Assembly: GCA_013151255.1 (NCBI GenBank)
Contig: JAADIQ010000043.1
Coordinates: forward strand, 1-48,513
Origin: Alphaproteobacteria bacterium
GTDB lineage: Bacteria > Pseudomonadota > Alphaproteobacteria > Caulobacterales > Parvularculaceae
Direction of reading: 5' to 3'
Length of the DNA stretch: 48,513 nt
The notes under the pieces are model-generated. The model was given only the letters and a program-made list of their open reading frames with translations. It was not told the origin of the DNA and made no database searches. The position numbers and the translations under genes are program-made. Shown here in pieces: positions 1-48,513 of this stretch (within the stretch, counting starts at the first letter, position 1; the number at the start of each line of letters is the position of its first letter).

Positions 1-647
1 TTTCCGGCATGGTTGAGGCGAATTTTGAGGCGATGCTGGCGGGCAGTTTTTTGCAACGGTTTCCGGCCTCTGTGGTGCTGTTTTCTGAATCTGACCTGAC
101 TGATTTTTTGCATATTCTGGTCGATGGCCAGGTTGAACTTTTCGCCAGCGCCAATAATCGCGAAGGCACAATGACGCTGATTAAGCCGGTTGCGACGTTT
201 GTGCTTGCCTCCGCGCTGGTCGACGGCGCCTATCAGATGTCGGCGCGCACTCTGGCGTCGTCGCAGATTTTGATGATACCGGCGGAAAATATTCGCGTCG
301 CCATGCTTGCAGATCGCGATTTTTCGCATAAAGCGGTGCTTGAGCTGGCGTCATGTTACCACGGCGTCGTGCGCGCCTATAAAAATATCAAGCTACGCAC
401 CGGTGTTGAGCGGCTGGCGAATTATCTCCTTGTCCAGCATCGCCGTCAGGGCGGCGACATCCTCACCTTGCCGGTCGAGAAAAGAACCCTGGCGTCAATG
501 CTCGGTATAACGCCTGAAAATCTTTCGCGCGCGTTTTCCACGCTCAAGCCCTACGGCGTTAAGGTTGATGGTCCAAAAATTGACCTTCAAAACATCAAAG
601 ACCTAGAGACGCTGGCCAAACCGTCGGTACTTATCGATACCCCTTAG
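1..647 (+). CDS. Crp/Fnr family transcriptional regulator, 5' end outside the window
   Basis: The product has a cyclic-nucleotide-binding jelly-roll domain (through about residue 110 of the visible part) and a C-terminal Crp-type winged helix with the recognition segment LASMLGITPENLSRAFSTLK. The first ATG is at 9, but the frame stays open to the window edge and the residues before it (S-G) continue the usual 'FSGM.EANF' N-terminus of this subfamily, so the ATG is probably internal and the gene partial. The FNR-type N-terminal cysteine cluster is not visible, so an oxygen-sensing iron-sulphur role is not supported; the ligand is unknown. The TAG stop (645-647) is also the first three bases of a TAGAGC repeat element. 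Family call is secure; the regulon cannot be inferred. Confidence 0.88.
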   Translation, partial: SGMVEANFEAMLAGSFLQRFPASVVLFSESDLTDFLHILVDGQVELFASANNREGTMTLIKPVATFVLASALVDGAYQMSARTLASSQILMIPAENIRVAMLADRDFSHKAVLELASCYHGVVRAYKNIKLRTGVERLANYLLVQHRRQGGDILTLPVEKRTLASMLGITPENLSRAFSTLKPYGVKVDGPKIDLQNIKDLETLAKPSVLIDTP

Positions 648-750
648 AGCATCGAGCAAAAAGTGTGCAACGGTTTTTGCGTCGCGCGATGCGACCAGAA
701 AAATCTATAGCAAAATCATTCGATTCAGAATTATTTTTGCTATAGTGATC
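645..750 (+). repeat. TAGAGC palindromic element, copy 1
   Basis: The element starts TAGAGCATCGAGCAAAAAG and ends just past a CTATAG at 740-745. Inside are nested inverted repeats: GCATCG with CGATGC, GCAAAAA with TTTTTGC, and CTATAGCAAAAT paired imperfectly with ATTTTTGCTATAG. The reverse complement of 12283-12390 is almost the same sequence over about 105 bp. I see two differences: two extra A in the AAAAA run here, and TTATTTTTGC here against TTATTGCATTTTGC there. The element begins exactly at the stop codon of the Crp/Fnr gene and fills the gap before the convergent efp gene. A role as a terminator or mRNA-end structure is inference. Confidence 0.8.
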
Positions 751-771
751 GTCGTCGCGGCGGGCCGCCGT

Positions 772-1335
772 TTACTCCGCGCGTTTTACATATTCCAGCG
801 TCGTCGTGTTGACGATGATTTTTTCACCGACGCTGATATAAGGCGGCACCAACACCCGCAGACCATTTTCAATAATCGCTGGCTTGAAAGAAGATGATGC
901 GGTCTGGCCTTTGACCGTAGGTTCGGTTTCGGTGATCGCAAGGGTTGCGTGTTCGGGCATCTGAACGCTGATTGCGCGACCTTCGTGGCTTTCGACAACG
1001 ACTTGCATGCCGTCTTGCAAAAATGCAACCCGCTCGCCGATCAGGTCCTTGGCGATATGGATTTGCTCATAGGTCTCGCCATCCATAAACACCAGGAGGT
1101 CGCCCTCGGCATAGAGATAGGTGTGATCTTTCTGCTCAAGGCGCACCCGCTCAACGGTTTCCGAAGAGCGGAAGCGTTCATTCAGCTTCGAGCCGTTGAT
1201 GAGATTTTTCAATTCAACCTGATTATAGGCCGGCCCCTTGCCGGGCTTTACCGCATGGGTTTTGACCGCCACCCACAAGCTGTCTTGATGCTGAACAATA
1301 TTGCCGGGCCGGATTTCGTTGCCGTTGATTTTCAT
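772..1335 (-). CDS. efp: elongation factor P
   Basis: EF-P binds between the P and E sites and relieves ribosome stalling at proline runs. The 187-residue product has the family's usual length and three-barrel layout: KOW-like N-terminus ([12 protein letters not shown]), central OB domain ([20 protein letters not shown]) and C-terminal OB domain ([29 protein letters not shown]). The loop KPGKGPA places Lys33 at the tip, the position modified by beta-lysylation through EpmA/EpmB in many proteobacteria; the modification genes are not in the window. It is convergent with the Crp/Fnr gene across a repeat element. Start ATG at 1335 fits the conserved N-terminus. Confidence 0.97.
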
Positions 1336-1407
1336 TATACGCCTTTGTGCTGTGGTGGCACGGCGCTTTAGCAGGACGGGCGCAAACTGACAAGGCGGGC
1401 GGGCGCG

Positions 1408-3635
1408 CTACAACCGAAACTTGTGGCCGAGGCGCAGCGCAAGGCTGGAGCCGAGGGAGGTGAAGTCGCGCGGAAAATTTTCCCGGTTGATCAGGGCCGT
1501 ATGGCCAAAAGAGAGAAATATCTCGCGCTCCGGCACAGGCTCCCATGTAAACCGACTAAAATAGGTGAAGCTCTGGGAAATATTATCATATTGAACTTCA
1601 GTTTTAATGGTCATGTCGGGCGTAAAAGCGATGGTTGAGTTGACCGACGCAATGTGAATAGAGACGTCGCCGGTCGGGAGCTCGAACTGTAGTAGATTGT
1701 AACTGGTCGAAAGTTCAAAATGTTTTGACGGCCGGAAATCTATATTTGTACGGAGTTCCAAAAGATCGCCATCATAAACGCCGCCCCATCTGACGTCGGC
1801 GCCAATGCCGAGCATCCGCGAGCGTGAGGTGCTAAGGTTGACCCTATAGCGATTCCATTGATAGTCGCCGGGGTTCACCGGAACCTCGCCGGCAATGTTG
1901 AATGGCTGGTTTATGCGCTCGACCCTGTGCTGGTACTGTACATTTACAGAATCGCCGGGATTGTTTTGTAGGAACACCCAGCCGCCTAAGAGCTCGTCCT
2001 GGCGTTGTCCGGATTGATCGGTGACAATGTTTCCAAAAGCCCCGGTTTCCGCATATCGCAACAGTTTTGTATTCGGGCGATAGGCGCGAAAAACTCTGCC
2101 ATCAAGTCGCTTGATGCCGGGGCGGTTGATAAAACCGAGCTTTGGAGCGTAATCCTCGCCGATGTCTCGCAAGCGCAGACGAGTGTTCCAGGTCTGGCTT
2201 CGGTAAGAGATATGGCCGGCCGTCATCGCGTCGTTGACGCCTTCGTCATAGCTGCGGATATGGGCAAAGTCCGCGGTTAGCGTTCCCTTGCCGAAAAGAT
2301 TAGATTTTTTATACTGAAAATCGACGCCGGCGACGGTGTTGTTGCTACCGCCCGTCGGGTCGCCATTGGTGAGAACAAAGCCAATTTTGGATTCCGATAA
2401 GATAGGAATAGATACGCGCGCCGAAGATAGATATTGCCCGTCAATGTTCGAGGCATCCGCAGCGCCAGTGCGCGTTGAAATCACGCCGACATTAGCGGGG
2501 CCGATCTTGCCGCTGAGTTTGGCGCCGGCGATGAGGTCAACCGGTCGGCCGCCAACAATGCCGATATTACGGGAGAAAAAAGGCAGTCCATTGGATGGGC
2601 CTCTTCTGAAAATATTCCCGCCAAATTCAAAAACCGCTGCATCCTGCAAAAAGAAATCCCGGGTTTCCGGGAAAAACAACGAGAAGCGACCGGTATTGAC
2701 CCGGCGCGTGTCCAGCGCCGTATTGGAGAAATCGGTGTTGAAGGTCAGCGAACCGGTGAGCGACGGCGTAATTTTATAAAAAACATTTCCGCTAGGGTTG
2801 AGCTCGACATCCGTTTCATCAAGCACCCAGTCACGCGATACGACACCGGTCGCGAAGGCCTGCACCTCAAGGCCGATGCCGTTATCGATGTCGCTAATGC
2901 CGGACACCCTGCCGGGATTGGTCATATCGATACGGTTTCGCGACTGGTCAATGTTGGACCAGCGGATTTCTTCATTATCGCGGCGGATTGTGCGGATGAT
3001 TTGCAGGTTCCATTCATCCAGCGCGGGGTCAAAGGAAATCGACTGAAACGGAATGGCAAATTCGGCGATCCAGCCATCCTCTACAACTTTGGCCTTGGCG
3101 CGCCAGATCGTATTCCATCGATCATTGAAGGCGCCATTATTTTCCGTGAGCGCATCGCTCCTTGCGCCATTTGGGTTGAGGCCAAAAAAGTAACTATCGC
3201 GGAAGCTGCCAAAACTATCGATTAATACCCTGATGCCGTCATCGTCCTGCAAGGCTGGGTCACGCTGCAATTGCGAGCGGCGTATCCGGTCGGGCTCTGT
3301 GTCATAGGCGTAAACGGCGACGTAAAGATTTTTGCTGTCATACATGATGTATGCGCGGGTCGGTTGCTGGGCGTGACGCCCTCGACCGGGTCGATCTGAT
3401 AGAACTCTTCAATGATCGCTGCATTGCGCCATGCGGGGTCGGACAAATCGCCATCGATCACCGGCGCGTCCTGCCGCGATATGCGCACCGCGGCAATCCG
3501 CGGCGTGTAATTGTCAAAATCGCGCGGCGCGGACGTAGCTGCGGGAGTGTTGGCGACTGTAGTCGGGCTTTGCTGCGCCGACGCCATCGCTGGCGCCAGT
3601 ATAGCCATTACACACGCCGACAACGAAACTCGCAT
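1408..3635 (-). pseudogene. DUF5916 / CBM9-like outer-membrane protein, one frameshift
   Basis: Two overlapping frames make one protein of about 742 residues. The upstream part (3635 to about 3367) has a signal peptide (MRVSLSACVMAILAPAMASAQQ) and the start of a CBM9-like domain ending IDGDLSDPAWRNA...YQIDPVEGVTPS. The downstream part (from about 3366 to 1408) continues QPTRAYIMYDSKNLYVAVYAYD and runs through the DUF5916 beta-strand-rich C-terminal region, ending SLALRLGHKFRL. The join needs one extra base: reading AGCCAA instead of AGCAA near 3366-3367 gives TPSQPTRAYIMYD, the expected family pattern. Either the gene is broken or the base is a sequencing error. Family members are predicted outer-membrane barrels of unknown substrate. 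The downstream part alone could start at ATG 3345 but would lack an export signal. Confidence 0.82.
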
Positions 3636-3953
3636 CTATTCCTGCTTAGTAAAATGCCGACGGACTGTATTTGCGGCGGCTTTAGATAGTGTTGCTGCTA
3701 CTTAATACACAGCCCCCAGAATCCGGTGAGGTTTTGTTCCGGATTTGCGGTGAACGGTTGGTTATTTCAGCTGAACCGTGCCCCCGACAAACCTGAATGG
3801 ACACAAACCTTTGTAAATATAGAGAAATTTCTGAAATTATCGGATTGCAGGGGAGGCCGGATTTCGTTGCCGCACAGGCTGCAATCAACAATGATTTAAC
3901 ACCGAGCCGCTATCGTTCCAGCGACGGGAATATCCTTCCCGAGGGGTGTGGTC
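3636..3953. other. divergent intergenic region, no gene seen
   Basis: This 318-bp gap lies between the divergent DUF5916 gene and the hybrid kinase gene, so promoters for both are expected here. A 69-codon minus-strand frame (3682-3891) has low-complexity composition, no recognisable domain and no good ribosome-binding site, and I do not call it. A GAGGGG ribosome-binding site sits at 3941-3946 before the kinase gene. I see no strong palindrome or repeat. Confidence 0.5.
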
Positions 3954-6215
3954 GTGAACGAACTTGCTGAGAAAAAGGACCGCGGCGGCGCCTATCAGGA
4001 AGACGATGGGATCGCCGCGTCTTTGAAGATTATCCTGACGACGCAGGCCTCTCGCTATCTCCACATTTCATCATGGGCGTTAATGTTGTTAACGATTGTC
4101 GATTTTACGACGGTCGTGATCTGGTATGTATTAACCATGACCGCCGGCATGGCCCGATCGCTTATCGAAAAGCGGATGCGCGACGGCCAGTCGCAGACAG
4201 CCGACCCTCACCATCGCAAATATGCATTCGTGGCGATGGGCTCATGCGCATTCTGGGCCGCGTCGCCGGTTATCGCCGTTCTATCCGGGCATCCTTTTGG
4301 TCTTGCGGCGGCGATGTTCTTGATCGTCAACGGCATCATGCTTGCGATTTCGCAATTTCGTTCGACCCCGACAAATGCGCTCATCGTTACATCGCCATAT
4401 ATTGTGGCCTATTCTGTATGCGTTGTTATTTTCTTCGGAACGAACATGTTCGTGCCGATGCTCGCCGCGGCGCCGCTTCTGATTGCGAGCATGTATTATG
4501 TTTTGATGTTTGGCTACATGTCGCAGCGACAGCTCAATCGCGCCGACCGCGAGCGCACCGCGCTGATTGAAGAGCTTGAAAGCGCACGGGTCGCGGCGGA
4601 AAAGGCGTCAGAGGCCAAATCCATGTTCCTCGCCAATATGAGCCATGAAATCCGCACCCCAATGAATGGCGTCTTAGGGATGGCCGAGCTTCTTGCCGCC
4701 ACCAAGCTCGACAGCCGTCAACAGGTTTTTGCCGATACGATACACAAATCTGGCGCGGCGCTCTTGACGATCATCAACGATATTCTTGATTTTTCAAAAA
4801 TCGAAGCCGGCAAGCTTGAGCTTGAAACTGTATCGTTTGATTTGCGCGCTTCGGTCGAAGATGTGGCCGCGCTTGTGGCCACGCGCGCCCAGGAAAAACA
4901 GATCGAACTTATTGTTCGTTGCCAGCCGGACCTGCCGGTCAATCTTCTGGGTGATGGCGGGCGCCTGCGTCAGGTGATCACCAATCTTGTCGGCAACGCG
5001 GTTAAGTTCACCGAGTCCGGCTATGTACTGATCAATGTTTCCGGCGATTATACGGAAGAGCAAGCGTCGATCCGCATCGAAGTCACCGACACCGGCATCG
5101 GCATTGACGCGGTTGTCGCCAGCCGGATTTTTGACCCGTTCCAGCAGGCGGATTCTTCGACCACGAGAAAATTTGGCGGCACCGGTCTTGGCCTGTCGAT
5201 TTCAAAGCGTCTGGTTGAAGCCATGGGCGGCAAGATCGGCGTGACCTCAAAGATTGGCGAGGGGTCGACCTTCTGGATCGAGCTTACCTTGCCAACGCGG
5301 GACGATGAGGAAATTGTCTGGCAGGCGACGTTCGAACCGGATGGCCAGCGCGTGCTGGTGGTCGATGATATCGACGTCAATCGTCAGATCGTCACCGAAC
5401 AACTCGCCGCCTGGGGATTTTCGTCAGATGCGGCGTCAAGCGGTGAAGAAGCGCTGATTATGATGCGCACGGCGGCGGTCAAGAACGAGCCTTATGCGAT
5501 CGCCATTCTCGATTTCTTTATGCCGGAAATGGATGGCGAGGAACTGGTCCAGCGGATCAAAAAAGACGCCGCTATTAGTAACGTGGCTTTGATTGTGCTG
5601 ACCTCGGTTGATCACAAAGGCGACGCCGGCCGTTTCCGTGAGCTTGGCGTTGACGGATACCTCGTGAAGCCTGCGCGCGCGGCGATGATTTTTGAAACCA
5701 TCGCCGGTATTTTGCAGACCAGCAACGCCGATATCAGCTTTGAAGAAGATGACGATGATATCAGTGTTGAATCAGGTGATGCGGATGAGCGCGTCAATGA
5801 AGCCGATAAGGTCAAAATTCTTCTTGCCGAAGACAATGAGGTGAACCAGCTCGTCGTCAAACATATGCTCGACGCCAATGTCTATGAACTGGTGATCGCC
5901 GATAACGGCCTTGAAGCTTTGCGTCTGTATGAAGCCGACCCGGGCGGGTTTGACATCATTTTGATGGATGTCTCGATGCCAGAGATGGACGGGCATGAGG
6001 CGACGCGGGCTATCCGCGCGCTGGAAAATGGCGCTCAGCGTACGCCGATGCCAATCGTTTGCCTTACCGCCCATGTGATGGCCGCCGATGTCGAGCGCAG
6101 CCGCGAGGCGGGCATGGACGATTATCTTTCCAAGCCCATAAGCAAAGAAAAACTCGACCAGGTGATTGAGCGTTGGACGGGTAAGGCTGAGGAACAAGCG
6201 CGTGTGCGCGCTTAA
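3954..6215 (+). CDS. membrane hybrid histidine kinase with two receiver domains
   Basis: An integral membrane sensor region comes first, with hydrophobic stretches at about residues 38-65, 90-135 and 140-190. It is followed by a short coiled segment ([23 protein letters not shown]), HisKA with [11 protein letters not shown] (phospho-acceptor His231 counting from 3954), and HATPase with the N box (NLVGNAVKF), DTGIGI and [14 protein letters not shown]. Two REC domains follow, with phospho-acceptor Asp520 ([10 protein letters not shown]) and Asp672 ([10 protein letters not shown]). There is no HPt domain, so onward transfer would need a separate protein, not seen here. I prefer the GTG at 3954 because GAGGGG at 3941-3946 is 7 nt upstream; an in-frame GTG at 3948 is too close. 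The stop overlaps the stop of convergent yebC. The sensed signal is unknown. Confidence 0.92.
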
Positions 6216-6958
6216 CCTGCGAGCCGTTCCATTTCTTCGTCGGAAATTTCAAAATTTGCATAGACGTTTTGAACGTCATCGCAATCATCAAGCGCGGTAA
6301 TCAGCTTGATCAGCGTCGCGGCTTTGTCGCCTTCAACGGCAATCGTATTTTGCGGCTTCCATACCGGTTTGGCCGATTGCGGTTCGCCGAAGCGTTTTTC
6401 CAGCGCCGCGGCAACCTCGGCAAGCTGATCAAACGCGCAATAGATTTCGTGCATGTCTTCAGACGAGACAACATCATCGGCGCCGGCCTCGATCGCCGCT
6501 TCAAGCATGTCGTCCTCTGAGCCCGCATCAGCGGCAAACTCAATATAGCCGACAAGGTCAAACATGAACGAGACCGAACCGGTCTCGCCGAGAGTGCCGC
6601 CGTTCTTGGAGAAGGTTGAGCGCACTTCGCTCGCCGCGCGGTTGCGGTTATCGGTCAACGCCTCGACGATGACGCCGACGCCGGCGGGGCCAAAACCTTC
6701 ATAGCGGATTTCTTCAAAACTGGCCTCGTCCGCCAAAGCCGACTTCTTGACCGCCCGTTCAATATTGTCCTTCGGCATCGACTGGCCTTTGGCGGCCTGA
6801 ATAGCCAGGCGCAAGCGCGGATTAAATTCCGGGTCCGGCGCGCCCATTTTGGCGGCGATGGTTATTTCCTTCGACAGCTTGGAGAACACTTTCGAACGCT
6901 TGGCGTCCTGGCGGCCCTTGCGGTGTTGTATATTCGCCCATTTACTGTGTCCGGCCAT
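6212..6958 (-). CDS. YebC/PmpR family DNA-binding or translation factor
   Basis: The 248-residue product begins with the family signature [20 protein letters not shown], which fixes the start at 6958 rather than at 6970 or 6961. Typical blocks follow: [49 protein letters not shown] and SVSFMFD. Members have been described as transcriptional regulators and, more recently, as factors helping ribosomes at proline-rich stretches; the sequence does not choose between these. In many alphaproteobacteria yebC follows ymdB; here a plus-strand group (7185-9995) separates them. The stop codon overlaps that of the convergent histidine kinase (6212-6215). Confidence 0.95.
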
Positions 6959-7184
6959 CATCACCCTCAAATTTTATCGGCCAGCGCAAAACCCGGCCAC
7001 GACGTTCTCTAATAGTCGCTTCACTGATCGCAAGAGCGCGTTTAGCGCGGACGAGCCGCGTGAGGCAAGGGCCGGGGTTTTGATAAATTCTGTCCGCCAC
7101 CGACAAATCTGCAAAGCCCGGCTGGCGTCAGCGGCGCGATTGGGGCATTTTCCTCATCAGATCGTATTCGGGGAGAGGGTGGTT

Positions 7185-8783
7185 ATGGCCAAGCCCATCA
7201 GCAATATTACCGTCGTCGGCGGCGGCACATCAGGATGGCTTGCCGCGTCGTATTTGGCGCGGCTATTTGAACAACGCGTAAAGACCGGCAGTCTCTCGAT
7301 CACGCTGATTGAAAGTCCCGATGTCGGCATTATCGGCGTCGGTGAATCGACCGCCCGGCCGATGAGCGATCTGTTGCGGCTGATCGGCATTAATGAATCC
7401 GAATTTATCAAGCGCTGTAATGCGACGTTCAAGCTGAGCGGGTGGTTCGCCAATTGGGATATCGACGAGGCCGGCAAACCGGTTTCATGGGTCAATCCGT
7501 TTTTCTCGCAATCCGATATTCACGGCCTCAACCCCGCCTCGCTTTTTGCAACCTATGGCATGCATCGCGGCGGCGGGCCGATTGACGAAGGCTTTACCGA
7601 CGCGATGTCTGTTTGCCCCGATATCATTCGCGCCCATAAAGGCCCGCGCCTCCTTGGCGGCGAGGATTATAAGTCAGAAATTCCGTATTCGTATCATATG
7701 GACGCCATCGAGCTTGCTAAAATGCTGATGGAGCGCGGCAAAGAGCTTGGCGTTAAGCAAATTATCGACCATGTGAACGAGGTGCATCTTGATGATCGCG
7801 GTTTTGTATCAGAGCTGATATTGCGCAAGAACGGCGCCCACCCGATTGAGTTCGTTATTGACGCGACCGGCTTTGCCAGCATCATCATCGGCAAAACGCT
7901 GAAAGAACCGTTCGAGCCTTATGACAAATATCTGTTGAATGATCGCGCCGTGGTTGCGCAAATACCGTATGAAGACCCGACCCGGATTGAACCGACATCG
8001 CGCGCCACCGGCATGAATGCGGGTTGGGCTTTTCGGGTGCCGCTGTTTAACCGGGTGGGGTCGGGCTATATTTATTCCAGCAAGTTTATTTCAGACGATG
8101 AGGCGATTGCCGAGTTTAAAGCGCATATCGGTGATGTCGGGCAGGAGGTTGAGCCGCGTATTATCCGTATGCGTATCGGAAAGGTTCGCCGGGCATGGGT
8201 GAAGAACTGCCTGGCGCTGGGGTTGTCCAGCGGCTTTGTCGAGCCGTTGGAAGCGACGGCGATTTATTCGGTTCAGGTTCAGCTGCAATGGCTGTTCGGA
8301 TATTTCCCCGACAGCGATTTCAACCCGGCGGTAATCAAGCGCTATAATGGTTTAATCAATGGGTTTTACGATGAGATTGTCGATTTCATCGCGCTGTTAT
8401 TTTGCACCAGCAATCGCGAGGATACGCCCTATTGGCGTGCGGTGCGTCATGATATGGAAATCCCGCCGCGGCTTGCAGAAAACCTGGAGCTGTGGCGCGC
8501 GAACATGCCGGGCGATCTCGATCTGCGGACGATGACCTTTTTCTCCCCGTCCTCATATCGCTCGGCATTGATGGGCAAACAGTTTTATAAGGGCCGTGAA
8601 TATGCCGCTGCGTCGGTTTTTTCCGAGGCGAACTGGCGCCAATATCTCGATATGCGCCGGCAAAAAACCAGGGATTTAATGGCCAAGCTGCCGGATCATT
8701 ACACGCTGTTGCGACGAATTCGTGGAGAAGATGCGCCAGCGTCAACGCCGACGCCCATTACGCCAATTTATTTAAACAGCTGA
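7185..8783 (+). CDS. tryptophan 7-halogenase family flavoprotein
   Basis: This is a flavin-dependent halogenase-type protein of 532 residues. The FAD-binding VGGGTSGW (residues 10-17), the GVGEST block near residue 50, a lysine in NATFKL (Lys83) matching the catalytic lysine region, and FVEPLEAT (Glu356) matching the PLES active-site block are all present. The family's WxWxIP signature is altered to WAFRVP (Trp281), so the second Trp is Phe. Halogenating activity is therefore plausible but not assured; such variants occur among marine alpha- and gammaproteobacterial homologues whose substrates are unknown. The start at ATG 7185 has GGGAGAGG at 7171-7178; a longer open frame from 6849 overlaps yebC antisense and lacks conserved residues. 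An SDR gene follows after 13 nt, probably in one operon. No flavin reductase partner is adjacent. Confidence 0.88.
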   Translation: MAKPISNITVVGGGTSGWLAASYLARLFEQRVKTGSLSITLIESPDVGIIGVGESTARPMSDLLRLIGINESEFIKRCNATFKLSGWFANWDIDEAGKPVSWVNPFFSQSDIHGLNPASLFATYGMHRGGGPIDEGFTDAMSVCPDIIRAHKGPRLLGGEDYKSEIPYSYHMDAIELAKMLMERGKELGVKQIIDHVNEVHLDDRGFVSELILRKNGAHPIEFVIDATGFASIIIGKTLKEPFEPYDKYLLNDRAVVAQIPYEDPTRIEPTSRATGMNAGWAFRVPLFNRVGSGYIYSSKFISDDEAIAEFKAHIGDVGQEVEPRIIRMRIGKVRRAWVKNCLALGLSSGFVEPLEATAIYSVQVQLQWLFGYFPDSDFNPAVIKRYNGLINGFYDEIVDFIALLFCTSNREDTPYWRAVRHDMEIPPRLAENLELWRANMPGDLDLRTMTFFSPSSYRSALMGKQFYKGREYAAASVFSEANWRQYLDMRRQKTRDLMAKLPDHYTLLRRIRGEDAPASTPTPITPIYLNS

Positions 8784-8796
8784 GGATGACGCCCAA

Positions 8797-9564
8797 ATGC
8801 TCCTGAAAGATAAAACGATTTTAATTACCGGCGCGGCGCGCGGCATTGGCGCGGCGACCGCGCGGCTTTGTCATGAGGCGGGCGCTAATGTGCTGCTGCA
8901 TGCGGGCCGGAAATCTGAAGGCTCCGGGCAAGCCGCGAAGGCGGTTGGTCAGTCAGCAGATGACTTTATTTATCAAGACCTGTTGCAGCCCGGCGCCGGT
9001 TTTACGCTTTTTGAAACGGCGCTGAAACGGGCCGCCCGCATCGATGGCATCGTTAATAATGCGGGCATGTTTACCGCCTCGCCGCTGAGCGGCGCCATGG
9101 AGCCATGGACTGACGGCTGGGCGCAAACGCTGGCCGTCAATGTTCAGGCGCCGGCCGATATTTGCCGCGCCGCGATCGCGCATTTTCGTGAATGCAGTAA
9201 TGGGACTGACGCCGAGGGCGGGACCATCGTCAATCTCGCCAGCCGCGCCGGCCATCGCGGCGACGGGGTTGAAAACGCCGCCTATGCGGCCTCGAAAGGC
9301 GCGGTTCTGGCGATGACCAAAACCTGGGCGCGGGGATTGGCGCGTGAAAACATCCTGCTTTATGCAATTGCGCCCGGCTGGGTTGAGACCCGCATGGCGC
9401 CGCAGGATATTGCCGACCGCAAGGCGGCGGAGGCGGAAATCCCCCTCGGCCGCGTCGCCAAACCGGAAGAGGTTGGCGCGATGATTGTGTTTTTATTATC
9501 CGGCGCCAGCCCATCAGCAACCGGCGCCACCTTCGACATCAACGGCGCGTCCTATGTGCGGTAA
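8797..9564 (+). CDS. short-chain dehydrogenase/reductase (FabG-like)
   Basis: The 255-residue classical SDR carries TGAARGIGAA for NAD(P) binding at the N-terminus, NNAG, a catalytic Ser in VNLASRAG, and YAASK with the catalytic Tyr and Lys. The C-terminal end GATFDINGASYV matches the GG.xxDGG tail region of FabG-type enzymes. It begins 13 nt after the halogenase-like gene on the same strand, so the two are probably co-transcribed and may act on the same metabolite; that link is inference. Substrate and exact cofactor are not determinable from the sequence. Confidence 0.9.
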   Translation: MLLKDKTILITGAARGIGAATARLCHEAGANVLLHAGRKSEGSGQAAKAVGQSADDFIYQDLLQPGAGFTLFETALKRAARIDGIVNNAGMFTASPLSGAMEPWTDGWAQTLAVNVQAPADICRAAIAHFRECSNGTDAEGGTIVNLASRAGHRGDGVENAAYAASKGAVLAMTKTWARGLARENILLYAIAPGWVETRMAPQDIADRKAAEAEIPLGRVAKPEEVGAMIVFLLSGASPSATGATFDINGASYVR

Positions 9565-9638
9565 TTCAACTAGACTGTGACCTATATGTCCTAGGCGATG
9601 TCTGGGGGTTCGGTTAGGAACGCCGCGAAGAGAGATTT

Positions 9639-9689
9639 ATGTCTGAGATTGTCATTCGCTAAACCGACTTAGCAGGCGCGCCGGCCTGA
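9639..9689 (+). pseudogene. possible N-terminal remnant of a GNAT acetyltransferase
   Basis: After an AGAG ribosome-binding-like stretch, an ATG at 9639 opens MSEIVIR then a stop, and the same frame continues TDLAGAPA before another stop. Joined across the first stop this looks like the usual first strand and helix of a GNAT acetyltransferase (MSEIVIR.TDLAGAPA). It sits directly upstream of yjhX, whose partner in E. coli is the GNAT-type protein YjhQ. The match is only about 15 residues long and may be chance. Confidence 0.2.
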
Positions 9690-9734
9690 TGGCTTTTGCG
9701 CGTCCGGTTTTACGAATGCATACGGACATTTCCA

Positions 9735-9995
9735 ATGAATATTTCGAAGGCGGAGCAACGTACGCTCCACGTTCTCGCGCGCGGCGGGGGCATCGTCATT
9801 GAAAAAGACGACAAGGGTAAGATTATCGCGGTCAATTGTGTCAGCCGGGAAGGCTGGACGCTGGCTGATTGCAGCCTTGGGGTTTTTAAAAAACTGAAAA
9901 CCCGGCGTCTGGTGGCGTCGTCAAACGGCGGGCCTTATCGCGCAACGCAAAAAGGGCGATGTGCGGTGCGCGCGCAGCTCGATAATCGGGCCTAA
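9735..9995 (+). CDS. yjhX: YjhX family toxin-like protein
   Basis: An 86-residue product that follows E. coli YjhX closely in its blocks: [48 protein letters not shown] and VRAQLDNR. The start ATG at 9735 matches the family's N-terminus; the upstream in-frame ATG at 9696 would add 13 unconserved residues. YjhX is described as the toxin of a pair with the acetyltransferase-like YjhQ; here no intact partner gene is adjacent, only a possible remnant at 9639. The stop codon overlaps the stop of convergent ymdB (9992-9995). Whether this orphan is toxic cannot be told. Confidence 0.88.
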
Positions 9996-10811
9996 GTGTC
10001 AGCGGGCGTTTGTTCACGCAAGCGCCCGCCGACGCGTAAGGGGTGGACTGAGACCGCAAGTCCGCTTGCCGGATCGGTCTCGACAATGACGCCGCAAACC
10101 GTCGCCGGGCCCGCCGCCGGATTGAACCGGCCTTCGGATAGCTTAGTCACGAAACGCCGGAGCGGCTCTGATTTTTCCATACCGATGACGCTGTCATAAT
10201 CGCCGCACATGCCAAGATCGGTGATATAGGCCGTGCCGCCCGACAGGATTTGATCGTCCGCCGTCGGAATATGAGTATGGGTGCCGACAACCAAGCTGAC
10301 GCGGCCGTCGAGATGATGGCCCATGCCATTTTTCTCAGACGTCGCCTCGGCGTGGAAATCAACGATCACCGCATCGGCCTCGCGCCCCAGTTTCACGCCC
10401 TCAAGCTGGCGGTCGATCTCGGCAAAGGGGTCGTCAATCGCCGCCATGCCGTGCTGGCCCTGAATATTAATGATCAAAACATTGCGGCCCTCGCGGTCCT
10501 GATACATACCGCTGCCGCGCCCCGGATTGGAATACGGGAAAATTCGCCGGCCGCAACAGTCGGGGCTCGGTGCTAAAAATATCAATGTCAGAGCGCTGGT
10601 CGAAGGCGTGATTGCCGGTGGTCAAAACATCGGCGCCGGCGTCAAACAGTTGCTCGCAAATGCGCGGCGTGACGCCAAAGCCGCCGGCGGCGTTTTCCGC
10701 ATTGACGATCACAAAGTCGAGGGCGAAGCGGCGACGGAGCCCTGCGATGCGTTCAATAAACGCCATACGGCCGCTGCGCCCGACAATGTCGCCGAAAACT
10801 CCAATACGCAA
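9992..10811 (-). pseudogene. ymdB: YmdB-type metallophosphoesterase (TIGR00282), one frameshift
   Basis: Two frames give one protein of about 272 residues. The N-terminal part (10811 to about 10540) has GDIVGRSGR, VNAENAAGGFGVT, TTGNHAFDQRSDI and LLRPANFP. The C-terminal part continues YSNPGRGSGMYQ, VIVDFHAEATSEKNGMGHHL, VVGTHTHIPTAD and GMCGDYDSVIGM. Removing one base from the TTTTCCC run (minus strand, near 10536-10542) restores RPANFPYSNPGRGSG, so one base is extra. The family is a metal-dependent phosphodiesterase (cyclic mono- or dinucleotide reported). The gene lies downstream of fau, as in many alphaproteobacteria. True pseudogene, slippage-expressed gene or sequencing error cannot be separated here. 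Confidence 0.85.
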
Positions 10812-10861
10812 AACCGGCCCGCTTTCTAATTAAGTCCGACAGCGGATCGCCGCGCGTTTTA

Positions 10862-11485
10862 TTAAGTTTTGAACGCTCCGCGTTCGGTGACGACCCAGTC
10901 CAGCGGCTGGTCTAAAGGCTCCAGGGGCAGCGCGTCAACTTCCTGGACGCCATAGGCAAACCCGACCGCGAGGATATCACCCTCGGATTGAGCGTTGGCG
11001 CGCAAAGCCTCCAGCGTGCGGTCGTAATAGCCGCCGCCATAGCCGAGCCGCCCGCCGGTGCGGGTGAAGGCCAATAGCGGCGCGATGATGATGGCCGGGC
11101 GCACTTGCCTGGCGTCCTCGGTCGGAACCTGTTCGCCATAGGCGCCGGCGATCAGTTCGTCACCCGGCTGATAGGCGCGGAAAATGAGCGGCTGGTTTTT
11201 AGCGCCGACAACCGGCAGCGCAATCATAGTTCCGCGCTCGCTCAGCGCCGCGGCGAGCGGCTCGGTGTCGAGCTCGTCCTTGATCGGATAATAGAGCGAG
11301 ACAATGGCGTCGCCCGGGACATCAATCGCGCTGAGGAAGTTGCGCGCCGCATGGCGGGCGGCGTTTTCCGCTGCATCGGGCCGCGCGCGCGCAGCAGCCC
11401 GGCGCTCGCCCTTCATGCGCGCGCGCAGGATCTGTTTCGGGCTGGGCATCATCGCAATTGGCGGCAGCATGGGCGTGCTCGTCAT
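10862..11485 (-). CDS. 5-formyltetrahydrofolate cyclo-ligase
   Basis: The enzyme converts 5-formyl-THF to 5,10-methenyl-THF with ATP. Family blocks are an N-terminal basic helix (KQILRARMKGERRAA), YYPIKDELDTEPL, ALPVVG and the phosphate-binding LAFTRTGGRLGYGGGYYDR, with a C-terminal VGFAYGVQEVDALPLEPLDQPLDWVVTE. The length of 207 aa includes a slightly long N-terminus; starts at 11452 or 11449 (MMPSPKQ) are also plausible because the ATG at 11485 lies only 6 nt after the 6S RNA terminator-like T run and has no visible ribosome-binding site. The order 6S RNA, this gene, ymdB is conserved in many proteobacteria, so co-transcription with 6S RNA is likely. Confidence 0.93.
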   Translation of the reverse strand: MTSTPMLPPIAMMPSPKQILRARMKGERRAAARARPDAAENAARHAARNFLSAIDVPGDAIVSLYYPIKDELDTEPLAAALSERGTMIALPVVGAKNQPLIFRAYQPGDELIAGAYGEQVPTEDARQVRPAIIIAPLLAFTRTGGRLGYGGGYYDRTLEALRANAQSEGDILAVGFAYGVQEVDALPLEPLDQPLDWVVTERGAFKT

Positions 11486-11497
11486 AGAAAGAAAAAA

Positions 11498-11644
11498 CGC
11501 CGCCCCGGCCGTCGGACTTTTGTTCGCCCTGGACCCTAAGGTACAGGTGGGCGCCGCATAATTAGGACCAGGGTCCAGACCAGAGGCAGCTCCCGATAGA
11601 AGAAATAAGGCCCCGGGGAATGTTGTCCTAACGGGCCGGGCAGC
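11498..11644 (-). ncRNA. ssrS: 6S RNA (SsrS), regulator of sigma70 RNA polymerase
   Basis: No protein gene fits here, but the minus strand folds as a long hairpin. The ends pair as GCTGCCCGGCC with GGCCGGGGCGGC. Inside, TTAGGAC pairs with GTCCTAA, and CTGGACCCT with AGGGTCCAG (9 bp) gives an alternative inner helix. Sequence blocks such as CATTCCCCGGGGCC and CGGGAGCTGCCTCTGG resemble alphaproteobacterial 6S RNA as I remember it. The 3' end meets a run of six T (11492-11497, minus sense). It lies directly upstream of the 5-formyl-THF cyclo-ligase gene, the conserved 6S location. 6S RNA mimics an open promoter and sequesters housekeeping holoenzyme. Ends are estimated to within about 10 nt. Confidence 0.85.
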
Positions 11645-11650
11645 AGACGA

Positions 11651-11679
11651 TATTTAGGAACTGGCGCGGCGAAGGTAAA
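11651..11679 (-). promoter_or_regulatory. putative sigma70-type promoter of the 6S RNA
   Basis: On the minus strand TTTACC (11674-11679) and TAAATA (11651-11656) are separated by exactly 17 nt, a good match to -35 and -10 boxes. A start about 7 nt further on (near 11644) coincides with the 5' side of the 6S closing stem. Confidence 0.6.
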
Positions 11680-11718
11680 GGCTGCGCGCAAAAAAAGTGA
11701 GAATTTGGAGCGGCCGGC

Positions 11719-12000
11719 TCAGTTCTCGGCCGATTGTGTGGGCGCGGCGTCGGCCGGCCCGCTCATATTGCGCCAGCTCGGATAGAGCAGGCAGCCGAGG
11801 AAGGAAAACGATGCGGCCACGAGAAGCGTCATCGCAAAGATGCCGCCGCCGGCCTCGCCCAGCCAGTTCGCCACCAGGCAAGTGATCGCGATAATCAGAT
11901 AGGGATAGACCGGCGGATTTTGCCGGACATAGCGATGCACGAAAAGCGACATCGAAACCAGTAAAAGTGCGAGTGCGTACAAGTCAAATACGGTGATCAT
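11719..12000 (-). CDS. small membrane protein of unknown function
   Basis: A 93-residue product with about three hydrophobic segments: FDLYALALLLVSMSLFV, PYLIIAITCLVANWLG and GIFAMTLLVAASFSFLGCLL, and a short polar tail ending TQSAEN. I choose the ATG at 12000 because GGGGAG lies 7 nt upstream on the minus strand; an upstream ATG (12045) has no such site and adds a polar, unconserved-looking leader. It sits upstream of 6S RNA, the place where zapA is often found in alphaproteobacteria; this protein is not ZapA. Function unknown. Confidence 0.65.
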   Translation of the reverse strand: MITVFDLYALALLLVSMSLFVHRYVRQNPPVYPYLIIAITCLVANWLGEAGGGIFAMTLLVAASFSFLGCLLYPSWRNMSGPADAAPTQSAEN

Positions 12001-12197
12001 TATAGTCTCCCCTAGGCGGTGAGTTGAGCAGTTTTTGATAAACACTTCTTAAAGCCGTAGCTGTGCAATCGATGTAATCGGTCTTGCGCATTTGACTGCG
12101 GGCTTGGGCTATTATCCCGCAACGCTTTGGCCCGCACTACTTTTGGTAAGGGTTATGGTTAGCCAATCGTAAAGATTGCGCGGCGATGCCTGCCGGT

Positions 12198-12439
12198 TAG
12201 AGCGTGTTCACAAAAAGTGTAGGCGCGTTCGGTTCTTATCGAACCTCACTGGGTTCGAGTGAGGCGAGGAAGCGCCGAACGCGACCACTATAGCAAAATG
12301 CAATAATTCTGAATCGAATGATTTTGCTATAGATTTTTCTGGTCGCATCGCGCGACGCAAAAACCGTTGCACACTTTGCTCGATGCTCTAAAGAATCTAG
12401 ACTGCGTTCCCGATTCGACAAAAAGTGAACGCAGTCTAG
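12198..12439. repeat. composite TAGAGC palindromic element, copy 2 (two modules)
   Basis: Module 1 (12198-12390) starts TAGAGCGTGTTCAC and ends GATGCTCTA. It holds nested stems: CGCGTTCGG with CCGAACGCG, GTTCG with CGAAC, CCTCACT with AGTGAGG, CTATAGCAAAAT with ATTTTGCTATAG (12 bp perfect), and GTCGC with GCGAC. Its right half is the reverse complement of the 645-750 element. Module 2 (12397-12439) is a perfect 13-bp inverted repeat, CTAGACTGCGTTC and GAACGCAGTCTAG, with a 17-nt loop. The junction AAAGAATCTAGA (12390-12401) recurs at 40238-40249. The last CTAG contains the TAG stop of rsmD (12436-12438, minus). The upstream stretch 12001-12197 holds no gene I can support. Confidence 0.85.
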
Positions 12440-12999
12440 GGGGCGAACAGGTAAATGCCGATCTGCGCCGCGCCATAGGCCCGACGGTCAATCTCGCGAT
12501 AATGCGCCGCCTCTGCCGGGGCTTCGTCTTTTGCCTGCTCAACCACGACAAGCGCCTCCGGCGCGAGCCAGCCGCCAGCCGACAGTTCGCTCAGCGCCGG
12601 CGCGCTAAGGTTTTGTCGATAGGGCGGGTCGAGAAAGGCGAGGGTGAACGGCGCGCCGGCGCTTGCGGGGCGGGGGCCGAGCGCGGTTGCGGAGCGGCGG
12701 TGAATGCGGGTGTCGCCGAACAGGTCAAGCGTTTCAATCGTATCGCGGATGGCGCCGCGCGCGCCCGCATCAGTCTCCACAAACAAACACCACGCCGCAC
12801 CGCGCGACAATGCCTCAAAGCCGAGCCCGCCGGAACCGGCAAACAGGTCAATCACGCGCGCGCCCTCAAACGTAAAGCCGTCGCGAGCGCTCAAAATATT
12901 GAACAAAGCCTCGCGCGTACGGTCCGCCGTCGGCCGCGAGACCAACCCCTTTGGCGCGGCAATCCGCCTACCGCTGAATTTCCCGCCGATAATGCGCAT
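12436..12999 (-). CDS. rsmD: 16S rRNA (guanine(966)-N2)-methyltransferase
   Basis: The 187-residue Rossmann methyltransferase begins MRIIGGKFSGRRIAAPKG, typical of RsmD, with TRPTADR-like VSRPTADRTREALFNIL. SAM motif I is VIDLFAGSGGLGFEALSRGA and catalytic motif IV is FLDPPY. It modifies G966 of 16S rRNA during 30S assembly. The ATG overlaps the stop of the upstream DUF4169 gene (ATGA, 12997-13001), so translation is probably coupled. The TAG stop is supplied by the end of the palindromic element at 12397-12439. Confidence 0.95.
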   Translation of the reverse strand: MRIIGGKFSGRRIAAPKGLVSRPTADRTREALFNILSARDGFTFEGARVIDLFAGSGGLGFEALSRGAAWCLFVETDAGARGAIRDTIETLDLFGDTRIHRRSATALGPRPASAGAPFTLAFLDPPYRQNLSAPALSELSAGGWLAPEALVVVEQAKDEAPAEAAHYREIDRRAYGAAQIGIYLFAP

Positions 13000-13184
13000 C
13001 AGCGCTCGTCATCTTCCAGCTTGTGGCCGTCGATATGGCGCGCCGCGTCTTCCGCTTCGCTAGCCTCGTTCGCCTTTTCGGACTTTGTGCGCCCGAATTT
13101 CGAGCGGTTTTCGTCGGCGGATTGCTCGGCTTCAGCACGCTTCTTCGCTTTTCGAAAACGGTTGAGATTGATGACATTGCTCAT
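12999..13184 (-). CDS. DUF4169 family small protein
   Basis: The 61-residue, very charged product MSNVINLNRFRKAKKRAEAE...ENRSKFGRTKSEKA...AARHIDGHKLEDDER matches the DUF4169 pattern of alphaproteobacteria (NLRxARK, ENRxKFGRTK, HLDGHxL). The start at 13184 is 18 nt inside a longer frame and is preceded by GAGGAG about 8 nt upstream. It overlaps rluB upstream and rsmD downstream by ATGA junctions, so it is the middle gene of a tightly coupled operon of rRNA-modifying enzymes. Its role is unknown; a helical, probably RNA- or ribosome-linked function is only suggested by basic charge and context. Confidence 0.85.
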   Translation of the reverse strand: MSNVINLNRFRKAKKRAEAEQSADENRSKFGRTKSEKANEASEAEDAARHIDGHKLEDDER

Positions 13185-13945
13185 AATCCAATCTCCTCGC
13201 AAATTTTCTTGCCCAACTGTTCTCTCATCTGCTTGCCAGAGATTTCCTCGATAGCGTTTTTGCGCAGCTTGCCGAGTTGAAAGGGCCCGTAAGCGGTGCG
13301 AATGAGCCGGTTCACCTGGAGATCGAGATGGCGCATCAGGGCGCGCACTTCGCGGTTTTTGCCTTCGTTAATCGATAGCGTTACCCAGACATTACCGCCC
13401 TGTTGCTGGTCGAGCTGCGCGCGCACCGGCCCGTATTGGACGCCGTCAATCTTCACCCCGTCTTTCAGACTGTCGAGCTGGCTTTGCCGCACCCGGCCAT
13501 AGGCGCGCACGCGATAGCGCCGGGCCCAGCCGGAGGACGGCAATTCGAGGCGTCGGGAGAGGTCGCCGGAATTGGTCAATAAGAGCAGCCCCTCAGTCGT
13601 TAAATCGAGGCGGCCGACGGAAATCACCCGCGGCAGGCGGCCCTCCAGCGCCTCAAACACGGTTTTGCGCCCTTGCGGGTCTTTATGGGTGGTCACCAGC
13701 CCATCCGGCTTGTGATAGCGCCACAGCCTTGGTGGCCCAGGCTTGCCGATGCGGGTTCCGTCAACCCGGATATCCATATCCGGCGTCACCTTGAAGGCCG
13801 GCGTCGTCAGGACCGCGCCATTAACCGTAACAATCCCTTGTTCTATGAGCTTTTCCGCCTCCCGGCGTGAGGCGACGCCGGCTCTGGCGAGGAATTTTGC
13901 GATCCGCTCGCCGCTTTCTTCCGTGCTCGACGGTTTGTTGCACAT
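13181..13945 (-). CDS. RsuA/RluB-family 23S rRNA pseudouridine synthase
   Basis: The 254-residue product has an N-terminal S4 RNA-binding domain (ERIAKFLARAGVASRREAEKLIEQGIVTVNG) and a catalytic domain with the RsuA-family motif GRLDLTTEGLLLLTN, whose Asp is the nucleophile. C-terminal INEGKNREVRALMRHLDLQVNRLIRTAYGPFQLG is typical of RluB/RluE types. RluB makes pseudouridine 2605 of 23S rRNA in E. coli; assignment among RluB, RluE and RluF is by resemblance. It is first in the rluB-DUF4169-rsmD operon, with a 4-nt overlap at 13181-13184. Confidence 0.93.
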   Translation of the reverse strand: MCNKPSSTEESGERIAKFLARAGVASRREAEKLIEQGIVTVNGAVLTTPAFKVTPDMDIRVDGTRIGKPGPPRLWRYHKPDGLVTTHKDPQGRKTVFEALEGRLPRVISVGRLDLTTEGLLLLTNSGDLSRRLELPSSGWARRYRVRAYGRVRQSQLDSLKDGVKIDGVQYGPVRAQLDQQQGGNVWVTLSINEGKNREVRALMRHLDLQVNRLIRTAYGPFQLGKLRKNAIEEISGKQMREQLGKKICEEIGL

Positions 13946-14007
13946 GAGTCATAGTTCCTTAAAGGGATCGCGTTTTACTCTGAACCTAAACAAAGGCGGC
14001 GGGGCTC

Positions 14008-14751
14008 GTGGATCTAAAAGAAGAAAATGCGATCAGCGGCGATCCATCCGCCCACTGGTATTACATATCTAAGGGCCGTGCGATCAAGGCGCTTTTGGGC
14101 CGCCAGCCTATAGAAGAACTCCTCGATGTTGGCGCCGGCTCTGGCGTGTTCTCGAAAATGTTGGTGGACGAGGGCTGCGCGGCTAAGGCGACCTGTCTTG
14201 ATCCGAATTACGCCGATGAATTTATCGGCAAGCGCCGCACCGATAAGGTTGCCTATGTGCGCAATATTGATGCGGTCGAGGCCGATACGGTTTTGATGAT
14301 CGACGTGATCGAGCACGTCGACGACGATGTCGCTCTGCTGCGCGATTATGTGCGCCGTGCGGAGCCCGGCACGCGGTTTTTAATCTCCGTACCGGCGTTT
14401 CAGTCTTTATGGTCGTCGCATGATGAGTTTCTGGAACGCCGCCGGCGTTATCGGCTGAGTGATTTGCGCGATACCGTGGAAGCATCAGGGCTCACCCCAT
14501 TACGGATGCGGTATTTCTTCGGGCTGTTGTTTCCGGCGGCGGCGGTGATGCGCCTGGCCGAGAAGAACAACCAAAACGATGCGCCGACAAGCCAGCTTAA
14601 ATCCGCGCCGGACTGGCTCAACAAATCGCTGATCGCCCTTCACAAGCTCGAATGCGCAGCGTTGCTGCCGCTCAACAAGCTCGCGGGCGTCACGGCGTTT
14701 TGTCTCGCCGAAAAGCCAAGGGCGCTGGCGCAGGACAAAAAGGCGGCGTAA
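14008..14751 (+). CDS. class I SAM-dependent methyltransferase
   Basis: A 247-residue product with SAM motif I LLDVGAGSGVFSKMLVDEG, an acidic motif II region (CLDPNYA) and DVIEHVDDDVALL, as in small-molecule methyltransferases of the Methyltransf_11/23 type. A hydrophobic stretch RYFFGLLFPAAAVMRLAEK near residue 170 suggests contact with the membrane or a lipid substrate. It starts with GTG at 14008 and is divergent from rluB across 62 nt. The substrate is unknown. tadA follows after 10 nt, so the two may share a transcript. Confidence 0.85.
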   Translation: MDLKEENAISGDPSAHWYYISKGRAIKALLGRQPIEELLDVGAGSGVFSKMLVDEGCAAKATCLDPNYADEFIGKRRTDKVAYVRNIDAVEADTVLMIDVIEHVDDDVALLRDYVRRAEPGTRFLISVPAFQSLWSSHDEFLERRRRYRLSDLRDTVEASGLTPLRMRYFFGLLFPAAAVMRLAEKNNQNDAPTSQLKSAPDWLNKSLIALHKLECAALLPLNKLAGVTAFCLAEKPRALAQDKKAA

Positions 14752-14761
14752 AAGCGCCTTC

Positions 14762-15223
14762 GTGAGACTAGAAAACCCAGACGAGCACTTCATGCGCGCG
14801 GCGCTGGCGCAAGCCCGGGCTGCGGCCGATGCTGGCGAGGCGCCGATTGGCGCGGTGCTGACGGGCGCTGACGGGGAGATGCTCGCCGCCGCTGGAAATG
14901 CGCCGATCGCCGGACATGACCCAACTGCGCATGCGGAAATCCGGGCGCTGCGCGCGGGCGCCGCTATCCTCGGCAATTACCGCCTTGCCGGGACCACGCT
15001 CTATGTCACGCTTGAGCCCTGCGCCATGTGCGCCGGCGCGATAAGCCACGCGCGGGTTGCGCGGCTGGTGATCGCGGCGCGCGACGCCAAGGGCGGTGCG
15101 GTCTGGCATGGGCCGAAGTTCTTTGACCAGCCGACCTGTCATTGGCGCCCGGAAGTCGAACAGGGGGCTTTCGCTGAGGAAGCCGGGCAGTTGCTGAAAG
15201 ATTTTTTCCGGGCGCGGCGATAA
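14762..15223 (+). CDS. tadA: tRNA adenosine(34) deaminase
   Basis: This zinc enzyme converts A34 to inosine in tRNA-Arg(ACG). The 153-residue product has the zinc and proton-shuttle motifs H57-A-E59 (HAEIRAL) and P86-C87-A-M-C90 ([11 protein letters not shown]), plus the family's APIGAVL and [21 protein letters not shown] blocks. The start is GTG at 14762; this keeps the usual N-terminal helix leading to FMRAALAQA, though ATG at 14792 is possible. The C-terminal half ends [10 protein letters not shown] as in other TadA proteins. Confidence 0.95.
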
Positions 15224-15290
15224 CGACTGCGCGCGGCTCTTCCACTGTCGTCAGCGCCCGTTATCATGGCCCCAACAAAGGAGTGCTCTC

Positions 15291-16514
15291 ATGGATTTCG
15301 CCTATTCCGATCGATGCAAGGATTATCAGAAACGCGTCAGCGATTTTATGGACAAGCATGTCTATGAGGGCGAAGAAATCTATGAACGTCAGCATACGGA
15401 GTTTGGTCCTGGCGAGGGGCGCTGGAAAGTCCCCCCCATTATCGACGAGCTGAAAGACAAGGCCAAAGCGGAAGGCCTGTGGAATATGTTCCACCCCAAC
15501 AAAAAATGGGGCCCGGGGCTTTCCAATGCTGACTATGCGCCCATCGCGGAGCTCACCGGGCGCTGTCATATCGCGCCGGAGGTGTTCAATTGCGCCGCGC
15601 CCGACACCGGCAATATGGAAGTGTTGATGCAATATGGCTCGCCGGAACAACAAGAGCAGTGGCTGGAGCCGTTGCTTGACGGGAAAATCCGTTCGGCGTT
15701 TTTGATGACCGAACCAGCGGTCGCCTCGTCCGACGCCACCAATATCGAAACCGAGATTGTGCGCGACGGCGACGACTATGTGATTAATGGCCGCAAATGG
15801 TGGTCTTCGGGTGCGGGCGATCCGCGTTGCAAAATCTTTATCGTCATGGGCAAGACCGACAAGGCCGCCCAGCGCCATGTGCAGCAAAGCCAAATTTTGG
15901 TGCCGGCTGATGCGCCGGGCGTCAAAATCCTGCGCCACCTGCCGGTGTTCGGTTATGACGACGCGCCGCATGGCCATATGGAAGTCGACCTTAAAGATGT
16001 CCGTGTGCCGAAGGAAAATATTATTCTCGGCGAGGGGCGCGGCTTTGAAATCGCTCAAGGCCGGCTTGGCCCTGGACGCATTCACCACTGCATGCGCACC
16101 ATCGGCGCCGCAGAGGTTGCGTTAGAGAAGATGGTCAAACGGCTGTTAACCCGTGAGGCTTTCGGCAAATTGATCTACAAACACTCCATCTGGGAGCAGC
16201 GTGTCGCCGAGGCGCGCATCGATATTGAGCTGACGCGGCTGTTGACGCTGAAAGCCGCCTGGATGATGGACACGGTCGGCAACAAGGTGGCGCAAAGAGA
16301 GATCGCGATGATTAAGGTCGCCGCGCCGCGCGTTGCGCTCAAAATTATCGATGACGCAATCCAGGCCCATGGCGGCGCCGGCGTCACCACCGAGTTTGGC
16401 TTGGCCAAAATCTATTCCGGCATCCGCACCTTGCGCCTCGCCGACGGGCCGGATGAGGTTCACTGCCGGTCCATCGCACGGATGGAATTCAAGAAATATT
16501 CGAATTTGGTTTGA
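15291..16514 (+). CDS. acyl-CoA dehydrogenase family protein (ACAD10/11-like)
   Basis: A 407-residue flavoprotein of the acyl-CoA dehydrogenase fold: N-terminal helical domain, central beta domain with [16 protein letters not shown] and [11 protein letters not shown], and C-terminal helical domain with [14 protein letters not shown] and [33 protein letters not shown]. The last block aligns with the YEGTxxI catalytic loop and has Asp where medium-chain enzymes have Glu, a feature I associate with ACAD10/ACAD11-type enzymes acting on long or 4-hydroxy acyl-CoAs. Substrate is inferred only. Ribosome-binding site AAAGGAG lies just before the ATG. The next gene downstream is a broken methyltransferase. 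Confidence 0.92.
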
Positions 16515-16629
16515 TGGAGCGACGGCTGTTTTGAATTGTGATGGGCTCAAAATGAATTTGAGCCTGTGGTCCGTTGTTGTTGGAATATCGTGAAGACACT
16601 ACAGCTATTTTAATGAGGGAGAGTGGGCG

Positions 16630-17680
16630 ATGAACGAAGATAAATTCAACGAGCTACTAGGCAAAGTGTTGGGCGATGTCAGCGGGGCGATTGGCCTGCT
16701 CATGTCTTATATCGGCGATCAGGCCGGGGTTTACAAAATTCTTGAAGAGGCCGGGCCTTGCACGCATGAGGAATTAGCAAAAAAATCCGGCATTGATGCG
16801 CGTTATTTGCGCGAGTGGCTGTCGTCTAATGCAGCACTTGGCTATGTCGATTATAATTCGGACAAAAGACACATTCAGCCTGTCGCCGGAGCAGGCGGCG
16901 ATTTTCGCCCATGAAGGCGAGCCGACTTGTATGCAGGGCTTCTTTCAGGCGGTCGTGTCGCAATATGAAGCGCACGAAACGGCGGTTGATGTCTTCAAAA
17001 CCGGCCGGGGGCGCGCCTGGAGCGAACATTCGTCATGCTGTTTTTGCGGCACCGACCGCTTCTTCCGTCCGGGATATGCGGCCAACCTGGTGCAGAGCTG
17101 GATACCGGCGCTTGACGGCGTTGAGGCCAAACTCAAAGCTGGCGGCAAAATTGCCGACATTGGTTGTGGCCACGGCTCCTCGACGGTGCTGCTCGCGCAA
17201 TCCTATCCGAACGCCACGGTGCACGGCTTTGACTTTCATGCTCCCTCAATCGAAGAGGCCAAAGCCAAGGCGAAAGCTGCTGGCGTCGCCAATGTTGAAT
17301 TTCACACCGTTGCGGCAAAAGATTTTTCGGGCGATGGTTTTGATCTGGCCTGCATTTTCGATGCGCTCCACGATATGGGCGATCCGGTTGGCGCGGCGAC
17401 GCATATCAAGCAAAGCCTCAAACCCGACGGAACCTTTATGGTGGTCGAGCCGTTGGCTGGCGATAGTCTTGGCGAAAACCTCAATGTTCTTTCCGCTATC
17501 TTTTATGGGTTTTCGACAACCATCTGTGTGCCAACATCAAAATCTCAAGAGGTAGGGTTGGCGCTAGGCGCGCAAGCGGGCGAAAAGCGCCTGACGCAAG
17601 TGCTCAACGAGGCCGGCTTTGGTAATGTGCGCCGGGCGACAGAGACGCCGACAAACATGGTGCTCGAAGCGCGTGCGTGA
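16630..17680 (+). pseudogene. class I methyltransferase with winged-helix N-terminus, one frameshift
   Basis: The first frame (16630 to about 16870) encodes MNEDKFNELLGKVLGD...LAKKSGIDARYLREWLSSNAALGYVDYNSDK, a dimerisation and winged-helix region. The second frame continues DTFSLSPEQAAIFAHEG, then the SAM motif IADIGCGHGSSTVLLAQSYP and VVEPLAG, ending EARA at 17680. Dropping one A from the AAAA run near 16863-16867 joins them as NSDKDTFSLSPEQ, the expected sequence. The whole protein of about 349 residues resembles Rv2258c-type SAM methyltransferases of unknown substrate. The single extra A in a homopolymer could be a real mutation or a sequencing error. Confidence 0.82.
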
Positions 17681-17713
17681 TCGGTTGCGGTTTACCAAGC
17701 GGAGTTGGCGCCT

Positions 17714-18121
17714 ATGTTAACCCCTGTTCTCGTCCTTATCATCTGGACCCTGATTATCTGGGTCTGGATGTATGTGACAAAAATTCCGGCGATGCAGAAG
17801 GCGAAAATAGACCCTGAGGTTGCGTTGCATACTGGTGGGCTAACGATGTTGCCATCCAGCGTGCGGGTGGTGACGGATAATTATAACCACCTGCATGAGC
17901 AGCCAACGGTATTTTATGCGCTTGCCTTCTACACCCACCTTGTTGGCGCAGGCGACGCCGCCAACATCTGGCTCGCCTGGGGATTTGTTGCAATACGTAT
18001 CGCTCATTCCCTGGCGCAGATCGTCGTAAGAAAAGTTATGGTGCGTTTTCCGCTATTTGTGCTGGCGGCGATTGTTCTGATCATTCTCGCGGGCCGGAAT
18101 TTGATGGCGCTAGTGACGTGA
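17714..18121 (+). CDS. MAPEG family membrane protein
   Basis: A 135-residue protein with four hydrophobic segments (VLVLIIWTLIIWVWMYV; TVFYALAFYTHLVG; NIWLAWGFVAIRIAHSLAQIV; FPLFVLAAIVLIILAG) and the MAPEG-like cytoplasmic loop DNYNHLHEQP. The family includes microsomal glutathione transferases and relatives; bacterial members are mostly uncharacterised. I choose ATG 17714, with GGAG 9 nt upstream, over the TTG at 17705. It follows the broken methyltransferase by 33 nt. Confidence 0.85.
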   Translation: MLTPVLVLIIWTLIIWVWMYVTKIPAMQKAKIDPEVALHTGGLTMLPSSVRVVTDNYNHLHEQPTVFYALAFYTHLVGAGDAANIWLAWGFVAIRIAHSLAQIVVRKVMVRFPLFVLAAIVLIILAGRNLMALVT

Positions 18122-18144
18122 AATCATTTGACGCGGGCGCGGGG

Positions 18145-18516
18145 TCAGATCTTACGCTCCGCCATAAAATTTTCCGGCGCGACCCATGTGTGTGGATAAT
18201 GCTTGTTCGCCCAAAGGCAGATTGATTGCATCACCGGCAATAGGTCGCGGCCCTTGTCTGTTAATTCGTACTCAAATCGCTTGGGCCGCAGCTGATAGGA
18301 TTTCCGCACCGCCAGGCCGGCCGCCTCAATCAGCGCCAGCCGGTCGGTTAAAACATTGGTGGCGATGTCCTCCGGACTATCCAGAAATTCCGAAAACCTT
18401 TTCTTGCCGTTGACCATGTCGCGCAAAATCACCAGCGTCCAGCGATCACCGACAATGTCGAGCGTGGTCGCAATCGGGCAGCCGGACCGCGGTTCTCTTA
18501 ATTCTGCTCTCGCCAT
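18145..18516 (-). CDS. HxlR family winged-helix transcriptional regulator
   Basis: A 123-residue regulator with the HxlR pattern: GCPIATTLDIVGDRWTLVILRDMVNGKKRFSEFLDSPEDIATNVLTDRLALIEAAGLA, then the wing YQLRPKRFEYELTDKGRDLLPV. Cys in GCP is the residue found at the redox-sensing position in many family members. The start at 18516 gives MARAELREPRSGCPIATT; an upstream ATG (18540) adds eight unconserved residues. It is convergent with the MAPEG gene. Its target may be itself or the GFA operon beyond 19125, but no clear operator was identified. Confidence 0.9.
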   Translation of the reverse strand: MARAELREPRSGCPIATTLDIVGDRWTLVILRDMVNGKKRFSEFLDSPEDIATNVLTDRLALIEAAGLAVRKSYQLRPKRFEYELTDKGRDLLPVMQSICLWANKHYPHTWVAPENFMAERKI

Positions 18517-18550
18517 AGTGTCAGTTTCCTCGCCGGCCATTTAAGCCAGG

Positions 18551-18757
18551 CCGCATAATCTCGGATATCAAAACCCCAAGCCATAAAACCCGGCCCGCAA
18601 GTCGGTATCGAAGTTCCAGCCCGTAACACCTCGGACCATAAACCCCGGGTGGCAAACCCGGGCCGTAAAATGCGAGGCCGTCAAGACGATCGTAGACCCA
18701 CCCTGCTCAAACTCCGGACCGCAAATCCAGATCGCGAAGCGGAGCCGCAAACCCATT
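18551..18757. repeat. degenerate repeats within a 600-bp gene-free stretch (18517-19124)
   Basis: About seven same-direction copies of a loose core like CCRYAAAnCCCGG occur here, for example CCATAAAACCCGG (18581), CCATAAACCCCGGG (18636), CCGTAAAATGCGAGG (18663) and CCGCAAATCCAG (18719), at irregular spacing. A minus-strand 77-codon frame (18568-18801) covers them but has no recognisable domain. The rest of the gap to 19124 shows no supported gene; TTGCAAATTGCAA near 18797 is a short palindrome that could be an operator. Origin of the repeats is unknown. Confidence 0.4.
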
Positions 18758-19124
18758 ACGCCACCTGCGTTAGCCTGCTTCGACAGATTAGTCACTTGCA
18801 AATTGCAATAAACAAGCTATTGTGAAACAAGGCGGCCTATTGTGGTGGATATGTGGATGTGGTTGAGGCGCAATAGCGGGCCACTGCCAGCAGCAGGGGA
18901 GAGATGGCTGCGGCGGAGACGTTTGCGAGCGAGAATGACGCAGGCATCCGAGACCGGGAAAATCTACGCAGAGGGAAGTTGAAGAAATGCCTCGATCCGT
19001 TGAGCGGCCGGTAACACCAACCGCTCCTAGACATTAGATTTGAAGCGTAACGGCATGGGGACGCAATTTTTTTGGAACAGAGCGCATGAACAAAAGGCGC
19101 TCAACAACAGCAAGGAAAAATTTA

Positions 19125-19571
19125 ATGACGAAAACTTTAAAAGGCGGCTGTCTTTGCGGCGCCGTTTCTTATGAGACGCAAGCCGATCCGGTAATTGTTG
19201 CACACTGCCATTGCACTGATTGTCAAAAATCCAGCGGCACCGGTCACGGCACGCATGTAGCTTTGCCGGAAGAGGCGGTAAAATTTTCCGGCGAGATTAA
19301 ATTTTACGATAGCCCCGCCGACAGTGGAAATACGGTCAGCCGGGGGTTTTGCCCGGCTTGCGGCTCGGCGATTTTCTCGCGCAATTCATCGATGCCGGGC
19401 ATGGCGTTTATTCGCGCCTCAAGCCTTGCCGAGCCAGACGCCGTAACCCCGTCGCTAATTGTTTACGCCAGCCGCGCGCCCAAATGGGATAAAATGGATC
19501 CGTCCTTGCCGTCGTTCGCAGAAATGCCCGAGGACGGCCCGGAAAAAGTTATCGCAGACGCGCAAACGTGA
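19125..19571 (+). CDS. GFA (glutathione-dependent formaldehyde-activating) domain protein
   Basis: A 148-residue Mss4-like zinc protein. Cysteine motifs match the GFA/CENP-V family: GGCLCGAVSYE, AHCHCTDCQKSSG and FCPACGSAIF. Although named after the Gfa enzyme of Paracoccus, most members are of unknown activity, and binding of a zinc-thiol substrate such as S-hydroxymethylglutathione is only family-level inference. The start ATG at 19125 is preceded by AGGAAAA; the in-frame ATG at 19086 adds a basic, unconserved leader. The stop overlaps the GTG start of the next gene by 4 nt. Confidence 0.9.
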   Translation: MTKTLKGGCLCGAVSYETQADPVIVAHCHCTDCQKSSGTGHGTHVALPEEAVKFSGEIKFYDSPADSGNTVSRGFCPACGSAIFSRNSSMPGMAFIRASSLAEPDAVTPSLIVYASRAPKWDKMDPSLPSFAEMPEDGPEKVIADAQT

Positions 19572-19945
19572 ATTTCAAAACCTTTAAAACCTATTGCCTG
19601 TCGAAGCCCGGCGTGACGGAGGCTTATCCGATGAAGGGGGAGGTCGTCTGGATGAAGGTGAGCGGCAAGATGTTCGCGATGACGAATGTTAAACCACTGA
19701 AAATGGATGGCGAGATGGTCTCGCCATATCATTTCATCAACTTGAAATGCGACCCCGAACGCGCGCTCGCCTTGCGGAAAAAACACTCCGCCATCAAGCC
19801 AGGCTGGCACCAAAATAAAACTCACTGGAACACGCTGCTGATGGGAAAATCCACGCCCGACGCCTTGGTCAAAGAGCTGACCGATCATTCCTACAATCTG
19901 GTCGTGGCGTCGTTACCAAAAAAGCAAAGAGAAGGGCTAAAATGA
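19568..19945 (+). CDS. MmcQ/YjbR family protein
   Basis: A 125-residue product with the CyaY-like MmcQ/YjbR fold signature: FKTYCLSKPGVTEAYPMKGEVVWMKVSGKMFAMTN near the start, then INLKCDPERALALRKKHSAIKPGWHQNKTHWNTLL and LTDHSYNLVVASLPKK at the end. The family is annotated as DNA-binding from structure, but its function is not settled. It starts with GTG overlapping the GFA gene stop, and its stop overlaps the next ATG (ATGA), so the three genes form a coupled operon. Confidence 0.9.
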   Translation: MNFKTFKTYCLSKPGVTEAYPMKGEVVWMKVSGKMFAMTNVKPLKMDGEMVSPYHFINLKCDPERALALRKKHSAIKPGWHQNKTHWNTLLMGKSTPDALVKELTDHSYNLVVASLPKKQREGLK

Positions 19946-20391
19946 TGACCAGCAGTAAACCAAAACCAGGAATGCAGTATTACGTATTGGCGATCCTGGC
20001 CTTTGTGATTGCGTCCTTCGCTGTTCAGGCGACGTCACATTTTGTCCTGAACGCCGACCACTATGCGGCGGTTGGATTTATGCGCAATGAGCCGATTATG
20101 GCGCTCGGGATTTTCACGATGATCGTCCAAGGGGCGATATTGGCGTATCTCTACACATTTTTTTATCGAGACGGCGCGCCGCTCCTGCGGGGGTTGAAAT
20201 ATGGATTGTTGATGGGGGTGTTTTTAGGGAGCTACCTGACATTGGTGGAGCCTGCGAAATACATTGTCCCGTCTATCCGCGGCTGGATGATTGTCGAGGG
20301 ATTGGCCAGCCTGGTGCAGTTCAGCCTTTACGGTATTCTCGTCGGGCTGATCTATGATAGAGCGTGTTCACAAAAAGTGAACGCAGTCTAG
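19942..20391 (+). CDS. multi-pass membrane protein ending inside a repeat
   Basis: A 149-residue protein with four hydrophobic segments: YYVLAILAFVIASFAVQATSHF, IMALGIFTMIVQGAILAYLY, LKYGLLMGVFLGSYLTLVEPAKYIV and MIVEGLASLVQFSLYGILVGLIY. I do not recognise a named family. After LIYD the last codons (RACSQKVNAV and the TAG stop) are wholly encoded by the 33-bp palindromic element at 20359-20391, so the natural C-terminus was probably replaced when the element arrived; a TAG would occur at 20358-20360 in another frame. It is the last gene of the GFA-MmcQ operon. Confidence 0.7.
   Translation: MMTSSKPKPGMQYYVLAILAFVIASFAVQATSHFVLNADHYAAVGFMRNEPIMALGIFTMIVQGAILAYLYTFFYRDGAPLLRGLKYGLLMGVFLGSYLTLVEPAKYIVPSIRGWMIVEGLASLVQFSLYGILVGLIYDRACSQKVNAV
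20358..20391 (+). repeat. TAGAGC palindromic element, minimal copy 3
   Basis: Reads TAGAGCGTGTTCAC, AAAAA, GTGAACGCAGTCTAG. The centre is a perfect GTTCAC/GTGAAC hairpin and the outer arms are imperfectly complementary. The first 22 bases equal those at 12198-12219 and the last 22 equal those at 12418-12439. It encodes the last ten residues and stop codon of the membrane protein gene. Confidence 0.8.
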
Positions 20392-20491
20392 ATTTCGCAA
20401 GGTCGCGTAAGCAATCAGGCACCCATCCTTCTTGCGTGGGCGCGCGCGCATGATCACATAAACCTGGAAGCGGCGACATGGAGGGCGTGGG

Positions 20492-20791
20492 ATGGAAAGT
20501 TTTGAACCTTATCAACTCTGGCTGGTGATGGCGGCGGTTGCTTATGTTGGTTTTCTTCTTGGGCGCGCCACCAAAGGGGCGAGCCCGGAAGAACGCCAAC
20601 GCCAGCGAATGGTCGAAGAGCAGGAAATTGAAACAGCGATGGCCGGGCTTGATGCGTCGAAATTGGCGGAGGTCGACCGTCTTATGGCTGACGGTAAGAA
20701 AATTGAAGCGATCAAGATTTTGCGCGAGGCGACAGGGCTGGGGCTAAAGCTTTCAAAAATGGCGGTTGAACGGCGCGTGTCCGGACGATAG
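20492..20791 (+). CDS. membrane-anchored protein with ribosomal L7/L12 C-terminal-like domain
   Basis: A 99-residue protein with an N-terminal transmembrane segment (YQLWLVMAAVAYVGFLLG), a charged helical linker, and a C-terminal stretch ADGKKIEAIKILREATGLGLKLSKMAVE. The last stretch closely follows the L7/L12 CTD signature (GKIEAIKxLREATGLGLKEAKxxVE). L7/L12 CTD recruits translation factors; a membrane-bound version could recruit something to the membrane, but its role is unknown. ATG at 20492 has a GGAGGG site. The gene lies in a small plus-strand group between the repeat copy 3 and the DUF2461 gene. Confidence 0.8.
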   Translation: MESFEPYQLWLVMAAVAYVGFLLGRATKGASPEERQRQRMVEEQEIETAMAGLDASKLAEVDRLMADGKKIEAIKILREATGLGLKLSKMAVERRVSGR

Positions 20792-20820
20792 CTTGCGCGC
20801 CTTCGAACAAGGAAAAATCT

Positions 20821-21513
20821 ATGACGTCTTTCACGGGTCTGCCAAAAGATTATTTTGACTTCTTCCATGAGCTGAAAGCCAACAACAATCGCGAATGGTT
20901 CAACGACAACAAGCCGCGTTTCCGCGCCAGCGTGCAGGAGCCATTGGCGGCGTTTGTCGAGGCGATGGCGCCGCGGTTGAAGAAAGTTTCCAAGCATTTT
21001 GTCGCCGACCCGCGGCTAAACGGCGGCTCGGTTTTCCGCATTTACAAAGATGTGCGGTTTTCCAAGGACAAGACGCCTTACAAAACCCATGGCGGGGTGC
21101 AGTTTCGCCATGCGCTCGGCAAGGATGCGCATGCGCCGGGGTTTTATGTGCATATTGACCCGGAGGAGATTTTTTATGGCGGCGGTATCTGGTCGCCGCC
21201 GGCGCCGCAACTGCTAAAAATCCGTGAGGCGATCGCCGATAAAGGCCCAGCGTGGAAAAAAGCCGTAACCGCCGCCGCCTTCCAAAAACGCTTCGGGGAT
21301 TTACGCGGGCAAGCCCTCAAGCGACCGCCGCGCGGCTTTGATGCAGAGCACGCCCTCATCGAAGACATCAAACGCAAAAGCTTCTTCGCCATGGCGCAAG
21401 GCAAAGCTGCGAAAACAAAAAAAGCTGCGTTTTGCGACGACGTAGAGGCGACAATGAAAGACGCAAAGCCGATGATGAAGTTTCTTTGCGATGCTGTGGG
21501 CGCGCCGATTTAG
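20821..21513 (+). CDS. DUF2461 (TIGR02453) family protein
   Basis: The 230-residue product shows the family blocks FFHELKANNNREWFNDNKPRF near the start, VFRIYKDVRFSKDKTPYKTHGGVQF in the middle, GFYVHIDPEEIFYGGGIWSPP and LKRPPRGFDAEHALIEDIKRKSFFA. DUF2461 proteins are widespread in bacteria and some fungi without an assigned activity. It lies 29 nt after the L7/L12-like gene and is convergent with the TetR gene at 21533. Confidence 0.92.
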   Translation: MTSFTGLPKDYFDFFHELKANNNREWFNDNKPRFRASVQEPLAAFVEAMAPRLKKVSKHFVADPRLNGGSVFRIYKDVRFSKDKTPYKTHGGVQFRHALGKDAHAPGFYVHIDPEEIFYGGGIWSPPAPQLLKIREAIADKGPAWKKAVTAAAFQKRFGDLRGQALKRPPRGFDAEHALIEDIKRKSFFAMAQGKAAKTKKAAFCDDVEATMKDAKPMMKFLCDAVGAPI

Positions 21514-21532
21514 ATATGGTCTTGGCCGGCAT

Positions 21533-22180
21533 TCATTTCTGTTCCGGCAAACTCAAATACGCATAGAGCATATCGGCAAACTCGTCTGCGAGCGTGTTGC
21601 CGCTATAAGGAAAAAGTGTCGCTGGCGCTTCGTCTGGGTAGAGGCCCTTTTCAATGAATACGGAATTGAGCATGTATGCGGCAAAGGCGGTTGCGCGCTT
21701 GAGATGTTTTCGCTTCACCTGACCGGCGCAGTGATTGATGATCATTGCGACCGATTGTGCTGAGGCCTGTTCGTATTTCTTCCACTCTTCGCCAGCTGCC
21801 AATTCTGGTTTCAGGCGCGCATAAAGATGCGTGGCGCGAAGAAGGTGCGCTTCACGGGCGCAAATACTCCAAGTCTTTCGCATGACCTTCCGCAAGATGC
21901 TTCGCAAACCTTCATCCGGTTCCGCTTTAATGGCGCCGTCGCCGTCCAGCATGGCTTCAACACGCTTTTTATAGATTTCAAAAATGACCGGGATTAACGC
22001 ATCCTTGTTTTCAAATCGCCGATAAACCGTGCCAACGGCGACGCCGGCGCGCTGTGCGATCTCGGCGACACTCACCTGATCAAACGGCTTTTCCTTAAGC
22101 GCCTCGTCAAGTGCAGAGACGATCTTCTCGCGTGTCCGCCGTGAGCGGTCCTGATAGGCGGGTTTTTCTCCTTGACTCAT
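21533..22180 (-). CDS. TetR/AcrR family transcriptional regulator
   Basis: A 215-residue protein whose N-terminal HTH is TREKIVSALDEALKEKPFDQVSVAEIAQRAGVAVGTVYRRFENKDALIPVIFE, followed by an all-helical ligand domain. It is divergent from the CPBP protease gene, and inverted copies of an ATGAATTCA motif stand in front of each gene (22204-22214 and 22338-22348), suggesting it represses both itself and its neighbour. The ligand is unknown. Confidence 0.93.
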   Translation of the reverse strand: MSQGEKPAYQDRSRRTREKIVSALDEALKEKPFDQVSVAEIAQRAGVAVGTVYRRFENKDALIPVIFEIYKKRVEAMLDGDGAIKAEPDEGLRSILRKVMRKTWSICAREAHLLRATHLYARLKPELAAGEEWKKYEQASAQSVAMIINHCAGQVKRKHLKRATAFAAYMLNSVFIEKGLYPDEAPATLFPYSGNTLADEFADMLYAYLSLPEQK

Positions 22181-22203
22181 TGCGCATCCTTGATTATTAG
22201 GAA

Positions 22204-22348
22204 CATGAATTCATATTCGCATCTATGATGATTTGGCGTTCGGATCAAGCCCAAAAGCGAATGTTCTAATGGAATATTGCTTGCAAATTGCTGGGTTGAG
22301 GGCCGGAACGTGAGACAGGCGCCGTTAAATGTGAAGGTGAATTCATGT
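22204..22348. promoter_or_regulatory. paired candidate TetR operators
   Basis: CATGAATTCAT at 22204-22214 (24 nt before the tetR start) and TGAATTCATGT at 22338-22348 (about 38 nt before the CPBP start) share CATGAATTCA in opposite orientation, each around the palindrome TGAATTCA. A TATATA at 22352-22357 follows the second site as a possible -10. The placement in a divergent TetR/target gap supports an operator role, but TGAATTCA alone is a short palindrome. Confidence 0.45.
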
Positions 22349-22385
22349 CCATATATAGGCTGTAACAAGAATAGGAAGTACAACA

Positions 22386-23162
22386 ATGAGATGTGATGAC
22401 CATGCGCCGAAAGGTATAAAATTTTGGGTTTTCGACCTGACCTGGCTTGTCTTGCCATTAGCGTTTGCATTTGTTTTTGACGCCCTGTACCGAAAATTCG
22501 CACCGCATATCAACGATATGGATGTGGATTTGCTCGCCTATGAGGCGGTTTTGTTTGTCCTGGTCGTCAGCTTCACGTTGCTAGCCAGAAAGACAGTTGT
22601 TGGCGGTTGGCGCATGCCGCAAAAATATTCATGGATTTGGGTTGCTGGCCCCCTCTGGCTAGCGGTTTTGGGCCCGCTTGGTGTGGCGATCGAAGGGATA
22701 TCAGCGGCGCCTGAAAAGCTAATTGTTTGGGGCGCCATCTCGCTGTTTGTAGCGGTTAATGAGGAAACGCTTTTCCGTGGATTTATACTTCGCGGTATGA
22801 TGCGCTCGTTCAAGCCAATGACAGCCGTTATCATTTCGTCGCTGGCTTTTGGCCTGTTGCATATTCTAAATCTGTTTGAGGGCGGCGATCCGGTGACTGT
22901 TGGCGCCCAGATCATATCGGCAATGGGTGTGGGCGCCGTTTTCGCTGCGGTGACGCTTAGAAGCGGCAGTATTGTGCCGGGCGTAATATTACATTTCTTT
23001 GGCGATGTCGTTGGCCTGGCGGCGCTTGGGGGTTATGGCGAGGCGATTCAGTCAACGGACCCTGCGCTTGCAGCATCTCTGGTTGTCACAGGGCTGGTGT
23101 TTATGGCCTGGGGACTATTTTGGTCCTGGCGAACCGTTCGCGCCGATAAAATAGTTCTTTAA
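22386..23162 (+). CDS. CPBP family intramembrane glutamic endopeptidase
   Basis: A 258-residue multi-pass protein with the Abi/CPBP motifs in order: EETLFRG (Glu126, Glu127, Arg131), FGLLH (His159) and HFFGD (His203), all inside predicted membrane helices. This family includes the CAAX protease Rce1 and bacterial proteins linked to bacteriocin self-immunity. AGGAAG lies 7 nt before the ATG. It is divergent from the TetR gene, which probably controls it. Its substrate is not evident, and no peptide gene was seen nearby. Confidence 0.92.
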   Translation: MRCDDHAPKGIKFWVFDLTWLVLPLAFAFVFDALYRKFAPHINDMDVDLLAYEAVLFVLVVSFTLLARKTVVGGWRMPQKYSWIWVAGPLWLAVLGPLGVAIEGISAAPEKLIVWGAISLFVAVNEETLFRGFILRGMMRSFKPMTAVIISSLAFGLLHILNLFEGGDPVTVGAQIISAMGVGAVFAAVTLRSGSIVPGVILHFFGDVVGLAALGGYGEAIQSTDPALAASLVVTGLVFMAWGLFWSWRTVRADKIVL

Positions 23163-23173
23163 ATACGTTAGAA

Positions 23174-24589
23174 CTATTCGCGTGCATACATGTTGCCTCG
23201 CGTCACCGCCCATAACCTTGCGCCAAGCATCACGGCGGCGGCGGCGAGGCTGACGAGTAGTCCGTACCAGACGCCAACCGCGCCGAGCGGTGTTGACAGG
23301 CCGAGCCATGCAGCGATGGGAAACCCTATCGCCCAATAGCTGACCCCGGTGATTATCATCGGTATACGTACATCTTTCATGCCGCGCAGCGCTTGTGCGG
23401 CTGAAACTTGTATCGCGTCAAACAGCGCAAAAGCCGCGGCAATCGGCAAGAACGATGCGGCCAGCGCCAGGACCACCGCATTGGCCGGATTGTCGGCGTT
23501 AAGATAGAGGCCGGCGACGAAATGCGGCGCCAGTATCACCGGGACGGCGAACAGCATAATCAGGCCGATGCTGCTAAGGATTGATATCGCCGCCGCGCGC
23601 CGCACCCCGCTTGCGTCGCCCGCGCCCGCCATCAGCCCGACGCGCACGCCGCCGGCCATGGAAAGCCCGAGCGGCATCATGAACGCCAGTGCAACCACGT
23701 TTAGCGCAACCTGATAGGCGGCGACCTCATTGACGCCAATACGCCCCACCAGAAAGATGCAGGCGTTAAACAGCATCGCTTCAAAACCGATAGTGACGCC
23801 AATGGGCCAGCCGAGCCGCATGACCTCTTTCAGCCGCTCCCAGTCCGGGGCGAAGAAGCGGTGGAACAACTCAAACTTGCAGCTGCGGTGTTCAATGTTG
23901 ATGTAAACCACAAGCGCCAGGAAACCTGCCGCGTGGGAAATCGATGAGGCGATGCCAGCGCCGACCAGGCCAAGTTGCGGAAAGCCCCAATGGCCGTAGA
24001 TTAGAAGGTAATTGAGAAAGGCATTGAGGAAAGTCGTCAGGATAATGAGTATCAGCGGCGCGCGCGTGCGCCCGATTGCCGCCAGAAAATTACGCAGGAC
24101 AATAATGCCGAGTGCAAAAGGCAGCCCCGGCGCCAGCGCCAGCACATAGGGCTCGGCAAGGCGCGCGATCACCGCCGGCTGGCCGAGGGCGAGGGCGATA
24201 TCTTCCGTAAAGAAAAATATCACTGAGACGGCCGGCGCGCCGATGCCGACCGCCCATAGGCCCATCCGTACCGAACGGCGGCTGTCGCGAGTATCATTTT
24301 CATCGGCCCCGATTGCCTGTGAGACCATTGGCGCGACCGCCATCGCCGGGCCGAGGCCGGTGAGGAACAAGACATAATACATGACCAGGCCGAGCGCCGC
24401 GCCGGCAAGCGGCTCCGGTCCGAGCCGGCCGATCATCAAAATGTCGACCGTGTTGATTGAAAACTGGATCAGCTGCGTTAGCGCCATAGGCAAGCCGATC
24501 GCCATCAGCGCAAAAAATTCGCGCTTCCAGGCGGCTTTGCCGCCAGCCGCTATGCGGTTCTGGTTTGCAAGGCTAGGGGTCGTCATCAA
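23174..24589 (-). CDS. MATE family multidrug efflux transporter (NorM-like)
   Basis: A 471-residue, 12-helix transporter. The N-terminal half opens EFFALMAIGLPMALTQLIQFSINTVDILMIGRLGPEPLAG, the classic MATE start with the family's first-helix Asp region, and two homologous halves follow (GFEAMLFNACIFLVGRIG in the second). It would export cationic compounds using Na+ or H+. The ATG at 24589 is followed at once by another ATG; either may be used. It is convergent with the CPBP gene. Confidence 0.94.
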   Translation of the reverse strand: MMTTPSLANQNRIAAGGKAAWKREFFALMAIGLPMALTQLIQFSINTVDILMIGRLGPEPLAGAALGLVMYYVLFLTGLGPAMAVAPMVSQAIGADENDTRDSRRSVRMGLWAVGIGAPAVSVIFFFTEDIALALGQPAVIARLAEPYVLALAPGLPFALGIIVLRNFLAAIGRTRAPLILIILTTFLNAFLNYLLIYGHWGFPQLGLVGAGIASSISHAAGFLALVVYINIEHRSCKFELFHRFFAPDWERLKEVMRLGWPIGVTIGFEAMLFNACIFLVGRIGVNEVAAYQVALNVVALAFMMPLGLSMAGGVRVGLMAGAGDASGVRRAAAISILSSIGLIMLFAVPVILAPHFVAGLYLNADNPANAVVLALAASFLPIAAAFALFDAIQVSAAQALRGMKDVRIPMIITGVSYWAIGFPIAAWLGLSTPLGAVGVWYGLLVSLAAAAVMLGARLWAVTRGNMYARE

Positions 24590-24666
24590 TATCTTTCCGG
24601 CGTGAAAGGTGTTGGCGCCGGTGTAGCAGATTTAATCGGGATAAAAACCACAGAAAAGCGAGACCG

Positions 24667-25494
24667 CTACTCTGGCAGAAACCGGGCGACGGTCTTGGCG
24701 CCATCGCTATTGGCGCTGAGCGCGCCAAAGCTTCCGTCATTTAATATTCTCGCGGCGTCCGCCAGTGTTCCATAGGCCGACCAGGCGAGGCCGCCGCCGA
24801 TTGAAAGCCTCGCCGCGCCGGCATCGGCAAATTCCGCGACGCTGTGTTGTGTCAGTTTGCCGATAATCAAGACATTGACCGGTTTTGAAACTCCGCTGCA
24901 AACCGCGCGCACCGCATCCATATCCGGCAGACCCGGCGCAAATAAAATATCGGCGCCGGCATCGGCGAACCGGTTGAGCCGGGTGATGATTTCATCAAGA
25001 GCGCCGCGTCCGTAGAGAAACGCTTCCGCGCGGGCGGTGAGGACAAATCCGTTTGGCGCCGCGCGCGCGGCCTCCGCCGCCGCGGCGATGCGCTCGATGG
25101 CAAGCGACTGGTCAAACACTGGCCCATCCGCATCACCGGTTGCATCTTCAATTGACCCGCCGCAAAGTGGCGTTTGTGCGGCCAGGCGAATAGTTTCAGC
25201 CGCGTCTTCGGGGCGCGCGCCAAACCCGTTTTCGAGATCGGCCGTAACCGGAATATCAACTGCACCGGCAATGTCGCGGCAATGGCCGAGCGCTTCATCG
25301 CGGGTGACGCCATAATCGCGCCGGCCCTTGGTCAACGCAAAACCGGAGCTGGTTGTCGCCAGCGCCTTGAAGCTGAGCCCTTCCAAAATCCGCGCCGAGC
25401 CGATGTCCCACGGATTTGGGATAACGAAAGGCGCGCCCTGTCTATGCAGCGCACGGAAGCGCTCAGTTTTTTCACTATGCGAGGATCGGCTCAT
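24667..25494 (-). CDS. isocitrate lyase/PEP mutase superfamily protein
   Basis: The 275-residue product begins FRALHRQGAPFVIPNPWDIGSARIL and carries TTSSGFA, VTADLENGFG (metal-binding acidic region) and GGSIEDATG, as in the PEP-mutase/ICL barrel family. The KKCGH catalytic loop of isocitrate lyase is missing, so it is not a true isocitrate lyase; oxaloacetate hydrolase, carboxyvinyl-phosphonate mutase or lyase activities are alternatives. It stands alone between the MATE and NIPSNAP genes, on the same strand. Confidence 0.88.
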   Translation of the reverse strand: MSRSSHSEKTERFRALHRQGAPFVIPNPWDIGSARILEGLSFKALATTSSGFALTKGRRDYGVTRDEALGHCRDIAGAVDIPVTADLENGFGARPEDAAETIRLAAQTPLCGGSIEDATGDADGPVFDQSLAIERIAAAAEAARAAPNGFVLTARAEAFLYGRGALDEIITRLNRFADAGADILFAPGLPDMDAVRAVCSGVSKPVNVLIIGKLTQHSVAEFADAGAARLSIGGGLAWSAYGTLADAARILNDGSFGALSANSDGAKTVARFLPE

Positions 25495-25620
25495 GTGTCT
25501 GGCTCCAACGACTTCACTCGTGTTGTGGCGGAGACCCGGAGTGCACTGCTTGTTTCATCCCAAATCTCGCCTTGCAAAAAAGAACGCGCGCCCATCTTAT
25601 CGCCCTGCTCAACCTCCATC

Positions 25621-25932
25621 TTATACCCCCTCAAATACAGGCCGCATGAAAGAGCGTTCAAAGCTCAAGAAACATCTGGTTTCCTCATAATATTCCATCG
25701 CCGCCTGACAATCGGGATCGTCAGCTGCCTTTGCCCGGTAGGTTTCATAATCGGCCAGGCTCGGGAAGGAAAACAGCGCATAGGCGATATTATTTGCGCC
25801 CTCATGGGGCAGGAAATATCCGTGATGCACGCCGCCAAATTTTTCTACAAGGGGAATCCACAACTTTCCGTAATGCTCAAATTCCTTAATTTTGTGAGGA
25901 TCGAGCACATAGCGCAGATAACAGGTAATCAT
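25621..25932 (-). CDS. NIPSNAP family protein
   Basis: A 103-residue ferredoxin-like alpha+beta protein: ITCYLRYVLDPHKIKEFEHYGKLWIPLVEKFGGVHHGYFLPHEG then NIAYALFSFPSLADYETYRAKAADDP, which is the NIPSNAP domain pattern. Bacterial members are small dimeric proteins of unclear function. It is on the minus strand downstream of the Tat-SDR gene (start gap 71 nt) and may be co-transcribed with it. Confidence 0.9.
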   Translation of the reverse strand: MITCYLRYVLDPHKIKEFEHYGKLWIPLVEKFGGVHHGYFLPHEGANNIAYALFSFPSLADYETYRAKAADDPDCQAAMEYYEETRCFLSFERSFMRPVFEGV

Positions 25933-26003
25933 TTTATCTCCGTGATTGGTTAAATCCAGATATAAGTGTTTTTAAGTTTGTTCGCCGCCCGGTTCTTGCG
26001 CTC

Positions 26004-27014
26004 TTAATCCGCCACAGCATCATGCCAATTTTTATAGACGCCGCCGCCAAGAACGCTGGCTTGAATTTGCGCCATCGCGGTGTTTGCGGCGTCTGTCGCG
26101 GCGGTGTTCGGGTGCACTGGCCGGCGCAACGGGCGCTTGCCGGCGGGCAGGGCGATAATCTCGGCGATGGCGCGGGGAACGTCCATCGGGTCGGTAGAGC
26201 CGCCGCCAGCGAGTAATCCTTGCGCCATTTGAATGTGGCCGCCATAGGCGTCTTTTCGTTCATCGTCGGCACGTTCCATCAGTTCACTGACATAGCGCCG
26301 TCCATTGTCCCAGATTTTCGTTGGATAGCCGCCCGGCTGGATAATCGTGATCTCAACGCCGAAGGGCGCCAGCTCATAGGCCATCGTCTCAAACATCGCC
26401 TCAATGGCGAATTTGGTGGCGCAATACATGCCGATATTGGGCAACAGGATGCGGCCAAGCTGTGAGGAGACGTTGAATATCTGGCCTTCATTTTTCTCGC
26501 GCATCGCTGGCAACACCGCGCGCGCCATCCGCAGATAGCCAAACAGGTTAGTCTCGAACATCAGATGCGTTGCGTCCATGTCGTTAATCTCGACCGGGCC
26601 GGCCATGCCGATGCCGGCATTGTTGACGAGCACATCTATCGCGCTGCCGGCGATGCCTTCGGCTGCGGCGACGCCGCTAGCTACCTGGTCGTCATTTGTG
26701 ACGTCGATTTCAACCACTGACAGGTCAAGCTTTTCCGCCGCCGCGATTTGCATCAGCTCCTTGGCTTCCGGCCGGTTACCGTGGTCAAGATTGCGCATGG
26801 ACGCGATGACTTTGGCGCCAAGGCGCGCCAGGTGAAGCGCCGTTAATCGACCGAAGCCGGAACTTGTTCCGGTGATGAGAACTGATTTGCCGGAAAAGTC
26901 AGGAACGGCGGCGGCGTCCTGCGCTGTTGCGTTGGGCGCTGCTGCGGCTGCGGCAAGCGCCGAGGCGCCGGCCAGCAATGTTCGGCGGTTTGGATTGTAA
27001 GGCGTATCGGGCAT
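26004..27014 (-). CDS. SDR family oxidoreductase with Tat-type signal
   Basis: A 336-residue protein. The N-terminus PNRRTLLAGASALAAAAAAPNATAQ has a twin arginine followed by a hydrophobic, Ala-rich stretch and an AxA cleavage site, so Tat export is predicted. The mature part is a classical SDR: ITGTSSGFGR, NNAGIGM, a catalytic Ser in NVSSQLG and YCATK. An exported NAD(P)-dependent SDR would need folded, cofactor-loaded export, which the Tat path allows. It is divergent from a TetR gene at 27129, a likely regulator. Confidence 0.88.
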   Translation of the reverse strand: MPDTPYNPNRRTLLAGASALAAAAAAPNATAQDAAAVPDFSGKSVLITGTSSGFGRLTALHLARLGAKVIASMRNLDHGNRPEAKELMQIAAAEKLDLSVVEIDVTNDDQVASGVAAAEGIAGSAIDVLVNNAGIGMAGPVEINDMDATHLMFETNLFGYLRMARAVLPAMREKNEGQIFNVSSQLGRILLPNIGMYCATKFAIEAMFETMAYELAPFGVEITIIQPGGYPTKIWDNGRRYVSELMERADDERKDAYGGHIQMAQGLLAGGGSTDPMDVPRAIAEIIALPAGKRPLRRPVHPNTAATDAANTAMAQIQASVLGGGVYKNWHDAVAD

Positions 27015-27128
27015 ATTGGCGCTCCATGAAGTATCGCTAAGCGTTTAGTCTAGCCGATTGCAGCGATCAGACACAATGAGCGATGCCGGCCCGGTTGCTT
27101 ATGCGCGGGCTAAAGGGCAAAAAACCGT

Positions 27129-27728
27129 ATGGGTAAAGCGCGCGCCTATCATCATGGAGACCTTCGCTCGACGCTCGTCGCGCTGGCGGATGAAGAGATC
27201 GCAAGCGCCGGTGTTGAGACGATTAGCGTGCGCGCGCTGTCGCGCGCGGCGGGTGTGGCGCACCGCGCCGCCTATCAGCATTTTCCCGACAAAGACGCGC
27301 TGGTCGCCGCCGCGCTGGCGCAAGGCTATCAACGCCTTGAAGAACGGCTGAGCGCTGTCATTGGCAAAGCGACGCCGCCGGAAGAACAGCTTATTGCCAT
27401 TGCCAAGGCTTATGCTGATTTTGCGCATGACGAACCGAATATGTTTCTCGCCATGACCGGGCCGCGCATCAATCAGGCGGGCGGCTTTGTCGAGCTTGAA
27501 GCCGCGCTTCGTCGCAATTGGCGGCTTATTGTTAGGCCGATCAATGAGGGCGTTGACAGCGGCGTGTTTGGCGTCAGCGACAAGCATGCCGCCGCCGCTA
27601 TCTTCTGGGGTGGGCTGCAAGGCGTGATCACGCAAGCGGTGTTGAACCGCATCAAGCTGAAACCAGAAGAACGCCGCGGGTTTTTCGACCTGGCGGCGCG
27701 CCGTCTGGTAGCTGCGCTAAAAACCTGA
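27129..27728 (+). CDS. TetR/AcrR family regulator with WHG-type C-terminus
   Basis: A 199-residue protein. The HTH region is YHHGDLRSTLVALADEEIASAGVETISVRALSRAAGVAHRAAYQHFPDKDALVAAA, the YHHGDLR start being typical of TetR proteins with a WHG C-terminal domain. The C-terminal part (FWGGLQGVITQAVLN) fits that domain. It is divergent from the exported SDR and lies 92 nt before an alpha/beta hydrolase gene whose promoter contains a 17-bp perfect inverted repeat, a likely binding site. Confidence 0.92.
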   Translation: MGKARAYHHGDLRSTLVALADEEIASAGVETISVRALSRAAGVAHRAAYQHFPDKDALVAAALAQGYQRLEERLSAVIGKATPPEEQLIAIAKAYADFAHDEPNMFLAMTGPRINQAGGFVELEAALRRNWRLIVRPINEGVDSGVFGVSDKHAAAAIFWGGLQGVITQAVLNRIKLKPEERRGFFDLAARRLVAALKT

Positions 27729-27763
27729 ACCTGACGCGTGTAGGGCGCCGCTGCGGTGCGCCC

Positions 27764-27810
27764 TTGACTTCCTCCGTATCGTATGTATCCAATGGATACA
27801 TACGATACGG
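27764..27810 (+). promoter_or_regulatory. promoter overlapped by a perfect 17-bp palindromic operator
   Basis: TTGACT at 27764-27769 is a good -35 box. From 27774, CCGTATCGTATGTATCC is followed by AAT and then its exact reverse complement GGATACATACGATACGG, ending at 27810, covering the -10 zone. The GTG start of the hydrolase is 10 nt further on, after CGGAG. A perfect dyad of this length over a promoter, next to a TetR gene, is strong evidence for a repressor operator; which regulator binds is inference. Confidence 0.75.
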
Positions 27811-27820
27811 AGCATTTACA

Positions 27821-28726
27821 GTGTCCAAATTAGCAAAGCTGGCGACCCGCCTTGATACATGGGGCGCCAAAAAGCGCGCCGTTGAATTTCGCACAGGCTG
27901 GGCGTCAAAGACCCGCGACGACATCCAGTTTTTCGATACCGGCAAGGTTCAATACCGCTATCGTGAGCGCGGCGCCGGGCCGGCAATTGTTTTCACCGCC
28001 GACCCGCCGGTGACGTTAGAGCTTTATGATGAGTTTCTGGATGTGTTCGCCGCGCGCTTCCGGGTGATTGTGGTTGAGTTGCCGGGGATGGGTTTTTCCG
28101 CCGCGCGCGCATCTTACACATTCGGGTTTAGGGAAACGAATGATGGTCTTGCTGAGTTTTGCGAGGCGGTGGCGGGGCCGGGCGCGATCTTAGCGTTTTC
28201 CTGCGTCGTCGGTCTCGCCGCCATCGACATTGCCGCGCGCCGTCCGGAGCTGGTGTCAAAGCTTGCGCTGATGCAGACGACCGATTGGGAAGGCTTCTTG
28301 AATTGGAAAACCGCACGCGACCCGAAACGTATTCTCGCCAAACCCTTTCTCGGCCAGATCGCCATGCGCCGGCTCGCCAAAGCGCGCGCGCCAATGTGGT
28401 TCGATTTATCGGTCGGCAATCGCGATAAGGTTGAGCCGTTTTCGTGCTGCGCCGAGGAGACATTGAGCCACGGCGCCGGCTGGGCGTTGGCCAGCGCCTA
28501 TCAGAGCTACCTGTCAAGCGGCGCCTCGCCTGTCGGCAAAATCGAGCAGCCGGCATTGGTCATCTGGGGCAAGGCGGACCGTTCGCACAATACGGCCGCG
28601 TCGACACGCGCGAAAAATATCGGCGCAAATGTTCAACTTGTTGAGCTGGACAGTGCCGGGCACTTCCCCGAGCTTGAAGAGACGCGCAAAGCCTATGAGA
28701 TTATCACGGGCTTTGTGGACGGCTAA
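27821..28726 (+). CDS. alpha/beta hydrolase
   Basis: A 301-residue alpha/beta-hydrolase fold protein. The oxyanion and nucleophile region reads ILAFSCVVG, with a Ser where GxSxG is expected but both flanking Gly replaced; the acid and base are seen in VIWGKADRSHN and DSAGHFPELEE. The GTG at 27821 (MSKLAKLATRLDTW) has a CGGAG site; an open TTG start at 27764 would run through the operator. Substrate unknown. Expression is probably controlled at the palindrome just upstream. Confidence 0.85.
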   Translation: MSKLAKLATRLDTWGAKKRAVEFRTGWASKTRDDIQFFDTGKVQYRYRERGAGPAIVFTADPPVTLELYDEFLDVFAARFRVIVVELPGMGFSAARASYTFGFRETNDGLAEFCEAVAGPGAILAFSCVVGLAAIDIAARRPELVSKLALMQTTDWEGFLNWKTARDPKRILAKPFLGQIAMRRLAKARAPMWFDLSVGNRDKVEPFSCCAEETLSHGAGWALASAYQSYLSSGASPVGKIEQPALVIWGKADRSHNTAASTRAKNIGANVQLVELDSAGHFPELEETRKAYEIITGFVDG

Positions 28727-28776
28727 GGCGGGATCGCCTTACGCGTCGACTTTTTTCACGCCAGCGTATGCGGATT

Positions 28777-28824
28777 ACTTTTTAACCGTCACTCGGTGAC
28801 GCCGCTTAGCGGTTCTTAAAAAGT
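28777..28824. repeat. Y-shaped palindrome (stem with two hairpins)
   Basis: ACTTTTTAA (28777-28785) pairs with TTAAAAAGT (28816-28824). Between them are two perfect hairpins: CGTCAC-TCG-GTGACG (28787-28801) and CCGC-TTA-GCGG (28802-28812). Farther out, TCACGCC (28756-28762) pairs with GGCGTGA (28828-28834). It lies between the hydrolase stop and the autotransporter gene; a terminator or folded RNA is possible. Confidence 0.55.
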
Positions 28825-28973
28825 CCAGGCGTGATTGCTGTAACTTGATTTCAAGCTGGGCCCAAATTTCGTCCGGCGCGCGGCGGACATCGCCTCTCGC
28901 TCTGGGTACGGCAGTGGATTGCCTAGAAGGAAACTTTTATATAAGTTAAGTATCGGGGATAGCGGGGATAATA

Positions 28974-31100
28974 ATGTTCGGGATAAGTTTAGCGTTCGTC
29001 ACGCGCTTTGGAAAATTGTTTTTATCTGGCGCCGCCGCCGCACTCCTCCTTGGCGCACAGCAAGCCGCGGCGCAGGCGACATCTCCCTCGGCTGGTTGCA
29101 CGGCCGCTAATGCTGGTGATTATGATTTCTCCTTACCAACCGGGGTGGCGCTAACATCGAGCCCGTTCACCGCTGATTTTACAGCTGGCGAAGTATTGAC
29201 TTTTGCCTTGTCCGCTGGCGGCGGCGGCGTCAACTCCGCCACTGCGGATGACACAACCGATAGCATCGCCATTCTCAATACGTCAGTTGAGGCCTCTACA
29301 GATTATTCAATTCCGGCTTCAGGCTCGCGGGATTTCAATCTGGAAATGGATACGGTTGCCGGCGATTTTTTTGCAACACTCTCGGTATCATGCGCGCCCG
29401 CACAAGGGACAATCGTTATAACGAAAGCTAGTGATGTTGATGGAGATTTCAATTTTGCGGGCGACCTTGGAAATTTTACAATCTCGGTTAGCGGGGAACC
29501 GGGTTCGGCAAGCTTTAGTAATATTTTTGCCGGAACTTATGTCGTTTCCGAGGCGCTTTCGCCTGAATTCGATCTTTCCGGCATCGTCTGCACTGGCGAC
29601 AGCGATGGCGGCTCGCTCATCGATGTGAACGGCGGTGAAGTTGCGATTGACCTTGACGCCGGCGAAACGGTTATCTGCACGTTCACCAACAGCTCTGTGG
29701 ATACGCCGCCAAGTGAGGCGGAGGTCGTTGAGGTCGCGTCACACACGATTCGTAATTTTCTCTATCGGCGCGCAAGCGCTTTGCTCAATGAGCAACCCGA
29801 TCGCGCCCGTATTGTTCGAAAAAATCCGGGCCTGCTCTGGAGTGATGCGGCCGATATTCGCATTCAGGCCGACGCAAACGGCGTCGATGCAAAGTTTGCT
29901 ATGTCGACAGGCGAGGCCTGGGTCAATGATTTAGATGTTTGGATCGAGGGCCGCTATTCGGCCTATAACGGTAACAATGGCGCTGATGTAGACGGTGATT
30001 TTGGTGTTGTCTATCTTGGAACGGATTACCTTCTGACCGACAATTTGCTGATCGGCGTCCTCGGTCAGCTAGACTGGGCAAGCGAGCGATCCGAGGGGCT
30101 TGGCGAGACTATTGACGGCAATGGCTGGATGGCGGGGCCTTACCTGTCTGCAAAGCTCGACAAAAATCTTTTCTTTGACGCGCGTGTGGCTTGGGGGCGG
30201 TCCAGCAACGATTTATCCATTGACGGGTTTATCAGTGGCGACGAATTTGAAACGTCGCGCTGGCTGATGCGCGGGGCGTTAACCGGCAACCGGCAATTCG
30301 GCAATTGGCGCGTGACGCCAACGGCATCGATTGCTTATATTGAAGAGCGTCAGGAAGGGTTTGCCAGTACAACGGGCGCATTTATTGGCGGCCAGACTGT
30401 TGCGCTTGGACGGGCGGCGATTGAGCCGGAAGTTGCTTATCGCTATGTGACGCAATCGGGTATTTTAATCGAGCCGCAATTGACGCTTGCCGGCGTCTGG
30501 GACTTTGAAACACCGTCAGGTCTTTCCATTCCAGGGTGGTCGGTGTCCGCCGAAAAGTTCCGGGCGCGTATTGAGGGCGCAGTGCTTATTGCATTTAAAA
30601 ACGGCTATGGCTTGCGCATGTCCGGGGCTTATGACGGCATTGGCGCTAGCGGCTATAGCGGTTATAGCGCGCGTCTTTGGTTTGACGTTCCCATGGGCGC
30701 GAGAATGTCTCGGCGGGATCGCTCAGCCCCGGCGCCGGCGTTGAAACAATGCGCGGATGGTTCACTCGTTCCGCTCACAGATGGATGCCCCTCGCCAGCG
30801 CCAACGGAATTCGTAAGCGAGGTGTCATTCGCCGCCGGCAAGGCAAATCTTTCGAGCGATGCTTATGGCGTGCTTTCAGACTTGTTCAATACCGTATCGG
30901 GGTACGATATTGACGCCATCACGATTGCTGTGGGCGGCGGCGGAGATGGGCCGCAAAATCGCGCTCTTGCCGCGCGCCGCGCCAGCGTTGTCAAGAATGC
31001 GCTGATCGGCCTTGGCGCTCCGGCGCCCGCGATTACTGTCATGCCGATAGATGGTGCCGCAGCCGAACGCATTGTGCGTGTTACGATTGTGACAAAGTAA
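28974..31100 (+). CDS. autotransporter-type outer-membrane barrel with OmpA-like C-terminal region
   Basis: A 708-residue exported protein with a signal peptide ending AAAQA. The N-terminal region contains a prealbumin-like domain (about 140-240; GTIVITKASDVDGDFNFAGDLGNFTISV ... ETVICTFTN). From about residue 270 to 585 comes an autotransporter-type beta-barrel with repeated aromatic strands (WIEGRYSAYNGNNG, LLIGVLGQLDWAS). The last 95 residues (SFAAGKANLSSDAYGVLSDLF ... NRALAARRASVVKNALIGLG) resemble an OmpA-like domain with the RRA helix, but the peptidoglycan-binding Asp motif is replaced by a Gly-rich GGGGDG. A domain after the barrel is unusual. Surface exposure is inferred. Confidence 0.8.
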   Translation: MFGISLAFVTRFGKLFLSGAAAALLLGAQQAAAQATSPSAGCTAANAGDYDFSLPTGVALTSSPFTADFTAGEVLTFALSAGGGGVNSATADDTTDSIAILNTSVEASTDYSIPASGSRDFNLEMDTVAGDFFATLSVSCAPAQGTIVITKASDVDGDFNFAGDLGNFTISVSGEPGSASFSNIFAGTYVVSEALSPEFDLSGIVCTGDSDGGSLIDVNGGEVAIDLDAGETVICTFTNSSVDTPPSEAEVVEVASHTIRNFLYRRASALLNEQPDRARIVRKNPGLLWSDAADIRIQADANGVDAKFAMSTGEAWVNDLDVWIEGRYSAYNGNNGADVDGDFGVVYLGTDYLLTDNLLIGVLGQLDWASERSEGLGETIDGNGWMAGPYLSAKLDKNLFFDARVAWGRSSNDLSIDGFISGDEFETSRWLMRGALTGNRQFGNWRVTPTASIAYIEERQEGFASTTGAFIGGQTVALGRAAIEPEVAYRYVTQSGILIEPQLTLAGVWDFETPSGLSIPGWSVSAEKFRARIEGAVLIAFKNGYGLRMSGAYDGIGASGYSGYSARLWFDVPMGARMSRRDRSAPAPALKQCADGSLVPLTDGCPSPAPTEFVSEVSFAAGKANLSSDAYGVLSDLFNTVSGYDIDAITIAVGGGGDGPQNRALAARRASVVKNALIGLGAPAPAITVMPIDGAAAERIVRVTIVTK

Positions 31101-31195
31101 GCCGGATTGAAGCGCCGCCCGGCGCAACGCGTGTTGCAGCTATCAGGGTTGATGTAGCGCCAAGCCCGAAGACAAGCCGGAACTTTTCGTGAAAT

Positions 31196-32116
31196 CTACG
31201 CGTCGACCTCTTCGAAGTCTTGCGGTTGGCGCGCTTCGCGGTCCATGCGCTTCATCGCTTTTTGCAGCTTTTCAAACGCGCGCACTTCAATCTGGCGGAC
31301 GCGCTCGCGCGAGACGTTGTAGACTTGCGAGAGCTCTTCCAGTGTGGACGGCTTATCTTTCAGCCGCCGCTCGGTGAGGATGTGCTGCTCGCGTTCATTA
31401 AGGGTTGCGAGCGCGCGTTCGAGCAGGCCCATGCGCATGTCATATTCATCGTCCTTGGCAAGCTTGGCTTCCGGATTGACGGCGTTTTCATCAACCAGCC
31501 AGTCCTGCCATTCGCCGCCGCCGTCAGAATCTTTTGACATCGGCGCATTAAGCGAGGCCTCGCCGCCGGACATCCGCCGGTTCATGGAAATCACTTCGTC
31601 ATTGGTGACGCCGAGCTTGGTGGCGATATGCTCGACCTGTTCATGGCGCATATCCCCCTCATCGACAGCGTCGATTTGGCCTTTAATTTTGCGCAGGTTG
31701 AAGAACAGTTTTTTCTGCGCGGCCGTGGTGCCGATTTTCACCAGCGACCATGAGCGCAGGATATATTCCTGGATAGAAGCGCGGATCCACCACATCGCAT
31801 AAGTCGCCAGGCGAAAACCCTTCTCAGGATCGAAGCGTCTGACCGCTTGCATCAGGCCGACATTGCCTTCGGAAATTACCTCGCCAATCGGCAAACCATA
31901 GCCGCGATAGCCCATGGCGATTTTGGCCACCAGCCGCAAATGGCTGGTGATCAGCTGCTGGGCTGCATCGGCATCTTCATGTTCGGCAAAGCGCTTGGCG
32001 AGCATATATTCCTGCTGCTTTTCCAGCATCGGAAATTTGCGAATCTCGGCGAGATAACGCGAAAGGCTGGCTTCCGGCGTTAAGGCGCTGGCGGTGGTGG
32101 TCAAAGCGTTAGACAT
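31196..32116 (-). CDS. rpoH: RNA polymerase heat-shock sigma factor RpoH (sigma32)
   Basis: A 306-residue sigma-70 family factor with region 2 ([65 protein letters not shown]), the RpoH box [10 protein letters not shown] (residues 134-143) and region 4 ([31 protein letters not shown]). It directs transcription of chaperone and protease genes. GGAGA lies about 9 nt before the ATG. The leader holds a 15-bp tandem repeat (32157-32216). Confidence 0.97.
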
Positions 32117-32156
32117 CGGCGCGTTTCTCCTTCACGGCGAAGCAAAAATCATTGGC

Positions 32157-32216
32157 TCGGTTGGCCACGGGTCAGTTGGCCATCTGTCGGTTGGCCATCT
32201 GTCGGTTGGGAAGGCC
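32157..32216. repeat. 15-bp tandem repeat in the rpoH leader
   Basis: Four units of 15 bp: TCGGTTGGCCACGGG, TCAGTTGGCCATCTG, TCGGTTGGCCATCTG and the diverged TCGGTTGGGAAGGCC. They lie 41-100 nt upstream of the rpoH ATG on its 5' side. Units carry the TTGGCCA palindrome-like core. Copy number could vary between strains. Confidence 0.75.
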
Positions 32217-32407
32217 CCTAATAAATACGCTCTTTGCGGCGCGTTCCCTCAATATATAGGAAGCCAACCGGGCGGTCCCAAGACCTTGCCCAAAAATTGT
32301 TGCTTTCGAGGCCCATTTATCACCTAAATTAAGGCGAAAATACAATCAAATGGCGCTCGCGGGCAGGCAAGAATGCGTGAGGGGAGAGTGACCCGTCGGC
32401 CCGTCAA

Positions 32408-32788
32408 TTAGGGGTTGTCGCCGCCCTTTTCGCCGTCCACCCACCATTTATGCATTGCCAGGAACATGTCTTGTAGGTCCATGGCCCGCGCTGTGGCTGA
32501 ATATTCCACCCGCGGCGGCACTTCAGGATAGATCCGCCGTGCAATCAGTCCGTCGGCTTCAAGCGCCCGCAACTGATTGGTAAGCATTGTTTGAGTAATA
32601 CCGTCGATAGAGCGGCGTAATTCATTAAACCGCTTTGTGCCATTAAATATCAGTATTTGAAGAATGATAAGCTTCCACTTGCCGCCGATTAGTCGGGCAA
32701 TGCTGGGCATCGGGCAGGGCCCTTGCGGCGTGCTCGATGCTTGTTGCTTTTTTTGTGTGGTTTGAGCTCTGGATTTGGTCATCTGCAC
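32408..32788 (-). CDS. HxlR family transcriptional regulator
   Basis: A 126-residue protein with the HxlR pattern GPCPMPSIARLIGGKWKLIILQILIFNGTKRFNELRRSIDGITQTMLTNQLRALEADGLIARRIYPEVPPRVEYSATARAMDL and an N-terminal Cys (CPM) at the usual sensing position. The first 20 residues are basic and disordered-looking. It is divergent from a glutathione S-transferase gene, the usual arrangement of a local redox- or electrophile-responsive repressor with its target. Confidence 0.92.
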   Translation of the reverse strand: MQMTKSRAQTTQKKQQASSTPQGPCPMPSIARLIGGKWKLIILQILIFNGTKRFNELRRSIDGITQTMLTNQLRALEADGLIARRIYPEVPPRVEYSATARAMDLQDMFLAMHKWWVDGEKGGDNP

Positions 32789-32813
32789 TCCCTGGAGGCA
32801 AGGTTTTTAACAA

Positions 32814-32872
32814 TAGTATCAATTTTCGTACTACGTACCAAAAAACTGCCTTCTTGCGTAAAGATACTACCC
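32814..32872. promoter_or_regulatory. candidate HxlR operator region
   Basis: In the 130-bp divergent gap, TAGTA (32814) and TACTA (32829) form an inverted pair, CGTAC-TA-CGTAC (32827-32838) is a direct repeat, and GATACTACC follows at 32863. Such TACTA/GTAC-rich clusters suit an HxlR-type dimer site. No experiment supports it here. Confidence 0.3.
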
Positions 32873-32918
32873 CGCTAGGCTTTGGGCAACTTCAAACACC
32901 AACCCATGGCGGAACTTC

Positions 32919-33593
32919 ATGACATTAACTGTACACACCATTAGCGGTGCGCCGAGGGGGTGGCGGGTATTGTTGGGCTTGGCCTTCAAAGGCTTGCGCT
33001 GGGACGTCAATTATCTGCAAGCCTCCAGGCAGGACCATAAATCGCCAGAGTTTTTAAAGTTGAACCCGCGCGGAACCGTGCCGGTTCTTGAGGCGAACGG
33101 CGTTGTCATCAGCGATTCTATCGGTTGCCTCGCCTGGCTTGACCGGGCTTATCGCGAGCAGCCGTTGTTTGGCGAAACGCCGGACGAGGCGGCGCGGATC
33201 TGGCAGTTGACCATGCAGGCGTGCGATTATTTGCGCGACGCCAATCATGAATTGCTCTCAAGGGTTTTTTCGGAAAATCCGCCATCACCGGGGGCTGCCG
33301 ACTATGACGCGTTAAAAAATGGCGCCGATGCGATGCATGCGGAATGTGCATGGCTTGAAAACCAATTGGCGAACGGATCGTTTCTAGCTGGCGCCCGTCC
33401 GGGTGCGGCGGATGCGGTGGCGTATCCGGAAATTTGCCTCGTAGAGCGCGGCGTTGAAACCAAGCCAGAAATTATGGCGTCGCTTGGTTTTGAGGAACCC
33501 TCGTCACGATACCCCCGACTGGAAGCCTGGAAGGCGGCTGTTTCTGCGTTGCCGGGCGTCAACAATACTTTGCCGCCGCATTGGGCGGCGTGA
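32919..33593 (+). CDS. glutathione S-transferase family protein
   Basis: A 224-residue protein with a thioredoxin-like N-terminal domain (TLTVHTISGAPRGWRVLLGLAFKGLRWDVNYL; cis-Pro in GTVPVLEANG; ISDSIGCLAWLD in place of the ESxxI glutathione site) and an all-helical C-terminal domain. It likely conjugates or reduces electrophiles with glutathione. ATG 32919 is divergent from the HxlR gene, which probably controls it. Note that gshA is also in this window, at 46365. Confidence 0.92.
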   Translation: MTLTVHTISGAPRGWRVLLGLAFKGLRWDVNYLQASRQDHKSPEFLKLNPRGTVPVLEANGVVISDSIGCLAWLDRAYREQPLFGETPDEAARIWQLTMQACDYLRDANHELLSRVFSENPPSPGAADYDALKNGADAMHAECAWLENQLANGSFLAGARPGAADAVAYPEICLVERGVETKPEIMASLGFEEPSSRYPRLEAWKAAVSALPGVNNTLPPHWAA

Positions 33594-33621
33594 AATCAAT
33601 CTCACAGGAGAGGAAACAATA

Positions 33622-34395
33622 ATGAAAAACCGACCTAACACCCAATGCAGCCGCTTTGCGGCCCTGTTGCTGGTTTCGACGGTCGCCATGGCGGGCGCTT
33701 CCCATGCGGAGGACATGACGCCGCTGCCGCAGGCATTGGAAATCGAACTGGCGCTCAGCGCCTTACCGGAACATTTGCAGGACGAAGCGGCGATTTATGT
33801 CCTCAACCCATCGCGCGGATACGAAATCCATCGCCAGGGAAGCAACGGTTTTGCGACGTTTGTCGCGCGAGCCAGCACCCGCTTTGTCGCCGCCGATTGG
33901 GACTATGACTATCCGGCGGACCAACTCATCCCGCTCGCATTCGACAATGTTGGCGTTAGCGAGCACATGCAGACATATTTTGATATCGCGCAAATGCGCG
34001 CGACAGGCGTTGCGCCGGCAAAAGCAAAAGCCAGGCTGCGCGCAAGCTTTGAAGACGGAACCTACAAGGCGCCGGATAAAGGCGGCATTTCTTACATGCT
34101 GGCGCCAATCCACCGGGCCTATATGGCGGCGGAAACGTCGGGCGCGCTCATGACTGTCAGCATGCCGCATTTAATGCCCTATGCGCCATACATATCCGGC
34201 GGCCAGATCGGCAATGACAATCCGATGAATGGCTTGCCTTATGCGCTCAATCATGGCGGCGAAGACACCGGCCCGCATGGCTATATGGTGATCATGACGC
34301 CTACGCCGCAAGCCGACCGCCTGCGCGAGAAATACGCCGCCCTGATGGCGCAGCTCTGCACGCTCAATACCAATTGGTGTGTCGCAGACGAGTAA
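33622..34395 (+). CDS. exported conserved protein of unknown function
   Basis: A 257-residue product with a signal peptide (FAALLLVSTVAMAGASHA, cleavage after AxA). The mature part contains LEIELALSALPEHLQDEAAIYVLNPSRGYEIHRQGSNGF, IPLAFDNVG, GGISYMLAPIHRAYM, MTVSMPHLMPYAPYISGGQIG and a final LCTLNTNWC. I recognise the general look of periplasmic proteins found in many proteobacteria but not a named family. The start ATG has a strong AGGAGAGG site at 33606-33613; a frame opening at 33454 inside the GST gene is a shadow. It lies 28 nt after the GST stop and may share its transcript. Confidence 0.85.
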   Translation: MKNRPNTQCSRFAALLLVSTVAMAGASHAEDMTPLPQALEIELALSALPEHLQDEAAIYVLNPSRGYEIHRQGSNGFATFVARASTRFVAADWDYDYPADQLIPLAFDNVGVSEHMQTYFDIAQMRATGVAPAKAKARLRASFEDGTYKAPDKGGISYMLAPIHRAYMAAETSGALMTVSMPHLMPYAPYISGGQIGNDNPMNGLPYALNHGGEDTGPHGYMVIMTPTPQADRLREKYAALMAQLCTLNTNWCVADE

Positions 34396-34421
34396 CGCTA
34401 GATCTGAGACGCTTCAGCCCT

Positions 34422-36050
34422 TCACTTCGCCTGCATCGCCGACGCGATTTCCTCGCGGGCTTCGGCGTCTTTTAAATATTGCGGCTCGGCGCGGTGGTGG
34501 GTTTTTTGCTCATAAGCATAGCCATAAGAAAGCACCATCGCGTCGGTATCTTTTGCGCCAATGAACGAAAACCCGACCGGCACGCCGTGAACGGTTCCCA
34601 TGGGGACGGTTAAATGCGGATAGCCGGCAATTGCCGCAAGCCCGCCGGCGCCGGCCCAGTCCGGCCAGATGTCGCCATTGATCGGGTCGATGCGCGGCGC
34701 GACCGGGCCGGATGGCGCCACCAGGATATCGACCTGATTTTGGGCGAGCAGCGCATCAATGCCGTTCTCACGGCTGGCGGACTGAATACGCGTGAGCGCG
34801 GCGATATAGTCGGGATCCTCCAGACCGGCCTTGGCCTCGGATTCGACAAAAATACTCTGGTCGAACAGCGCCAGCTCGATATCGGCGTTGGCTTCATTAA
34901 ACGCGATCAACTGTTCCAGCGTTCTCGTGGTCACGGCCGGCGCGGCGTCGGCGAGATAGTCATTGATGGTGGCTTTGAATTCAAATTCTAAAACCGCGTA
35001 AGCGTCGTTCCAATATTGCTCGTTCTGCTGATCGAATTCCGTAATCTCTACGAGGATCGCGCCCGCCGCCTCCAGATCCGCCAGCGCGGAGTTGAAATGG
35101 GTAATGATGGCGGTGTTGGAGCCTTGCGCATAACGCAAAACGCCAATGCGGGCGCCGCTCAGCGCGTCTGCATCAAGCGCTGCCACATAGTCGGTCTTCG
35201 CCGCGCCCGAGGCCATGGCGTTCAGCATCATCGCCGCGCCCGTAACGGTTTTAGTCATCGGCCCGGCAGTATCCTGCGACGATGAAATCGGCACGATATA
35301 TTGCTGTGGGACAAGGCCGACAGTCGGCTTAAAGCCGACAACGCCGTTGACATTGGACGGGCAGATGACTGAGCCGTTGGTTTCGGTGCCGACGCCGCCA
35401 GCGGCGAGCGAAGCGGCGATGGCGGCCCCCGTGCCAGAGCTTGACCCGCACGGATTGCGATCCAGCATATGCGGGTTGCGGACCTGACCGCCAAGCGCCG
35501 ACCAGCCGCTCATGGAATTGTTGGAGCGAAAGTTCGCCCACTGACTAAGATTGGTTTTGCCGAGAATAATCGCGCCCGCCTCACGCAGGCCCGCTGCGAG
35601 CGGGGAGTCGCGGCCCGTGATATTGTCTTTCAACGCCAGCGCTCCGGCGGTGGTGGCGATATTGTCTTTGGTCTCAATATTGTCCTTAAGCAGAACGGGA
35701 ATGCCGTGGAGGGCCCCGAGCACCTCGCCGGCGGCGCGTTTTGCGTCAAGCGCACGGGCCTCTTCCAGCGCATCGGGGTTAAGCGCGAGAATGCTTTGCA
35801 AGGTTGGCCCCGCCCGGTCGATCTCATCAATGCGTTTCAGATAATCTCCGACCAACGCCTCGGATGTGACCTCGCCTGATTGCAACGCGGCGGCGATTTC
35901 CGGCAGCGGTTTTGCGAGCAAACCATGCGGCGTGTAATCTGCGGCTTGAGCTTGCGGCTCATCGGCGCGGTCCTCCGCCGGTGAGCAGGCGAGCAGGGCG
36001 AGGGCGGGTAGCGTAAGTGCGAAAAATTTAAAACCGATCCGGCGGTGCAT
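34422..36050 (-). CDS. lipoprotein amidase (amidase signature family)
   Basis: A 542-residue protein. The N-terminus FFALTLPALALLAC is a lipobox signal with the acylated Cys22. The amidase signature triad is visible: Lys122 in PVLLKDNIE, cis-Ser203 in GSSSGTGAA and nucleophile Ser227 in GTETNGSVICPS. It resembles periplasmic amidases annotated as AtzF/GatA-like, and would hydrolyse an amide in the periplasm. It is convergent with the exported protein gene at 33622. Substrate unknown. Confidence 0.94.
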   Translation of the reverse strand: MHRRIGFKFFALTLPALALLACSPAEDRADEPQAQAADYTPHGLLAKPLPEIAAALQSGEVTSEALVGDYLKRIDEIDRAGPTLQSILALNPDALEEARALDAKRAAGEVLGALHGIPVLLKDNIETKDNIATTAGALALKDNITGRDSPLAAGLREAGAIILGKTNLSQWANFRSNNSMSGWSALGGQVRNPHMLDRNPCGSSSGTGAAIAASLAAGGVGTETNGSVICPSNVNGVVGFKPTVGLVPQQYIVPISSSQDTAGPMTKTVTGAAMMLNAMASGAAKTDYVAALDADALSGARIGVLRYAQGSNTAIITHFNSALADLEAAGAILVEITEFDQQNEQYWNDAYAVLEFEFKATINDYLADAAPAVTTRTLEQLIAFNEANADIELALFDQSIFVESEAKAGLEDPDYIAALTRIQSASRENGIDALLAQNQVDILVAPSGPVAPRIDPINGDIWPDWAGAGGLAAIAGYPHLTVPMGTVHGVPVGFSFIGAKDTDAMVLSYGYAYEQKTHHRAEPQYLKDAEAREEIASAMQAK

Positions 36051-36131
36051 GGCAATCCCCTTATTGTTACAAGTGAGCCTAGCGGCCCTGACGCGCCGAT
36101 GAAAGCGCCTCGGCGTTTCTTTTTTGCTCTG

Positions 36132-37199
36132 TTAAAGCGCCGCGAAGGCGCTGCGCAGCTGTTGAAAATCTTCCGGCGCCTCGACTTCAAAGCGTAAGCT
36201 CTCGCCGGTTATCGGGTGCGTAAAGCCCAGCAGTTTTGCATGCAACGCCTGGCGGCGGAATTTGGCGAGAATGGCAATCGCATGATCGGCGGCGTCATCG
36301 ATGGGTCGGAGCCCGGCAAGGCCGGGGCGGCGGCCATAGAGCGGATCGCCGATCAGCGGGTGGCCAATATGGGCTAGATGCACGCGGATTTGGTGGGTGC
36401 GCCCGGTCTCAAGCTGACATTCGATTAGCGAGGCAAGCGCGTCGCCTTTCAGCTTGGCGCGCCCGCGGCCATAACTTTCGGTGAGCTTATAATGGGTGAC
36501 GGCATGGCGCGGATTAAAATGCGTGCGCTCATCGACCACCGCCATTTTTTTACGGTCATGCAGCGCGCGGGCCAGCGCCGCGTCGATGGTTCCGGCGCCA
36601 GGGCGCGGCGCCCCGAACGTAATCGCCTGATAGAGCCGATTTATTTCGTGTACGGAAAAAGCCGCCGTCAGGCTCTGATGCGCGGCGTCATTCTTGGCGA
36701 CGACTAGCAATCCGGACGTGTCCTTGTCGATGCGGTGGACAATCCCCGGCCGCGCCACGCCGCCAATGCCGGACAGGCTGTCGCCGCAATGATAGATCAG
36801 CGCGTTGACCAGTGTCCCGGACCAGTTGCCGGCGGCGGGGTGGACCACCAGCCCCGCCGGTTTGTTAACGACGATGAGGTCGGCGTCTTCAAAGACCACG
36901 TCGAGCGGGATGTCCTCGCCCTCTGGCTCCGGATCGGCGACCGTCGGCACGGCCAGGAGGTAGCGCTCGCCTTCGCGCAGCTTTGACGACGGATCGGTGA
37001 TGACGGCGCCGTCGCGGGTCAGCGCCCCGGCCTCAATCAGCGCCTTAATGCGCGTGCGGGTGATGGGTTCGATACATTCTGACAACCATTTATCAAGCCT
37101 TGCACCGGCATGATCGGCCTCAACAAGGCAAGAATAGACCGCTTCACCGGTATCGGACACGGTGTTTTCGGGGTTGAGGGCTGCGTCATCGCTTGTCAT
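36132..37199 (-). CDS. RluA/RluD-family 23S rRNA pseudouridine synthase
   Basis: A 355-residue protein with an S4 domain (ARLDKWLSECIEPITRTRIKALIEAGALTRDG), then the catalytic motif HRIDKDTSGLLVVAKN (nucleophile Asp) and the RluD-type GRTHQIRVHLAHIGHPLIGDPLYGRRP. The likely targets are positions 1911, 1915 and 1917 of 23S rRNA if it is RluD. I choose ATG 37199 (MTSDDAALNPENT); the frame stays open to 37634, but that extension is antisense to the DUF6476 gene. It is divergent from DUF6476, a pairing common in alphaproteobacteria. Confidence 0.93.
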   Translation of the reverse strand: MTSDDAALNPENTVSDTGEAVYSCLVEADHAGARLDKWLSECIEPITRTRIKALIEAGALTRDGAVITDPSSKLREGERYLLAVPTVADPEPEGEDIPLDVVFEDADLIVVNKPAGLVVHPAAGNWSGTLVNALIYHCGDSLSGIGGVARPGIVHRIDKDTSGLLVVAKNDAAHQSLTAAFSVHEINRLYQAITFGAPRPGAGTIDAALARALHDRKKMAVVDERTHFNPRHAVTHYKLTESYGRGRAKLKGDALASLIECQLETGRTHQIRVHLAHIGHPLIGDPLYGRRPGLAGLRPIDDAADHAIAILAKFRRQALHAKLLGFTHPITGESLRFEVEAPEDFQQLRSAFAAL

Positions 37200-37251
37200 A
37201 AGCAGGCTGTAGCCGCGCCAACGGCAAATGTCGATTAGGGAGTTGCAAGAC

Positions 37252-37728
37252 GTGAAACTGGGAATGGCTGACAAGGCCCGCGCTGAGAAAGACACCCTCG
37301 ATTTTACCGAGGCGCCGCCGAGCGCCGGCGGCGTGGGGGCAATGATCGGCACAAAGAACCTTCTGATCGCGATTGTCACCATGCCGTTTGTGTTTCTGAT
37401 CGTGGTGATGACGATTATCAGCATCTTCGGCAGCCCGGATAAGGACCGCAGCGCGAAAGCCCCGGCTGCAAATTCAGCGCCGGCGAGCGTTGCGCTGGAC
37501 CAACCGGCGCTTACCGGCCAACAGGCGGTCGCGCCGATAGAGGCATCCTTGCCGGCATCGGCGGCGATTGTCATTCCCAAAGGCGCCAGCGCCGGCGCGA
37601 TGTCGCTAGACGGCGACCGCCTTGCGGTGCGCATTGACGGTGAGAGCGGGTCGATGATTGTGATCTATGACCTCGCCAAGGGCGAGCCTGTGCAGATCAT
37701 TCCGCTCACGGCTGAGGCGACAAACTAA
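37252..37728 (+). CDS. DUF6476 family single-pass membrane protein
   Basis: About 158 residues: a polar N-terminus, one transmembrane helix (NLLIAIVTMPFVFLIVVMTIISIFG), an Ala/Pro-rich linker, and a C-terminal beta-rich stretch AAIVIPKGASAGAMSLDGDRLAVRIDGESGSMIVIYDLAKGEPVQIIPL, matching DUF6476. I choose GTG 37252 because AGGGAG lies 9 nt upstream; the ATG at 37228 is also in frame. It stands divergently next to an rluD-like gene. Function unknown. Confidence 0.75.
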   Translation: MKLGMADKARAEKDTLDFTEAPPSAGGVGAMIGTKNLLIAIVTMPFVFLIVVMTIISIFGSPDKDRSAKAPAANSAPASVALDQPALTGQQAVAPIEASLPASAAIVIPKGASAGAMSLDGDRLAVRIDGESGSMIVIYDLAKGEPVQIIPLTAEATN

Positions 37729-37877
37729 CGCCAGATAAAGCGCGCCAAGCGTTTTCCGGGTTTCACAAATAGTGCGCGCGCCTGTGCGCCCGGTCACAGC
37801 CTGATCGCATAGGCAGGGCTACGGTTTGTCCAACACACAGCCAAGGCCCGTCTATAGGGCCAGCTCATTGGAGAGAT

Positions 37878-38810
37878 ATGATGGCCCGTCGCGCAGCAAA
37901 ACTTTCGATCGCTCTGGCTCTCGCCCTTGCCGCCGTTAATGGCGCGCCGGCGCTCGCCCAATCTGACGGCGCTGCTTCTGGCGACGCGCTGCAAGACGCC
38001 CGTCAGGCCATGCCAAAATATGGCGGACGCGGAGACGGCTACGGTCGCTACGATTTTCGGCTTAGGGCGCGTTATGATTATGGTCTCGACGGATCAACGT
38101 CGTCGAAGGCGGCGGAAGGCGCGATGAAGAAGGCGGCAGCCCACAAACACACCGCAGCTTGCCGACATTCCTGGCATGGCTTGTCGCCCGGCGTTGCAGC
38201 CAGCGGCGGCATAATCACAGAGGGACGACCGCCCAAGAAAAAATACGCCCACGCCAAGCCTGGCGCGACACGCACCGCGCCGAACAATAGTGGCGAGAAA
38301 AAACCGCCTGCAAACAAAAGCACCCCGCCAAAAAAACCTGCGCCGTCCGGCGAGAAAATGACGCAAGTTCCGCAACCGCCGGTTATTTTAACGGGCAAGA
38401 AAGGCGCGCGCGGTCGCCTTGATATAAGCCCTGACCCGAAAGGCGTCGATTACGAGACGGCTGGCGCCAAAGGCGGGTTTTCTGAAGCTGCCGGGCTGGA
38501 GTTAGAAGTCCAGCCGATCGAATATCGCGACGGAATCAGCAGCGAATATCATAAAACCAAGCAGCCGGGCCTGCCGAAATATACCAATATTCACATCTCG
38601 CCGCTGCCGCATAATGATGGGTTTGCAAAGGAACTCCTGCGCGAGGCACGCTTCCAGGTTGAGCTTGAAGACCTCAAAACCAGGCATTTTCCAGAACGCC
38701 AGCGCCAGTCCGCTCAACCTCGCTCGGACGCCGCGCTGAGCGGCGCCTTGAAATACGCCAAAAGTACTTTATATTTTAAAGTGAAATTGCTGGAGGCGAG
38801 CTATGAGTGA
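37878..38810 (+). CDS. exported protein with a phage tail-tube (gp19)-like segment
   Basis: A 310-residue product with a signal peptide (LSIALALALAAVNGAPALAQ), a Lys/Pro/Ala-rich linker (about 118-180) and residues 200-240, GFSEAAGLELEVQPIEYRDG then KQPGLPKYTNIHISP. The last segment resembles the start of T4 gp19/contractile tail-tube proteins (FSEVSGLE.E...EYREGG....KLPG..KY.NI). A tail-tube fold on an exported, linker-bearing protein is unexpected. No sheath, baseplate or spike genes flank it. It could instead be an unrelated protein with convergent motifs. The stop overlaps the start of the next gene, so it leads a three-gene operon with the membrane protein and regulator. Confidence 0.6.
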   Translation: MMARRAAKLSIALALALAAVNGAPALAQSDGAASGDALQDARQAMPKYGGRGDGYGRYDFRLRARYDYGLDGSTSSKAAEGAMKKAAAHKHTAACRHSWHGLSPGVAASGGIITEGRPPKKKYAHAKPGATRTAPNNSGEKKPPANKSTPPKKPAPSGEKMTQVPQPPVILTGKKGARGRLDISPDPKGVDYETAGAKGGFSEAAGLELEVQPIEYRDGISSEYHKTKQPGLPKYTNIHISPLPHNDGFAKELLREARFQVELEDLKTRHFPERQRQSAQPRSDAALSGALKYAKSTLYFKVKLLEASYE

Positions 38811-39468
38811 GGCTAAGGACAACAAAGATGGCGGCCATGGCGATGCGGATTTGGCAAGCGAGCTTGCTTATGTGCGCTCGCTTGCCGAAGAGGGCCGTAA
38901 TGCGCCGCTTGTCGGCGGACGGTTTTTTCTGATCTGGGGCGCGGTGATCGGTTTTACAGCGTTGTTCATTTATGTCGACTATGCCAGCGCCATCAATCTC
39001 GGCCTCGCGGATTCTTTTGCACCATGGCTTGTTGCTATTGCGGCGGGTTGGGTCTTGTCATTCACGGTCGGCAGGCGCGCCGGCGCCAAACCTGGCGCGC
39101 TCACCATCGGCAACCAGACGGCAAGCTCGGTATGGTTCGCGGTCGGCATATTCATGACCTTGTTCTGGTTCACGCTGATGGTGGTTCACGATAATTATAC
39201 CGATGCCGGCATGGCGCCTTACTTTCTTTTCTCGCTGATGTTCCCGGTAGCATTTGGGCTATATGGCGTTGCATTTTTTGCAACCGCGACAGCGGCCCGT
39301 CTTGGCTGGCTGCGATACTTTTCCTACCTGTCTTGGGGCGTTGCCATTGTCTCGCTGTTCCTGCTCAATAGCCCGCAACAATTGCTTGTCGGCGGGCTTG
39401 GATCTTTGGCTTGCGCAGCGCTGCCAGGGTTGATTTTAATGCGCCGCGAACCGAGTGAAATAATATAG
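38803..39468 (+). CDS. six-helix membrane protein of unknown function
   Basis: A 221-residue protein with a charged N-terminal tail, then six hydrophobic segments (FFLIWGAVIGFTALFIYV; WLVAIAAGWVLSFTVG; SVWFAVGIFMTLFWFTLMVV; YFLFSLMFPVAFGLYGVAFFA; YFSYLSWGVAIVSLFLL; LLVGGLGSLACAALPGLILM). It overlaps the upstream exported-protein gene by 8 nt and is followed by a winged-helix regulator 3 nt downstream. Pairs of such a membrane protein with a small MarR/ArsR-like regulator are common in alphaproteobacteria; the role is unknown. Confidence 0.8.
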   Translation: MSEAKDNKDGGHGDADLASELAYVRSLAEEGRNAPLVGGRFFLIWGAVIGFTALFIYVDYASAINLGLADSFAPWLVAIAAGWVLSFTVGRRAGAKPGALTIGNQTASSVWFAVGIFMTLFWFTLMVVHDNYTDAGMAPYFLFSLMFPVAFGLYGVAFFATATAARLGWLRYFSYLSWGVAIVSLFLLNSPQQLLVGGLGSLACAALPGLILMRREPSEII

Positions 39469-39471
39469 GCC

Positions 39472-39789
39472 ATGCCGTCTCAACCCGACTTTGATTATCG
39501 TGAAATTGACGACGTCATTCATGGCCGCGCGCGGTTGGCGATCATGGCGTTTTTGTCGGGGGCGGGCGCTGCGGACTTTAATGAGTTGAAGGCGCGCATT
39601 GGCGGCACCGATGGCAATATGTCGGTGCATATCCGTAAGCTGGAAGAGGCAGGTTACATCCGTGTGGAGAAGAAATTTTCCGGGCGCCGGCCGTTGACGA
39701 TTTGCCATCTGACAAAAACCGGCCGCGAGGCCTGGATCGCTTATATTGCAAGAATGGAAGCTTTGATGCGCCCGAACGCGGCGGAGTAA
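39472..39789 (+). CDS. winged-helix transcriptional regulator (ArsR/MarR-like)
   Basis: A 105-residue protein consisting almost wholly of a winged helix: DVIHGRARLAIMAFLSGAGAADFNELKARIGGTDGNMSVHIRKLEEAGYIRVEKKFSGRRPLTICHLTKTGREAWIAYIARMEAL. It matches the PF13601-type regulator often paired with a membrane protein. It is the last gene of the 37878-39789 group and is convergent, without spacing, with DUF6460. Confidence 0.9.
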   Translation: MPSQPDFDYREIDDVIHGRARLAIMAFLSGAGAADFNELKARIGGTDGNMSVHIRKLEEAGYIRVEKKFSGRRPLTICHLTKTGREAWIAYIARMEALMRPNAAE

Positions 39790-40098
39790 TTATCGGCGCT
39801 GTTTTCGGGAAGACAAAAGCCGCGCAATCAGCCATATAGGAACGACAATGGCGGCGCCGATAAATAAATACGCCCCAAGCGTTCCTAAAACCTCCGTGAC
39901 ATTCTCGCCAAGCGAAAGAACGAGGCCTTTGGCGGTGTGAAATATCCCGCGCCAGAATTCTTGCGGCGACAGGCCGACAAACGAAAAAGCCGCGCCGACA
40001 ACGATGCTGAAGATGACAAGCCGGAGGACAGTGCGCCGCGCGCTTTTGCCGATGATACGCGGTTTGATGTCACGCGATTTGATGTCGTTGTCTGCCAT
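39790..40098 (-). CDS. DUF6460 small membrane protein
   Basis: A 102-residue protein with two membrane segments: VLRLVIFSIVVGAAFSFVGLSPQEFWRG and LGAYLFIGAAIVVPIWLIARLL, with the intervening helix HTAKGLVLSLGENVTEVL, as in DUF6460. I choose ATG 40098 (MADNDIKSRD). An upstream start at 40125 would add nine residues. Function unknown. The TAA stop abuts the convergent regulator's stop (39787-39792). Confidence 0.8.
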   Translation of the reverse strand: MADNDIKSRDIKPRIIGKSARRTVLRLVIFSIVVGAAFSFVGLSPQEFWRGIFHTAKGLVLSLGENVTEVLGTLGAYLFIGAAIVVPIWLIARLLSSRKQRR

Positions 40099-40165
40099 GA
40101 CCGGCCCTTCCTTGCGTGCAGACAATAGCGTTGTGTGAAGGGTCGATCAATAGGCCGGCGTCAAG

Positions 40166-40287
40166 CTAGAGCATTTCCGGATAAGTGTGACGCGTTGAAA
40201 GCTATTCGCTTTCAACTCCGATAGAAATGCGGCAAACAAAGAATCTAGAGCAAATCCATGATTCAAGTTAACTCGGATTTGCTCTAG
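40166..40287. repeat. two-module TAGAGC palindromic element, copy 4
   Basis: Module 1 (40166-40230) opens CTAGAGCATTTCC, with GCATTTC pairing to GAAATGC and an inner perfect hairpin GTTGAAAGC-TATTC-GCTTTCAAC (40194-40216). Module 2 (40245-40287) is CTAGAGCAAATCC and GGATTTGCTCTAG, perfect 13-bp arms around a 17-nt loop. The junction AAAGAATCTAGA (40238-40249) is the same as at 12390-12401. The final CTAG contains the stop codon of the gene at 40284. Confidence 0.85.
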
Positions 40288-40811
40288 GCTTTCATTGCAT
40301 CGGTAAGTTCTGCCAGCGAGGTTTGGATCGCGGCAAGCTCTTCTCTTATCATATCAATCGCCAGTGTTGTTTCGGCAAACTCCGCCTCGCCAACACTTTC
40401 TCGCGTGTCAGCAAGCTCACGTTCAACGCGGGCAAGCTCGCGTTTTACTTTTTTAAACGCGCGGCTGGTTGTTGTTTCCACAACGGCGCTGGCGGTGGTG
40501 AGTGCAACCTTCATGATGACCGCGCCGCCCGGCGCTGACTTCACTTCTTCGCGGGCTTCCTCAATTTCGGCGATAGCATCTCTTATGTCCACTCGCGCGT
40601 CGGCCATTTCTTCGCGCAGTTCTTCAATATCGTCCGCATCAAGCGCGATGAGCTGTTCAAGCAAATCCTCATCATCGTTAAAGGAAAATCCGTCAAAGGA
40701 TATATTTGCATCATGGGCAAGGGCCGTTGTCGGCGCCGCTATGGCGACGGTAAAGGCGGCGGCGCCGGCGATAGCGAGGCTGCGCAGCGGGGCAGTGAAT
40801 GCGTTCAGCAT
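40284..40811 (-). CDS. exported coiled-coil protein of unknown function
   Basis: A 175-residue product with a signal peptide (LRSLAIAGAAAFTVAIAAPTTALA), an acidic segment (SFNDDEDLLEQLIALDADDIEELREEMADARVDIRDAIAEIEEAREEV) and a second long helix (VKRELARVERELADTRESVGEAEFAETTLAIDMIREELAAIQTSLAELTDAMKA). Both are heptad-like, so it is probably an elongated periplasmic coiled coil. I recognise no family. The TAG stop belongs to repeat copy 4. Confidence 0.75.
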   Translation of the reverse strand: MLNAFTAPLRSLAIAGAAAFTVAIAAPTTALAHDANISFDGFSFNDDEDLLEQLIALDADDIEELREEMADARVDIRDAIAEIEEAREEVKSAPGGAVIMKVALTTASAVVETTTSRAFKKVKRELARVERELADTRESVGEAEFAETTLAIDMIREELAAIQTSLAELTDAMKA

Positions 40812-40970
40812 AATGTGGGTCCTTTTCTTTCAGGCGTTTTGCATTGAGTGCGGCCTTTGCGGCCGTTATTTTATGATTTACGCTACCAACGTCTGGCAGT
40901 CCTGCATGCCGCCGCCAGCGCTGGCAACGGATTTGCGGCAGAGCGTTGCGGCAATGCGCTGAGTGCAGCT

Positions 40971-41822
40971 TTAGGCGGCGCTTTCCATATAGATCGACTG
41001 GGTGGGATAGGGGATGGATACGCCCGCCGCGTCGAAGCGCTCTTTGATGGCTTTGGTAAGCGCCCATTTCACCGGGAAATAATCGCCGCCCTCGACCCAG
41101 ATGCGGCAGACAATATCAACTGAGGAATCGCCGAGATTATCGACCGCGATTACCGGCTCTGGCGTTTGCTTGACCCGGGCGTCGCCCTCAACTTCGGCGC
41201 GGATTAAATCCATCGCCTTGTCGAGATCGTCATTATAGGAAACGCCAAACACGAAATCGATACGGCGAGTAGTATAGCCGGCGTAGTTGGTGATGACGTC
41301 GTCGAAAATTTTGCCATTGGGGATGATGACCATCTTGTTGTCGGGGGTGGCAACCTCGGTGGTGAACAGGCCGATGGATTTGACCGTGCCGGCGACGCCT
41401 GCCGCCTCGACAAAGTCGCCGACCGCGAAGGGGCGAAAGCCGAGCATCATCACGCCCGAGGCGACATGGCCAAGCGTTCCCTGTAATGCCAGACCAATCG
41501 CCAGCCCCGCCGCGCCGATGAGAGCGGCAAAGCTCGTCGTCGGCACGCCGAATATGCCGAGCGTGGTGATCAGGACGAGCGCGATCAGCCCGTAATGGAT
41601 AAGGCTTGAAAGAAACCCGGCCAGCGTCACATCAACCTTGCCGGTTTTATTCATCGCCCGGACGGAAATTTTCTTGACCCAGCCGGCAAGCCACAGCCCG
41701 ATAATGAGAACAATGAGCGCGCCGGCCGCGCTTGGTAAAAACCCCGACGCCTTTTCAATCATGCCCTGGGCAAGCTCGACGGCAAAATCGATATCGGCGG
41801 ATTGGGGGGTGCTGGCTTGCAT
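40971..41822 (-). CDS. small-conductance mechanosensitive channel (MscS family)
   Basis: A 283-residue channel. TM3/pore helix AALIGAAGLAIGLALQGTLGHVASGVMML and the beta-domain RPFAVGDFVEAAGVAGTVKSIGLFTTEVATPDNKMVIIPNGKIFDD follow the MscS pattern, and the C-terminal alpha/beta cage domain ends YPTQSIYME. It releases osmolytes on hypo-osmotic shock from the inner membrane. Three N-terminal hydrophobic segments are present, the usual number for the core family. Confidence 0.95.
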   Translation of the reverse strand: MQASTPQSADIDFAVELAQGMIEKASGFLPSAAGALIVLIIGLWLAGWVKKISVRAMNKTGKVDVTLAGFLSSLIHYGLIALVLITTLGIFGVPTTSFAALIGAAGLAIGLALQGTLGHVASGVMMLGFRPFAVGDFVEAAGVAGTVKSIGLFTTEVATPDNKMVIIPNGKIFDDVITNYAGYTTRRIDFVFGVSYNDDLDKAMDLIRAEVEGDARVKQTPEPVIAVDNLGDSSVDIVCRIWVEGGDYFPVKWALTKAIKERFDAAGVSIPYPTQSIYMESAA

Positions 41823-41985
41823 AGGGGGCCTCGTCTGGGTGATGGCCGCTCGGCGGCCAAGGCTGATGACAGGCGGTGGCTATAAATTGATCCGGCCGGG
41901 TTTGAAAAGCCCGCCCGATGTAACGCCGCACGCAACATTTTTCTGCGCCTAGTTGAAAACCCCTCGCCAGTTTCAGGTTTAACGT

Positions 41986-42060
41986 GCGCGCCATAAGGCC
42001 TGCAGCCGGCCCCTCGGCGATCATCAGTCGTTGCGGCCAAATCTCATCCTTATGGCGCGC
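41986..42060. promoter_or_regulatory. 13-bp perfect inverted repeat upstream of the tail-fibre gene
   Basis: GCGCGCCATAAGG (41986-41998) and CCTTATGGCGCGC (42048-42060) are exact reverse complements separated by 49 nt, just before the DUF2793 gene (ATG 42105). This could be a pair of regulator half-sites, a DNA loop or a hairpin in the leader. The remaining part of the 282-bp gap from 41823 shows nothing else. Confidence 0.55.
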
Positions 42061-42104
42061 CAGCCCCTCATTTTACCGGCTTCCCGGATTTTTTGGAGGC
42101 CCAA

Positions 42105-43508
42105 ATGGACCAATCCCCCCGCCTATCGCTTTCCTACCTTATGCCCGCCCAAGCGCAAAAACATGTCACCGTCAATGAGACGTTCCGGCGGCTTGACCAG
42201 CTTGTGCAGCAGACCGTCCTGTCACGGACGGTCGCCGCCGAGCCCGGCGCGCCCAGCGATGGCGACGCCTATATTCTGCCCGCCATCCCAACAGGGACGG
42301 CGTGGGCGACATTCGCGCAGAACAACATCGCCGCCTATCAGGATGGCGGCTGGACGCAAATTTCCGCTATTGAAGGCTTTAGCGCCTGGGTCGCGGACGC
42401 CGACGAATTCATCATCTATGACGGCGCGGCATGGAACCCTGTGTCCGGCGGCGGCGGCGAGACTGCCGCAAAGTTCGGCGTCAACACAACGGCGGATGCG
42501 ACCAACAAGCTCACCGTCAAGTCAAACGCAGTCCTCTTCGATGCGCTTGATGTCGCCGAGAGCGGAACCGGCGACAGCCAGGTTAAGGTCAACAAAGAGG
42601 CGGTCGGCGACACCGCCTCGCATTTGTTCCAGACCGGCTTTTCCGGCCGCGCAGAATTTGGCCTGACCGGCGATGATGATTTTCACGTTAAAGTCAGCGC
42701 CAATGGGTCATCGTGGACTGAAGCGATTGTTATCGACAAGGACAATGGGCGTGTTGGCCTCGGAACAAATACACCTGCGGCAACCTTAGATGTATTTGAT
42801 GGAACGATCAGGTTAACTGCATCAGATGGGGGACGTTTAATTGAACTAACGGACTTATCCGGCGCCACTAATAATGGAGCTATTCGTATCTATAATGATG
42901 CTGGAACAGAACAAATTCGAATGTCTTCTGTTACTGATAGCTGGGTTAATCTTAATTTTGGTGTAGGGACATCATCCCCTGGAGCAAGGTTTTCTGTACA
43001 AGGGGGTGGTGCTATTTTTGGCTCGCCGACAGGCGGCGATAAGGGCGCAGGCACAATCAATGCGCAAGACGTCTATGATGATAACACGTTATTGACCTGT
43101 TATGTATTCGACCAGATGTTGGATGGCGCTATCAACGATCAGAAATGGGACGGCAAGGTCCCCGACCGGATCATTCCTGCTGAAAAAGAGTTCGACGAAG
43201 AGACCGGCCAAGAACGCGTCATCAAATCTGAGGAGACGATTGCCCGAACGCATGAACCGATGCGTAAATTCCGCGCCCGCATTGGTACGCCCGAAGACCC
43301 GCTGACACTTGACGGCTACGCAAAGCACTGGCGTGAGAGGCGCCACCTCACCTCGATGCCGAATGAGGCGGCATTCGACCCTGCCAGTGGCCTGCCCACG
43401 GGCAAGTGGGTGCAGCGCCTGGTGGAGACCGTGGAGATCCAGGCGGTGCTGATTGAGGAACTGAACCAGCGTCTGAAAATGCTTGAAACCGCAAAGCCGG
43501 TGCGGTGA
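42105..43508 (+). CDS. DUF2793 tail-fibre-like protein
   Basis: A 467-residue product. The N-terminus RLSLSYLMPAQAQKHVTVNETFRRLDQLVQQTV ... GDAYILP ... AWATFAQNNIAAYQDGGWTQI is the DUF2793 domain, found in tail fibres and in the gene transfer agent fibre of Rhodobacter. The middle (about 220-310) has tail-fibre repeats of the type GLGTNTPAATLDVFDG and GVGTSSPGARFSVQGG, encoded by an AT-rich segment. The C-terminus (NAQDVYDDNTLLTCYVFDQMLDG ... VEIQAVLIEELNQRLKMLE) ends in a coiled coil. ATG 42105 has GGAGG 7 nt upstream. No other phage or GTA structural gene is within the window. Role inferred: receptor binding by a GTA or a relic prophage. Confidence 0.85.
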   Translation: MDQSPRLSLSYLMPAQAQKHVTVNETFRRLDQLVQQTVLSRTVAAEPGAPSDGDAYILPAIPTGTAWATFAQNNIAAYQDGGWTQISAIEGFSAWVADADEFIIYDGAAWNPVSGGGGETAAKFGVNTTADATNKLTVKSNAVLFDALDVAESGTGDSQVKVNKEAVGDTASHLFQTGFSGRAEFGLTGDDDFHVKVSANGSSWTEAIVIDKDNGRVGLGTNTPAATLDVFDGTIRLTASDGGRLIELTDLSGATNNGAIRIYNDAGTEQIRMSSVTDSWVNLNFGVGTSSPGARFSVQGGGAIFGSPTGGDKGAGTINAQDVYDDNTLLTCYVFDQMLDGAINDQKWDGKVPDRIIPAEKEFDEETGQERVIKSEETIARTHEPMRKFRARIGTPEDPLTLDGYAKHWRERRHLTSMPNEAAFDPASGLPTGKWVQRLVETVEIQAVLIEELNQRLKMLETAKPVR

Positions 43509-43525
43509 CGGAGCCGCGCGCTGAA

Positions 43526-44046
43526 TTAAGCCGGCTTGAAGGCCAGGGCGACGCCATTATTGCAATAGCGCAGCCCGGTTTGCGCCGGGCCGTCTTTGAA
43601 CAGATGGCCCTGATGGCCGCCGCAGCGCGCGCAATGAAATGATATTCGGTGCGCGGAATGATCATCCTGAAGTCATTTTTGGTTTCAAGCGCGCCGGGAA
43701 TATAGTCAAAAAAGCTCGGCCAGCCGGTGCCGCTGTCGAATTTTTGCTCGGATTTGAAAAGGTCAAAGCCGCAGCCGGCGCAAGCGAAAATCCCGTCGCG
43801 TTTTTCATTGTCGAGCGGGCTGGAACCGGGACGTTCGGTCGCCTCCCGGCGCAACACCGCATAAGCCTCCGGCGACAGGCGGGCCTTCCATTCTTTTCCC
43901 GAAAGCTGCCATTTGTCGTAGTCGCGAATATCGCTCGCGCGGCTTTTGCCTTTAGTCATCCATCGCTCCTTCGCTTGGCCGCCGCCAGCGGCGGCGAGGC
44001 CGCCGAGAAGTCCAAGGCTGATTGCCCGCCGCGTTATTTTTGTCAT
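43526..44046 (-). pseudogene. msrB: Tat-exported methionine-(R)-sulfoxide reductase, frameshifted by a 5-bp duplication
   Basis: The N-terminus ITRRAISLGLLGGLAAAGGGQA is a twin-arginine signal. The MsrB domain follows with SGKEWKARLSPEAYAVLRREATERPGSSPL, the first zinc pair ACAGCGFDLF, and [31 protein letters not shown]. The next block should read [35 protein letters not shown], which is all present in another frame, ending in TAA at 43526-43528. The shift is caused by a perfect tandem duplication, AATGA-AATGA at 43633-43642; removing one copy restores YHCARCGG exactly. In the current frame the second zinc pair and the catalytic Cys (RYCNN) are lost. Confidence 0.9.
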
Positions 44047-44121
44047 GTTGCCGTTCCGATTTTACCATATCATCGAGCGATTAATCGGAATCGCCCGATA
44101 ATATGGATTCTTTATTACGCG

Positions 44122-44142
44122 CCGGTTTTTGCGAAAAACCGG
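44122..44142. terminator. perfect 9-bp hairpin between ubiA and msrB
   Basis: CCGGTTTTT-GCG-AAAAACCGG. On the minus strand it is preceded by GCGAAAAAGTGGAATC, giving the AAAAAGTG...CCGGTTTT form of dispersed alphaproteobacterial palindromes. No clean T run follows on either strand, so terminator function is uncertain. Confidence 0.4.
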
Positions 44143-44204
44143 ATTCCACTTTTTCGCCCGGCGCTCTCGACGCCCACCCGGGAGCAATCTAGGCAATGGC
44201 GCTT

Positions 44205-45134
44205 TCACAACATACCCGCCAGCACTTCACAAATTGGCGCCAGCAACAACAAAAGCCCGGCGTTACGGTTGGATTTGAAAAGCATCAAGCAATTGTGAGC
44301 ATCATTAATGTCGAGTTTTTTAATCTGCCAGACAAAATGGGCGGCCGCCGGCGCCAGCGCCACAAAGAACACAAACGACGCGCCACTGAAAAGCCCGGCG
44401 GCGGCGAACAGCGCCAGCGTTGTAGCGAAGAAACCGGCGAGCCAAAGCGGCGTTGCCGCGCCAAGGCGCAGCGCCGTCGACTTGACGCCGATAAGCACGT
44501 CATCTTCCTTATCCTGATGCGCATAGATGGTGTCATAGCCAAGGGTCCAGAAAAATCCGGCGGCGTAAATCGCAACGGCGCCGGGCGACAGCGCCCCCGC
44601 CGCCGCCGCGTAGCCGACCAGCGCCCCCCAATTGAAGGTAAGGCCGAGCCAGGCCTGCGGCCAATAGGTGATGCGCTTCATAAACGGATAGATCGCCACC
44701 AGCCCAAGCGAGGCGAGCCCGACAAAGACGGCGAAGGTGTTGAACTGGATGAGAACAAGAAGTCCGACGAGGCACAGCGCAATCAAAAACGCCCAGGCTT
44801 GGCGCAAAGAAATCTGTCCCGAGGGGATCGGGCGCAGCGCAGTGCGTTCGACCCGCCCGTCAAAATCCCGGTCGACAATGTCGTTATAGGCGCAGCCGGC
44901 GCCGCGCATCACATAGGCGCCGATGGCCAAGAGGCCCGCATACCAGAACAGGCGGGCGCCGCCATGGCCGGCGCTTGCGGCCAGCGCCAGCCCCCAAAAG
45001 CACGGGATCAACAACAGCCACACGCCAATCGGCCGGTCAGCGCGCATCAGCCGCAGATAAGGCTGCGCACGCATCGGCGCGCGATCGACCCAATTGCCGG
45101 GAACGGCGTCAGCAGGTGCGGCGGGGTTGGTCAT
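44205..45134 (-). CDS. ubiA: 4-hydroxybenzoate polyprenyltransferase
   Basis: A 309-residue, roughly eight-helix membrane enzyme. The two Asp-rich Mg-pyrophosphate sites are NDIVDRDFD (residues 84-92) and YDTIYAHQDKEDD (200-212), with RADRPIGVWLLLIPCFWG near the start and YPFMKRITYWPQAWLG. It attaches the polyprenyl tail to 4-hydroxybenzoate in ubiquinone biosynthesis. It is divergent from the phosphatase-like gene at 45180. Confidence 0.96.
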   Translation of the reverse strand: MTNPAAPADAVPGNWVDRAPMRAQPYLRLMRADRPIGVWLLLIPCFWGLALAASAGHGGARLFWYAGLLAIGAYVMRGAGCAYNDIVDRDFDGRVERTALRPIPSGQISLRQAWAFLIALCLVGLLVLIQFNTFAVFVGLASLGLVAIYPFMKRITYWPQAWLGLTFNWGALVGYAAAAGALSPGAVAIYAAGFFWTLGYDTIYAHQDKEDDVLIGVKSTALRLGAATPLWLAGFFATTLALFAAAGLFSGASFVFFVALAPAAAHFVWQIKKLDINDAHNCLMLFKSNRNAGLLLLLAPICEVLAGML

Positions 45135-45179
45135 GACGCTATTCTTGACCCAGAAGCTAGGGGAAGGTCAAACAGCTAA

Positions 45180-45506
45180 ATGACACAGAAGCTTTTGTTT
45201 ATATGCACTCAAAACCGGCTTCGCAGCCCGACGGCGGAACAGGTATTTTCAACTTGGGACGACATTGAATGCGATTCAGCAGGATTGGCGCCTGACGCGG
45301 GCGTGTCGCTTTCAACGGAACAGATCGATTGGGCGGATATAATCTTCGTTATGGAAAAGGTGCATAGAAATAAGTTATCCAAAAAATTCCGAAGCCATCT
45401 AAAAGGTAAGCGTGTAATTGTTCTTGGGATTCCGGATGATTTTGAATTTATGGAAGAGGGTTTAGTGCGCATCCTCAAGATGAAAGTTCCGCAGTTCTTA
45501 CGATGA
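45180..45506 (+). CDS. low-molecular-weight phosphotyrosine phosphatase-like protein
   Basis: A 108-residue protein with the P-loop C9-TQNRL-R15-S (Cx5RS) at the N-terminus, as in LMW protein tyrosine phosphatases, and GLAPDAG plus IIFVMEKVHRNKLSKKF. It is shorter than classical members (about 150 aa), and no DPY tail is seen; PDDFEF is in that region instead. Activity and substrate are uncertain. The stop overlaps the RsmE start (ATGA at 45503-45506). Confidence 0.85.
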   Translation: MTQKLLFICTQNRLRSPTAEQVFSTWDDIECDSAGLAPDAGVSLSTEQIDWADIIFVMEKVHRNKLSKKFRSHLKGKRVIVLGIPDDFEFMEEGLVRILKMKVPQFLR

Positions 45507-46273
45507 CCCCACGCCTCTACATAACCGCCGCCCTCGAAACCGACACCGCTGCGCCGCTTAGCCAGGCGCAGGCGCATTATCTTAAAAATGTGCTGCGCCG
45601 GGGCGAGGGGGATGAGCTTCGCCTGTTCAACGGCCGCGACGGCGAGTTTGCCGGCGAGATTGTGGCGCTGAAAAAGAAGGCCGGGCTGGTCGCCGTCAAG
45701 GCGCAAACCCGGATGCAGGAAACCGGTCCCGACCTGACGCTGTGCTTTGCGCCGGTAAAACGCGGGCCGCTGGAAATGATTATCCAGAAGGCGACGGAAA
45801 TCGGTGTTGCGAGGTTTCTGCCGGTGATCACCGAGCGCACCACCGCGCCGAAAATAAACTGCGAGCGGCTGGAAGCAATTGCGATTGAGGCCGCTGAGCA
45901 ATGCGGGCGCATGGATGTTCCCATAGTGGCCGCGCCGGTCAAGCTTGAACGGATGCTAGATGATTGGCCTACGGAACAACAGCTGGTGTTTTGCGATGAG
46001 GCGGGCGATGACGAAGGCGCTGAATGGGGCGGGCGACATGGCCGCGCGGCGCCTGCATTAGAAGCGCTAAAGACAACGAATAGCAAAACTCATAAGTGGG
46101 CGGTACTCACCGGACCGGAGGGTGGATTTTCTTTTGCAGAAAGAAACCGCATTCGCGCCATGGCGTTTGTCACGCCAATAACCCTCGGCCCCCGCATTTT
46201 ACGGGCCGACACAGCCGCGCTTGCCGCCTTGGTTTTGTGGCAGGCCGCATTAGGCGACTGGCGGCGTTCATGA
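45503..46273 (+). CDS. rsmE: 16S rRNA (uracil(1498)-N3)-methyltransferase
   Basis: A 256-residue SPOUT methyltransferase: N-terminal PUA-like segment (PRLYITAALETDTAAPLSQAQAHYLKNVLRRGEGDELRLFNGRDGEF), then LCFAPVKRGPLEMIIQKATEIGVARFLPVITERT and the SAM-binding knot VLTGPEGGFSFAERNRI and ITLGPRILRADTAALAAL. It methylates U1498 of 16S rRNA. It overlaps the upstream gene by 4 nt. Confidence 0.96.
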   Translation: MTPRLYITAALETDTAAPLSQAQAHYLKNVLRRGEGDELRLFNGRDGEFAGEIVALKKKAGLVAVKAQTRMQETGPDLTLCFAPVKRGPLEMIIQKATEIGVARFLPVITERTTAPKINCERLEAIAIEAAEQCGRMDVPIVAAPVKLERMLDDWPTEQQLVFCDEAGDDEGAEWGGRHGRAAPALEALKTTNSKTHKWAVLTGPEGGFSFAERNRIRAMAFVTPITLGPRILRADTAALAALVLWQAALGDWRRS

Positions 46274-46364
46274 AGTCACCAATTGGTGATGTCAAAAACT
46301 CTTGGCGGCGTGCGCCCTGCGCTATAGAGCGGTTCGACACGCTGCGGCCGCATCGGAGAGAGTT

Positions 46365-47711
46365 TTGGCTACGACAATAGAATCAAAAGATCAGCTGACG
46401 GCGTACCTCGCCTCCGGCTGCAAGCCGAAAGACCAATGGCGCATCGGCACCGAGCACGAAAAGTTTGTGTTCTGTGAGACCGGATTGGGCCCTGTCTCTT
46501 ATGACGGCGAGCGCGGCATCCGCGCGATACTGGAAGCGTTATCGCAAGAGACCGGCTGGGCGTTAATGATGGAGGGCGATCATCCGATCGGGCTGAAGGG
46601 TGAGCGCGCCAGCGTGTCGCTGGAGCCGGGCGGACAGTTTGAGCTTTCCGGCGCGCCGCTGGAAAATGTGCACGAGACTTGCGACGAAGTGCACCGCCAT
46701 CTTGATGCGGTGAAGAAAATTTGCGAGCCGCTGGGGGTTGCGTTTTTGGGCGTTGGCTTTGCGCCGACCTGGAAGCTTGCGGAAATGCCGCATATGCCCA
46801 AGTCGCGCTACGACATCATGCGCCGCTATATGCCAACCAAAGGCGAACTCGGCCTCGACATGATGCACCGCACCTGCACCGTGCAGGTTAATCTCGATTT
46901 CGCCTCCGAGGCGGATATGGCGGCGAAGTTTCGCACCTCGCTGGCGTTGCAGCCGATTGCGACCGCGCTGTTTGCCAATTCCGGCCTGATTGAGGGCAGG
47001 GCTGCGGGTTATGCGTCCTACCGTGCGCATATCTGGACCGATACGGACGCGGACCGAACCGGGCTGTTGAATTTTGTGTTTGAAGACGGCTTCGGATTTG
47101 AGCGCTATACGGATTACCTGCTGGATGTGCCGATGTATTTTGTGCGTCGGGGCGGGCGTTATATCGATGCGGCGGGATTATCGTTTCGCGACTTTATGCG
47201 CGGAGAATTATCGGTGCTGCCCGGCGAGAAGCCGACCATGGAAGATTGGGAAGACCATCTGTCGACAGCATTTCCGGAAGTCCGTCTCAAGACGTTTTTG
47301 GAAATGCGCGGCGCCGATAGCGGGCCATGGTCGTTGATTTGCGCGCTGCCGGCGTTTTGGGTCGGGCTGTTATATGACGATGAGGCGTTGGCTGCCGCCT
47401 GGGACGTCGCCAAGGGCTGGAGCCCGGAGGAGCGCGAAGTGTTGCGCGATGAGGCGGCGCGATATGGCTTTAAGGCAAGCGTTGGCGGGCGAACGGTGCG
47501 CGAAATCGCGCTTGAGGTGCTCGACATATCCAGAGCCGGGCTGCGCCGCCGCGCGCGGCTAGGCAACATGAAAGAAGACGAGACCACCTATCTCGACCCG
47601 CTGGCAAAAGTCGCAAAAACCGGCGTCACCCTCGGCGAGCAAACCGTAGAACGCTTCTTCGGTGAGTTTGATGAAGACGTGAAGCGGTTGTTTGACGCGT
47701 GTAAGTATTAG
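46365..47711 (+). CDS. gshA: glutamate-cysteine ligase, EgtA/plant-type
   Basis: A 448-residue enzyme making gamma-glutamylcysteine for glutathione. Motifs: WRIGTEHEKF near the N-terminus, LMMEGDHPIGLKGERASVSLEPGGQFELSGAPLENVHETCDEV, MHRTCTVQVNLDFASEADMAAKFR and WTDTDADRTGLLNFVFEDGFGFERYTDYLLDVPMYFV, all typical of alphaproteobacterial GshA. I choose TTG 46365 (MATTIESKDQLTAYL), preceded by GGAGAG; the ATG at 46302 would add 21 unconserved residues overlapping a likely promoter (TTGGCG ... TATAGA, 46303-46329). Confidence 0.94.
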   Translation: MATTIESKDQLTAYLASGCKPKDQWRIGTEHEKFVFCETGLGPVSYDGERGIRAILEALSQETGWALMMEGDHPIGLKGERASVSLEPGGQFELSGAPLENVHETCDEVHRHLDAVKKICEPLGVAFLGVGFAPTWKLAEMPHMPKSRYDIMRRYMPTKGELGLDMMHRTCTVQVNLDFASEADMAAKFRTSLALQPIATALFANSGLIEGRAAGYASYRAHIWTDTDADRTGLLNFVFEDGFGFERYTDYLLDVPMYFVRRGGRYIDAAGLSFRDFMRGELSVLPGEKPTMEDWEDHLSTAFPEVRLKTFLEMRGADSGPWSLICALPAFWVGLLYDDEALAAAWDVAKGWSPEEREVLRDEAARYGFKASVGGRTVREIALEVLDISRAGLRRRARLGNMKEDETTYLDPLAKVAKTGVTLGEQTVERFFGEFDEDVKRLFDACKY

Positions 47712-47714
47712 GCC

Positions 47715-48356
47715 GTGTCAGACCCGCATCTTGATGTCTTCGGCGACATATCTGCGGCTTGCGACGTGCTTGCCAACAAAGACAAAGCGCTGGCGCGGGC
47801 TTTGGAAGCGATTGAAGCCCCGCATATCCGTCGCCGCCGCGGCGGGTTTGAGGCGCTGTTTCGCATCATTGTTGAGCAACAAGTCTCGGTCGCCAGCGCG
47901 CAGGCGATATGGGCGCGTTGTCGCGAGACCGTCAAGCCGATGCGCCCGCACCGTGCGATTGCTCTGGGTGCGGACGGCCTTCGCACCTGCGGGTTAACCG
48001 GCGCCAAGGCGGGCTATGTGTTCGGGCTTGCGGAAATGATTGATGAAGGCGCGCTCGATTTAAAACGCCTGCCGGCGCTCGACGATATGGCGGCGGCCGA
48101 TGTGCTGCGCTCGGTCAAGGGGATAGGCCCGTGGACGGCGGCAATTTATCTTCTGTTCTGCGAGGGCCGGGTCGATATCTGGCCGCCCGGAGACGTCGCG
48201 CTGCTTGGCGCCTATAAGACCGCGCGCCTGCGCGGGCCCAAGCCGGATATGGCGAGGATGGACGCAAACGCTAAAAAATGGGCGCCCTATCGCGGCGTCG
48301 CCGCACATATTTTATGGACCTATTACGCCCATATCCGTGGCCGCACGCCCATATAA
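47715..48356 (+). CDS. DNA-3-methyladenine glycosylase II family protein (AlkA-like)
   Basis: A 213-residue HhH-GPD glycosylase: GGFEALFRIIVEQQVSVASAQAIWARC, then the helix-hairpin-helix VKGIGPWTAAIYLLFCEGRVDIWPPGDVALLGA, whose Asp in PPGD is the catalytic residue. It removes alkylated bases to start base-excision repair. The N-terminal AlkA domain is absent, as in shorter bacterial forms. It starts with GTG at 47715, 3 nt after gshA, and is probably co-transcribed with it. Confidence 0.92.
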   Translation: MSDPHLDVFGDISAACDVLANKDKALARALEAIEAPHIRRRRGGFEALFRIIVEQQVSVASAQAIWARCRETVKPMRPHRAIALGADGLRTCGLTGAKAGYVFGLAEMIDEGALDLKRLPALDDMAAADVLRSVKGIGPWTAAIYLLFCEGRVDIWPPGDVALLGAYKTARLRGPKPDMARMDANAKKWAPYRGVAAHILWTYYAHIRGRTPI

Positions 48357-48482
48357 TACCAACGGTCAAAAAGGATGACCGTTGGGCGCTCAAGCGCCAC
48401 GCAGGCTATCGCGCCATAAGGCGCGGCGGCCAGTCGGCCTTGCCAAAGGGCAAAATGAGTGGCTCATTTTGTACTTTGGTAT
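48356..48482. repeat. 127-bp multi-hairpin element with terminal inverted repeats
   Basis: ATACCAA (48356-48362) and TTGGTAT (48476-48482) are exact terminal inverted repeats. Between them lie perfect hairpins in a row: CCAACGGTCA/TGACCGTTGG (48359-48385), GGCGC/GCGCC (48385-48398), GCGCC/GGCGC (48411-48424), GGCC/GGCC, TTGCC/GGCAA, and CAAAATGAG-TGG-CTCATTTTG near the right end. The element touches the glycosylase stop codon (48354-48356). It looks like a folded RNA or a small non-autonomous mobile element. Confidence 0.7.
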
Positions 48483-48513
48483 AACTTAGCCGTGTTGCGA
48501 AAATGCCGCCGGT

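Follow-up and report, generated by a model that had tools for sequence, protein, structure and literature searches.

Four palindromic elements in a 48,513-nt contig of a Parvularculaceae genome (Alphaproteobacteria bacterium, GCA_013151255.1, contig JAADIQ010000043.1; this whole stretch is the window below) were noted as coinciding with the stop codons of neighbouring genes. Why should a repeat sit so precisely at gene ends? The first-pass annotation had suggested that insertion is aimed at TAG/CTAG, that stop-proximal sites are selected or that the elements act as stop-coupled terminators, and had described the elements as providing the stop codons. We consider it very probable that each is a copy of a non-autonomous mobile element of the CIR/Bru-RS type, which is targeted to (Y)TAG, is silent at stops and survives there. 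The coincidence itself is real, general and largely explained. The following features were recognized in the window:

645..745, plus strand: C-type copy, whose left TAG (645-647) terminates the gene at 9-647 (+)
6212..6215, no strand: empty site TTAA, within which the convergent genes 3948-6215 (+) and 6212-6970 (-) both have their stop
12198..12439, plus strand: A-type copy; its right-end CTAG (12436-12439) contains the stop of the minus-strand rsmD
12288..12390, minus strand: C-type copy nested in the A-type copy, placed after a TAG that belongs to the A-type sequence (by comparison with intact A copies)
20358..20391, plus strand: 34-bp A-type remnant; the gene at 19942-20391 traverses it to the far TAG
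40167..40287, plus strand: B-type copy; the minus-strand gene 40284-40811 stops within its right-end CTAG (40284-40287)
44065..44168, minus strand: degenerate D-type copy, overlooked in the first pass and not exactly at a stop

Sequence searches and alignment confirmed that all four noted elements belong to one repeat family, with two corrections: the first copy ends at 745, not 750, and 12198-12439 is two elements, one nested in the other. The four open reading frames also end where first described, 9-647 (+) with TAG at 645-647, 12436-12999 (-) at 12436-12438, 19942-20391 (+) at 20389-20391 and 40284-40811 (-) at 40284-40286. The claim that four of four lie at stops holds in part. Three copies are exact, and the 20391 gene is a read-through, crossing the left TAG out of frame (GAT AGA) and terminating at the far one; the overlooked copy at 44065-44168 is off-stop, 39 nt from the nearest called stop. 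The 34-bp remnant apparently goes back to a deletion between the CAAAAAGTG words common to both hairpins of A-type copies.

The window also holds a 6S RNA match at 11493-11649 on the minus strand (64.9 bits, above the gathering score), its sole Rfam match, and at 32157-32209 a 23-nt unit (TCGGTTGGCCA...) present three times, overlapping, in 15-nt steps. Over the whole window CTAG is under-represented: it occurs 38 times, whereas 100 shuffles gave a mean of 64 and never fewer than 38.

In the genome of the window we counted 68 copies with a recognized left end, 59 of them with both ends. The census started from 69 hand-listed left ends, of which C28:7063 was dropped; nine of the remaining copies had no recognized right end, and three matches to the right hairpin only (C15:26251, C49:256 and C80:3279) were left out. 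It is incomplete, since a profile search of 811 kb yielded at least three further degenerate copies. Copies are ~100 bp long with two hairpins, and those with both ends are mostly 101–126 bp. An alignment of 46 copies gave a bipartite plan, which starts with TAGAGC and a left hairpin having AAGTG...CGGTT as its core, continues through a linker (e.g., AACAAAGAAT) that ends in AAAGAAT, and closes with a right hairpin standing on CTAG feet. The right hairpin had covariation in eight of nine predicted pairs and was the only one recovered by RNAalifold, because the left-hairpin subtypes differ too much; both hairpins appeared in individual folds. No Rfam match was found for the elements. Several D-type copies (G000:C36:5416, C63:4723, C92:13596 and C102:25943) carry extra repeats, CCGCGAAGGCGGTC...GCGCGCCTTCGCGCG and CTTCGACAAGCTCAGGATGAGG, within their left half, so the elements are mosaics. 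At C113, tandem copies have one TAG in common.

D-type copies were found in 22 of 60 relatives searched, the genome of the window being one of the 22; within the genome of the window itself, a query holding only 22 bases of the D element was enough to find D copies. In other genomes the pattern TAGAGC-N8..13-AAGTGGANACCGGTT, which requires TAGAGC, recovered at least 122 copies in at least 120 stretches. Among the 80 stretch titles listed (of at least 120) were Caulobacter, Bradyrhizobium, Methylobacterium and Rhizobium, and we take the organisms in all 80 to be Alphaproteobacteria. A GANTC motif lay in the loop in 41 of the 59 both-ended copies of our genome and anywhere in the copy in 53, the density being 13.1 per kb in copies vs 0.72 outside. 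The enrichment was weaker in the other genomes (5.7 vs 1.5 per kb among the matches listed), and GANTC was missing from four of seven printed copies, two of the four from Caulobacter.

To what extent do these copies coincide with stops? With genes called by a simple codon-usage script, 22 of the 68 copies in our genome lie exactly at a gene stop, which is the TAG within either TAGAGC on the left or CTAG on the right. A same-strand stop coincides with the left TAG in nine copies and an opposite-strand stop with the right CTAG in 16, three copies having both; another 22 called stops lie 1–70 nt outside an end. The genome-wide count comes out above the YTAG background given below. Held against the refuting condition named in the first pass, that copies be located mostly away from stops, a majority (46 of 68) is indeed elsewhere than exactly at a stop; the four-in-four statistic came from a small sample and was rejected. 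Among the matches listed from other genomes, 59 of 122 copies are exactly at a stop. Here same-strand stops fall at offset 0 in 45 cases and at other positions of the range scanned in 16 (including one inside the element), and opposite-strand stops at offset 1 in 15 cases and elsewhere in six. As a right end was recognized in no more than 38 of the 122 copies, the opposite-strand coincidences are undercounted.

The simplest alternative is chance, with insertion anywhere and genes that run into an element halting at the first in-frame stop. Run-in should use the three frames equally, whereas in our genome 25 stops fall on the two exact positions vs two elsewhere inside elements, and in the other genomes 60 vs one (among the matches listed). 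It accounts for the 20391 gene and perhaps for C31:9609. For the family as a whole we rejected random insertion with frame run-in, on the exact positions and on C-termini that are the same as in orthologues at empty sites, and regard it as barely conceivable.

These orthologues come from G006, the closest relative found, which is largely colinear with the window. Of 16 at-stop genes compared, 15 end at the same codon in G006, where 12 of the 15 sites are without the element; in this orthologue comparison, of the kind proposed in the first pass, the ends of these 15 genes are unchanged. At the 645 site G006 has no element and reads ...LIDPQ TAG, against ...LIDTP with TAG here; rsmD ends ...YLFTP TAA there and ...YLFAP with TAG here; and the 40284 gene ends ...DAMRA TAG there and ...DAMKA with TAG here, in each case without the element in G006 and at the same codon. 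The 44065-44168 copy is missing from G006, and for the 20391 gene no orthologue was found at the corresponding place. The empty 645 site of G006 itself reads TAGAGC, and loss of an older copy there is therefore possible.

For the 19 other at-stop copies of our genome we searched one gene end each in G006; 13 were found and six were not. Twelve of the 13 stop at the same position, the exception being C120, which stops two codons later in G006. Nine of these 12 sites are empty in G006. Of the other three, C102:17423 holds the same element, C36 a different copy that lies at the same stop but points the opposite way, and C59 a different copy situated 6 nt downstream. The cleanest pair is C47:33499, CTCC-TAG-GCAAA without and CTCC-TAG-AGC...GTC-TAG-GCAAA with the element. 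The C36 case (G000:C36 near 5416 vs G006:C24 near 2697) involves different copies at one stop codon in two species and looks like two independent insertions. In a reciprocal case G006 has an element at the stops that lie at 6212-6215 in the window; there the last residues of the two proteins are unchanged, and each gene ends in a TAG at its own end of the element.

The junctions define the target more closely. A pyrimidine precedes the left TAG in 55 of 68 copies of our genome (C in 32, T in 23), and in 111 of 122 copies from other genomes among the matches listed. We conclude that the preferred target is YTAG, with insertion directly behind it. Of the 59 both-ended copies, 41 have TAG as their left triplet, a figure favoured by the search, as left ends were mostly found via TAGAGC-like motifs; among 47 copies found with a separate profile that ignores this triplet, only 26 have TAG, with TAT, TAC, TGG and others also occurring, and the target is therefore a preference. 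Together with the empty sites and the reciprocal and nested insertions, the pyrimidine before the left TAG strongly supports the earlier suggestion of insertion targeting at TAG/CTAG.

The right end reads NTAG in 54 of the 59 copies and CTAA in one. Its TAG is probably carried by the element rather than made as a 3-bp duplication, although such a duplication is possible for most copies. At C107:19591 both the left end and the empty site in G006 read CAG by eye, and the right end TAG. Here the same-strand gene, the one compared by script, ends 4 nt before the element, and the opposite-strand gene ends R-D-L-N in both genomes, with TAG here and TGA in G006 (by eye). Among 12 opposite-strand genes compared, C102 and C36 are not at empty sites and C120 differs; at the nine empty sites, reading the left flank backwards predicts the G006 stop in seven (by eye; chance p = 0.019).

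The junctions also bear on what moves the element. A single-strand transposase similar to IS200/IS605 or RAYT, with YTAG as its left cleavage site, would agree with the asymmetric ends, where the left triplet is host-like and outside the hairpin and the right TAG is at the hairpin foot, and with the lack of a clear duplication at C107:19591. Movement of the IS200/IS605 type has a lagging-strand preference. Such a preference would give a strand bias, and none was seen with GC skew as a proxy: orientation agreed with the local skew in 26 of 57 copies, and in 23 of 50 at strong skew, which disfavours this route. Y1_Tnp matches were present in nine of 40 genomes searched, and G006 has one match; we found none in the 92%-complete assembly of our own genome and recognized no element beside 11 Y1_Tnp loci. 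We think a single-strand route unlikely.

A double-strand transposase that makes a short duplication, either of TAG (3 bp) or of TA at YTAR, would agree with TAG standing at each end of the element but a single time in empty sites, with the two orientations at one stop (C36) and with the missing strand bias. IS711 makes such a duplication, of the TA within YTAR, and has been linked to Bru-RS repeats (PMC2266754). The TA version is disfavoured because the two ends are not mirror images, the left flank being a mixture of C and T whereas the base after the right TA is nearly always G; the TAG version is at odds with the CAG and TAG ends of C107:19591. In addition, no DUF4096 transposase match was found in our 92%-complete assembly. 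We regard this route as possible, if somewhat improbable.

Whichever enzyme is involved, the explanation we prefer is a non-autonomous element of the CIR/Bru-RS type that would be moved in trans. It would insert directly 3' of a host (Y)TAG and have (C/A)TAG as its right end, which would put a TAG at each of the two junctions. Where the target is the amber stop of a gene, that gene would retain its stop as the left-end TAG. For a gene entering from the right, the old stop would be left on the far side, and the right-end CTAG, in the same frame, would end the protein at the same codon. The idea that the elements provide stop codons would thus apply to genes entering from the right end, while those entering the left end keep their original TAG. 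With TAG restored at both ends, insertions at stops would be silent for both neighbours and would persist, whereas those within genes would be purged. The coincidence with stops would then arise from target preference plus survival.

Survival would enter where targeting falls short of the numbers. Against a background of all YTAG sites that lie in noncoding DNA or serve as stops, the share of stops is 49 of 372 (13%) in one sample of our genome, 162 of 1065 (15%) in an 811-kb sample, and 178 of 817 (22%) in the other genomes; the excess at elements has p = 4e-5, p = 3e-4 and, among the matches listed, p = 9e-11, respectively. This roughly two-fold excess is beyond the reach of targeting alone. 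It persists in our genome when only convergent and unidirectional regions are considered (20 of 52 copies vs 49 of 249 sites). Selection for stop-proximal sites, as proposed in the first pass, is supported as a second layer, and may have produced the excess.

The same excess, together with strong hairpins (z of -3.7 to -8.7 in six pieces), could point to a different kind of selection, in which at-stop copies are retained as stop-coupled terminators or stabilizers of mRNA 3' ends. This would be compatible with insertion at TAG. However, of the 63 copies in our genome that are flanked by called genes on either side, 11 have divergent neighbours, 46 of all 68 do not coincide exactly with a stop, and the purging of promoter insertions would yield an equal excess; we consider a terminator or stabilizer role rather unlikely.

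More broadly, and tentatively, with a likelihood that we place a little short of even, the elements may represent a wide alphaproteobacterial repeat superfamily that uses amber stops as a safe harbour. Its ends would return a stop to both strands, the target TAG on the left and a surrogate CTAG on the right, and the mover would be an as yet undescribed transposase with an asymmetric YTAG target. If true, this would answer how CIR-type repeats insert. The insertions described here show how a mobile element can enter the very end of a gene and leave the protein untouched, even at a stop common to two convergent genes. For annotation it means that some TAG stops in such genomes are the ends of mobile elements, and the missing transposase becomes searchable via its target.

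How do these elements compare with repeats already described? RIME of Rhizobium, attributed to Osteras in 1995, are reportedly palindromic intergenic elements of similar size. The Bru-RS of Brucella (Halling and Bricker 1994), a stem-loop repeat of 103–105 bp, are alike as intergenic stem-loop repeats of similar size in an alphaproteobacterium, by description alone (PMC2267715). IS711, associated with Bru-RS, is an 842-bp coding insertion sequence whose YTAR target resembles the present site and which duplicates TA (PMC2266754); our elements have asymmetric ends and depart from a symmetric YTAR with TA duplication. GTAG REPs are also palindromic and mostly intergenic, and their ends often supply a TAG stop to flanking ORFs; they are 20–40 bp long with a GTAG tag, and the section on them contains no empty-site evidence (PMC3733652). 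Our elements depart from this group in being ~100 bp, mostly 101–126 bp, and bipartite, with G before the TAG in only five of 68 copies rather than a GTAG hairpin foot.

By description, the closest resemblance is to the Caulobacter CcrM-associated intergenic repeats (CIR; Chen and Shapiro 2003), which are ~110 bp long, consist of a pair of inverted repeats with a linker between them, carry a conserved GANTC in one hairpin loop and have TA at their termini (PMC2229807). The present elements share the length, the two linked inverted repeats, the loop GANTC in the copies of our genome, the TA termini and alphaproteobacterial hosts. No report on the insertion site of CIR-type repeats was found in the literature searched, which excluded most subscription papers. 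The passage on CIR in a 2007 review gives the target duplication as "?" and leaves mobility unresolved, and insertion at stop codons is not described there (PMC2229807). Our results supply an insertion site for this repeat class; the kind of repeat is known, and the property of its insertion site is new.
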